IMG/VR virus record: IMGVR_UViG_3300021960_000224
Span: 1 to 36,668 of that record
From: a virus
Direction: 5' to 3' (one strand)
DNA: 36,668 nt
The notes under the pieces are model-generated. The model did not search any database, was not told where the DNA came from, and saw nothing but the letters and a program-made list of their open reading frames with translations. Position numbers and translations under genes: made by a program. The stretch's first letter is position 1, and each line of letters opens with the position of its first letter. Shown one piece after another: positions 1 to 36,668 of the stretch.

Positions 1-264
1 ACATTTACACCATCTAATGTAGTTCAAGATGTTGCTTCAACTAAATCTATAACTTTAAACACTGGTTTTCTTAGAGATGAATATAATGAGACAATAAGAC
101 AATTATTACAATCAGAAAATATTTGGATTAGAGAAAACAATAAAACTTTACCAATATTAGTAAAAGATTCTAACTTTCAATATAAAACAAGTCTAAATGA
201 CAAATTGGTTAATTACACTATAAATTTTGAGTATGCATTCGATGGTATCAATAATATTAGATAA
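1..264 (+). CDS. C-terminal end of tail protein (gene split by window ends)
   Basis: An open frame runs from base 1 (ACA TTT ACA...) to TAA at 262-264 and gives 87 residues with no start codon. It contains 'LNTGFLRDEYNETIRQLL' and ends 'NYTINFEYAFDGINNIR', an ending I associate with a conserved tail-associated protein of Bacteroidota phages. Its stop overlaps the next start as TAATG, as at many junctions in this genome. The N-terminal part is almost certainly the open frame beginning at 35867 and running off the right edge. Joined, they would give about 355 residues. Function is inferred from position between two large tail proteins; no catalytic motif is visible. Confidence 0.7.
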   Translation, partial: TFTPSNVVQDVASTKSITLNTGFLRDEYNETIRQLLQSENIWIRENNKTLPILVKDSNFQYKTSLNDKLVNYTINFEYAFDGINNIR

Positions 265-3248
265 TGAATCAAAAAATACAATTATATATAGAAAACGAAC
301 AAGTTGATGTATTTCAAGATGGTTCAATAAACATTGTAAGCAGTATAAAGGATTTTAGAGAACCTGATAAAATATTTACTGATTTCTCTAGGAACTTTAA
401 TTTACCAGCTACATCTAGGAATAATAAATTATTTAAACATTATTATAATTATGATCTTGTTGGAAACAACTTTGACGCTAGATCATCTAAAGAAGCTAGA
501 ATTGAAATTAATGATAGACCTTACAAAGATGGGTATATAACATTAGAAAGTGTAAAACTTCAATTTAATAAACCAAGTTCTTATAGGGTTACTTTTTATG
601 GTAATCTTAAATTATTAAAAGAATTATTTAATAATGTAAAACTAACAAACTTAGAGTGGTTAGAAAGATTTAATATTAATGATAGTCATTTTGATTCTAG
701 TGGAGATTCATTTTATCATTATCTATCACAAAGCAAAGATTTTACATCTAGTGATGAGTTTACTATTGGAACTGGTGATGGTGTTACAAAGAAATTTAGA
801 TTATTATATTCGCCATACCCACAACTAGATACAGACTTTAAGTTGTATAACGCTGGATCTGAAGTTGCAACAAACAACTTTTCGTATTCATATACTTCAG
901 GTGATGTTATATTCAATACTGCTCCAAATGCTGGTAACGCAATAACAACTAAATTATTTTACCCACAACCAATAATTGTTCCTTTAATATCTAGTTCGGA
1001 AAGATTGTATTATACAAATAACGCAAACTTTTATGGAGTTTTGAGTGATGGTAATTTATATTACAATTCAGGTAACTATCCACTAAACAACCAAGTAAAT
1101 GGATTAAAATTTGAACACCTTAAACCTGGTGTTAGAGTTCATTTAATTTTACGTGCAATAGAACAAAAGATAAATCGTGATCCTAATGTTCAAAGTAAAA
1201 TAGAATTCTCTAACGATTTTTTAAATGCATCTAATAAAGATTATTATAATCTATATATGTGGCTTAATAAAGATAAAAAAGCCAACACATTATTCGATCA
1301 AGGAAGTAAAGAAATAAAAGTAAATACATTTAACATTTCTAGTAACACAATAGCTTTATATCAAGATGCATCAAGTCAAGGTTTATTAGAAATATCATCA
1401 GTTAACTCATCAGGACTTATAGGAACTCAATCTGGTGACACAATTATTGTAAGAAACTCAACAGCTGAAAATATAGATTATATAGAATGTAGATTTAGGG
1501 TTTTTACAAGTGATACATCAAATGCATATGGTTTAAGAATTTATAGAAATGGATCAGTAATTAGAACATTTGAACCATCTACTGGTAATGGTACATCTAA
1601 AGAATATGATTTTTATGTAGAACAAGATGGAGATTATCAATTTGAATTGTTTTCTCCAACAGGTTTAATTATTAATAATGGTTTTGAAGCTAAGTTTGTT
1701 ATAGCTGGAGATAGAGATGACGAAGATTATAATGATGTAGTTATTCCTGGTGGTTTTTTAACATTTAATAAAGGTAAATTTAGTATATCTAAAAATATGC
1801 CTGATATGAATGTTATTGAGTTTTTATCTGGTTTATTTAAAATGTTTAATCTAGTTTGTTTTGTAGAAAACGCAGAAGATAGTAGTTATAGTACAACGCA
1901 AAGTAATATGAAAAGAATTAGAATAATGACATATGATTCATATTATGCTTCATCTAGTTCTGAATTAGATATAACAAGTAAAGTAGATACTTCTGAAAGT
2001 AGTGTGGAAAGATTAATGCCATATTCACAAATAGAATTTAAATATGCAGATACTGAATCGGTTCTCGCTGAACAACATAGATCTGACTTTGGTATAGAAT
2101 GGGGTGGTGAAAGTTGGACTTATAGTGATTCAAGAGGTGAGCAAAAGTATGAAATAATTCCACCTTTTTCACACTTAAAATATGAAAGGTTATTATTGAC
2201 TGATGGTACAACACCATCTACATTGCAAGTAGGATTTAGTGTAAAGAGAAGTAATGCAGAAAGAAATGTAGCTGTTGGTGGTGGTAGTACAGCTGGTTTT
2301 AAATCGTTCCAAGAAGAAAAATATAGTCCACACTTTAGTAAAAAGCCATTATTATTTTATGCACATCGAGAAACTAGTGGAACACAAATTCCTTATGTAT
2401 ATACTGATGCTTCTAATAATGCAATATTTTATGGTGCTTTAACAACTTATTTTGTACCCTTAAATTCAGTTGATATTAACACGTCTCAATCAAATCATTT
2501 TGGAGAAGAAGTAGATGAATATAGAGTTTACAATGCTAATGAACAAAGTAACGTAAACAATTTATTTAATATATATTACAAAAACTATATTGAACATTTG
2601 TTTGATGTAAAGTCAAGATTAATAAAAGTAAATGCAAATTTAACTAATGCTTTTATATCTAAATATTCGTTAGCTGATAAAATTAGAATACTAGATAAAA
2701 CTTTTAGTATAAATAAAATTGACATTGATTTACAAAATGGTGAATCAAAATTAGAGTTACAAAGATACTATGACGTAGTTTCTTTTGATTGTTTAGCATT
2801 GAACTTTAATGCAAGAGTAGAAGTGACATCAGGTGGTAATGCTTATGTTTTTGATAATAAATATGGTATATACCAAATGGGTTTAGGTACTTATATTATG
2901 AATGACGTTCCATCAGCTCACCCTATTGCATTTCACAACTTTGGTAAAGAAAGTAGAATTACTTATACAGGTACAGCTAGTGGTGGTACAAAAACTGGTT
3001 TAGATGGTAATACATATACATATTATTATGGTAATATTACTATTACTGTTGCTGGTGATTTTGGTACAATGAGTTACGAGTGTTATAATCACGGGTATAT
3101 GGGGGGTGAGAATAATTTAGTGTATAATGCAGATTGTTTAACTTCTACAACGCCACCAACACCACCAGTAGTAGGAAACTTAACAGTAGATGCAACTGAT
3201 ATTTATGTAGATAGTGGAATAATAACGTCAGATCAAACAGATGAATAA
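264..3248 (+). CDS. Large tail/baseplate protein with C-terminal cupredoxin-like domain
   Basis: This 994-residue protein lies between the other large tail genes and the tape measure gene, so it is probably a baseplate hub or receptor-side tail protein. The N-terminus ('SIKDFREPDKIFTDFSRNF', about residues 27-45) is typical of a Bacteroidota phage tail family. A middle section (~470-545) carries an acidic 'DRDDEDYNDV' loop of calcium-binding appearance. The last ~120 residues look like a cupredoxin fold: H886 in 'SAHPIAF', a second histidine at 891, then C940-x2-H943-x2-M946, the ligand order and spacing of type 1 copper sites such as amicyanin. Copper binding is an inference; the residues are visible. 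The start ATG overlaps the preceding TAA. The exact tail role is not certain. Confidence 0.75.
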   Translation: MNQKIQLYIENEQVDVFQDGSINIVSSIKDFREPDKIFTDFSRNFNLPATSRNNKLFKHYYNYDLVGNNFDARSSKEARIEINDRPYKDGYITLESVKLQFNKPSSYRVTFYGNLKLLKELFNNVKLTNLEWLERFNINDSHFDSSGDSFYHYLSQSKDFTSSDEFTIGTGDGVTKKFRLLYSPYPQLDTDFKLYNAGSEVATNNFSYSYTSGDVIFNTAPNAGNAITTKLFYPQPIIVPLISSSERLYYTNNANFYGVLSDGNLYYNSGNYPLNNQVNGLKFEHLKPGVRVHLILRAIEQKINRDPNVQSKIEFSNDFLNASNKDYYNLYMWLNKDKKANTLFDQGSKEIKVNTFNISSNTIALYQDASSQGLLEISSVNSSGLIGTQSGDTIIVRNSTAENIDYIECRFRVFTSDTSNAYGLRIYRNGSVIRTFEPSTGNGTSKEYDFYVEQDGDYQFELFSPTGLIINNGFEAKFVIAGDRDDEDYNDVVIPGGFLTFNKGKFSISKNMPDMNVIEFLSGLFKMFNLVCFVENAEDSSYSTTQSNMKRIRIMTYDSYYASSSSELDITSKVDTSESSVERLMPYSQIEFKYADTESVLAEQHRSDFGIEWGGESWTYSDSRGEQKYEIIPPFSHLKYERLLLTDGTTPSTLQVGFSVKRSNAERNVAVGGGSTAGFKSFQEEKYSPHFSKKPLLFYAHRETSGTQIPYVYTDASNNAIFYGALTTYFVPLNSVDINTSQSNHFGEEVDEYRVYNANEQSNVNNLFNIYYKNYIEHLFDVKSRLIKVNANLTNAFISKYSLADKIRILDKTFSINKIDIDLQNGESKLELQRYYDVVSFDCLALNFNARVEVTSGGNAYVFDNKYGIYQMGLGTYIMNDVPSAHPIAFHNFGKESRITYTGTASGGTKTGLDGNTYTYYYGNITITVAGDFGTMSYECYNHGYMGGENNLVYNADCLTSTTPPTPPVVGNLTVDATDIYVDSGIITSDQTDE

Positions 3249-3397
3249 TGATTAAGAATTTAATAGAGTTATTAAAATTAGATAATCACTATGGAGTTAG
3301 TGAAAGAGTAGATATTGCTAAAGGTAAATATAAAGCTAAAAGTAATCTAAAAGAATTGAATGAACATTTTAAGAGAGTAATCAATGGCAAAAGGTAA
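3248..3397 (+). CDS. Small hypothetical protein, 49 aa
   Basis: The ATG overlaps the previous stop (TAATG) and the frame ends 14 bases inside the tape measure gene. The product (MIKNLIELLKLDN...) is basic, probably helical, and has no membrane segment. The tight overlaps at both ends favour a real, translationally coupled gene. Function is unknown. Its place directly before the tape measure would suit a small tail chaperone, but nothing in its sequence proves that. Confidence 0.55.
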   Translation: MIKNLIELLKLDNHYGVSERVDIAKGKYKAKSNLKELNEHFKRVINGKR

Positions 3398-5456
3398 AGA
3401 ATTAATTTATACTATTAGGGTTATTGACAAAAGTAAAGTTGTCATTGACGAATTAGGTCAAGAAGTACAAACACTTGAACAAGCATTTGTTGAGATTAAT
3501 AATGAATTGACTAAAACTGACACTCTTCTTGATGGTACAAGAGCTAGTTTTGAAAAGCAAATAAGAACCCTAAAACAACAAAGAGATAATTTAGCAAAAA
3601 GTTCTCAAGAATATAGCGAATATAACACAAAGATAATAGCTGTTGAGAATAGTATGCGTAAGTTAACTAGTTCAACTAAAAGTCAAGAGCAAGTAAACGC
3701 AGATATGATTGCAAACACTGGTCTTGCATCTAACACTATTGTAGAATTTGGTAGAACTATATCTGATGCACCATTTGGTATTATTGGTGTAACAAACAAC
3801 CTTTCAGTAATGGCTACTAACTTTGAAACGTTAAGTGGTAAAGTTGGTGGTACACAAAATGTAATTAAGTTATTAATAAGACAACTTAAAAAAGGTGGTG
3901 CTTTTGTTCTAGCAATCCAAGTTGCACTTGCTGCAATAACACTTTATAGAGATGAGATAACTGAATTCTTTATGGGTACTAAAAAAGCTGAGAAAGCTGT
4001 GGTAGACTTAAAAGACGAATTAGTAGATACAAATAAAGTTTTAAGAGAATATATCAAAACACTAAGAAACGTAAATGTAGAATTAGCAGATCAATTAGAG
4101 TTAGTTAGTTTTATAAGAGAAGATTTTACTGAATTAGATAGAGCATTTAAAGACTCAAATGCTACTCAAGAACAACAAGTATCAATAACAAGAAATTATT
4201 TAGTAGTACAAGCAAAAATAAGTGCAGTAAACAAAGAAATAAATAAAGATTTAGAAGAATTAGACAAAAAAAGAGTAAAAGATATTAAAGCTAATGAAGA
4301 AAAGATAAAACAATCAAGAAAAGAAGTAGCTACTAGACAAAGAGAAATAGACGCTTTAAAAAAAGCTAATGTAAAAGCATTTCAATCTGATATAAATATA
4401 CTAGAAGCACGTAATAGAGTTGCAACAACTTATCAAAATAGATTAGAAAAAGAAAATATTGATCTAGGTATAAATATTGATTTAGTAGCAGATAGAAATG
4501 AATTACTAAGACAAGAACAACAAATACTATCTAGTATACCAAAAGATATAGAACCATTAGGTGAAGAATTCTTTAAAATTTTTGATGATGAATTAAAAGA
4601 ACAAGATAAAGGTTTATCAGAAAGAGTTTTAGATAGATTATTAGGTACAAGTGATAAAGAATTTAAAGAGGGATTCGATGCTATAAAATTTGCAGAAGAT
4701 AGTGGTTTAGATGGTGCGTTAAATGATTTGAATGAATTTATTAAAGAGTATCAAGGTGAAAATGCTATTGAAAAAATAAATTTAGCACAACAACAAGCTG
4801 AAACAGAATTAGGTATATTATATGATGCAATTGAAGAAGAAACTGGATTAAGAATTGGTTTTAACGAAGATTTATTAAGGATTGAAGAGTTTTATGGAGA
4901 ACAAAGAGCAAAAGTAAGCGAGAAAGAAAATCAAGCTAAAGCTAAAAGTATTAGAGTTGCTGCTCAAGCCGCAGTGCAAGTTGGTAAACTACTACAACAA
5001 TTAGGTGATGAGAATAAAACAGTAGCAATAGCAGGAGTAGTTGTGGAAAAAGCAGGTGCAATAGCTAAAATTATTGCAAACAAAAGTATAGCAGACGCAG
5101 CAGCATTACCACTTTTATCTAACCCTGCAACTTTTGCTTTAGGTACTTCATTAATGACTACTAATAAAATAACAGCAGCGACAGGTGTGATTGCAACAAC
5201 AGCAGGGGCAATTAAAGCTATAAAAGAAATTAGAAATCCAGAGAGTGCTTCAACGTCAGCTACAAGTATTGCTGAAGCACCAGCACCAGTCATACAAGCA
5301 CCAGCATTTAATGTAGTAGGTGCAACACAAACTAGTCAACTAGCACAAACAATCGCTGGAGCTGAAGAGAAACCAATTAAAGCATTTGTAGTAGAAAGTG
5401 AAATAACATCAGCTCAAGCATTAGCAAGATCAAGAATATTTAATGCTTCTATATAA
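3384..5456 (+). CDS. Tail tape measure protein
   Basis: The 690-residue protein is dominated by charged heptad-like helices (about residues 20-110 and 205-400). It has a hydrophobic segment near residues 170-190 ('GGAFVLAIQVALAAITLY') and an Ala-rich hydrophobic stretch near 525-615. Length and architecture fit a tape measure protein, which sets tail length and is threaded through the tail tube, its hydrophobic segments interacting with the host membrane at DNA entry. At roughly 0.15 nm per residue this implies a tail of about 100 nm (general rule, not measured). The tail chaperone gene lies about 9 kb before it around the circle, farther than in most siphoviruses, where it is the immediate upstream neighbour. 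Confidence 0.85.
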   Translation: MAKGKELIYTIRVIDKSKVVIDELGQEVQTLEQAFVEINNELTKTDTLLDGTRASFEKQIRTLKQQRDNLAKSSQEYSEYNTKIIAVENSMRKLTSSTKSQEQVNADMIANTGLASNTIVEFGRTISDAPFGIIGVTNNLSVMATNFETLSGKVGGTQNVIKLLIRQLKKGGAFVLAIQVALAAITLYRDEITEFFMGTKKAEKAVVDLKDELVDTNKVLREYIKTLRNVNVELADQLELVSFIREDFTELDRAFKDSNATQEQQVSITRNYLVVQAKISAVNKEINKDLEELDKKRVKDIKANEEKIKQSRKEVATRQREIDALKKANVKAFQSDINILEARNRVATTYQNRLEKENIDLGINIDLVADRNELLRQEQQILSSIPKDIEPLGEEFFKIFDDELKEQDKGLSERVLDRLLGTSDKEFKEGFDAIKFAEDSGLDGALNDLNEFIKEYQGENAIEKINLAQQQAETELGILYDAIEEETGLRIGFNEDLLRIEEFYGEQRAKVSEKENQAKAKSIRVAAQAAVQVGKLLQQLGDENKTVAIAGVVVEKAGAIAKIIANKSIADAAALPLLSNPATFALGTSLMTTNKITAATGVIATTAGAIKAIKEIRNPESASTSATSIAEAPAPVIQAPAFNVVGATQTSQLAQTIAGAEEKPIKAFVVESEITSAQALARSRIFNASI

Positions 5457-5461
5457 AACAA

Positions 5462-5482
5462 AATAATATAAGTTAAGTTATA
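5462..5482 (+). promoter_or_regulatory. Repeated upstream motif AGTTAAGTTATA, copy 1
   Basis: Between the tape measure stop and the prohead protease start, AATAATATA is followed by AGTTAAGTTATA (5471-5482). The same 12-mer, with a similar AATAATATA-type flank, recurs at 6834-6845 before the scaffold-like gene. Two matching copies before head genes suggest a late promoter or leader element, possibly read through the phage's own sigma-like factor. This is inference from repetition only. Confidence 0.4.
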
Positions 5483-5487
5483 ATAAT

Positions 5488-6660
5488 ATGGAAAACGTAA
5501 TAGAATTAATTATCGATGAAAATAATGAGATTAGTGGAATTGAAGCTATATCAATAGTAGAGAATCCTGCTATTGAAGAAGATTTTATTGCACTTAAAGA
5601 ACATAAAGAAGTCAGATTAGCAGAAGTAGATAAAGAGAAAAGAATTCTTATGGGGCCTGCGTTAATTCCAAACAAAAAGATATTTAGAAAAGGTGCAAGT
5701 GATGATGAAGATTATTATATCTATTTTAGCGAAGATACTGTTCGTAAAGCATCAGAGTTATTCTTTATAAAAAGCAAACAAAATAATTCAACATATGAAC
5801 ATCAAATTGATCTGAATGGTATGAGTGTTGTAGAATCTTGGATTGTTGATGATCCAACAAATGACAAATCTAATTCTTATGGATTTGATCTACCCAAAGG
5901 AACTTGGATTGTTTCTATGAAAGTTTTAAATGATGATATATGGAAAAAAGTAAAAAATGAGGAAGTTAAAGGTTTTTCAATAGAGGGTTTCTTTGCAGAT
6001 AAAATGGAAAGACCAAAAGAAAGTATTGAAGAAAAAGCGTGTGATAGTTGTCTAAGTGAATTAAATGCTCAATATGAATTATTAGAAGCATTAGAATCTT
6101 TAGAAGATAATGTTGAATTAGAAAGTTATGGTGGTTACCCCCAATCAGCTAGAAACAATGCTAAAAGAGCAATTGATCTGAATAAAAAAGTAAACAATAA
6201 ATGTGCAACTCAAGTTGGTAAAGTGAGAGCGCAACAATTAGCTAGAGGGGAAAAGTTTACATTGTCTACTCTTAAACGTATATACTCTTATCTTTCAAGA
6301 GCAAGTGCATATTATGACGCTGGTAATAATGAAGCGTGTGGAACAATATCATATTTATTATGGGGTGGTAAATCAATGTTAAATTGGACTACTTCTAAAT
6401 TAAAAGGTCTTGATGCAATTGAAGCATCATCTACTATTATAGATGGTAGAGCTGGTTACTCAACGCAAGAAGAAGCAGAGAAAGCAGCAGAAGATATGGG
6501 TTGTTCAGGGTATCATACACACGAATACGAGGGAGATGTTTGGTATATGCCTTGTGAGGAACACAATCTCGATGATGATCCTTGTCAAGAGGGGTATGAG
6601 CAAATAGGAATGAAACAAAAGAATGGTAGACCAGTTCCTAATTGTGTTCCAAAAAAATAA
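5488..6660 (+). CDS. XkdF-like prohead (head maturation) protease
   Basis: Residues ~48-170 match the phage XkdF-like putative serine protease family: 'MGPALIPNKKIFRK', 'STYEHQ' (probable catalytic His region), 'VVESWIVDDPTNDKS', 'LPKGTWIVSMKV' and 'EEVKGFSIEGFF'. Such proteases cleave scaffold and capsid precursors during head maturation. A second conserved region (~215-310, 'NNAKRAIDLNKKVNNKCATQ' to 'CGTISYLLWGGKS') is a domain I associate with Bacteroidota phage head proteins. The C-terminus has His/Cys clusters ('HTHEYEGDVWYMPCEEH') and ends in 'GMKQKNGRPVPNCVPKK', a recurrent phage tail-end motif. At 390 residues it is longer than a protease alone. It heads the capsid gene group, consistent with the role. 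Confidence 0.8.
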   Translation: MENVIELIIDENNEISGIEAISIVENPAIEEDFIALKEHKEVRLAEVDKEKRILMGPALIPNKKIFRKGASDDEDYYIYFSEDTVRKASELFFIKSKQNNSTYEHQIDLNGMSVVESWIVDDPTNDKSNSYGFDLPKGTWIVSMKVLNDDIWKKVKNEEVKGFSIEGFFADKMERPKESIEEKACDSCLSELNAQYELLEALESLEDNVELESYGGYPQSARNNAKRAIDLNKKVNNKCATQVGKVRAQQLARGEKFTLSTLKRIYSYLSRASAYYDAGNNEACGTISYLLWGGKSMLNWTTSKLKGLDAIEASSTIIDGRAGYSTQEEAEKAAEDMGCSGYHTHEYEGDVWYMPCEEHNLDDDPCQEGYEQIGMKQKNGRPVPNCVPKK

Positions 6661-6664
6661 TACT

Positions 6665-6814
6665 ATGCATTATACTAAAAGAAAAAAAGATGCTACATTA
6701 AGTCATAGTTCACCTAAAAGTTCTGCAAGAGGTTGTTTATGTCCAGATGGTCGTACTTATTCTACTAAATGTTGTGATGGAACATTAGAAGCACAAGGAA
6801 TAGGTAAAGTTTGA
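6665..6814 (+). CDS. Small Cys-rich phage protein, 49 aa
   Basis: I chose the ATG at 6665, five bases after the protease stop, over an in-frame ATG at 6623 inside the protease gene. The product has a compact Cys motif, 'GCLCPDGRTYSTKCCDGTL' then 'EAQGIG', with four cysteines that could bind zinc or form disulfides. I recognise this as a recurrent small protein in the head region of Bacteroidota phages, without a known function. It sits between the prohead protease and the scaffold-like gene. Confidence 0.65.
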   Translation: MHYTKRKKDATLSHSSPKSSARGCLCPDGRTYSTKCCDGTLEAQGIGKV

Positions 6815-6833
6815 AATCCAAACAATAATATAT

Positions 6834-6845
6834 AGTTAAGTTATA
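6834..6845 (+). promoter_or_regulatory. Repeated upstream motif AGTTAAGTTATA, copy 2
   Basis: This is an exact second copy of the 12-mer found at 5471-5482. It is preceded by AATAATATAT and lies 18 bases before the ATG of the scaffold-like gene. A looser relative (AATATATA then TTAGTTATATA) lies at 9485-9509 before the gene at 9514. It is a candidate late promoter or leader; no transcription evidence is available. Confidence 0.4.
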
Positions 6846-6863
6846 CTATAAATTCGTAATCTT

Positions 6864-7403
6864 ATGAGAGCAAGTGAAATAGTTAATAAACTAAAAGATG
6901 TTCTTTTATCATCAACGGAAGTAGAAAAAGTAGAGGAATCTACAATTGAAAACAAAGTTGATTTAAAAGAAGATGATCTATCTAAAACAAAAAAGGTAGA
7001 ATCCAAAAAAGTAGCTAATGAAGCTACAAAAGAAACTCCTAAGCAAGAAGATGACATTAGACAAGTGTCTTATTCTGCAGAAGAGGTACTAGCTGAAGAT
7101 CCTATGGAAGATACTCAAGAAGAAATTGTTGAGGAAAAATCTCCACAATATGCAACAATAGAGGAAGTTGCAGAGATTAAAGCTATGGTTGAGAAACTTA
7201 GAGGTATGGTTGAAGCAACATATGAAACAAGTCCTGATGTTCCACAAGAACTATCAAGTGACCAAAAAGATGTTGAGATGACTGAACCACTAGCACATTC
7301 TCCAGAGAATGAAGTAAGTGAAAAACTAGGTGTAAGATATGCAACTAATGCAAATACTAACACTACTTACTCAAGAGTATTAAACGCAATATCTAATAAT
7401 TAA
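6864..7403 (+). CDS. Scaffold-like head assembly protein
   Basis: This 179-residue, very acidic protein has a low-complexity, Glu/Lys/Ser/Thr-rich N-terminal half and a helical, coiled-coil-like stretch ('ATIEEVAEIKAMVEKLRGMV', ~114-133). The tail ends 'TYSRVLNAISNN'. It lies between the prohead protease and the capsid genes, the usual position and composition of a phage scaffold, which guides capsid assembly and is then degraded by the protease. No specific family motif is recognised, so the call rests on position and composition. Confidence 0.6.
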   Translation: MRASEIVNKLKDVLLSSTEVEKVEESTIENKVDLKEDDLSKTKKVESKKVANEATKETPKQEDDIRQVSYSAEEVLAEDPMEDTQEEIVEEKSPQYATIEEVAEIKAMVEKLRGMVEATYETSPDVPQELSSDQKDVEMTEPLAHSPENEVSEKLGVRYATNANTNTTYSRVLNAISNN

Positions 7404-7418
7404 TTCAAAATTTTAAAT

Positions 7419-7826
7419 ATGTCAACGACAATAACAACTTCAAATAGCGTATTGAGAGCAAGGTCAAAACAAGAAACTTTGACTACTACTCAAGATATAA
7501 ACGCAAATCAAGCTGGTACTGAGTTTAACATTGCAACTGATGCAATTGTATTGACTCTACCAACTATTGACGCAAACAATATCGGAATGGAATTTACGTT
7601 TCGTAATTCTGGTGCTGATGGTAATAATATTATTACTTTAAGTCCAGCTGCAAGTGATGCAATTCACGGTACAGTTGCTGCGATACAATCTGGTGGTGTA
7701 GACAACAAAGATTGGATCAACACTAAAGCAACAGCAAATAAAGGTGATTGGTGTACAATCAAAGCAGTCGCATTAACAGACTGGTATCTAACTGGTGGTG
7801 ATGGTGTATGGGCATCAGAATCATAA
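7419..7826 (+). CDS. Capsid decoration/head fibre-like protein
   Basis: This 135-residue, Thr/Ala/Asn-rich protein is predicted to be largely beta-structured, with patterns such as 'ATDAIVLTLPTIDANNIGMEF' and 'GNNIITLSP' and a Trp-containing end ('DWYLTGGDGVWASES'). Similar patterns occur in capsid decoration and fibre-type phage proteins. It lies immediately before the major capsid gene, a standard place for a decoration protein that stabilises the expanded shell. No decisive motif is visible; a small head fibre is the alternative. Confidence 0.55.
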   Translation: MSTTITTSNSVLRARSKQETLTTTQDINANQAGTEFNIATDAIVLTLPTIDANNIGMEFTFRNSGADGNNIITLSPAASDAIHGTVAAIQSGGVDNKDWINTKATANKGDWCTIKAVALTDWYLTGGDGVWASES

Positions 7827-7857
7827 TCTAATATTAATCAATTTTAAATCGTAAAAA

Positions 7858-8781
7858 ATGGCGACAACAAATAATTTAACAACTACTTATTCAGGTGAAT
7901 TCGCAGGGAAATACATTTCCGCAGCGTTATTATCTGGTAAAACTTTGGCTGAGGGTAATATAACTATTAAGCCAAATATCAAATTTAAAGAAGTAATGAA
8001 AAAAGTTGCAACAGATGACATCGTAAAAGATGCTACTTGTGACTTTGACGCAACTTCGACACTAACTCTAACTGAGAGAATATTAACTCCAGAAGAGTTT
8101 CAAGTTAACTTACAATTATGTAAGAAAGACTTTAGAGCAGATTGGGAAGCTGTACAAATGGGATATTCTGCATTTGACAATCTTCCACCATCTTTTTCTC
8201 AATTCTTAATTGCTCACGTAGCAGATAAGGTAGCACAAAAAATGGAACAAAACATTTGGAATGGTACAAATGCTAATGCTGGTTCATTTGATGGATTCAA
8301 AACTACATTATTAGCTGATGCTGACGTAAATGACGTTGCTGCTGGTGCAGTAACTGCTGGAAACGTAATTACAGAACTTGGTAAGATTGCTGATGCAATT
8401 CCAAGCGCAGTATATGGATCTGAGGACTTGTTTGTTTATGTATCAAACAACATTTATAGAGCATATGTAAGAGCATTAGGTGGTTTTGCAACTAACGTAG
8501 GTGCTTCTGGTACTGACAATAAAGGTACTCAATGGTTCAATGGTGGTGCATTAACATTTGATGGTATCAATATGGTAATGGCTTCAGGGCTAGCAGACAA
8601 CACAGCTGTAGCTGCTGAAAAATCAAACTTATTCTTTGGAACTGGTCTATTAAACGATCAAAACGAAGTAAAAGTAATTGATATGGCAGATATTGATGGA
8701 AGTCAAAATGTAAGAGTAGTAATGAGATTCACTGCAGGTATTCAACACGCAATAGGATCTGACATCGTTCTTTACTCTTAA
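7858..8781 (+). CDS. Major capsid protein
   Basis: The 307-residue protein sits after protease, scaffold-like and decoration-like genes and is followed by a strong terminator, as expected for the most abundant product. The sequence has capsid features: an N-terminal flexible segment ('TTTYSGEFAGKYISAALLSG'), a helical region with 'VADKVAQKMEQNIWNG' (~122-137) and beta-rich C-terminal parts ('VRVVMRFTAGIQHAIGSDIV'). It resembles HK97-fold capsid proteins of Bacteroidota phages in length and pattern. It lacks an obvious long cleavable N-terminal delta domain, so the separate scaffold may serve that purpose. Confidence 0.85.
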   Translation: MATTNNLTTTYSGEFAGKYISAALLSGKTLAEGNITIKPNIKFKEVMKKVATDDIVKDATCDFDATSTLTLTERILTPEEFQVNLQLCKKDFRADWEAVQMGYSAFDNLPPSFSQFLIAHVADKVAQKMEQNIWNGTNANAGSFDGFKTTLLADADVNDVAAGAVTAGNVITELGKIADAIPSAVYGSEDLFVYVSNNIYRAYVRALGGFATNVGASGTDNKGTQWFNGGALTFDGINMVMASGLADNTAVAAEKSNLFFGTGLLNDQNEVKVIDMADIDGSQNVRVVMRFTAGIQHAIGSDIVLYS

Positions 8782-8804
8782 TAAATAGATTGTATAACTC
8801 AAAG

Positions 8805-8839
8805 AAAGGTGGGCGAGTTAATCTTACCTACCTTTTTTT
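8805..8839 (+). terminator. Rho-independent terminator after major capsid gene
   Basis: AAAGGTGGG (8805-8813) pairs with CCTACCTTT (8827-8835) with one G-U pair, across a 13-base loop, and the right arm runs into a T tract of seven (8833-8839). It lies in the 73-base gap after the capsid gene and before the tail-tube-like gene. Confidence 0.75.
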
Positions 8840-8854
8840 ATAAAAATAATAATT

Positions 8855-9424
8855 ATGGCTTGTGATTTAACACTTGGAAGAAAAGAACCTTGTAAAGATG
8901 TCGTTGGTGGAATAAAAAATGTTTATTTCGTTGACTTTAGCAAACTAGGAACTGTGACTGTTACTAATGACGAAATAACTAATATGACCGGTAATGCTGG
9001 TGCATTAACTTATTTTGTTTATGAAGTAAAAGGTAATTCATCATTAGAACAAACTGTAAACTCTTCAAGAGAAAATGGTACTACATTCTATGAGCAAACA
9101 TTAAACTTAACACTTAAAAAGTTATCTAAAGCTGATAACAAAGAGTTAAAATTAATGGCTTATGGTAGACCACATATTGCTGTTGAAGATTACAATGGTA
9201 ACTTTATGATGATGGGATTAGTTAATGGTGCTGATGTTAGTGGTGGTACAATAGTTACTGGTGCTGCAATGGGAGATTTGAGTGGTTATACACTTACTTT
9301 CACAGCGCAAGAAACTTTACCAGCTGTGTTTATGGCACATACTGCTGGTCAATTTGTGTTTAACTCAACTGATTTCGCTGGGTTAAGTGGTACAATAACT
9401 AGAACAGTAGGATCAAACTCTTAA
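8855..9424 (+). CDS. Probable major tail tube (structural) protein
   Basis: This 189-residue protein begins 'MACDLTLGRKEPCKDVVGG', an opening I recognise from structural proteins of Bacteroidota phages. It is beta-rich, with 'NGTTFYEQTLNLTLKKL' (~70-86), and ends in a Thr/Ser-rich strand. Length, composition and isolation between two strong terminators suit an abundant structural protein, most likely the tail tube subunit. The evidence is family resemblance and context; a second capsid-associated protein remains possible. Confidence 0.6.
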   Translation: MACDLTLGRKEPCKDVVGGIKNVYFVDFSKLGTVTVTNDEITNMTGNAGALTYFVYEVKGNSSLEQTVNSSRENGTTFYEQTLNLTLKKLSKADNKELKLMAYGRPHIAVEDYNGNFMMMGLVNGADVSGGTIVTGAAMGDLSGYTLTFTAQETLPAVFMAHTAGQFVFNSTDFAGLSGTITRTVGSNS

Positions 9425-9447
9425 TAGAGTGTTTTTTTCTTAATACG

Positions 9448-9480
9448 AAAGAGGGGATCAATTTGATCCTCTTTTTTTTT
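9448..9480 (+). terminator. Rho-independent terminator after tail-tube-like gene
   Basis: GGATCAA (9455-9461) pairs with TTGATCC (9463-9469), extended outward by AAAGAGG against CCTCTTT with a one- or two-base bulge, and followed by a T run to 9480. This hairpin with U tail is among the strongest in the window. It argues that the next gene starts downstream at 9514 and not inside the T tract. Confidence 0.8.
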
Positions 9481-9513
9481 GGAACAATATATAAGATATT
9501 TAGTTATATACTT

Positions 9514-9876
9514 ATGACAACATTATTGCCAAATACAAATGCTCAAACTATTAGCATAATACCAAGATCATATATTGTAGCTAGTAATTTGACATTAAAG
9601 ATTGTAGAAGATGGAACTAAAAAAAATCAAACATTGTCTAATCAAACAAGTACACTATCTTCTAATGGTAATTTCTTAAATATGTCTTGTGCGTTTAGTA
9701 TATTAGCTGAAGATGGAAATTATTCATTTGAAATAAAACAAGGAACAACTTTAATATATAGAGGTAAAGCATATGCTAGTAGTCAAGTAGATTACACTAC
9801 AAGTCATACTCTTAATCAAGGAAAATATAATGAGTTCGATTCTGAAACAACTGAACAGAAATATATAGTAGTATGA
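9514..9876 (+). CDS. Hypothetical protein, 120 aa, head-tail region
   Basis: The frame is open further upstream, to 9463, but that ATG lies in the terminator. The ATG at 9514 (MTTLLPNTNAQTISIIPRSY...) follows an AT-rich leader and is the likely start. The product is beta-rich with an Ig-like pattern ('NYSFEIKQGTTLIYRGKAYA'). Its stop overlaps the portal start (ATGAG). It lies between tail-tube-like and portal genes and could be a head-tail joining or decoration protein. I do not recognise the family. Confidence 0.65.
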   Translation: MTTLLPNTNAQTISIIPRSYIVASNLTLKIVEDGTKKNQTLSNQTSTLSSNGNFLNMSCAFSILAEDGNYSFEIKQGTTLIYRGKAYASSQVDYTTSHTLNQGKYNEFDSETTEQKYIVV

Positions 9877-11612
9877 GTAAAAATTTAAAGATAATAAATT
9901 TAGGTGGGTATGAAATACCTAAAGTAATTGAAAACAAAAGACATAATTGGGTAGAGTATGGTGAAAACAACCAATACTTTGATGAGATTATAGAAAGATA
10001 TTTAGGTAGTGCAACTAACTCTAGATGTGTAAATGGTATTGTAGATATGATTTATGGTAGAGGATTAGATGCAACTGATTCTCAAGAAAAAGCAGAGATG
10101 TTTGGTAAGATGCAATCTATATTACAACCAGACCAATTAAAAAGAATAGTAAATGATTTGAAACTTTTAGGTCAAGCGTCTATTCAAGTTACTTATGACA
10201 AAAAGAAAAGTCAGATCAATGGAATATATCATTTTCCTACTGAAACATTAAGAGCTGAGAAAGCAAAAGATGGTAAAATTAAAGGTTATTATTATCACCC
10301 AAAATGGAGTGAAATAAAACCAAACGATAAACCAAAAAGAATTCCAGCATTTGGGTTTGGTAATAAAAAAGAATTAATTGAAATATATTGTGTAAAACCA
10401 TATAGACCTGGTTTCTATTATTATTCTCCTGTAGATTATCAAGGTTGTTTACAATATTGTAATCTTGAGGAAGAAGTATCAAATTATCATATTCAAAATA
10501 TTAAAAATGGATTACAGCTATCTATGTTATTGAATTTTAACAATGGTGTCCCTGGTGATGAAGCACAAGAAATTATAGAAAGAAAGATATATGACAAGTT
10601 TAGTGGATCATCAAATGCAGGTAGATTTATATTAGCATTTAACGAAGATGCAGAAACACAAGCATCAGTAGAACCAATAAACCTACCAGACGCACACGCA
10701 CAATATGATTTCTTAGCAAAGGAATCGAGGGAAAAGATAATGATTGGTCACGGTGTTGTTTCTCCTATATTATTAGGTATAAAAGATAATACTGGTTTTG
10801 GTAATAATGCAGAAGAATTAAGAACAGCTTCTATATTAATGGACAACATCGTTATTAGACCATTTCAAGCACTTTTAATAGACTCTCTTAAGTCTATTTT
10901 AGCTTTTAATGAAATATATCTAAACTTATATTTTGTAACGTTACAACCTATTGAATTTACTGAGTTAGATAATATAGCAACTAAGATAAAAAGAGAGGAA
11001 GAAACTGGAGAAAAGTTGTCTAGTGAGGTTAAGTTAGATCTGAATGATGATGAAGCAGATGACTTAATGAGTCAGCTTGAAACATTAGGAGAGAAAATAG
11101 ATGAAAGTCAATGGGAGTTAGTTCATCAAGAAGTAGTTGAAGATTCTGATAAAGAATTTGATTTAGACACTTTTTCTAGTCAAGCTAGTAAATCCGATGC
11201 TAATCCTAATAAAGAATCATATCAAGATAACGCAACTTTTAAAGTTAGATATTCATACACACCAATAAAAAAATCTATAAATAGTAGAAAGTTTTGTATT
11301 AGTATGGAAAATTTAGCTGAACAAAATATTGTGTTTAGAAAAGAAGATATTAGTATGATGTCTTTTAGAGGACTTAATAAAGAATTAGGTCATAAAGGTC
11401 AAAGATATAGTTTATTTAAATATAAAGGGGGTGTTAATTGCCAACACAAATTTATGTTAAACGTATACAAAAAGAAAGTTAAACAAGGAGATAAAGTTTC
11501 AATTGGTAAAGCAAAAGAAGATGGATTTAAAGAACCAACAAATCCTAAAGAATATGCAATAGCACCAAAAGATATGCCGAATCAAGGTCATCACCCAAAT
11601 TATAATAAATAA
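9873..11612 (+). CDS. Portal protein with extra C-terminal domain
   Basis: Residues ~1-360 look like a phage portal: 'YGENNQYFDEIIERYLGSA', 'GIVDMIYGRGLD', 'LKLLGQASIQVTYDKK', 'IKGYYYHP' and 'IMIGHGVVSPILLGIKDNTG'. The portal forms the dodecameric ring through which DNA is packaged and ejected. Residues ~440-579 form a separate domain: 'FKVRYSYTPIKKSINSRKFC', 'FRKEDISMMSF' and 'YKGGVNCQHKF'. I associate this domain with the end of head proteins in other Bacteroidota phages, and here it is attached to the portal. The acidic linker (~375-440) separates the two. At 579 residues the protein is longer than a portal core. It lies after the capsid genes and far from the terminase, contrary to the common order. 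Confidence 0.75.
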   Translation: MSKNLKIINLGGYEIPKVIENKRHNWVEYGENNQYFDEIIERYLGSATNSRCVNGIVDMIYGRGLDATDSQEKAEMFGKMQSILQPDQLKRIVNDLKLLGQASIQVTYDKKKSQINGIYHFPTETLRAEKAKDGKIKGYYYHPKWSEIKPNDKPKRIPAFGFGNKKELIEIYCVKPYRPGFYYYSPVDYQGCLQYCNLEEEVSNYHIQNIKNGLQLSMLLNFNNGVPGDEAQEIIERKIYDKFSGSSNAGRFILAFNEDAETQASVEPINLPDAHAQYDFLAKESREKIMIGHGVVSPILLGIKDNTGFGNNAEELRTASILMDNIVIRPFQALLIDSLKSILAFNEIYLNLYFVTLQPIEFTELDNIATKIKREEETGEKLSSEVKLDLNDDEADDLMSQLETLGEKIDESQWELVHQEVVEDSDKEFDLDTFSSQASKSDANPNKESYQDNATFKVRYSYTPIKKSINSRKFCISMENLAEQNIVFRKEDISMMSFRGLNKELGHKGQRYSLFKYKGGVNCQHKFMLNVYKKKVKQGDKVSIGKAKEDGFKEPTNPKEYAIAPKDMPNQGHHPNYNK

Positions 11613-12109
11613 TGAAAGCACTATTTATAACATTAAAAGAGTTAAAAAGGAAGTCTATAATTGATGGAAATGTAGATCAAGATAAGTTAATACAATTTGT
11701 AGAAGTAGCACAAGACACTTATATACAAACACAACTTGGAACAAAATTATATGATAGATTACAATTTGAGGTAATTAATAACTCATTAACTACTGATAAT
11801 ACAACTTTAGTTGATGATTATTTAAAACCTATGTTAGTTTGGTATTCTCAAGCAACTCTAATTCCATACATAGCTTTTCAAATTTCTAATGGTGGAATCT
11901 ATAAACATAGATCTGATAATTCAGATAGTGCTTCATTAAAAGAAATTGATAGTCTAGCTGATGATGCAAAACAAAAAGCAGAGTTTTATACTCAACGATT
12001 TTTAGGGTATATGAATGAAAATAGTGAAAAATACCCTTTATATACAGCTAATCAAGATGGTGGTATGTACCCTGAGAGAGATCAAAACTTAACAGGTTGG
12101 GTGTTATAA
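11612..12109 (+). CDS. Head-tail connector-like protein
   Basis: The 165-residue helical protein starts with ATG overlapping the portal stop (TAATG). Motifs 'YIQTQLGTKLYDRL' and 'DDYLKPMLVWYSQATLIPYI' match a Bacteroidota phage family with the profile of head-completion or adaptor proteins, which join the portal ring to the tail. The position directly after the portal agrees. The C-terminal 'YPERDQNLTGWVL' also looks conserved. Confidence 0.6.
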   Translation: MKALFITLKELKRKSIIDGNVDQDKLIQFVEVAQDTYIQTQLGTKLYDRLQFEVINNSLTTDNTTLVDDYLKPMLVWYSQATLIPYIAFQISNGGIYKHRSDNSDSASLKEIDSLADDAKQKAEFYTQRFLGYMNENSEKYPLYTANQDGGMYPERDQNLTGWVL

Positions 12110-12225
12110 TGAAAAGAGGAGAGTATATTAAATATAACAACAAGACTAAAAAGCAGAACGAAATTAAATTAATGAGTTATATTAAAAAGATAAAAGATGG
12201 CATTTGGATCAATTTACGAAAGTAG
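12109..12225 (+). CDS. Small basic protein, 38 aa
   Basis: The ATG overlaps the connector stop (TAATG) and the frame overlaps the next small gene by 29 bases. The product (MKRGEYIKYNNKTKKQNEIK...) is strongly basic and helical. The overlapping start pattern supports translation; the function is unknown. Confidence 0.45.
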   Translation: MKRGEYIKYNNKTKKQNEIKLMSYIKKIKDGIWINLRK

Positions 12226-12364
12226 TTTTTTTGGTAATACAAATGAGACAAATGGTTGGGGTGCAATATACCCATTCGATGCAGATGGTTCTTTTTTACG
12301 AGTTGATACAACTTTAGAATTAGTTGATGATACAAGTATAACAGTAGATAAAACAATATATTAA
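12197..12364 (+). CDS. Small hypothetical structural protein, 55 aa
   Basis: The product starts 'MAFGSIYESSFFGNTNETNG' and ends 'TSITVDKTIY', a style seen in short phage appendage or tail-associated proteins. It lies ten bases before the S74 fibre gene and overlaps the preceding small gene. The function is unknown; association with the fibre is inferred from position. Confidence 0.55.
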   Translation: MAFGSIYESSFFGNTNETNGWGAIYPFDADGSFLRVDTTLELVDDTSITVDKTIY

Positions 12365-12374
12365 AAATTAAGCA

Positions 12375-13442
12375 ATGGCAAAAACAATTATAGACGTTGG
12401 TACTAATGCGAATGATGGAACAGGTGATCCATTAAGAACCGCAATGCAATCAACAAACTCAAACTTCAATGAAGTATATACGCTATTTGGTAATGGTTCT
12501 ACGTTAGCATTAAGTGGTGACGTTAGTGTTAGTGGTGGTACTGCGACAATTGGTAGTGGCGCTGTGACTGGTACAAAAGTTGCAAATGATACTATTGCCT
12601 TAACAAATTTAGCTGATATAAAAATTAATGATACAACTGATGTTATATATACAGATATAATAGTTACGGTTGTAAATCCTGGTTCAGGGAATAAATATTA
12701 TTATGATGGTGCAAATCAAGTAATAACATTATCTAAAGGTCAAACATATAGATTCGATCAAAGTGCTGGTACTAATAGTGGTCACCCATTAAGATTTAGT
12801 ACAACATCAAATGGTACTCATAGTGGGGGATCAGCATATTCAACTAATGTAACAGCTGTTGGTACTCCAGGTAACGCAGGTGCATATACACAAATAACAA
12901 CAGAGCAAGACACACCAACATTATATACTTATTGTACAGCTCATAGTGGTATGGGAAATACAGTTAGTTATGGTGCGTCACTAGATTCAAGAGGTTTAGT
13001 TTCACAAATTGGATTAGATACAAATGATTACATTAATGTTCAATCAGATCAAATTAACTTTTTCTTAGATGGAAGCGAAGATATGAGATTACAAGATAGT
13101 GGAACTTTACAAGTAGAGGGTGATGTTGTTGCTTATTCTACAGTAATATCTTCTGATGAGAAATTAAAAGATAATGTAGAAACTATTGATGGTGCATTAG
13201 AAAAGGTAAAAGAGTTAAAAGGTGTAACATTTAATTATAAATCAAATGGAAAAGCAAGTGGTGGTATAATTGCACAAGATGTAGAAAAGGTAATGCCATC
13301 ATTAATTAAAACACAAAATACTTTAGATGGATCTGATACATTTAAAACTGTAGACTATAATGGTCTAATTGGATTATTAATTGAATCAGTAAAAGAATTA
13401 TCTGATAAATTAGATGAATGTAATAATTGTAAAAAAGATTAA
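12375..13442 (+). CDS. Tail fibre with cupredoxin-like domain and S74 intramolecular chaperone
   Basis: The 355-residue protein has three parts. The N-terminus ('VGTNANDGTGDPLRTAM', ~8-24) is a recurrent phage fibre start. Residues ~93-200 form a cupredoxin-like domain with H137 ('SGHPLRF') and C187-x2-H190-x2-M193 ('YCTAHSGMGN'), the type 1 copper ligand set. The C-terminus (~258-350) is a Peptidase_S74 chaperone: 'SSDEKLKDN' with the likely nucleophile S260, then 'GVTFNYK', 'GGIIAQDVEKVMPSLI' and 'VDYNGLIGLLIESVKEL'. This domain trimerises the fibre and cuts itself off. The protein is short for a receptor fibre, so it may be a small tail appendage. The same cupredoxin-like signature occurs in the 994-residue tail protein. 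Confidence 0.85.
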   Translation: MAKTIIDVGTNANDGTGDPLRTAMQSTNSNFNEVYTLFGNGSTLALSGDVSVSGGTATIGSGAVTGTKVANDTIALTNLADIKINDTTDVIYTDIIVTVVNPGSGNKYYYDGANQVITLSKGQTYRFDQSAGTNSGHPLRFSTTSNGTHSGGSAYSTNVTAVGTPGNAGAYTQITTEQDTPTLYTYCTAHSGMGNTVSYGASLDSRGLVSQIGLDTNDYINVQSDQINFFLDGSEDMRLQDSGTLQVEGDVVAYSTVISSDEKLKDNVETIDGALEKVKELKGVTFNYKSNGKASGGIIAQDVEKVMPSLIKTQNTLDGSDTFKTVDYNGLIGLLIESVKELSDKLDECNNCKKD

Positions 13443-13444
13443 CT

Positions 13445-13891
13445 ATGGCATTACAAGGAGATATAAATTTTTGGTTATTTAGAGAAAATGGTACAGAAAT
13501 GGTTGATGTTGATATACCTGAACAAATAGACGAAGAACACCCACATTACGAAAGTAGAGGTACTACAATACAAATAGAACAACCAGTAATGGAAAGATAT
13601 TTAGATGAAGAAAAATCGTTTGAAGATGTTTATTTAATTATTCAATCTTGTGGATTTACTCAACACAATCATTCTAAAGATGATAAAATTTGGTATTTAA
13701 GTATTATGTATAAAGTTTTTGAATCAAAAGAATCAAAAGACAATAATGACACACCATTATATCTTACTGATTGGACACCTATGGTTGATATACATTTAGA
13801 TAGTGAAGAATTTACATCACAAACTATTGTAGAATTTGCATATAGTCATCTAAAATCATTTGAGCCATTTGAAACAATGGAAAGTGTTTAA
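13445..13891 (+). CDS. Hypothetical protein in fibre cluster, 148 aa
   Basis: The start lies three bases after the S74 fibre stop, in a clear co-transcribed cluster. The protein is acidic, without membrane segments or a known motif. 'HNHSKDDKIWYLSIMYKVFE' and 'YLTDWTPMVDIHLDSEEF' suggest an alternating beta fold. It may be a fibre assembly chaperone or a structural accessory, by position only. Confidence 0.6.
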   Translation: MALQGDINFWLFRENGTEMVDVDIPEQIDEEHPHYESRGTTIQIEQPVMERYLDEEKSFEDVYLIIQSCGFTQHNHSKDDKIWYLSIMYKVFESKESKDNNDTPLYLTDWTPMVDIHLDSEEFTSQTIVEFAYSHLKSFEPFETMESV

Positions 13892-13910
13892 TATAAAAAA
13901 ATAAATAATT

Positions 13911-15197
13911 ATGCCAGTACCAAGTTCAGGGGCTTTAAGATTAAGAGCTGACATAGCAGCAGAGGTTGATGGAAGTGCAAGTGGAACAGATGTTTCATTA
14001 GGAACACTTTCTAATAGTGCTGGATTTACAGAACCAGACACTATGTCTGAATTTTATGGTTATTCTAGTGTATCTGCACCAAGCGTAACTACTAGTGCAG
14101 CGACAAGTGTTACAGCTTCTAGTTTCACAGCAAATGGTAATGCAACCGCTGACAATGGTGCTAGTATAACTGATAGAGGTTTTTATGTTGGAACTAATTC
14201 TGATTATACACAAAATACAAAAACTAGTGTTGGTGGTAGTGGTACAGGAACTTTTACATTAGCAAAAACTGGACTTACATATAATTCAACTTATTACATA
14301 ACAGCTTACGCAACTAACTCAATAGGAGAGGGTAGGGGTTCTACAATTACTCAAAACACATCAAATGCTTCAGCACCTAGTGTAACAACTGATAACAATA
14401 GTAATATATCATATAATAGTATAAGAAGTAATGGTAATGTTACATCTGATGGTGGTGCTACAGTAACAGAGAGAGGATTTTATTTTGGTACAAGTTCTAA
14501 TTATGCAAGTAATGGAAAATTTACATCAGGTAGTGGTACTGGTTCATACAATAGAACAAATGGTAGTTTATCAGCATCAACAACTTATTATACAACAGCT
14601 TATGCTATAAATGCAGTAGGAGAAACAAGAGGTTCAACAAAATCAAGTTCTACAAGTTCATTAAATTCATATACAGGTCATTCAACAAATAATGGTCCGA
14701 GAAATGTAGGTAATTTACATACAGGGGCTATGCAATATTCACCAACTAGAGCTGGTTATGGTCAATATTTACACGCACAATTAGGTTGGCAAACTGACAA
14801 TAGTTGTACAAATAGTGGTATGAGTTTTGGAACAAGTGGTAATCAAAATGGTAGTTTATGTGCTACAAGTAAAGTTGTTGCATTTTTTCCAGATTATAGG
14901 TTAAATAATGGAAGTGCTAATACAGACCACGTAAATTCTAGGGGTACTGTTTCTATGAATGGAAATATGGTATCTGCAGCTTGTTGTGGTGATGGTAACT
15001 CAAATGGTCAAAGGTATAATCAAACTGCTATGCCGTGGTATCTAAGTAGTAGTTATAGTTATAGTGCTTCACCATTCACAGCTAACTCTAATGGTTCAGA
15101 AGGATTCCATACATCTGGTTGTCCAGGAGGTGCTTATAGTGGTTGTGGTGTTAATGTTAGTTTTAATTATACATATACAGTAAATAGACCAGGATAA
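13911..15197 (+). CDS. Fibronectin III-like repeat appendage protein
   Basis: The 428-residue protein starts 'MPVPSSGALRLRADIAAEV', an opening common to phage appendage proteins. Two tandem domains of about 90 residues follow (~57-146 and ~147-240). Each has 'APSVTT...', a 'GNATADNGASITDRGFYVG' or 'GNVTSDGGATVTERGFYFG' strand, and 'TYYITAYATNSIGEGRGS'-type ends, the pattern of fibronectin III-like modules on phage surfaces. The C-terminal ~185 residues are Gly/Ser/Asn-rich with several Cys ('ACCGDG', 'CPGGAYSGCG') and do not resemble a known fold. The protein is probably a virion surface protein that binds carbohydrate or host surface. Confidence 0.7.
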   Translation: MPVPSSGALRLRADIAAEVDGSASGTDVSLGTLSNSAGFTEPDTMSEFYGYSSVSAPSVTTSAATSVTASSFTANGNATADNGASITDRGFYVGTNSDYTQNTKTSVGGSGTGTFTLAKTGLTYNSTYYITAYATNSIGEGRGSTITQNTSNASAPSVTTDNNSNISYNSIRSNGNVTSDGGATVTERGFYFGTSSNYASNGKFTSGSGTGSYNRTNGSLSASTTYYTTAYAINAVGETRGSTKSSSTSSLNSYTGHSTNNGPRNVGNLHTGAMQYSPTRAGYGQYLHAQLGWQTDNSCTNSGMSFGTSGNQNGSLCATSKVVAFFPDYRLNNGSANTDHVNSRGTVSMNGNMVSAACCGDGNSNGQRYNQTAMPWYLSSSYSYSASPFTANSNGSEGFHTSGCPGGAYSGCGVNVSFNYTYTVNRPG

Positions 15198-15198
15198 G

Positions 15199-15453
15199 AT
15201 GATAAATAATATAATAAATGGTTGGGCAAATTTTATTAAAGATAAGTTTGGCTTATTAGATAAAGCAACTAAAAGTATGGCTACACAAAGATTAAGTATT
15301 TGTAATGATTGCACAATTAGAAGTGTAGGTATTTGTGATCCAACAAAAAGAACAATTAATTTAAAAACTAATAATGTAGTTAGTGGGTGTGGTTGTGTTT
15401 TAGCAACAAAAGCACTTGATATAGCTTCATATTGTCCAGCAGGAAAATGGTAA
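15199..15453 (+). CDS. Small Cys-cluster (zinc-binding-like) protein, 84 aa
   Basis: Cysteines C35-x2-C38, C46, C64-x-C66 and C79 ('ICNDC', 'GICD', 'GCGCVLATK', 'YCPAGKW') give six thiols arranged like a zinc or iron-sulfur module. I recognise the 'GCGC...CPxxKW' pattern from small proteins of Bacteroidota and marine phages, with unknown function. The first ~25 residues are helical and partly hydrophobic. It opens the membrane/lysis gene cluster. Confidence 0.65.
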   Translation: MINNIINGWANFIKDKFGLLDKATKSMATQRLSICNDCTIRSVGICDPTKRTINLKTNNVVSGCGCVLATKALDIASYCPAGKW

Positions 15454-15457
15454 AATT

Positions 15458-15751
15458 ATGGCAGAACTAGATTTAGAAGAAATAAAAAAAAAGAAATTTA
15501 ACATTAGCGTTGAGAACTTAATTACATTAGGAGCAGTAGTCGTTACAATAGTTGGTATGTGGTATTCGCTTCAAGCTGACATAGAATTAGCAAAAGAATT
15601 ACCTGAACCAGAGGTGTCAAGAACAGAGTATGATCTGAAAGATCAACTAATTAGAGAAACGATTATATCTACTGAAGAAAAAGTAGATGCTAATTCAGAA
15701 AAGTTAGACAAGATAGATGAAAAGTTATATGAAATAATTATTAAAGAATGA
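15458..15751 (+). CDS. Membrane protein with single TM and coiled coil (holin/spanin-like)
   Basis: This 97-residue protein has a charged N-terminus, one transmembrane helix at ~20-41 ('LITLGAVVVTIVGMWYSLQA') and a charged C-terminal coiled coil. Such a single-pass layout, just upstream of endolysin genes, suits an accessory lysis protein (spanin-like or a holin regulator). No lipobox is present. It overlaps the next gene by four bases (ATGA). Confidence 0.6.
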   Translation: MAELDLEEIKKKKFNISVENLITLGAVVVTIVGMWYSLQADIELAKELPEPEVSRTEYDLKDQLIRETIISTEEKVDANSEKLDKIDEKLYEIIIKE

Positions 15752-16059
15752 GAATATTAATATTAGCATTATTGTTTAGTATGTTTAGTTATGGTCAAGA
15801 TATAACTACAGTTCATTTTAATTACAAATGGAATAGTGAAAATTCGTATAGAGGACTTGATAGGTTAAAAAGCACTAAAGTTCAATATGCAAATGTTGAA
15901 GATCAAAAAGACAATATTAAAAAGTCTATTAAGTCTGTACCTACTATAATGATATACAAAAATGGTACACCAATAGCTAAATTTGAAGCTGGTTTAACAA
16001 TGATTATAAGCGTAAGATTAGATAGCATACAAGCTATCATAAATAAACACAAGGAATAA
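15748..16059 (+). CDS. Secreted thioredoxin-fold-like protein lacking CxxC
   Basis: The N-terminus 'MRILILALLFSMFSYGQ' is a clear signal peptide, so the product should be periplasmic. The rest resembles a thioredoxin fold: 'TTVHFNYKWNSENS' at the strand normally followed by the CxxC site, 'VQYANVEDQ', and 'SVPTIMIYKNGTPIAKFEAG', where 'VPT' is the conserved cis-proline loop. The redox cysteines are absent (the sequence there is 'KWNSEN'), so it is probably not an oxidoreductase. Its place in the lysis cluster suggests an envelope function such as lysis accessory, superinfection exclusion or protein interaction. The fold call needs structural comparison. Confidence 0.6.
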   Translation: MRILILALLFSMFSYGQDITTVHFNYKWNSENSYRGLDRLKSTKVQYANVEDQKDNIKKSIKSVPTIMIYKNGTPIAKFEAGLTMIISVRLDSIQAIINKHKE

Positions 16060-16205
16060 TGTGGGGATTTGAACCAACAATATTAGGAGTTGCTGTTTAC
16101 GTAATTACAATATCACAAATAAACGAAGTATTACAAGCACTCTTAATAATTGCAACGTTGGTTTATACAATTATTAAAATAATACAACTTTTAGAAAAAA
16201 AATAA
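16059..16205 (+). CDS. Small two-helix membrane protein, 48 aa (holin-like)
   Basis: The ATG overlaps the upstream stop (TAATG). The product (MWGFEPTILGVAVYVITI...) is almost entirely hydrophobic, with two possible membrane helices (~7-20 and ~26-43) and a short charged end 'LLEKK'. Size, hydrophobicity and position ahead of the endolysin make a holin or antiholin plausible. Confidence 0.55.
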   Translation: MWGFEPTILGVAVYVITISQINEVLQALLIIATLVYTIIKIIQLLEKK

Positions 16206-16208
16206 ATT

Positions 16209-16307
16209 ATGGTAAGAATACTAAGATGGTTAGCGAATCAATTTGAAACGTTCAATCATTATGTATCAGCTAAGTGGAACGCTTGGTTGAAGAAAATAAA
16301 AATGTAG
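16209..16307 (+). CDS. Tiny amphipathic basic peptide, 32 aa
   Basis: ATG at 16209 gives a Trp-rich, basic amphipathic peptide ('MVRILRWLANQF', then 'AKWNAWLKKIKM'), three bases before the endolysin start. It resembles a membrane-active peptide and could take part in lysis. It may also be a chance frame; the tight spacing on both sides supports it. Confidence 0.4.
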   Translation: MVRILRWLANQFETFNHYVSAKWNAWLKKIKM

Positions 16308-16310
16308 TAA

Positions 16311-16772
16311 ATGGATCGTATAAGTAAACATATTAGTTATAAAGAAGCTATATATTCTAATACTAGTTTACGATTGAACATTGATAACACTCCAAGTGAT
16401 TATCAAATAACAAATATGGTTGGAGTCGCAACAAATATATTTGAACCTTTAAGAGATTGGGTAGGTGGTGCTATCAAGATTAATTCTATGTTTAGATCTG
16501 ACGAGCTGAATAAAGCAATTGGTGGTAGTACAAAATCTCAACATTGTCAAGGTAGAGCAATTGATATAGATGATACTTTTGGTCATAAAACTAATTCTGA
16601 AATGTTTGAGTATATTAAAGCTAACCTGGATTTCGACCAATTAATATGGGAATTTGGTGATGACAACAATCCAAATTGGGTTCACGTTTCATATGTTAGT
16701 AAAGATGAAAATAGAGGTAGATGTTTAAAAGCATATAAAGAAAATGGTAAAAGTAAATATATGGTAATATGA
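16311..16772 (+). CDS. Endolysin, M15-type zinc peptidase (copy 1)
   Basis: The 153-residue protein has a complete Peptidase_M15-type zinc site: H78 in 'KSQHCQGRAIDIDD', D85, and H125 in 'PNWVHVSY', with 'INSMFRSDELNKAIGGS' before it. Members cleave peptide cross-links or terminal D-amino acids of peptidoglycan and serve phages as endolysins or virion peptidases. There is no signal peptide, so export would depend on the neighbouring holin candidates. It overlaps the next gene (16769) by four bases. A second M15-type enzyme of different sequence lies at 18358. Confidence 0.8.
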   Translation: MDRISKHISYKEAIYSNTSLRLNIDNTPSDYQITNMVGVATNIFEPLRDWVGGAIKINSMFRSDELNKAIGGSTKSQHCQGRAIDIDDTFGHKTNSEMFEYIKANLDFDQLIWEFGDDNNPNWVHVSYVSKDENRGRCLKAYKENGKSKYMVI

Positions 16773-17218
16773 GTAAGAAAAAACTAAAAGACACTAAAGT
16801 AGGTAAGTTTCTTAAAGGTGCTGGATCATCTATAATAGATTCATTAGGTGATGTATTACCAGACAATGGAGTATTTGGCGTTGTAAAGAACTTAATTAGT
16901 AAAGATGAAACTTTACCACAAGAAGATAAAGAAAAAGCATTAGCATTGCTTAATCAAGACACTATTGAGATGCAAGAAGTATCAAAAAGGTGGTCTAGTG
17001 ATATGCAATCAGATTCTTGGCTAAGTAAAAACACGAGACCTATGGCGTTAATATTTTTAACTATATCTATGGTGTTATTAATATTTGTTGATTCGAGTGG
17101 GTTAGATTTTAGTGTTGACAATGGTTGGATTGATCTTCTTAAATCTCTTTTAATCACAGTTTATGTAGCATACTTTGGTTCAAGAGGAGCAGAGAAGTTT
17201 AAATCTATAAGTAAATAA
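16769..17218 (+). CDS. Holin-like membrane protein
   Basis: The N-terminal ~85 residues are soluble and charged. The C-terminus has two membrane helices, 'RPMALIFLTISMVLLIFV' (~90-107) and 'WIDLLKSLLITVYVAYF' (~120-136), ending 'GSRGAEKFKSISK'. I know this arrangement ('SKNTRPMALIFL ... YFGSRGAEK') from holin-family proteins of Gram-negative and Bacteroidota phages. It lies directly after an endolysin, fitting formation of the membrane hole that releases it. Confidence 0.7.
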   Translation: MSKKKLKDTKVGKFLKGAGSSIIDSLGDVLPDNGVFGVVKNLISKDETLPQEDKEKALALLNQDTIEMQEVSKRWSSDMQSDSWLSKNTRPMALIFLTISMVLLIFVDSSGLDFSVDNGWIDLLKSLLITVYVAYFGSRGAEKFKSISK

Positions 17219-17352
17219 TGCCAAGAAAAGCTAAAGTATCAATTTACATTCCACCAAAAAAGAAAAAGCGACCTGGCGTTCATTCTAAGAACGCATCTAA
17301 GAATCAAGTAGGTTATAAAAAGAAGTATAGAGGTCAAGGTATAAAGAGATGA
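17218..17352 (+). CDS. Small conserved basic phage protein, 44 aa
   Basis: The ATG overlaps the holin-like stop (TAATG) and the end overlaps the next start (ATGA). The product has 'PPKKKKRPGVHSKNASKN' and ends 'KKYRGQGIKR'. This 'KRPGxHSK ... Y.GQG' pattern recurs in small basic proteins of marine and Bacteroidota phages. The role is unknown; its strong positive charge suggests nucleic acid binding or virion internal packing. Confidence 0.65.
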   Translation: MPRKAKVSIYIPPKKKKRPGVHSKNASKNQVGYKKKYRGQGIKR

Positions 17353-17540
17353 ATAATAGACAATTTGATATTTATTGTCAATTGTGGAATGATTTAATAA
17401 ATGGAATTGATCTGAATAATGTCAAAGCCACAATTAAATATGAAGAAGAAATAGAAGATTATGAATGTGTTTTTGCTAAAACAATAGCATTAAATGAATA
17501 TATGTATTACAAAGAGATAATACGTAAGTTATTGAAATAA
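17349..17540 (+). CDS. Hypothetical protein, 63 aa
   Basis: The ATGA overlap with the previous gene supports translation. The product is acidic and helical (MNNRQFDIYCQLWNDLING...), without a recognised motif. It is the last gene before a 150-base purine-rich, operator-like gap, so it may close the lysis operon. Confidence 0.5.
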   Translation: MNNRQFDIYCQLWNDLINGIDLNNVKATIKYEEEIEDYECVFAKTIALNEYMYYKEIIRKLLK

Positions 17541-17580
17541 AAGAAAAGAAAGAAAAGGGTAAAAGAAAGAAAAGAAAAAG
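17540..17580 (+). repeat. Polypurine A/G tract
   Basis: About 41 bases consist of A and G with a single T, built of AAAGA/AAAAG units, and end at TTCCCCTAGAG. There is no coding explanation. It lies in the gap before the Mom-like gene and could be a leader or transcription-pausing element, or a slippage-prone low-complexity tract. Confidence 0.6.
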
Positions 17581-17653
17581 TTCCCCTAGAGAAAAAGAAA
17601 TTTCAATATTTACCTGAACCAACAATATCTCTATTGAAGTTTGTAACTTTTTT

Positions 17654-17683
17654 CGTAGATTTACGACTACGTATTTGCAAATA
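17654..17683 (+). promoter_or_regulatory. Two adjacent palindromes before Mom-like gene
   Basis: CGTAG (17654-17658) and CTACG (17667-17671) form an inverted repeat with an 8-base spacer. They are followed at once by the perfect 12-base palindrome TATTTGCAAATA (17672-17683), seven bases before the ATG at 17691. The arrangement looks like an operator at a promoter; TATTTG could be part of a TAnnTTTG-like element. Toxic modification genes of this kind are often tightly controlled, so regulation here is plausible but unproven. Confidence 0.4.
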
Positions 17684-17690
17684 TATAAAA

Positions 17691-18368
17691 ATGTCACAAA
17701 TAGAAAAATTTATAATCAGATCAATTCCTAAAGAACAAACTAAGGAATGGTTTAAGTATAAACATTATGCAAAGCGTATTCCAAGCATTAGATATTCTTT
17801 TGGATTATATGATGGTGATGAGCTGATAGGAGTTTGTACATATGGTAATCCTATATCGAAAGAGTTGTGTGAAAATGTTTGTGGTAAGAAATATAAAAAC
17901 AATGTATTAGAGTTAAATAGGTTAGTAGTAAATGATAACTTACCTAAGAACACTTTATCATATTTTGTAGCACACACTTTTTATAAGTTACCACAACCAA
18001 TGATTGTCGTTTCATATGCTGATACAGACCAAAATCATCAAGGTTATATATATCAAGCAACTAATTGGATATACACTGGGTTAACAAAGAACAATTGGGA
18101 TTGGAAAGAAAAAGGTACTAATAAACATAGTAGAACTTTAGGTGGTAGTTTTAGTGTAGATTATATGTATGCACACCCTGAGAGGTTTGAAAGAATACCA
18201 AGATCAAGAAAGCATAGATATATAATGATATTAGCTAGTAAACGACTTAAGAAAAGATTGATAAATTTATTAAGTTACAATATAGAACCTTACCCAAAAG
18301 GAGATAATAAACGTTATGATGCTAGTCATAATACAACAACACAATTAAATTTGTTTAATGGAACTTAG
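17691..18368 (+). CDS. Mom-like DNA adenine modification protein
   Basis: I chose the ATG at 17691, after the operator-like palindromes. An ATG at 17634 in the same frame would put those palindromes inside the gene. The 225-residue product matches the Mom family, a GNAT-like fold: 'YKHYAKRIPSIRYSFGLY' (~23-40), 'ELIGVCTYGNP', 'NNVLELNRLVV', 'VVSYADTDQNHQGYIYQATN' and 'WIYTGLT'. In phage Mu, Mom converts adenines in DNA to a methylcarbamoylated form that resists many restriction enzymes. Here it would act on phage DNA before packaging. It stands alone between lysis genes, overlapping the second M15 enzyme by 11 bases. Family membership is fairly clear; the exact modification is not. Confidence 0.75.
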   Translation: MSQIEKFIIRSIPKEQTKEWFKYKHYAKRIPSIRYSFGLYDGDELIGVCTYGNPISKELCENVCGKKYKNNVLELNRLVVNDNLPKNTLSYFVAHTFYKLPQPMIVVSYADTDQNHQGYIYQATNWIYTGLTKNNWDWKEKGTNKHSRTLGGSFSVDYMYAHPERFERIPRSRKHRYIMILASKRLKKRLINLLSYNIEPYPKGDNKRYDASHNTTTQLNLFNGT

Positions 18369-18729
18369 ATATTTTCAATATGATGAGTTTGATTCTCCTG
18401 ATATGCCAGGGAGTGGTTATGGTTATATGGATAGAGAATTTTTACATTGCTTAGACGAAGCTAGAGATATAGCTGGTGTTAAGTTTAAAATATTAAGTGG
18501 TTATAGAAGTCCTAAAGAGAATATAAAAAAAGGTGGTTTATCTACATCAAGTCATTTAATTGGTCGTGCTTGTGATATTAGATGTACTGATACAAGAAAA
18601 AGACTTTTAATTATAGAGGGTTTGTCTATGGTTGGATTTAGAAGATTTGGAATAGGTAAAAACCATATTCACGTAGATAGTGATGATCTGAAGAAACCTG
18701 GAATTTGGATCATTTCAAATTATATATAA
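18358..18729 (+). CDS. M15-type zinc peptidase (copy 2)
   Basis: The 123-residue protein carries the M15 zinc site: 'LSGYRSPKENIKKGG' then H66 ('TSSHLIGRACDI'), D73, and 'NHIHVD' with H105. The family cleaves D-Ala-containing peptides of cell walls. Its sequence differs from the enzyme at 16311, so it is not a recent duplicate. It could be a virion-associated or second endolysin. It overlaps the Mom-like gene by 11 bases and is followed by the promoter of the early module. Confidence 0.8.
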   Translation: MELRYFQYDEFDSPDMPGSGYGYMDREFLHCLDEARDIAGVKFKILSGYRSPKENIKKGGLSTSSHLIGRACDIRCTDTRKRLLIIEGLSMVGFRRFGIGKNHIHVDSDDLKKPGIWIISNYI

Positions 18730-18747
18730 AATGTTAATTATTTTTTA

Positions 18748-18755
18748 TACATTTG
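18748..18755 (+). promoter_or_regulatory. Bacteroidota-type promoter (-7 TACATTTG) for early module
   Basis: TACATTTG exactly matches the Bacteroidota -7 consensus TAnnTTTG and lies 19 bases before the ATG of the Erf-like gene, in the gap after the lysis genes. A -33 TTG is not obvious in the very AT-rich upstream stretch. It is the best candidate start of the replication/recombination operon. Confidence 0.6.
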
Positions 18756-18774
18756 TATAACTAAATTAAATTAA

Positions 18775-19344
18775 ATGAATATTTCAGAAAAATTATTAGC
18801 AATTCAAACTGAACTTAATGTGCCTAAAAAAAGACGCAATAATTTTGGTAACTATAATTATAGAAGTGCAGAGGACATTCTTGAGGGTGTCAAACCACTT
18901 ACTATGAAATATAAACTATCACTTAAAGTTAGTGATACCATCAAAGAAAAGGGTGGGCGTTTATACATTGAATCTACAGCCAAGTTAATTGATTGTGATT
19001 CAGTAGATATGCAAATAGAAAGCAAAGCACAAGCTGTAATTGACTTCAATATGAAAGGTCAAGCAGACCCGCAAAAGACTGGAAGTGCTTCTTCTTATGC
19101 AAAGAAATATGCTTTAGGTAATTTATTCTTAATAGATGATACACAAGATTCTGATGCATCAAATACACACGGTGTTAAGGTATTGGAAGTATTAAAAGAT
19201 AAAACTGAGAAGTTTGATAAAGCACTCAATTATATTAAAGAGGGTGGTTCATTAAATTCTATTATGGATAAATATAAAATGTCTAAAGTAGTGGAAAAGA
19301 AATTGCAAGAAGCAATTGATAATCGTAAAGTAATAACTAAATAA
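18775..19344 (+). CDS. erf: Erf-family single-strand annealing protein
   Basis: The 189-residue protein matches the ERF superfamily: 'FGNYNYRSAEDILEGVKPL' (~24-42), 'TAKLIDCDSVDM' and the signature 'TGSASSYAKKYALGNLFLID' followed by 'DTQDSDA' (~101-127). Erf proteins form rings, bind single-stranded DNA and anneal complementary strands in phage recombination and genome circularisation. The C-terminal 60 residues are helical and less conserved. It opens the early operon, next to an SSB-like gene, with a RusA resolvase and a RecE/Cas4-like exonuclease downstream, a complete recombination set. Confidence 0.9.
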   Translation: MNISEKLLAIQTELNVPKKRRNNFGNYNYRSAEDILEGVKPLTMKYKLSLKVSDTIKEKGGRLYIESTAKLIDCDSVDMQIESKAQAVIDFNMKGQADPQKTGSASSYAKKYALGNLFLIDDTQDSDASNTHGVKVLEVLKDKTEKFDKALNYIKEGGSLNSIMDKYKMSKVVEKKLQEAIDNRKVITK

Positions 19345-19351
19345 AATTAAT

Positions 19352-19624
19352 ATGAGTGTATTAGGAACAATTGGAATTAAAGGTAGAGATGGTAAATATA
19401 AAAACTACACGATCTCTATAAGCGACTTTACTAATGAGTATGGTCAAAATATATCAATGTACGATGAACAAACTGAGGAAGAAAGAAATGCTAAAACGCC
19501 TAAGAAGTATATAGGTAATGGCAAAGTATTTTGGACTGATGGTAAAGTTAGCGTAGCAACAAAAGATTCCAAAGAAACAGCAAAGCAAGTGGTTTCTGCA
19601 GACAGTGACGACTTGCCTTTTTAA
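19352..19624 (+). CDS. SSB-like small protein with DDLPF tail
   Basis: The 90-residue protein has a beta-rich body ('TIGIKGRDGKYKNYTISISD', 'YIGNGKVFWTDGKVSVAT') and ends 'ADSDDLPF'. The acidic tail ending Pro-Phe closely resembles the C-terminal tip by which bacterial SSB recruits repair and replication proteins. A normal SSB is about 110-180 residues, so this would be a minimal OB-type ssDNA-binding protein. It lies between Erf and replication genes. The tail is seen directly; the fold and ssDNA binding are inferred. Confidence 0.6.
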   Translation: MSVLGTIGIKGRDGKYKNYTISISDFTNEYGQNISMYDEQTEEERNAKTPKKYIGNGKVFWTDGKVSVATKDSKETAKQVVSADSDDLPF

Positions 19625-19654
19625 TTAGTAGTTTTTTCAATAATTGGTAATTGT

Positions 19655-19683
19655 AAGGGGGAGTTAACGCTTCCCCTTTTTTT
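19655..19683 (+). terminator. Rho-independent terminator inside early operon
   Basis: AAGGGG (19655-19660) pairs with CCCCTT across a GAGTTAACGCTT-type loop and is followed by seven T, directly abutting the ATG at 19684. It probably reduces transcription of replication genes relative to Erf and the SSB-like protein, and not completely, since no clear new promoter follows. Confidence 0.7.
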
Positions 19684-20076
19684 ATGGATAAAAAGATAAA
19701 TAAAATATATAATAGACTATCAGATCAAATAACAATTGATATGTTTGATGATTTGATTAATGATATAAACAACTTGCAATTAAAGAATATGTTGCTAGAA
19801 AGATTTCTAGTATGGTATATAACTGAGAAATTTGATAAGCAAGAATTGTATAATGATAAACCAATGTTATTACATTTTTTTAATACTTACATTTTAAATA
19901 ACTTTAGAAGTGTAATACAAATAAGTAAGAAAGAGCATTTTGAAAAACTAAGAGTAAACCTATATGAATACATTGTTATTAATGAAATCAAAACTGATTT
20001 AGATATTGATGATTTTGTAGGTGATGTCAAGAATAAAATAACCCTTATAATAAACGACCTAATTAATGAATTATAG
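19684..20076 (+). CDS. Hypothetical early protein, 130 aa
   Basis: The gene starts immediately after the terminator T run. The product is helical, rich in Ile, Asn and Asp, without membrane segments ('NNLQLKNMLLERFLVWYITE'). No family is recognised. It overlaps the ATPase gene by 11 bases, so it may work with it, for example as a loader or helicase partner, by position only. Confidence 0.55.
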   Translation: MDKKINKIYNRLSDQITIDMFDDLINDINNLQLKNMLLERFLVWYITEKFDKQELYNDKPMLLHFFNTYILNNFRSVIQISKKEHFEKLRVNLYEYIVINEIKTDLDIDDFVGDVKNKITLIINDLINEL

Positions 20077-20872
20077 TATAAATTTTGAAGAGAAGTTTGA
20101 GAAGATATTAAAAGAAAGCTACGTAGATTCTAATGAAGAAATAAAAGAACCACCAATAGCTTTATCGAAAGGATTAGCATTTAACAAAGAACCTATACCA
20201 TTAGGAACATATGGTAACTTTAGTTTTATAAGTGCAGGACCAAAAAGTAAAAAGACATTTCTTGTTAGTTTATTAGCGTCAGCTTATATGGGTTCACACG
20301 AAACTTACATTAAAGATATAAGAGGGTATAGAGGTACTAAAAAAGTATTACATTATGATACAGAGCAAAGTAGATACCACGCACAAAGAACATTCAATAG
20401 AGTGCATAAGATGTGTAAGGATTGTGTTGGATATGAAACATATGCATTAAGACAATTTTTACCTAATGAAAGATTAGAATTTATAGATTGGCATATATCA
20501 AAATCTGAGAATGTAGGATTAGTTATTATAGATGGTGTTGCAGATTTATTAAACGATATAAATGATATAGAGAAATCTAATAAGGTTATACATTATTTAA
20601 TGAAATGGACTTTAGATTATAACATACATATAATCACTGTGATACATAGTAATTTCTATAACTCAAAAGCAACAGGGCATCTTGGTTCATTCCTAGAGAA
20701 GAAAACAGAGACACAAATAAGTGTACAAACATCACCTGCGAATAAAGATATTGTAATTGTAGAATGTAAAAAAAGTAGGGGAATACCATTTAGTTCATTT
20801 GCATTTGAAGTAAGACAAGGTTTACCAATTGTAATTGATGATGTTGAAGAATATAACAATTCGCCTTTTTAA
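20066..20872 (+). CDS. RepA/RecA-fold replicative ATPase (helicase-like)
   Basis: The 268-residue protein has a RecA-like ATPase core. The Walker A-like loop 'GPKSKKT' (58-64) has Lys where the canonical Gly would be; then come 'VLHYDTEQ' (~90-97) with the catalytic-Glu pattern of this class, Walker B 'VGLVIIDGVADLL' (~151-163), and 'IITVIHSNF' as a sensor-like strand. It resembles RepA/AAA_25-type phage helicases or recombination ATPases acting at replication forks. The C-terminus 'EEYNNSPF' ends Pro-Phe like the SSB-like neighbour. Its stop overlaps the RusA start (TAATG). Confidence 0.7.
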   Translation: MNYSINFEEKFEKILKESYVDSNEEIKEPPIALSKGLAFNKEPIPLGTYGNFSFISAGPKSKKTFLVSLLASAYMGSHETYIKDIRGYRGTKKVLHYDTEQSRYHAQRTFNRVHKMCKDCVGYETYALRQFLPNERLEFIDWHISKSENVGLVIIDGVADLLNDINDIEKSNKVIHYLMKWTLDYNIHIITVIHSNFYNSKATGHLGSFLEKKTETQISVQTSPANKDIVIVECKKSRGIPFSSFAFEVRQGLPIVIDDVEEYNNSPF

Positions 20873-21285
20873 TGTTGTTAACCTTAGACATTCAGATCAA
20901 ACCACAAGCACATCAATCTTTTAGATTTGCTAGGAATGGAAGAAGATATAAACCAAAAAAGATTACCGATTATCAAAATAAATTACGTAACTTAGTTAGT
21001 GAGCAACTACCTACCAAATATGAAATTGTACAAGCTGGATCAATAATTAAGATTAACTATTTAGAGTATATATTTAGTTACCCTAAGAGTTTCTCAAAAA
21101 AGAAAAAGCAACAATTTAACTATAAAACTACTAAGCCGGACTTACCGGACAATTTAAACAAAGCATTTTTTGATGCTTTAGAGGGTTTAGTATATGAACA
21201 AGATCAAAACATTGTGGTTATTAATAAGATGAGTAAGTTTTATGGTGAAGAAGATAGAATCAGAGTGCAATTTAATTTTATGTAA
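20872..21285 (+). CDS. rusA: RusA-type Holliday junction resolvase
   Basis: The 137-residue protein has the RusA signature 'TKPDLPDNLNKAFFDALEGL' (~83-102) followed by 'VYEQDQNIVVINKMSKFY' (~103-120). It carries the conserved acidic residues and Lys that coordinate metal and cleave four-way junctions. The first motif is 'KPDLPDN', slightly extended against the usual 'KPDxDN'. The size matches RusA (about 120). It would resolve recombination or replication intermediates before packaging. The stop overlaps the next start (TAATG). Confidence 0.8.
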   Translation: MLLTLDIQIKPQAHQSFRFARNGRRYKPKKITDYQNKLRNLVSEQLPTKYEIVQAGSIIKINYLEYIFSYPKSFSKKKKQQFNYKTTKPDLPDNLNKAFFDALEGLVYEQDQNIVVINKMSKFYGEEDRIRVQFNFM

Positions 21286-21428
21286 TGAGTATTCAATTTG
21301 AGTGGATTAAAGGTTTTGTAATTGGTTTAGATTACGTAGATGACATAGAAATATTTCCTGACGAATTTGCTGACTTAATTAGATTTAGTTTAGGTTTCTT
21401 TTGGATAAACATATTCTATATAAGATGA
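21285..21428 (+). CDS. Small acidic hydrophobic protein, 47 aa
   Basis: ATG overlaps the RusA stop and the TGA overlaps the sigma-like start (ATGA). The product is acidic in the middle ('GLDYVDDIEIFPDEFADL') and aromatic at the end ('GFFWINIFYIR'). Function is unknown. The double translational coupling supports a real gene and also fixes the start of the next one. Confidence 0.5.
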   Translation: MSIQFEWIKGFVIGLDYVDDIEIFPDEFADLIRFSLGFFWINIFYIR

Positions 21429-22021
21429 TGGAACTTCTATCTAAATATCACAATCTTTGGATAGCAATGGGATTATCAATCGGAATACGTAATGACTTAG
21501 TAGAAGATTTTATTCACGAAATGTACTTAAAACTTAACAAGTACATATCAGATCCTAAAAAAATAATGTATAACGAGACTGAACCTAATAAGTTCTACGT
21601 TTATATAACAATCAAAAACTTATGGAACGATTATTTAAAAGCTAAATCTAAGCATAGAATGATTAGTATAGATGAACTTGGAGAAAACAATGAGAATCAC
21701 AAAACTTATCTTCCATTGATTGATGACGCTAATGATACATATCATAAAAGAAATAAAGATTATGCACAACAAATAATATTAGATAACATACAACAAGAAG
21801 TAGATGGTTGGGATAGATGGTACGATCAAAAATTATTTAAAATATATTATGAAACTGATATTAGTATGAGGAAACTAGCTAAGGATTCTCATATATCAGT
21901 AACATCAATATTTAATAGTTGTAAGAACTATAAGCAAATAATAAATAGTAAGTTCAACGAGGATTACCAAGATTATATTAATGGTGACTTCCATTTAATT
22001 AAACATAATAAAGATGAGTAA
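21425..22021 (+). CDS. Sigma-70-like transcription factor
   Basis: I chose ATG 21425 (ATGA overlap) over a TTG in the same frame at 21401. The 198-residue product has a region 2-like helix ('DLVEDFIHEMYLKLNKYI', ~22-39), then 'NKFYVYITIKNLWNDYLKAK' typical of ECF-type sigma factors. A C-terminal region 4-like helix-turn-helix follows ('YETDISMRKLAKDSHISVTS', ~141-160). It probably directs host RNA polymerase to phage late promoters; the repeated AGTTAAGTTATA element is a possible target. Regions 2 and 4 are seen by pattern only, and a DNA-binding phage regulator without sigma activity is the alternative. Confidence 0.65.
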   Translation: MMELLSKYHNLWIAMGLSIGIRNDLVEDFIHEMYLKLNKYISDPKKIMYNETEPNKFYVYITIKNLWNDYLKAKSKHRMISIDELGENNENHKTYLPLIDDANDTYHKRNKDYAQQIILDNIQQEVDGWDRWYDQKLFKIYYETDISMRKLAKDSHISVTSIFNSCKNYKQIINSKFNEDYQDYINGDFHLIKHNKDE

Positions 22022-22442
22022 AATTCCTAACAAACCAAAAGACAAAAGAACCAAAGCATATAAACAATGGGTTGCTAAATACGAAAAGCAATCTAGTGGT
22101 TTAGGTGATAGTGTTGAGAAAGTGACTAAAGCAACTGGCATAAAGAAAGTAGTAGACACTATCTTTGATGCTCTTGGAAAAGATTGTGGTTGTGATAATC
22201 GTAAGAAAACTTTAAATCAATTATACCCTTATAATAAACCTAAGTGTTTAAGCGAAGGACAATTTAATTATCTTACTGACTTCTTTAATCAAAACACTAA
22301 TACGATAACTGCTGCACAACAAAGAGATTTGTTAAATATATATAACTATGTCTTTAACACAAATGATGTAGCGACTAGTTGTGGTAGTTGTTTTAATTCT
22401 AAGCTAGTAAGATTAAGAGAGGTCTATACTTTATATTTATGA
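22014..22442 (+). CDS. Hypothetical Cys-containing phage protein, 142 aa
   Basis: A basic N-terminus ('KIPNKPKDKRTKAYKQWVAK') precedes a helical body with two Cys pairs: 'KDCGCDNRKKTLNQLYP' (~56-72) and 'TSCGSCFNSKLVRLREVY' (~121-138). Four cysteines in two CxC or CxxC groups suggest a zinc site. It lies between the sigma-like and nuclease-like genes. I recall similar unnamed proteins in Bacteroidota phages but no function. Confidence 0.6.
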   Translation: MSKIPNKPKDKRTKAYKQWVAKYEKQSSGLGDSVEKVTKATGIKKVVDTIFDALGKDCGCDNRKKTLNQLYPYNKPKCLSEGQFNYLTDFFNQNTNTITAAQQRDLLNIYNYVFNTNDVATSCGSCFNSKLVRLREVYTLYL

Positions 22443-22819
22443 TAGAAAAAGATTTATTCATATACTTAAAAGAAAAAGTTTACCCTGACTTAGTTATGAG
22501 TAATAGTCCAATTAGTAGATGGGATTGTTATAGTCCTAAAACAAAACATAGAATAGAATTAAAATGTCGTAAGAAACATTATGACGAATTAGTTATAGAA
22601 AAAGGTAAGTTTGATGCAATGATATTTAAAGCTAATGATAATTTTGATCTTCCTATATATATTAATTCAACACCAAAGGGTGTATACAAATGGAATTTGT
22701 TTTTTGTTAGCCCAACTTGGTTTATGAAAGAATTACCAAAAACAACACAATTTTCTAACAATGCAAAAATATCAAAAGAAATTGCAATGTTACCAATAAT
22801 AGACGCAGAAGTATTATGA
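22439..22819 (+). CDS. PD-(D/E)xK nuclease-like protein, 126 aa
   Basis: The core 'RWDCYSPKTKHRIELKCR' (~27-44) gives D-x(n)-ExK, the catalytic pattern of PD-(D/E)xK nucleases, within an alternating helix-strand context ('FDAMIFKANDNFDLPIYIN'). The small size fits a holiday-junction-resolvase-like or VSR-like endonuclease, or a phage restriction-type nuclease. It starts with an ATGA overlap and is followed by nucleotide and DNA modification genes. The catalytic pattern is short, so confidence is moderate. Confidence 0.55.
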   Translation: MIEKDLFIYLKEKVYPDLVMSNSPISRWDCYSPKTKHRIELKCRKKHYDELVIEKGKFDAMIFKANDNFDLPIYINSTPKGVYKWNLFFVSPTWFMKELPKTTQFSNNAKISKEIAMLPIIDAEVL

Positions 22820-23118
22820 GTAAAACAAAACATCAGATCAGAAAAGAACAACCAGTATTTAGTGGTGTTCTTAAATATTTTCCAAAAGCAATTCGATACG
22901 TTTCTAAAGTAAGTTACATTGGAAATGAACAACATAACCCTAACACACCTTTACATTGGGATAGGTCTAAATCTAAAGATGAGTTAGATGCTTGTGTAAG
23001 ACATTTGTTAGACCATATAGAAAACCCAATAGATGATGATGGTGTTTTACATTTAGGTAAATCAGCTTGGAGAATATTAGGTGCATTAGAAAAATTCTTA
23101 GAAATGCAAGATGAATAG
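22816..23118 (+). CDS. dATP/dGTP pyrophosphohydrolase-like protein (MazZ/DUF5664-type)
   Basis: The 100-residue protein matches the phage dATP/dGTP diphosphohydrolase N-terminal family (DUF5664): 'SGVLKYFPKAIRYVSKVSYI' (~16-35), 'HNPNTPLHWDRSKSKDELDA' (~40-59) and 'VRHLLDHIENP', 'HLGKSAWRILGALEKFLE'. Family members related to MazZ hydrolyse dGTP or dATP and shape the nucleotide pool of phages with modified bases. No PurZ-type synthetase gene is seen here, so a full 2-aminoadenine pathway is not supported. Context with a methyltransferase and a Mom-like gene suggests nucleotide housekeeping for modified DNA. Confidence 0.7.
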   Translation: MSKTKHQIRKEQPVFSGVLKYFPKAIRYVSKVSYIGNEQHNPNTPLHWDRSKSKDELDACVRHLLDHIENPIDDDGVLHLGKSAWRILGALEKFLEMQDE

Positions 23119-23120
23119 TC

Positions 23121-23148
23121 TTTGTTTATAAATTGTTTATTATATTTG
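23121..23148 (+). promoter_or_regulatory. Bacteroidota-type promoter directly at methyltransferase start
   Basis: TTTG at 23121-23124 (-33) and TATATTTG at 23141-23148 (-7, exact TAnnTTTG match) are separated by 16 bases, slightly short of the usual ~17-21. Transcription would begin about five to seven bases after the -7 element, at or next to the GTG start at 23153, implying a leaderless transcript. Confidence 0.6.
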
Positions 23149-23152
23149 TTGA

Positions 23153-23803
23153 GTGAATGTTTTAGAGTTGTTTGCAGGAAGTTGTACTTTTAGTAAAGAA
23201 GCACAAAGATTAGGTCACAATACATTTAGTTCTGACTATCGTCAATTTGGTAACGTTGACTATGTTGTTGATGTATTTGACTTTGACATCTCTAAAGTTC
23301 CATTTAAACCAGACTTGATATGGGCGAGTCCACCTTGTACTTCTTTTAGCGTCGCAGCACTATGGAGACATTGGGATAAGCTGACACCAATAAGTGACAA
23401 AGCAAAGTATGGAGTTAAGATGGTACAAAAGACATTAGACATAATTAATGAATTTAATCCTAAGTATTGGTATATGGAAAACCCTAGAGGGAGACTCAGA
23501 TCATTAGATGTAGTTAAAGATTTACCTAGAACAACAATATGGTATTGTAAATATGGTATGACTATGGCTAAGCCAACTGATGTTTGGACTAATAATTTGT
23601 TTGATCCGATGTTCAATACGAGTGGGTGGAAACCTAGACCACAATGTTTTAATGGCAACAAAGATTGTCACCACGAAAAAACAGATCGTGAAGCAAAGAA
23701 AGTAAAACAAATGGGTATATGTCAAGTAAGTGGGAATCACAATAGAAGTATGTTACCAAAAGAGTTATGTATAGAAATATTAAAACAAAGCAAATATGAT
23801 TAA
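23153..23803 (+). CDS. C5 cytosine DNA methyltransferase
   Basis: The protein begins at GTG 23153 (VNVLELFAGSCTF; the initiator is Met). No nearby ATG is in frame, and the SAM-binding motif 'VLELFAGSCTFSKEA' starts at residue 3, so the GTG start is needed. Catalytic motif IV 'ASPPCTSFS' holds the nucleophile C62; motif VI is 'ENPRGRL' (E109). At 216 residues it lacks a normal large target-recognition domain, as in other short phage Dcm-like enzymes. The C-terminus has a Cys/His cluster ('QCFNGNKDCHHEKTDREA'). It would methylate phage DNA to evade restriction. It has its own promoter and overlaps the exonuclease gene by eight bases. Confidence 0.8.
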   Translation: MNVLELFAGSCTFSKEAQRLGHNTFSSDYRQFGNVDYVVDVFDFDISKVPFKPDLIWASPPCTSFSVAALWRHWDKLTPISDKAKYGVKMVQKTLDIINEFNPKYWYMENPRGRLRSLDVVKDLPRTTIWYCKYGMTMAKPTDVWTNNLFDPMFNTSGWKPRPQCFNGNKDCHHEKTDREAKKVKQMGICQVSGNHNRSMLPKELCIEILKQSKYD

Positions 23804-24572
23804 ATTATTAGACAATTCCGAATGGAACAAAGATGAGTTAAAATTAAAAATGTATGATGATGAATTTTATTATGGTTATCTAGGTAAAAACGCATTATCA
23901 TCAAGTAGTGCGAAACCATTATATAAATCACCACAAGCATATAGGAAATTCACTAGAGAAAATATAAGTGGAAACAAAGCAATTAGAGAGGGTAAGTTGT
24001 TTCATACTTTGTTATTAGAAGAAGAAAAAATTCAACATAATTACTTATTTGTTGACTCAAGTACTAGAACAACAAAGAAGTTTAAAGATGCTGAACTAGA
24101 TAACCCACACTTAGAAGTTATGACTAATAGAGAGTTAGAGTCTATGAGTTATTTAATTAGCACATTTGAATCTAACATAGAAGCTAGTGAGTTCCTAAGA
24201 AAAGGTGTAGCTGAGGAACCAGGGATTGATACTCTATTTGGTTTCCCCTTTCGTGCTAAAGCAGATTACTTACGATCTGATATGATAATAGATATTAAGA
24301 CAACTCAAACTTTAGATGGTTGGGGTTACAAAGCAAAAAAAGTATATCATTATGATATGCAGGCGTACATATATACAAAGATTTTCCAAGTACAAAACTT
24401 TGTTTTCTTAGTTATAGATAAGAGTACAGGAGAGATAAAATCATTTCCTGTAACGCAAGAAACTTTAGATGGGGCAGAGAAGAAAGTAGAAAAAGCGTGT
24501 GAAATTTATAAAGATTATATGTATGACAAAACAAAGAGCATCAATCAATACCTTAGAACAGAATATCTATAA
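23796..24572 (+). CDS. RecE/Cas4-like PD-(D/E)xK exonuclease
   Basis: The 258-residue protein matches the phage exonuclease family with a PDDEXK (DUF3799-like) domain: 'LSSSSAKPLYKSPQAYRKF' (~35-53), 'IREGKLFHTLLLEEE' (~62-76, catalytic His region), 'FRAKADYLR' and 'IIDIKTTQ' (the D...DxK core, ~152-170), and 'YHYDMQAYIYTKIF' (~186-199, QxxxY motif). Such 5'-3' exonucleases resect double-strand ends so that an annealing protein can act. Erf, at 18775, is the evident partner, although five kilobases away in the same transcription direction. Confidence 0.8.
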   Translation: MIKLLDNSEWNKDELKLKMYDDEFYYGYLGKNALSSSSAKPLYKSPQAYRKFTRENISGNKAIREGKLFHTLLLEEEKIQHNYLFVDSSTRTTKKFKDAELDNPHLEVMTNRELESMSYLISTFESNIEASEFLRKGVAEEPGIDTLFGFPFRAKADYLRSDMIIDIKTTQTLDGWGYKAKKVYHYDMQAYIYTKIFQVQNFVFLVIDKSTGEIKSFPVTQETLDGAEKKVEKACEIYKDYMYDKTKSINQYLRTEYL

Positions 24573-24816
24573 AGAACAAATAAGTCAAAGTTATTATTTA
24601 ACTTTAAGAGATTTAGTTGCAGGAGTATCGTATAAAGATTTAGTAGATGACTTGTATGAATTTGAACAAAAAGAAATGTATGAAGTTTGTGCAGGAATAC
24701 TAAAAGCATTAAAATATGCAAAAGAAAAAACATATAAACAAATAAAATTAGAATTAAACCAATATGAGTACAAACACGAACTTGACATTGTCACAGATAA
24801 AAATCTTAGTATCTAA
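24523..24816 (+). CDS. Hypothetical protein, 97 aa
   Basis: The ATG at 24523 (MTKQRASINTLEQ...) is preferred over one at 24499, as both lie within the end of the exonuclease gene and the later one starts the charged body. The product is helical and acidic-basic mixed ('DLVAGVSYKDLVDDLYEFEQ'), and overlaps the DnaA-like gene by 53 bases. The long overlaps at both ends are unusual. No family is recognised. Confidence 0.5.
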   Translation: MTKQRASINTLEQNIYKEQISQSYYLTLRDLVAGVSYKDLVDDLYEFEQKEMYEVCAGILKALKYAKEKTYKQIKLELNQYEYKHELDIVTDKNLSI

Positions 24817-25204
24817 GGATCTGAAGATTAACATTAAGAAAAATAGTAGAATAAGAAAGTATGTTTATGGTAGAGCAATTTACTTTAAACTATGTAAAGA
24901 GTTTACACACGCTTCATTAGCAGAGATAGGTGAAAGTGTTAATAGAGAACACGCCACAGTTATACACGGGTTAGAAGTATTCAATATGATTGCCCTATAT
25001 AATGATACTATTATGTCTAGCTACAATAGAATAAGAAACGCTTTACTTCAAGAGGGTAATCAAGCACTTAAAAGATATAGCGAGGTTCACTATTGGAGAA
25101 TTAAGTATGAGGATTTACTTAAAGACCACGATGAACTTCTCCGCGCACATTTAGATTTAGAAAGAAAAGTAGATAACCACGAAATTTATGGGGAGAAAAC
25201 CTAA
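24764..25204 (+). CDS. DnaA domain IV-like DNA-binding protein
   Basis: The 146-residue protein has the DnaA C-terminal DNA-binding signature: 'RKYVYGRAIYFKLCKEFTHA' (~31-50), then 'SLAEIGESVNREHATVIHGL' (~51-70), matching the helix-turn-helix and 'DHTTVLHA' DnaA motif. There is no AAA+ domain, so it is a stand-alone origin-binding domain. It could bind the phage origin and recruit host machinery, or act as a transcription regulator. The C-terminal ~50 residues are a coiled coil ('RIKYEDLLKDHDELLRAHLD'). One near-DnaA-box (TTATACACG) lies inside the gene at 24960. Confidence 0.7.
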   Translation: MSTNTNLTLSQIKILVSKDLKINIKKNSRIRKYVYGRAIYFKLCKEFTHASLAEIGESVNREHATVIHGLEVFNMIALYNDTIMSSYNRIRNALLQEGNQALKRYSEVHYWRIKYEDLLKDHDELLRAHLDLERKVDNHEIYGEKT

Positions 25205-25577
25205 ACAATATAAATACGTTAAACAAAACGATGGTCGTAAGAATAATGGTAGGAAGAAAGGTGTAAGAAATATTGATGTACTAGATGCAAATAGTTCATT
25301 GCGAGTTAATAAAGCTAAACGCAATAGAGCAACAATCCATACACAAAATGCCATTAGTAAAGTATTCGGATCACAAGAAGAGTTTTTTGAATCTACTGCA
25401 ATGTTTGCTAAGAAAGGTTCTTTCCCACACGCAAAACTATTAATGGAATATGGTTTTGGTAAACCTGGCGATAGCGATGATGACAACCAAAAGAATGTAA
25501 ACATCAATATTAAAAATCTATTCACAGGAAACGAACAAGAGAACACAATAGATATAGATGAAGAAACCAAGTCTTAA
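25188..25577 (+). CDS. Probable terminase small subunit
   Basis: The 129-residue protein overlaps the DnaA-like gene by 17 bases and the large terminase by 20 bases. The N-terminus is very basic ('GRKPKQYKYVKQNDGRKNNG'), the middle has 'GSFPHAKLLMEYGFGKPGD' (~83-101), and the C-terminus is acidic ('NTIDIDEETKS'). That layout and its position before the large subunit suit the small terminase, which recognises packaging sites. The sequence match is modest. Confidence 0.6.
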   Translation: MGRKPKQYKYVKQNDGRKNNGRKKGVRNIDVLDANSSLRVNKAKRNRATIHTQNAISKVFGSQEEFFESTAMFAKKGSFPHAKLLMEYGFGKPGDSDDDNQKNVNINIKNLFTGNEQENTIDIDEETKS

Positions 25578-26763
25578 CCAAAAATATAATGCACTTGGAA
25601 ATGACTCAAGGTATTTTGTAATAACTGGTGGTAGAGGTAGTGGTAAATCATTTGCAATAACTACATTTTTAGCGTTCCTAACGTTTGAACAAGGACATAA
25701 AATACTATTTACTAGGTATACAATGATTAGTGCGTCTAACTCAATCATTCCAGAGTTCCTTGAGAAGTTACAACTATATGACATAATGCATCACTTTAGA
25801 ATAACTAAAGATGAAATCTTAAACATAAGTACTGGTAGTTCAATAATCTTCAAAGGGATTAGAACAAGTGCTGGTAATCAAACTGCAGCACTTAAATCCA
25901 TAAATGGAATTACTACTTGGGTTCTTGATGAAGCTGAGGAGATGACTAAGGAAGAGGACTTCGATAAGATAGACCAATCTGTCAGATCAAAAAATAAACC
26001 TAACAGGGTTATATTAATATTAAACCCTGCTACTAAAGAGCATTGGATATACCAAAGATTCTTTGCTGGTAAGGGTGTAAACACAAGTGTAAATTTATCT
26101 AACGACAATGTTACATATATTCACACAACTTTCAAAGACAATGAAGAAAATCTTTCTGAATCATTTTTATTACAACTAGAAGATATAAGACGTAGACGAC
26201 CTGATAGATACAATCATCAAATACTTGGGGGTTGGCTAGATAAAGCTGAGGGTGTTATCTTTACTAATTGGAAAGTCGGTGAATTTAATGAGGAAGTAGA
26301 ATCTATTTATGGTCAAGACTTTGGCTTCTCGATTGATCCGACTGTACTTATAAAAGTAGGGATAAGTAAAGCATTAAAGAAGATTTGGATAAAGACAATG
26401 TATTGTAAACCTGGTATGTCGACACAAGAGATAGGGGAAGCAAATCGTAGATATGCAAACGATGAGCTGATTATATGTGATAGTGCTGAACCTAGACTAA
26501 TCAATGAACTTAAAGGGTATTGTAATATAAAACCAACTATAAAAAGGAAAGGTTCAATATTAACGGGTATAGCTTTATTACAAGATTACGATCTGATTGT
26601 AGATTCAAGTAGTATTGAATTGATAAAGGAATTAAATAATTATGTATGGCACGAAAGAAATACTAAGCCAATACAAAAGTATGACCACCACATAGATTCA
26701 TTGCGTTATTGCACACAATACTTTCTAGCTAACGCAAACAAAGGTGTGTACGTTATTCGCTAA
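25558..26763 (+). CDS. terL: Terminase large subunit
   Basis: The 401-residue packaging motor has Walker A 'GGRGSGKS' (24-31), Walker B 'TTWVLDEAEEM' (~115-125) with catalytic Glu, coupling motif 'LILNPATKEHW', and the C-terminal RNase H-like nuclease with 'GQDFGFSIDPT' (~248-258), 'IICDSAEP' and 'KYDHHIDSLRY' (~379-389). The family is Terminase_3/PBSX-like, often associated with headful or cohesive-end packaging. The length is normal. It lies about 14 kb from the portal and next to the accessory region. Confidence 0.92.
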   Translation: MKKPSLNQKYNALGNDSRYFVITGGRGSGKSFAITTFLAFLTFEQGHKILFTRYTMISASNSIIPEFLEKLQLYDIMHHFRITKDEILNISTGSSIIFKGIRTSAGNQTAALKSINGITTWVLDEAEEMTKEEDFDKIDQSVRSKNKPNRVILILNPATKEHWIYQRFFAGKGVNTSVNLSNDNVTYIHTTFKDNEENLSESFLLQLEDIRRRRPDRYNHQILGGWLDKAEGVIFTNWKVGEFNEEVESIYGQDFGFSIDPTVLIKVGISKALKKIWIKTMYCKPGMSTQEIGEANRRYANDELIICDSAEPRLINELKGYCNIKPTIKRKGSILTGIALLQDYDLIVDSSSIELIKELNNYVWHERNTKPIQKYDHHIDSLRYCTQYFLANANKGVYVIR

Positions 26764-26771
26764 ACTTAATA

Positions 26772-26811
26772 GGGTTCAACATAATGGGGTTTTCAACATA
26801 ATGGGGTTATG
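26772..26811 (+). repeat. Iteron-like repeat array 1 (15-bp units)
   Basis: GGGTTCAACATAATG (26772-26786) is followed by GGGTTTTCAACATAATG (26787-26803, two extra T) and a partial GGGTTAT. The same unit recurs three times at 29015-29066. It lies just after the terminase stop, in the 223-base gap before the accessory operon. That gap also holds one GATCTGA (26898) and the shared promoter-like element; no gene is seen in it. Confidence 0.8.
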
Positions 26812-26932
26812 CAAACCACCAAAGTAATAGATAAGTCCAAGCAAAGACCATCAAACTCCAAATTATCGATATGATTATATATTTTGTTCTCTTCATTGAT
26901 CTGATAAATATATATATTTTATTGTATATAAG

Positions 26933-26963
26933 TTGTACATAAGTCTAGTTTTTTGTATATTAG
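26933..26963 (+). promoter_or_regulatory. Shared promoter/operator element, plus copy
   Basis: TTGTACATAA followed by CTAG and then TTTTTTGTATATTAG lies 24 bases before the ATG at 26987. A nearly identical block in the opposite orientation (30231-30260) precedes the minus-strand operon. Conservation over ~30 bases in two unrelated leader regions argues for a common promoter or repressor site. Confidence 0.6.
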
Positions 26964-26986
26964 TATTCTAATTTAAAACAATTACT

Positions 26987-27613
26987 ATGAGAATTTATAT
27001 ATTACATACTACGAGTAATCTTCAAGATTACAACGACCACCAAGTATTTACATCTTGGAAAGAAGTCGTAACTAAATTTCAAGAACTAGTTAAAGAAGCT
27101 AGAGCTGAAGCACACGAAATCTATACTGACGAGTATGCTGAGTTCTATTTCGATGGATCTGAGGGTAGCGAAAAGATTTATATTAGTGAACACAATGTAT
27201 ACGATAACGAGAGATATGCTAGACAATGTAGCATTACTGATGAGGGAATGAATGAGGGTTGGATAGATGAAGATACAGGAGTATACTTTAAGTATAAAAA
27301 AGACGCCATAAAGTACGTTAAGAAACTAATGACAAATTTATATGATGGTATGGGAGATAACCCAAAAGTAAAAGAAGCTGCAATCTTCGATGTTAATAAG
27401 TATAAAAAAGATGATGACATTCTTGATATAGGATATGAACACTTTAATACTTATTGGACTTCTTGGGAATGTGAAACTGAACTACAATATAAGTTAGTCG
27501 ATGGAGAATTAATAGAAGATTATGATTTTCAAGAGGAAGCAACAAGAAAGTTAAGAGACAAGTTGGAACACGAAAGAAAACAAAAATTAAGAGACTTAGG
27601 ACAAATATATTAA
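26987..27613 (+). CDS. Hypothetical acidic protein, 208 aa (accessory operon)
   Basis: This is the first gene after the shared promoter element. It is highly charged and acidic, with many Asp/Glu/Tyr/Lys ('EIYTDEYAEFYFDGSEGSEK' ~45-64; 'KRGQ'-free C-terminal coiled helix 'LRDKLEHERKQKLRDL' ~188-203). No recognised family, membrane segment or catalytic motif. A DNA-mimic or host-takeover protein would suit such composition, but that is only a suggestion. Confidence 0.65.
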   Translation: MRIYILHTTSNLQDYNDHQVFTSWKEVVTKFQELVKEARAEAHEIYTDEYAEFYFDGSEGSEKIYISEHNVYDNERYARQCSITDEGMNEGWIDEDTGVYFKYKKDAIKYVKKLMTNLYDGMGDNPKVKEAAIFDVNKYKKDDDILDIGYEHFNTYWTSWECETELQYKLVDGELIEDYDFQEEATRKLRDKLEHERKQKLRDLGQIY

Positions 27614-27615
27614 TT

Positions 27616-27789
27616 ATGGCACTAACTACTTATTATTTAAAATTACAAGAAAGGGCTTTAAAAAGAATGGAAGAATTAAAGCAAGACATTGATAGATTAC
27701 CATCTATTGATGATGAGAACTTAACTGAAGAAGTTATAGATAACTTAGAAGAAAACGTTGAGCAATTAGAAAATATAAATATTAATTAA
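27616..27789 (+). CDS. Small helical protein, 57 aa
   Basis: The start is two bases after the 208-residue gene and the stop is one base before the next. The product is a charged helix (MALTTYYLKLQERALKRMEE...) with an acidic second half ('DDENLTEEVIDNLEENVEQL'), a probable coiled coil. Function unknown. Confidence 0.6.
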   Translation: MALTTYYLKLQERALKRMEELKQDIDRLPSIDDENLTEEVIDNLEENVEQLENININ

Positions 27790-27790
27790 T

Positions 27791-28255
27791 ATGGGATATA
27801 ACACACAATTTATTGGACAATTTAGGTTGAGTAAAAACCTAGATGATGTATTGGTTGATAGGTTTAACGAACTACAAAATAAAAGACACGATCTGAATTC
27901 GTACCCAAGTAGATATAATCATTGGCATATCAAAAGACAATATGGTAATCAATACCTAGCTTGGAATGGTGGCGAAAAGTTTAGACATTATTTTGCTTGG
28001 CTTGACTTAGTATGCAAACAATATTTAGAAATGTGGGGAGTTACTTTAAGTGGCTACGTTACATATGTTGGAGAAGATAAATCTGACTATGGAGTTATTG
28101 AATGTGTAGAGAAGATGAATCTACAAAATGGGATTCGTTATACTAAAATGTTAGTGTACAAATTATCTGAACCAAAATGGGATAGAGAAACAATTGAGCA
28201 ATCTATCAAAGAAGAACAAGGAGAGTATAACGAAATAAGAAGATGGATAAGATGA
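27791..28255 (+). CDS. Conserved phage hypothetical 'MGYNTxF' protein, 154 aa
   Basis: The N-terminus 'MGYNTQFIGQFRLSKNL' and the 'RYNHWHIKRQYGNQYLAWNG' region (~41-60) resemble a family of phage proteins that begin 'MGYNT/DF.G.F', widespread in tailed phages and without known function. The protein is Trp/Tyr-rich, soluble and mixed alpha/beta. It overlaps the following gene (ATGA). Confidence 0.65.
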   Translation: MGYNTQFIGQFRLSKNLDDVLVDRFNELQNKRHDLNSYPSRYNHWHIKRQYGNQYLAWNGGEKFRHYFAWLDLVCKQYLEMWGVTLSGYVTYVGEDKSDYGVIECVEKMNLQNGIRYTKMLVYKLSEPKWDRETIEQSIKEEQGEYNEIRRWIR

Positions 28256-28608
28256 GCAAACAAGATAATACTTACGTGATAGAGTTTCAAGAACTCAAGA
28301 AGTTTGAATATACTATTGATGGTAAGGATAAAGCAGACGCATATAATAAGTTTATGACTGAATATTATTATAGTATGAGAGATGTATCAGCGGATCAAAA
28401 TTGTAAACAGTTAGGTTGCAAGTTTGAGCTGACTCATATTTGGTTAATGACTAAATCTAAAAGCAATGTTAAAACACATTGTAAACAATGTAATTACAAT
28501 AATCCAACAGATACATTGGTATTCTGTGAGTCGTGTGGGTTTCCTCTCGACCTTGATATAGAATATAAAACCTATGATGGATTACCTAATATAATAGACA
28601 AAAAATGA
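28252..28608 (+). CDS. Zinc-ribbon protein, 118 aa
   Basis: I chose ATG 28252, which overlaps the previous TGA, over an ATG at 28243 in the same frame. The C-terminal part has 'THCKQCNYNNPTD' and 'VFCESCGFPLD', two CxxC pairs of a zinc ribbon, and an earlier 'NCKQLGCKFELTH' may add ligands. Zinc ribbons commonly bind nucleic acid or protein. The target is unknown. It is translationally coupled on both sides. Confidence 0.65.
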   Translation: MSKQDNTYVIEFQELKKFEYTIDGKDKADAYNKFMTEYYYSMRDVSADQNCKQLGCKFELTHIWLMTKSKSNVKTHCKQCNYNNPTDTLVFCESCGFPLDLDIEYKTYDGLPNIIDKK

Positions 28609-28754
28609 CAATAAACGAATCACTTATAAAGTATCTCCACGCTAGAGTTGAGAGATTATCTGCAAACTACCAAAAGCTAAAAAAAGAGAATCGTAAGCTG
28701 AGGGAAGAAAATACTAGACTTAATAGGTCTACTAAATTTAAATCAAGTTTATAA
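28605..28754 (+). CDS. Small coiled-coil protein, 49 aa
   Basis: The ATGA overlap with the zinc-ribbon gene and TAATG overlap with the next gene support translation. The product has a heptad-like helix ('VERLSANYQKLKKENRKLRE', then 'ENTRLNRS'), resembling a leucine-zipper dimerisation segment without a basic DNA-binding region. Function unknown. Confidence 0.6.
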   Translation: MTINESLIKYLHARVERLSANYQKLKKENRKLREENTRLNRSTKFKSSL

Positions 28755-28918
28755 TGGAAAATAAAATAATAATAATAGTAAATGTAATCAATCTAATGAT
28801 GGCTATTGTATTTCTTACTTTAGCAATTGTTGATCTGATACGACAAGGTAACTCGTATGGATATTTCTTTATGATATATCTAGCTACTCTTTTAATAACG
28901 AAACTAATAAATAAATAA
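28754..28918 (+). CDS. Small two-pass membrane protein, 54 aa
   Basis: Two hydrophobic helices are visible: 'IIIIVNVINLMMAIVFLTLA' (~5-24) and 'YGYFFMIYLATLLITKLI' (~35-52), separated by a short 'DLIRQGNS' loop. TAATG overlaps occur at both ends. It may be a superinfection-exclusion or membrane-stress protein; there is no family evidence. Confidence 0.6.
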   Translation: MENKIIIIVNVINLMMAIVFLTLAIVDLIRQGNSYGYFFMIYLATLLITKLINK

Positions 28919-28995
28919 TGGAAGCAATAATATTTTTAGCACCAGGATTTTTACTTGTACTAATTTTGGTTATAGACTTTTTTATTAACGAATAG
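28918..28995 (+). CDS. Tiny membrane peptide, 25 aa
   Basis: TAATG start overlap with the previous gene, then a single hydrophobic helix ('IIFLAPGFLLVLILVIDFF') and stop. Size and context suggest a membrane microprotein at the end of the accessory operon. Too short for a family call. Confidence 0.45.
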   Translation: MEAIIFLAPGFLLVLILVIDFFINE

Positions 28996-29014
28996 CAATT
29001 CATTAAACATAGTT

Positions 29015-29066
29015 GGGTTCAACATAACAGGGTTCAATATAACAGGGTTCAATACGATGGGGTTGA
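29015..29066 (+). repeat. Iteron-like repeat array 2 (15-bp units)
   Basis: Three direct units: GGGTTCAACATAACA (29015), GGGTTCAATATAACA (29030), GGGTTCAATACGATG (29045), plus a partial GGGTTGA. They match the units at 26772-26803. The array sits just downstream of the last accessory gene and overlaps the left arm of the terminator. Confidence 0.85.
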
Positions 29067-29089
29067 TTTTTTTCTTCCCCATTTTTTTT
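29057..29089 (+). terminator. Terminator of accessory plus-strand operon
   Basis: ATGGGG (29057-29062) pairs with CCCCAT (29077-29082) across a T-rich 14-base loop, followed by a run of eight T. It ends the plus-strand operon where it meets the convergent minus-strand operon. A TCAGATC copy follows at 29099. Confidence 0.65.
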
Positions 29090-29127
29090 GTGGTTAAATC
29101 AGATCAAGAAAATAAAGAGCATAAAAA

Positions 29128-29160
29128 AACCCCCTAAGAGATTCGAATTCTTAGAGGGTT
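29128..29160 (-). terminator. Terminator of minus-strand operon
   Basis: AACCCCCTAAGA and TCTTAGAGGGTT form a 12-base-pair stem with one mismatch around an AATTCG-type loop. On the minus strand the hairpin is followed by seven T (plus-strand A run 29123-29129). It is correctly placed, about 30 bases after the last minus-strand stop. Confidence 0.8.
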
Positions 29161-29188
29161 CAAACTAACTAACATAGAAAAAAAGAAT

Positions 29189-29332
29189 TTAGTTCTTTTT
29201 ATTCTTTATTTGATAGTGATGAAATATTTGTTCAATTGCTTGTATTAAATCATCATAAGTAATATGATTATTTTTATATAAAAGGACTTGAAATATTATT
29301 TCATTAATTGGATTTAATATTGTTTTTTCCAT
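29189..29332 (-). CDS. Small hypothetical protein, 47 aa (minus operon, third gene)
   Basis: The minus-strand ATG at 29332 lies 23 bases after the stop of the 91-residue gene. The product, starting 'MEKTILNPINEIIFQVLLYK', is helical with an amphipathic pattern and a basic end ('IKNKKN'). Between operon terminator and neighbour there is room for nothing else. Function unknown. Confidence 0.55.
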   Translation of the reverse strand: MEKTILNPINEIIFQVLLYKNNHITYDDLIQAIEQIFHHYQIKNKKN

Positions 29333-29355
29333 AATTTAGTTATTTAATTTCTATT

Positions 29356-29631
29356 TTAATCAACGGATCGTGGGATTCTTTTTCGATGTTCTTTTGTCTT
29401 ATTGTTAAAATATCTTTGACGAATTATTTTATCATCTAACAAAATACAATAAGAATACCAATTTCCGAATAAGTTTCGCCTAGTGTATCTAATGACACCA
29501 AGTTTTTTCGAGTGTGTCGAGCTACTACCATAAAAGGAAATGATTTCCGAATGGTCTTTTATTCCATAACTTTTGGCACTTGAATATGCACACGAGTTAA
29601 TTTCGTTCCATATATTATAGCTTCTACTCAT
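29356..29631 (-). CDS. Hypothetical protein, 91 aa (minus operon, second gene)
   Basis: The start overlaps the previous stop (ATGA on the minus strand), so the two are translationally coupled. The product is basic, Ser/Tyr/Arg-rich ('EIISFYGSSSTHSKKLGVIR', ~29-48) and ends with 'KEHRKRIPRSVD'. No membrane segment or known motif. Basic charge suggests nucleic acid or wall contact. Confidence 0.6.
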   Translation of the reverse strand: MSRSYNIWNEINSCAYSSAKSYGIKDHSEIISFYGSSSTHSKKLGVIRYTRRNLFGNWYSYCILLDDKIIRQRYFNNKTKEHRKRIPRSVD

Positions 29632-30161
29632 AGCGTTTTTTTTAAATATTTATATTGCTCAATGAGTGATTCCATAGTATGAAGAAAGGAGTTAATATTT
29701 TTATGTTCTCTTTCTTCGTGAATGGCTTGATAATAAATTCGTTGGTTTTTTCTTTTCTCTTCGTAGTATAATTCTTCGAATCGATTAGCCCAAAATTTAT
29801 AATGTTTTATTTGTCTTTTTGGTGTACGCCTATAAAGTGAATTTCCTTCCTCTTTACATTCTTTTGTTAAGTGATATTTACCACGTTTAACAATAACATT
29901 TCCGATTGATTTCCAATGAACAATGTTAGTACCATACCAACCAATAACCTTTAATTGTTTTGAAGTCATAGTTGAATCGACTTTGAAAAGCCATTTAACA
30001 AACGCTTCGAATGAAACATTTGTGTTATTACTTTTGTTTATTGTTGGTAGTTGCTTGGCATCAGATCCAATAACACCACAATATTTACAAAAGATTCTTA
30101 ATTGTTTGCTTGTTGGTTTATATTCATCTATAAACCTACGTATTAAAATATGTTTTTTCAT
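29628..30161 (-). CDS. Hypothetical basic protein with internal repeat, 177 aa (minus operon, first gene)
   Basis: This is the first gene of the only minus-strand operon. It is strongly basic with many Lys/Tyr/His. 'TSKQLRIFCKYCG' (17-29) and 'TSKQLKVIGWYGT' (66-78) look like an internal duplication, possibly two related helical DNA- or RNA-binding modules. A long helix with 'RFEELYYEEKRKNQRIYYQA' follows (~127-146). No family is recognised. Orientation, own promoter-like element and terminator mark it as a cassette of separate regulation, such as an immunity, anti-defence or lysogeny-type gene, but none of these is shown. Confidence 0.65.
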   Translation of the reverse strand: MKKHILIRRFIDEYKPTSKQLRIFCKYCGVIGSDAKQLPTINKSNNTNVSFEAFVKWLFKVDSTMTSKQLKVIGWYGTNIVHWKSIGNVIVKRGKYHLTKECKEEGNSLYRRTPKRQIKHYKFWANRFEELYYEEKRKNQRIYYQAIHEEREHKNINSFLHTMESLIEQYKYLKKTL

Positions 30162-30421
30162 AATATTAGTTATTTATTAATTTCGATAAGTCAATGAACG
30201 ATGCTCAACTACTTAGATTGAACACTTACTCTAATATACAAAAAAATAGTTATTTACAATCAATGTTTATAATAATAAAATATAGTTATTTCTTATGGTG
30301 TTGATAATGAGCATAAGTTTTATTTATGAAGTAATAAATGGATATAGATTCAAATGAAATCCAAGTCGGAGATATTTTCCCCTTTCTCGATTGATTCAAT
30401 GTAATATAGGTTGATAATTCA
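30162..30421. other. Divergent intergenic region
   Basis: Between the minus-strand operon and the plus-strand candidate small gene at 30422 no convincing gene is present; the open frames are 20 codons or fewer. The region holds the minus-strand shared promoter element (30231-30260). At 30391-30460 it has degenerate TTCAAT/TTGATTCAATG words resembling the 15-bp repeat. Base use is less A-biased than in the flanking genes. Confidence 0.6.
30231..30260 (-). promoter_or_regulatory. Shared promoter/operator element, minus copy
   Basis: Read on the minus strand: TTGTAAATAA, then CTATTTTTTT, then GTATATTAG. It matches the plus-strand element at 26933-26963 apart from two substitutions, a two-base gap and one extra T. 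It lies about 70 bases before the ATG at 30161. Conservation in opposite orientation indicates common control of both accessory operons. Confidence 0.6.
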
Positions 30422-30568
30422 ATGAATGGTCTAAAGTCATTAATTCAACGTAAAATGCGGTATACGTCTGTTGATTACTCTACTTCCATAAATTCAAAGG
30501 GAAACAAAAAAAACCCCTTAGAAAGAACAGGGCGTTTACGTGCTTGGAACTTTGCTAAAGGATTTTAA
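30422..30568 (+). CDS. Possible small basic protein, 48 aa
   Basis: ATG at 30422 gives a 48-residue basic product (MNGLKSLIQRKMRYTSVDYS..., ending 'RTGRLRAWNFAKGF'). Its codons (CGG, ACG, CGT, TCC) are less AT-biased than in neighbouring genes, and there is no overlap with a neighbour, so it may be acquired, decayed or not a gene. The 173 bases after it up to 30742 hold one GATCTGA (30596) and a promoter, without a clear gene. Confidence 0.3.
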   Translation: MNGLKSLIQRKMRYTSVDYSTSINSKGNKKNPLERTGRLRAWNFAKGF

Positions 30569-30697
30569 TAACTAAATTAATATGAACTCAGAAATGATCT
30601 GATTGAATATAATTTTGGTGAATCTATATATTTATCAAACAAAGATAAGATAAACTATTTATTATTACAAAATATTCTTTAATATAACTACTTTTTC

Positions 30698-30705
30698 TAT
30701 TTTTG
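30698..30705 (+). promoter_or_regulatory. Bacteroidota-type promoter (-7 TATTTTTG) for tail module
   Basis: TATTTTTG matches TAnnTTTG exactly, 36 bases before the tail chaperone start, and is embedded in CTATTTTTGTT. The same CTATTTTTGTT-like string occurs at 35830-35840 before another tail gene. No clear -33 TTG is seen. It is the best candidate for the start of the tail operon. Confidence 0.55.
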
Positions 30706-30741
30706 TTATACGACAAATTACAAGACTAAAGTTATATAAGT

Positions 30742-31458
30742 ATGATTAGAGAAATAAAAGTAAAAGTACCTAGAGAGTTATCTGATGTCAAGCTAAAGGA
30801 ATATCAGAAGTACATTAAGATCGTAGACTTTAATAGTGAGAAAGAACCTAGTGAAGAAAAAATAGACTTTGCTAATATGAAGATGCTCGAATACTTTTGT
30901 GGTATAGATTTAAAGGAAGCGTATGATCTACCTATGACTGCATTCTCCAACATAATAAACCACCTAGCGACAATATTTAAAGAAGAAACACCTTTACAAC
31001 AAAGATTTACTATGACTGATCCTAATGGTAAAGAGGTAGAGTTTGGATTTATTCCTAAGATAGATGACATTACACTAGGTGAATTTATAGATTTAGAAAA
31101 ATACATACAAAATTGGGAAGATATGCATAAAGCTATGGCTGTACTATATAGACCTATAATATTTAAAACAGGGAATCTATATGAAATAGAGGATTATGAG
31201 GGTAGTGAAAAATATTCTGACGTTATGTTAGATGCCCCAGTGAGTGTTCCGATAGGTGCTAATGTTTTTTTTTATCGTTTAGGGAAAGAGTTATCGAGTC
31301 ATTTGATTCACTCTTTGGTGGATCAAGTGAACAAGGACTTGACTCTACGTCAAACTTTGGAACAAAATGGGGTTGGTATCAATCAGTTTACGCAATCGCT
31401 AAAGGAGATGTCACTCAATTTGAAAACATTACAAAATTACCCTTATTTCAATGTCTAA
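30742..31458 (+). CDS. Tail assembly chaperone, zero-frame product
   Basis: The 238-residue protein matches a Bacteroidota phage tail chaperone family: 'FGFIPKIDDITLGEFIDLEK' (~100-119), 'MHKAMAVLYRPI' (~128-139), 'YEIEDYEG', then 'MLDAPVSVPIGANVFFYRLG'. Such proteins coat the tape measure during tail assembly. After residue ~177 the zero frame continues for 61 residues to TAA at 31456, but the -1 frame encodes the more recognisable C-terminal domain and overlaps the next gene by ATGA. The zero-frame end ('GVGINQFTQSLKEM') is therefore either the short product of a frameshift pair or a shadow of the second frame. At ribosomal level both forms probably exist. Confidence 0.8.
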   Translation: MIREIKVKVPRELSDVKLKEYQKYIKIVDFNSEKEPSEEKIDFANMKMLEYFCGIDLKEAYDLPMTAFSNIINHLATIFKEETPLQQRFTMTDPNGKEVEFGFIPKIDDITLGEFIDLEKYIQNWEDMHKAMAVLYRPIIFKTGNLYEIEDYEGSEKYSDVMLDAPVSVPIGANVFFYRLGKELSSHLIHSLVDQVNKDLTLRQTLEQNGVGINQFTQSLKEMSLNLKTLQNYPYFNV

Positions 31459-31526
31459 CCTGGTTGGAGTTTGAAAAGGAAAAGCAAGAATTAGAATCTA
31501 ATATGATTAAAAAACACACAAGATGA
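31263..31526 (+). CDS. Tail assembly chaperone, -1 frame extension (frameshift product)
   Basis: In the -1 frame an open stretch of 87 codons begins right after a TAA (31260-31262), at the T run. It contains 'KWGWYQSVYAIAKGDVTQFE' followed by 'NITKLPLFQCLTWLEFEKEK', the C-terminal domain I recognise from tail chaperones of this phage group. It has no useful start codon of its own, and its TGA (31524-31526) overlaps the next ATG as ATGA. It should be made by -1 slippage from the upstream frame, giving a fusion of about 261 residues. Confidence 0.75.
   Translation, partial: CFFLSFRERVIESFDSLFGGSSEQGLDSTSNFGTKWGWYQSVYAIAKGDVTQFENITKLPLFQCLTWLEFEKEKQELESNMIKKHTR
31264..31274 (+). other. Candidate -1 ribosomal frameshift site (T9 run)
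   Basis: G followed by nine T and A lies in zero frame as GTT TTT TTT TAT. T TTT TTT fits the X-XXY-YYZ slippery heptamer, allowing two tRNAs to re-pair after a -1 slip. It sits two bases downstream of the last -1 frame stop, exactly where a slip is needed to enter the second frame. Confidence 0.7.
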
Positions 31527-31984
31527 GACAAGTATATACAATACTAGATAAATTAAAAACAATATTAAGAGCAAATGGAATAACTAAATATGTTACGTTT
31601 GGTGATCTACTACAAATTGATCTGAATAAAACAACTATATACCCATTAGCACATATAGTGTTTGGAGATGTAACATTTAATGATAGAATAATGAACGCAT
31701 CAATACAAGTCTTATGTTTAGATATAGTAGATGATAAGAATACAAAAGAAGATGAAGATGAATTCTTTGGAAATGATAATCTACAAGATGTACTTAATAC
31801 ACAATTGCAAGTAGTCAATCTATTACAACAAGAAATGAGAAGAGGAGATACATTTTCAGAGAACTTCCAAATAACTACATCTGTAATCGCCAATCCAATA
31901 ATCGACTCATATGAGAATGAACTTGCAGGGTGGGGTGTAACAATAGAAATAGAAGTGCCTACTAATGAATTATCTCTTTGCTAA
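31523..31984 (+). CDS. Tail completion/terminator-like protein, 153 aa
   Basis: The ATG overlaps the stop of the -1 frame chaperone extension. The protein has 'YVTFGDLLQIDLNKTTIYPL' (~23-42), 'VTFNDRIMNASIQVLCLDI' (~49-67) and 'WGVTIEIEVPTNELSLC' at the end, an alpha/beta layout of the tail terminator or minor tail class found next to tail chaperone genes. The last residues overlap the next start (TAATG). Family recall is moderate; a head-tail completion role is the alternative. Confidence 0.6.
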   Translation: MRQVYTILDKLKTILRANGITKYVTFGDLLQIDLNKTTIYPLAHIVFGDVTFNDRIMNASIQVLCLDIVDDKNTKEDEDEFFGNDNLQDVLNTQLQVVNLLQQEMRRGDTFSENFQITTSVIANPIIDSYENELAGWGVTIEIEVPTNELSLC

Positions 31985-32490
31985 TGATCTATGAATTTAC
32001 ATCACAAGCACTAAATAAACTTAGAACTAAAATACAAGCTGACTTAAAAGCACAACTAGATGTAAGTAAAGGTACACCACCATCAAAATTAAATGCAAGT
32101 GGTAACTTAAAGAGGAGTATGAATAGTGTTGTTTTTGTAAAAAACCAAGATATCTTTTTAAATTTCTATGCTGCTAAATATTTTAAAGAAGTTGATAAAG
32201 GTGGAAATCCTAGAAAAGTAGATAGAGGTGCAATAGAAAATTGGATTAAATCAAAAAATATAATTTCTAATTATGCTAATAATACAATTGAGGATTTAGC
32301 ATATTTAATAATGAAGAAAATACAACGTGATGGTACTATTGCAAGATTTGGTGGTAGAAATAGAGGTGCTAATATTATAGATTACATTGATAGAAAATAT
32401 TATGCATCAATAACAAAAGACATAGAAGCAAGTTATAATAAAGACTTAGAAACACATCTAAATAAAATATCAATAAATGGCAGTAAATAA
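31984..32490 (+). CDS. Tail completion-like protein (gp10-like), 168 aa
   Basis: I chose ATG 31984, overlapping the previous TAA, over an upstream TTG. The product has 'GTPPSKLNASGNLKRSMNSV', 'YAAKYFKEVDKGGNPRKVDR' and 'AIENWIKSKNI', a pattern like HK97 gp10-type tail completion proteins of this phage group, which close the head-tail interface or the tail tube end. Its end overlaps the large tail gene by 14 bases. Confidence 0.6.
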   Translation: MIYEFTSQALNKLRTKIQADLKAQLDVSKGTPPSKLNASGNLKRSMNSVVFVKNQDIFLNFYAAKYFKEVDKGGNPRKVDRGAIENWIKSKNIISNYANNTIEDLAYLIMKKIQRDGTIARFGGRNRGANIIDYIDRKYYASITKDIEASYNKDLETHLNKISINGSK

Positions 32491-35400
32491 AGTAAATACT
32501 AGAAGTCCATACTACGTTGTAGCTTCAGGATCTGAGGGATCAACAGATCAAACTAGCGAAGAGGGAAGAGAAATATATTTATTAAAAATAGTACAAGTAG
32601 TAAATAACGTTGAGAAAAATAGTCCAGGTGAGGGAACTTCTAATGCTAACATTACACTTCGTGCTATACCTGTAAACTTTACATCTAATGGAACGTATAC
32701 GTGGACTGGTGGAAACGCTGCTGCTGCAGGAACAACACCTGACATAACATTTAAAGAAGTATTATCTGGTGCAAGTCAAGAATTTAGTTATGGTTGTAGT
32801 ACGTTAGATGCAGATGGAAACACAATTACTGCTTTACCTTTTAAAGTATCTTGGGCTACAGCGACTCAATATACTGCAACGCTTACTATTGCGAATTCAA
32901 TAAAACCATCAATATCATCAGATGGTTATAGTGGTACTGTTACGAAGTCATCAAGTATACAAGCACAAGAAGTAGTTGCTTTAGAAAAATTAAACCCTGA
33001 GGTCTTTGAAGTAAAAGGTCGTCAAGGTGATAGTTATAGTTTTGTTATTGCTTTAACACTATCAACTAATTATAATGCGACATCAGCTTTAGCAATATCA
33101 ACTGCTAGTTTTAGTGGAACATTTGGTAGTGCCAATGTAGCATTAGCATCTTCGTTAACAGGTACACTTGCTTTAAAAGAAACATTTATATTAACACCAA
33201 GTGTTACAAGTGCAACTGAGGGTGATGCATTTACAATAGACCTTACAACAACAAACTTAGTAGACAACACAGCTGTACCATTTACAATAACAGGAGTATC
33301 TGCAAGTGATCTAGTAAGAAATGGACTAACAGGATCATTTCAGATATTTGAAAATCAAGCAAGTGAAACATTTGAAGCAATTAAAGATACTTTAAGTGAA
33401 CAACCTTATGAAACTTTTACATTGACATTAAACGATATTAGTCCAACAATATCTACGTCTGTAAAAATATATGATGAAGTTGCTCAAGTAACAGCGACAT
33501 CAATTGATGTTTCTCCTATTGGAAGAACAAGTGATGAATTAGCTTGTTTAGATAGTGCGTCAGAAACAGCTTACTTTACTTTACTAGATGGTCAAACTGC
33601 TTTAGGAAATGGTGTTATTCTATTTTCAGATCAATCACTACAAACTCCTTATGCAAGTGATGGAAAATATTATAAAATAGGTACTAATCACAATGGAATA
33701 ATTGGAGAAGTAGCTGATGGAAGAATTAGTGGTTATGTTGAATGTACTACAAGTACAACAACTACTATAATTGAAGAGTCTGAAACAAAACCAAATCAAT
33801 CTATGATTTCATCAACATCTGTATCTGTACCTGGTTCTCGTGGAATCGATGCTTGTGAGCAAAATGCAGACACAGAAATATATTATGATGGTTCTATAAC
33901 TCAAGGAACTTTATTATATACACAAAAAGATGCAGCAGATAACTTGTCAAGTGTATTTGGTGGGGTTGACAAATGGCATAAATTAACATTATATGACACA
34001 AGTGACAATCCACAAGATCATTATGCATTAATAACTAGTTATCCTCCAGGTTATGTTTCAAGAATATTTGTTTGTGGAACTGCATTCATACCTGAAACAA
34101 CAATTACATTAACACCTAGAGTTACTATTAATATGTCAACTAGTGATGGTAATAATCAAGGATTTGCTTTTGTTTCACAAAGAACTGAACTAACAGCAGT
34201 TGTACAAAACATAACAAACGCATCTTATCAATGGGAAAAAGGTAGTTCATCAGGTGCAAGTAATATGACTAATATTAGTGGTGCAACATCATCAAATTTA
34301 GTTATAAATGAAGTTGGTGGTGGTGGAGAGACACAAACAAGTGCTGGTGTTGTTTTTTATAATTGTAAAGTTATTGGAACTGGTGTTACTACTACAAGAG
34401 CTGATGTATTTAAAAGTATAACTTGGCAAACAAGACCTAGTTTTGCATTAAGGTTTGCAAGTACAGGTGCTGCAAGTAATACAGCTTGTACAGGATCAAA
34501 CGTTACTATTTATGGCGACAGAAATGCTGTAACAGCTTTTTGTGTTGGTACTCAATTTTATGCTAACGCAAATGGAACAGGTGCTTTGTCTCCAGGTAGT
34601 TATTCCGATAGTACAAGTGGAACAAATAATAATTTTAGATATATAGAAGCAAGTGGAATACCAGGTCCTTGTATAAATTATGGTTGTGCAGGTGCGCCGG
34701 TAAGTCAACCTACAACTAACATACAAAAAGTTGCTGTTAAGAGATGTGAGAATCAAACAAATGCTGGTAGAATAGAATATATAATATTTAATAATTTTGA
34801 ATATACTTTAGGTAACATAATAAGTTTAAAAGATTTTGGTCAAACAGGTGGTGAGGGTTGTTATGAGATTATAGAAGTATATGCTGATAATTACACTTTA
34901 CCTACACCAAACTTTACTTTAGAAACAACAGACTTTGTAAGATCACAACCATTTGGTAAATGTGAAACTTGTGTTGGAGAAATAGAGGTTGAAGAAGAAG
35001 TAATAATTGATCTGAATAAATATTATGGTGCGTATAGATTGTGTGGAAGTACAGGTGGTGCTTTAACATATATAGTTTCTGATTCAGCTTTACCAAATGT
35101 ATTAAGGGTTGGAGCAGATACTACAAAGTGTAGACACACAGTTTATACTTTACATAATAACGAGGGAGATGTTAAAGCATATAGTCCTGACGCTTTAATT
35201 CTTGAAGATTTGTTTTGGATTGAGTTTAATGAGTGTACTACTTGTATTGGTGGTTCTTCTGCTCCTACTATAACTGGTCTACCTTACAAAAGAAAATATA
35301 AACAATGTGATGATGCTTCTAAAACAATAGTATTTGGTCATAGTGAAAATTTAGCTGCAACTGAATGGGCTATAAGATACCCAAGTGTTGTATATAATGG

Positions 35401-35827
35401 TATATGTTACGAAGATTCTACAACATCAACTGATACAACAACTATTAATATTGATGATCTGACTAACTTTAGAGATTGTGATGCTTGTGATGCTTTTGTT
35501 AATCCACCACCAGCACCAGTAGTAGAAAGACCATCTAACATTAAAATTATGAGAATATCATCAAGTTCATCTTTAAATACAACTGCTGCTTGTAATACTT
35601 TATTTACTTATGATGTTGATGTTTATTATGTTGGTACGTTTGGCGATAGCACAGTTTTGTATAGCGACACAGCATTAAGTACAATATATGCACCAACAAG
35701 TGAAACTAACTTTAGAATAAATGAAAATAGAAATTCATTTAGAATAGGTTATAGTGGAAACCCATCAGGAGTTAGACCAGGAGTAGTATATAATTTTGGT
35801 TCTTGTGCTGGTGTAGACATCTATTAA
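32477..35827 (+). CDS. Very large beta-rich tail/fibre protein, 1116 aa
   Basis: At 1116 residues this is the largest gene. It is Thr/Ser/Asn/Gly-rich and beta-structured throughout, with Ig-like modules (~200-300 'TPSVTSATEGDAFTIDLTTT'). At least three Cys-containing repeats follow ('CLDSASETAYFTL...', 'CEQNADTEIYYDG', 'CNTLFTYDVDVYYVG'), each opening a ~90-130-residue segment that ends 'IGEVADGRISGYVEC' or similar. This is typical of tail spike or distal-tail surface proteins. It lies between tail completion genes and the split tail gene. Receptor binding is likely but no enzymatic site is visible. Confidence 0.7.
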   Translation: MAVNKVNTRSPYYVVASGSEGSTDQTSEEGREIYLLKIVQVVNNVEKNSPGEGTSNANITLRAIPVNFTSNGTYTWTGGNAAAAGTTPDITFKEVLSGASQEFSYGCSTLDADGNTITALPFKVSWATATQYTATLTIANSIKPSISSDGYSGTVTKSSSIQAQEVVALEKLNPEVFEVKGRQGDSYSFVIALTLSTNYNATSALAISTASFSGTFGSANVALASSLTGTLALKETFILTPSVTSATEGDAFTIDLTTTNLVDNTAVPFTITGVSASDLVRNGLTGSFQIFENQASETFEAIKDTLSEQPYETFTLTLNDISPTISTSVKIYDEVAQVTATSIDVSPIGRTSDELACLDSASETAYFTLLDGQTALGNGVILFSDQSLQTPYASDGKYYKIGTNHNGIIGEVADGRISGYVECTTSTTTTIIEESETKPNQSMISSTSVSVPGSRGIDACEQNADTEIYYDGSITQGTLLYTQKDAADNLSSVFGGVDKWHKLTLYDTSDNPQDHYALITSYPPGYVSRIFVCGTAFIPETTITLTPRVTINMSTSDGNNQGFAFVSQRTELTAVVQNITNASYQWEKGSSSGASNMTNISGATSSNLVINEVGGGGETQTSAGVVFYNCKVIGTGVTTTRADVFKSITWQTRPSFALRFASTGAASNTACTGSNVTIYGDRNAVTAFCVGTQFYANANGTGALSPGSYSDSTSGTNNNFRYIEASGIPGPCINYGCAGAPVSQPTTNIQKVAVKRCENQTNAGRIEYIIFNNFEYTLGNIISLKDFGQTGGEGCYEIIEVYADNYTLPTPNFTLETTDFVRSQPFGKCETCVGEIEVEEEVIIDLNKYYGAYRLCGSTGGALTYIVSDSALPNVLRVGADTTKCRHTVYTLHNNEGDVKAYSPDALILEDLFWIEFNECTTCIGGSSAPTITGLPYKRKYKQCDDASKTIVFGHSENLAATEWAIRYPSVVYNGICYEDSTTSTDTTTINIDDLTNFRDCDACDAFVNPPPAPVVERPSNIKIMRISSSSSLNTTAACNTLFTYDVDVYYVGTFGDSTVLYSDTALSTIYAPTSETNFRINENRNSFRIGYSGNPSGVRPGVVYNFGSCAGVDIY

Positions 35828-35830
35828 TAC

Positions 35831-35838
35831 TATTTTTG
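35831..35838 (+). promoter_or_regulatory. Possible promoter (-7 TATTTTTG) before last gene
   Basis: TATTTTTG, an exact TAnnTTTG match, lies 28 bases before ATG 35867 in the short gap after the large fibre gene. The surrounding CTATTTTTGTT is close to the string at 30697-30707. A -33 TTG is not clear. Confidence 0.45.
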
Positions 35839-35866
35839 TTTTTTAGGTTATATTAAAAAAGATAAA

Positions 35867-36668
35867 ATGGCTACATTAAATAGTTCTACGTTAAAATTGT
35901 ATTGTTGGACAGGAAGTTTTAATTCTCAACCAACCACAGCGCAATACACAATAACAAAATCAAACCCTGATTCTAACAATACAGTAAGGTTTGAATTATC
36001 GGAACTTATTCAAGATTATATAAATGTAACATTCAATGATGATTATAATACAATAAACACAACTTGTTGGTGGTATTATGTAAAAACTAATCAATATTCT
36101 GATTTATCAACACCTACTTCGACAACTCAATATGGTCTTGCAACAAAAGGGTATACATATTTTGAAGATGGATTAAACTCTATTCTTTCAACGTCTAAAT
36201 TGTTTAGTAATAATTATTTATATATACCAAAAAACATAAAATATAATATTCCAGTTTATAAAGGATTAAATGGAGTAACAAATGTAATATTTTATACTAA
36301 AGATAGTACAGGTGTGGAATCAGTAGCAGATAGTAAATCTATTGCACCTATAACAAATGTTCCTGGTATTGAAACTTCTGACGACTTTATTACTTATGTA
36401 TCAAGTACTGTTCAAGCTACTAAAATAGAAATAGTGTCATCAAACAATTCTATTTCAACATATGACACACAAACTAATAGTGCGATTGAAACAATATATC
36501 CTATTTTTACTTGTGATACTAAATACACAAATCATAAAGTATCATTTATTAATAAGTTTGGTGTAATACAAGACATTTATTTTAATAAGAAAAGACAAGA
36601 TAGATTAAGCGTTAAAAAAGATAATTTTGTTACTAGTACGATCAGATCAACAACAAGTTCTGCTACTT
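35867..36668 (+). CDS. Tail protein, N-terminal part (runs off right edge)
   Basis: ATG 35867 opens a frame of 267 full codons to the window end with no stop. The product starts 'MATLNSSTLKLYCWTGSF', contains 'RFELSELIQDYINVTFNDDY' (~41-60) and is rich in Thr/Ser/Asn. Its C-terminal end is the open frame at 1-264. Direct circular joining is off by one base in frame, so one or two bases appear lost or added at the junction. Role in the tail is by position. Confidence 0.7.
   Translation, partial: MATLNSSTLKLYCWTGSFNSQPTTAQYTITKSNPDSNNTVRFELSELIQDYINVTFNDDYNTINTTCWWYYVKTNQYSDLSTPTSTTQYGLATKGYTYFEDGLNSILSTSKLFSNNYLYIPKNIKYNIPVYKGLNGVTNVIFYTKDSTGVESVADSKSIAPITNVPGIETSDDFITYVSSTVQATKIEIVSSNNSISTYDTQTNSAIETIYPIFTCDTKYTNHKVSFINKFGVIQDIYFNKKRQDRLSVKKDNFVTSTIRSTTSSAT

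Follow-up and report, generated by a model that had tools for sequence, protein, structure and literature searches.

The genome of what is probably a marine bacterial virus, analysed here over the full 36,668 bases of its record (the window), carries the heptamer GATCTGA about once per kb, which raises the question of whether this word is selected and, if so, what might read it.

Abundance, codon context and exactness of GATCTGA

A recount identified 39 copies, 25 forward and 14 reverse (TCAGATC), all at precisely the coordinates listed in the first-pass annotation (Table 1). Expectations for both strands under Markov orders 0 to 4 were 3.8, 3.8, 4.2, 3.7 and 4.9, respectively, confirming the proposed genome-wide over-representation (39 versus 3.7–4.9, O/E approximately 10), and the excess tops that of all multi-copy 7-mers under orders 2 and 3. 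It had been stated beforehand that a model of order 4–5 predicting close to 39 copies would speak against this claim; order 4 falls far below that number, while the 23.5 copies predicted by order 5 do not constitute an independent null, since GATCTG, which feeds into this model, has 39 of its 42 copies within GATCTGA. The statement that GATCTG is always followed by A was found to hold on the forward strand (25/25) but not on the other (14/17), while the inclusion of 17 of the 39 copies in TTGATCTGA on either strand was reproduced (7+10).

Called genes contain 34 of the 39 sites, and 44 of the 46 ORFs taken as genes are in forward orientation; the three copies previously assigned to intergenic DNA (26898, 29099 and 30596) do lie outside called genes, as do those at 28832 and 36642. 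Shuffling of synonymous codons (300 times) yielded 3.7 ± 1.7 copies in the forward coding sequence, with a maximum of 9, as against 33 observed, in agreement with the earlier view that codon use does not explain the word. Furthermore, CTG accounts for 6 of 722 leucine codons that do not follow Asp and for none of 34 in Asp-Leu contexts lacking a following A, and for 12 of 27 where Asp-Leu is followed by A, a codon choice that indicates direct selection on GATCTGA. Together with the site conservation described below, this strongly supports selection on the word over a codon artefact.

GATCTGA shows little degeneracy, and may not be wholly exact: GAGCTGA is present in 11 copies (1.5–2.0 expected) and GATCCGA in three (0.3–0.7 expected), and the third letter is exchanged between T and G at 26898 and 26464. 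GAGCTGA is probably not a functional variant: nine of its 11 copies share one orientation, and the copies are unspaced from GATCTGA (nearest at 8, 41 and 54 bp), so that codon use is the probable driver. A possible sister word, GATCCTG, reaches 25 copies in G021 (0.9–3.8 expected); it is considered tentative because 11 of the 25 fall within Gly-Ser codons of one phase and relatives of G021 hold few copies, with the exception of L296 (8 in 11.5 kb) and L302 (8 in 21.8 kb). Separately, 19 of 38 contig ends were located within 250 bp of GATCTGA (10.0 expected); this proximity was discarded as evidence, as the word is outranked by two others and one variable region accounts for many of the ends.

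Table 1. GATCTGA sites and candidate genes in the window, with the state of each in relatives (G numbers)
Feature	Position	Strand	Observation
GATCTGA site	856..862	+	kept in G002
GATCTGA site	2080..2086	+	kept in G002, lost in G001
GATCTGA site	3228..3234	-	kept in G002
GATCTGA site	5809..5815	+	G011: substitute 7 bp off, opposite orientation
GATCTGA site	6175..6181	+	kept in G002
GATCTGA site	8417..8423	+	kept in G002
GATCTGA site	8756..8762	+	kept in G002
GATCTGA site	10211..10217	-	kept in G002
GATCTGA site	11037..11043	+	G002, G011: substitute 108 bp off, opposite orientation
GATCTGA site	11910..11916	+	kept in G002
GATCTGA site	13044..13050	-	lost in G002, G011, G003
GATCTGA site	13330..13336	+	kept in G002
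GATCTGA site	15632..15638	+	kept in G002
GATCTGA site	16495..16501	+	kept in G002
GATCTGA site	17409..17415	+	G002, G011: substitute 210 bp off, opposite orientation
GATCTGA site	17716..17722	-	kept in G002
GATCTGA site	18685..18691	+	kept in G002
GATCTGA site	19720..19726	-	kept in G002
GATCTGA site	20892..20898	-	kept in G002
GATCTGA site	21548..21554	-	kept in G002
GATCTGA site	22833..22839	-	kept in G002, lost in G001
GATCTGA site	23496..23502	-	kept in G002
GATCTGA site	24274..24280	+	kept in G002
GATCTGA site	24818..24824	+	kept in G002
GATCTGA site	25982..25988	-	kept in G002
GATCTGA site	26590..26596	+	G011: substitute 126 bp off, same orientation
GATCTGA site	26898..26904	+	outside called genes; GAGCTGA in G001
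GATCTGA site	27156..27162	+	kept in G002
GATCTGA site	27890..27896	+	kept in G002
GATCTGA site	28832..28838	+	outside called genes; lost in G002
GATCTGA site	29099..29105	-	outside called genes; kept in G002
GATCTGA site	30061..30067	-	kept in G002
GATCTGA site	30596..30602	+	outside called genes; kept in G002
GATCTGA site	31619..31625	+	kept in G002
GATCTGA site	32529..32535	+	kept in G002
GATCTGA site	33626..33632	-	kept in G002
GATCTGA site	35009..35015	+	lost in G001, G002, G011, G003
GATCTGA site	35456..35462	+	G011: substitute 207 bp off, opposite orientation
GATCTGA site	36642..36648	-	outside called genes; 20 bp short of record end; kept in G002
Mom-type DNA modification gene	17634..18368	+	PF25680, E=2.3e-41; candidate reader/writer of GATCTGA
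130-aa gene, no assigned function	19684..20076	+	58–95% identical copies in 4/6 word-rich relatives
Small C5-cytosine methyltransferase-like gene	23153..23803	+	in 4/6 word-rich relatives
Protein with DnaA C-terminal DNA-binding domain	24764..25204	+	PF08299; in word-poor relatives too

Conservation, spacing and replacement of sites

Among the loci fetched, clear enrichment is limited to one phage clade; the comparison with related phages proposed in the first-pass annotation revealed it in the word-rich relatives of this clade and not in the word-poor ones. The 86% identical relative G002 keeps 32 of the 39 sites, compared with 41% for 7-mers generally (rank 1 of 1,634 words tested), and G011 keeps 24 of 31 against a background of 41–42% (rank 1 of 1,289). 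A divergent clade member of 76% identity (G015) holds 24 copies in 16.3 kb and keeps three of 12 aligned window sites, indicating that density was kept there and position was not.

The sites are regularly spaced, with a smallest gap of 258 bp and a coefficient of variation of 0.57 versus 0.96 for random placement (P=0.0001 in 20,000 simulations and 0.0005 in 4,000), the most regular among 91 words with 30–50 copies. Pairs in opposite orientation closer than 250 bp are absent (4.8 expected, P=0.016), and regularity within each orientation alone was not significant (P=0.29 and 0.12). The five reverse copies reported as an uninterrupted stretch between 18.7 and 24.3 kb are present; however, they do not amount to an orientation switch, as the order of orientations along the 39 sites is random (18 runs versus 18.9 expected, P=0.44).

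In G011, a site was gained within 250 bp of five of the seven lost ones (0.82 expected; none of 5,000 permutations), all five being within 210 bp and four of the five in opposite orientation, which places GATCTGA first of 615 words. The strong result is that single comparison: significance was P=0.007 in G003 (which has several events in common with G011), 0.045 in G002 and 0.15 in G001, while no replacement was seen in G015 or G012, where regular spacing was likewise not significant (P=0.15 and 0.69, respectively). Given the spacing across orientations and the mostly inverted replacements, both traits seem indifferent to orientation, and the description of the word as polar is not supported. 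As far as these tests reach, GATCTGA is a selected word with local, orientation-indifferent spacing and replacement, and evolution seems to keep local coverage while letting position and direction change.

Candidate reader genes and the search for a host

The Mom-type gene, whose start is probably the downstream ATG at 17691 since the upstream part has a stop in G012, is found in five of six word-rich relatives and in none of seven word-poor ones (the remaining word-rich relative, G003, is a fragment that does not cover this part of the genome), an association that represents one clade and, in effect, one evolutionary event. A protein-binding site, or a substrate of modification enzymes encoded by the phage, both suggested earlier, may account for the word. 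Outside the clade the association is not seen: another phage with a Mom of 50% identity (G014) has four copies of the word (3.6–5.4 expected), and the nine of 47 Mom-bearing loci that are enriched all belong to this clade, the other 38, from outside it, being not enriched. The C5-methyltransferase was rejected as the determinant, as strong enrichment among 86 new loci with the gene is confined to the clade's three and G012 is enriched without it; four other such loci (L200, L212, L220 and L223) carry 3–5 copies versus 0.6–1.4 expected. The 130-aa gene has a weak 27% match in G012 and none in the seven word-poor relatives, and its predicted fold is uninformative (mean pLDDT 48.9). The DnaA-domain protein was dismissed as a reader on account of its presence in word-poor relatives.

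Five Bacteroidota surveys (395, 45, 87, 399 and 397 genome entries, i.e. 1,323, some repeated) contained no genome with a phage-like density of GATCTGA and yielded no host. The highest densities were approximately 0.17/kb for TGATCTGA and 0.058/kb for TTGATCTGA, compared with 0.63/kb and 0.46/kb, respectively, in the phage. In sampled stretches of the denser genomes the word shows little or no excess over Markov orders 2–3, with some exceeding order 1; one stretch (G035) holds 22 copies versus 7.5, 18.2 and 16.7 expected under orders 1, 2 and 3. An apparent polarity relative to host replication, in which the first ten listed places were all forward in several genomes, was also rejected: stretches around such places in five genomes contain reverse copies missing from the listing (2 in G272 and 6 in G051), so that the pattern reflects a forward-first listing. 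Their overall forward lean (57 forward versus 34 reverse) is attributable to the choice of stretches around forward places. Additionally, alignment of the portal to genome contigs for a prophage found nothing, and a methyltransferase search gave eight loci, none of which yielded a host. GATC is entirely absent from 44 of 80 loci of portal relatives, suggesting that many related hosts probably discriminate on this tetramer.

Competing readings and known systems

The reading that we prefer, albeit tentatively and with considerable doubt, is that GATCTGA is an orientation-free recognition word of a sequence-specific protein, for which the Mom module is the likeliest candidate and sparse protection the function. 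Such a protein would recognise the word in duplex phage DNA whichever way it points, and each site would serve the few hundred base pairs around it; selection would then favour approximately one site per kb, a second site close by bringing little gain. The Mom-type module of this clade would place a bulky adenine modification at TCAGATC about once per kb, and this may arrest or deflect translocating nucleases of the host or other defences. We infer each of these elements, namely the existence of a protein reader, its identity with the Mom module and protection as the advantage gained; to our knowledge, no system of sparse protective modification is known to work in this way.

A binding site for an architectural or regulatory protein, of phage or host, with a role in folding, coating or silencing the genome, appears unlikely, yet is the strongest of the alternatives. 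Orientation-indifferent local coverage suits an architectural protein, the clade has small genes of its own without assigned function (e.g. 19684–20076), and the sites of plasmid KorB are comparable. A precedent for dispersed asymmetric sites is provided by the stoperators of Cluster A mycobacteriophages, in the available parts of two reports (PMC6550527, PMC9283540). Against this, neither a candidate protein nor a phage repressor was found, the DnaA-domain protein being shared with word-poor relatives, and little degeneracy is unusual for a regulator. Stoperators, moreover, follow transcription and occupy promoters and short intergenic spaces, whereas GATCTGA is mostly genic and occurs in both orientations among almost exclusively forward ORFs.

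We consider it less likely again that GATCTGA is Chi-like, i.e. that a host nuclease of RecBCD/AddAB type halts degradation and begins recombination there, to the gain of phages that do not inhibit it. The asymmetry, dispersal and positive selection of the word, with positional turnover, agree with such a role, and an enrichment of about 2–3-fold would suffice for a host Chi. Chi is, however, read in one direction, whereas GATCTGA is spaced and replaced regardless of orientation, an indirect, evolutionary argument; ERF, RusA and PDDEXK nuclease-like genes are encoded by the phage itself and also by several word-poor relatives; and neither the density in the five surveys, which may not have sampled the host, nor the sampled stretches point to a host Chi. 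The Chi-like role first suggested thus retains the over-representation in its favour, for which Chi is an established reason in phages (available part of PMC3784561), and is weakened on the other counts.

Mimicry of a self-mark, whereby the phage gains sites of a BREX-, Dnd- or Ssp-like host system that spares marked DNA, is improbable: near-exactness, local coverage and the GATC-free loci would suit it, but classical restriction and BREX favour the loss of sites rather than their gain, and the word is at ordinary density in the sampled Bacteroidota genomes. A composition or codon artefact, for which the circular order-5 prediction could be cited, deserves almost no credence, being refuted by synonymous shuffling and in conflict with the noncoding sites and with conservation, spacing and replacement.

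Selected short words are rare in phage genomes, and the known cases (Chi and stoperators) have exposed basic mechanisms. A literature search for GATCTGA returned one unrelated paper, and the accessible parts of the matches listed (including PMC9437464 and PMC10711547) describe no phage word of this kind; none of the matches listed names a Chi in Bacteroidota. It is possible, if still doubtful, that the window reveals a previously undescribed element, i.e. a non-palindromic word at regular intervals in either orientation, whose lost sites are replaced nearby and which gives a modifying or binding protein coverage of the whole genome. Sequence alone has provided testable traits (near-exactness, spacing of about 1 kb, orientation indifference and local replacement), and finding the protein would lead to an orientation-free Chi-like signal in Bacteroidota or to a new mode of phage DNA protection or organisation.

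With regard to known systems, the Mom reading resembles phage Mu in its Mom-family gene (PF25680) and in the sequence preference of Mu Mom, which fits CAGAT inside TCAGATC, a pattern so short that it fits many words; it differs in that the link here is one of co-occurrence in one clade, and we know of no over-represented, evenly spaced Mom target in Mu. The evidence leans against classical behaviour of either a Chi or a stoperator. Chi in phages without a RecBCD inhibitor is similarly a short, asymmetric, selected word placed independently of genes, but its median O/E, in the available part of Bobay et al. 2013 (PMC3784561), is 3.12 in lambdoid phages without recombinases and 2.50 in those with a recombinase and no RecBCD inhibitor, against approximately 10 here, in addition to the differences in orientation, host density and recombination genes given above. 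Stoperators, as described in the accessible parts of PMC6550527 and PMC9283540, are likewise dispersed and asymmetric, numbering more than 20 and up to about 30, with a consensus that varies between phage groups, but they are 13 bp long, tied to transcription and confined to promoters and short intergenic spaces, in contrast to the 7-bp word described here. If the coverage reading is true, GATCTGA would represent a system that protects or organises the genome as a whole and is selected for coverage, in contrast to the direction-read Chi and the transcription-tied stoperators.

Excess and conservation of GATCTGA

GATCTGA is a real, selected and evenly spaced phage word. All positions reported in the first-pass annotation were exact, with 25 forward and 14 reverse copies confirmed, and these 39 copies compare with 3.7–4.9 expected on both strands under Markov models of orders 0 to 4. 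An order-5 model expects 23.5; however, this part of the order 4–5 check proposed in that annotation is circular, since 39 of the 42 GATCTG copies that feed the model belong to GATCTGA. The assertion that GATCTG is always followed by A is true for one strand and false for the other (39/42 overall), and the supposed switch in orientation was not significant (18 orientation runs versus 18.9 expected).

In agreement with that annotation, codon use does not explain the word: forward coding sequence carries 33 copies versus 3.7 ± 1.7 after synonymous-codon shuffling (300 shuffles, maximum nine). CTG accounts for six of 722 Leu codons not preceded by Asp, but where A comes after Asp-Leu, 12 of 27 pairs are encoded as GAT CTG, versus none of 34 where another base comes next. 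The reported occurrence in several codon phases and outside genes was borne out, with copies in both usable forward phases (the third is empty because an in-frame stop would arise there), in all three reverse phases and at five sites outside called genes. Furthermore, 32 of 39 window sites were intact in the relative G002 (86% nucleotide identity) versus 41% of other 7-mers, and 24 of 31 in the G011 alignment versus 42%. Among words with at least eight aligned copies, GATCTGA ranked first in site conservation in both comparisons (1,634 and 1,289 words, respectively), and 13th of 1,467 in G001 (93% identity; 30 of 35 sites kept). The excess is due to selection, not codon use.

Two single-letter variants were also in excess in the window, namely GAGCTGA (11 copies versus 1.5–2.0 expected) and GATCCGA (three versus 0.3–0.7), and third-letter T/G swaps between window and relatives were found at 26898 and 26464. 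We take the GAGCTGA copies to be presumably codon-driven, since nine of 11 run one way and some lie 8–54 bp from a GATCTGA with no regular spacing; they could still represent a weak variant of the word.

Spacing and local replacement of sites

The smallest gap between window sites is 258 bp, and gap lengths have a coefficient of variation of 0.57 versus 0.96 at random (P=0.0001; 0.0005 in a second run), making GATCTGA the most regularly spaced of 91 window words with 30–50 copies. Regular spacing was likewise detected in G011 (P=0.0001), G003 (0.0006), G002 (0.003) and G001 (0.017), which have many sites in common, and was not significant in G015 (P=0.15) or G012 (P=0.69). No forward-reverse pair in the window lies within 250 bp (4.8 expected, P=0.016), and neither orientation taken singly is significantly regular; repulsion therefore acts across orientations.

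Between the window and G011 seven sites were lost and seven gained, with a gained site 7, 108, 126, 207 or 210 bp from five of the lost ones, in inverted orientation in four of these five. Only 0.82 such replacements are expected within 250 bp, and none of 5,000 permutations reached five; none of 615 words in this alignment exceeded GATCTGA in replacement ratio, AGTTCCA being close (four of five). The same test gave P=0.007 in G003 (several events common with G011), 0.045 in G002 and 0.15 in G001, and replacement was not seen in the more divergent G015 and G012. We read these data as selection for local coverage that is indifferent to orientation, the replacement evidence coming largely from the G011 comparison.

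Distribution among relatives and candidate readers

The window derives from a tailed phage (30% G+C); its portal shares 34% identity with the portal of Nonlabens phage P12024S, which came from seawater. This distant relationship makes marine Flavobacteriia likely hosts. The record (36,668 bases) is classed as linear in IMG/VR and has no end repeats; as both ends adjoin each other in G001, it probably represents a permuted genome close to full length. Across 19 clade contigs, 19 of 38 ends lie within 250 bp of the word (10.0 expected), although two of 177 words outrank it and many ends fall within one variable region.

Word copies in whole records of word-rich relatives, and candidate genes of the window
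Feature	Position	Detail
Word in G001		34 in 37.5 kb
Word in G002		36 in 37.0 kb
Word in G003		22 in 24.6 kb
Word in G011		32 in 30.6 kb
Word in G015		24 in 16.3 kb (highest density seen)
Word in G012		18 in 33.8 kb
Mom-family modification gene (PF25680)		E=2.3e-41
DnaA C-terminal-domain protein	24764-25204	146 aa; without other Pfam match; just upstream of terminase genes
Other genes		ERF; RusA; small C5-methyltransferase-like; PDDEXK nuclease-like

G015 retains three of 12 aligned window sites at the highest density, so the number of words is kept while their position changes. GATCTGA was absent from G004, G006, G007, G009 and G010 (portals 66–77% identical), with five copies in 28.4 kb of G005 and three in P12024S. 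Its absence from G004, G007, G009 and G010 follows from the (near-)absence of GATC (0, 0, 0 and 1 in whole records), which does not account for G006 (48 GATC). The lack of GATC in many relatives is probably a sign of hosts that cut it. Among the portal-relative loci (L002–L081), 44 of 80 were without GATC; about 89 would be expected in G004. A direct repeat reading about TTAAACGCARTAGG in L106 (G004) and L104 (G012), with 9-mers present 6–16 times and clustered in a few 1-kb bins, could be either an origin or an array of repeats.

The Mom gene is present in five of six word-rich relatives (the sixth being a fragment without that region) versus none of seven word-poor ones, an association that is suggestive only, as it concerns one clade. 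The C5-methyltransferase occurs in four of the six and is absent from G012, where density is half. Nine of 47 loci found with Mom were enriched in the word, all from this clade; the word was not enriched in G014 (Mom at 50% identity), nor strongly so in methyltransferase relatives outside the clade. Fold prediction of the clade-specific 130-aa gene gave no usable model. The DnaA-domain protein was rejected as the reader of the word since it occurs in word-rich and word-poor groups alike.

In a screen of 143 loci, each at least 8 kb long and many of them overlapping or related, a dispersed, two-directional word of comparable strength was not seen in any other clade. The nearest were CTTTTGGA in one clostridial locus and a tentative sister word, GATCCTG, in G021 (L254+L255; 25 copies in 32.9 kb versus 0.9–3.8 expected, 11 of them Gly-Ser codons of one phase), where GATCTGA numbered 0 versus 3.2–7.0 expected. 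No further words of this kind were added by 55 G021-related loci of at least 6 kb. TAAAAGACA, noted for L196 and L195, has 14 forward copies and one reverse copy within 16.6 kb of L196; the repeat is polar and possibly promoter-like.

Comparison with Chi and stoperators

A Chi-like signal is a serious rival, and the best precedent for the word is the over-representation of Chi in phage genomes (PMC3784561). However, the spacing and replacement of GATCTGA appear indifferent to orientation, and its excess is about tenfold versus the medians of 2.5–3.1 reported there. Moreover, no surveyed genome came near phage density, although the true host may be missing from the surveys: TGATCTGA reached at most ~0.17/kb in 395 Bacteroidota genomes versus 0.63/kb in the phage, and TTGATCTGA at most 0.058/kb in four more sets of 45, 87, 399 and 397 entries, some of them present more than once, versus 0.46/kb. 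The family behind the 397-entry survey is probably Flavobacteriaceae, judging from its G+C and a GldC match. Sampled stretches of denser Bacteroidota genomes (11 from the 395-genome survey and five from the 397-entry survey; G193, a twelfth genome from the former, yielded only ~1 kb and was dropped) contained little or no word excess over order-2 or order-3 expectation.

GATCTGA is apparently orientation-indifferent, and we propose, with modest confidence, that a putative modification or binding protein acts locally from either orientation, the Mom module being the first suspect. The stoperators of Cluster A mycobacteriophages, as described in PMC6550527 and PMC9283540, share dispersal and asymmetry with GATCTGA; in contrast, their orientation tracks that of transcription and they are located in promoters and between genes, neither of which is true of GATCTGA.
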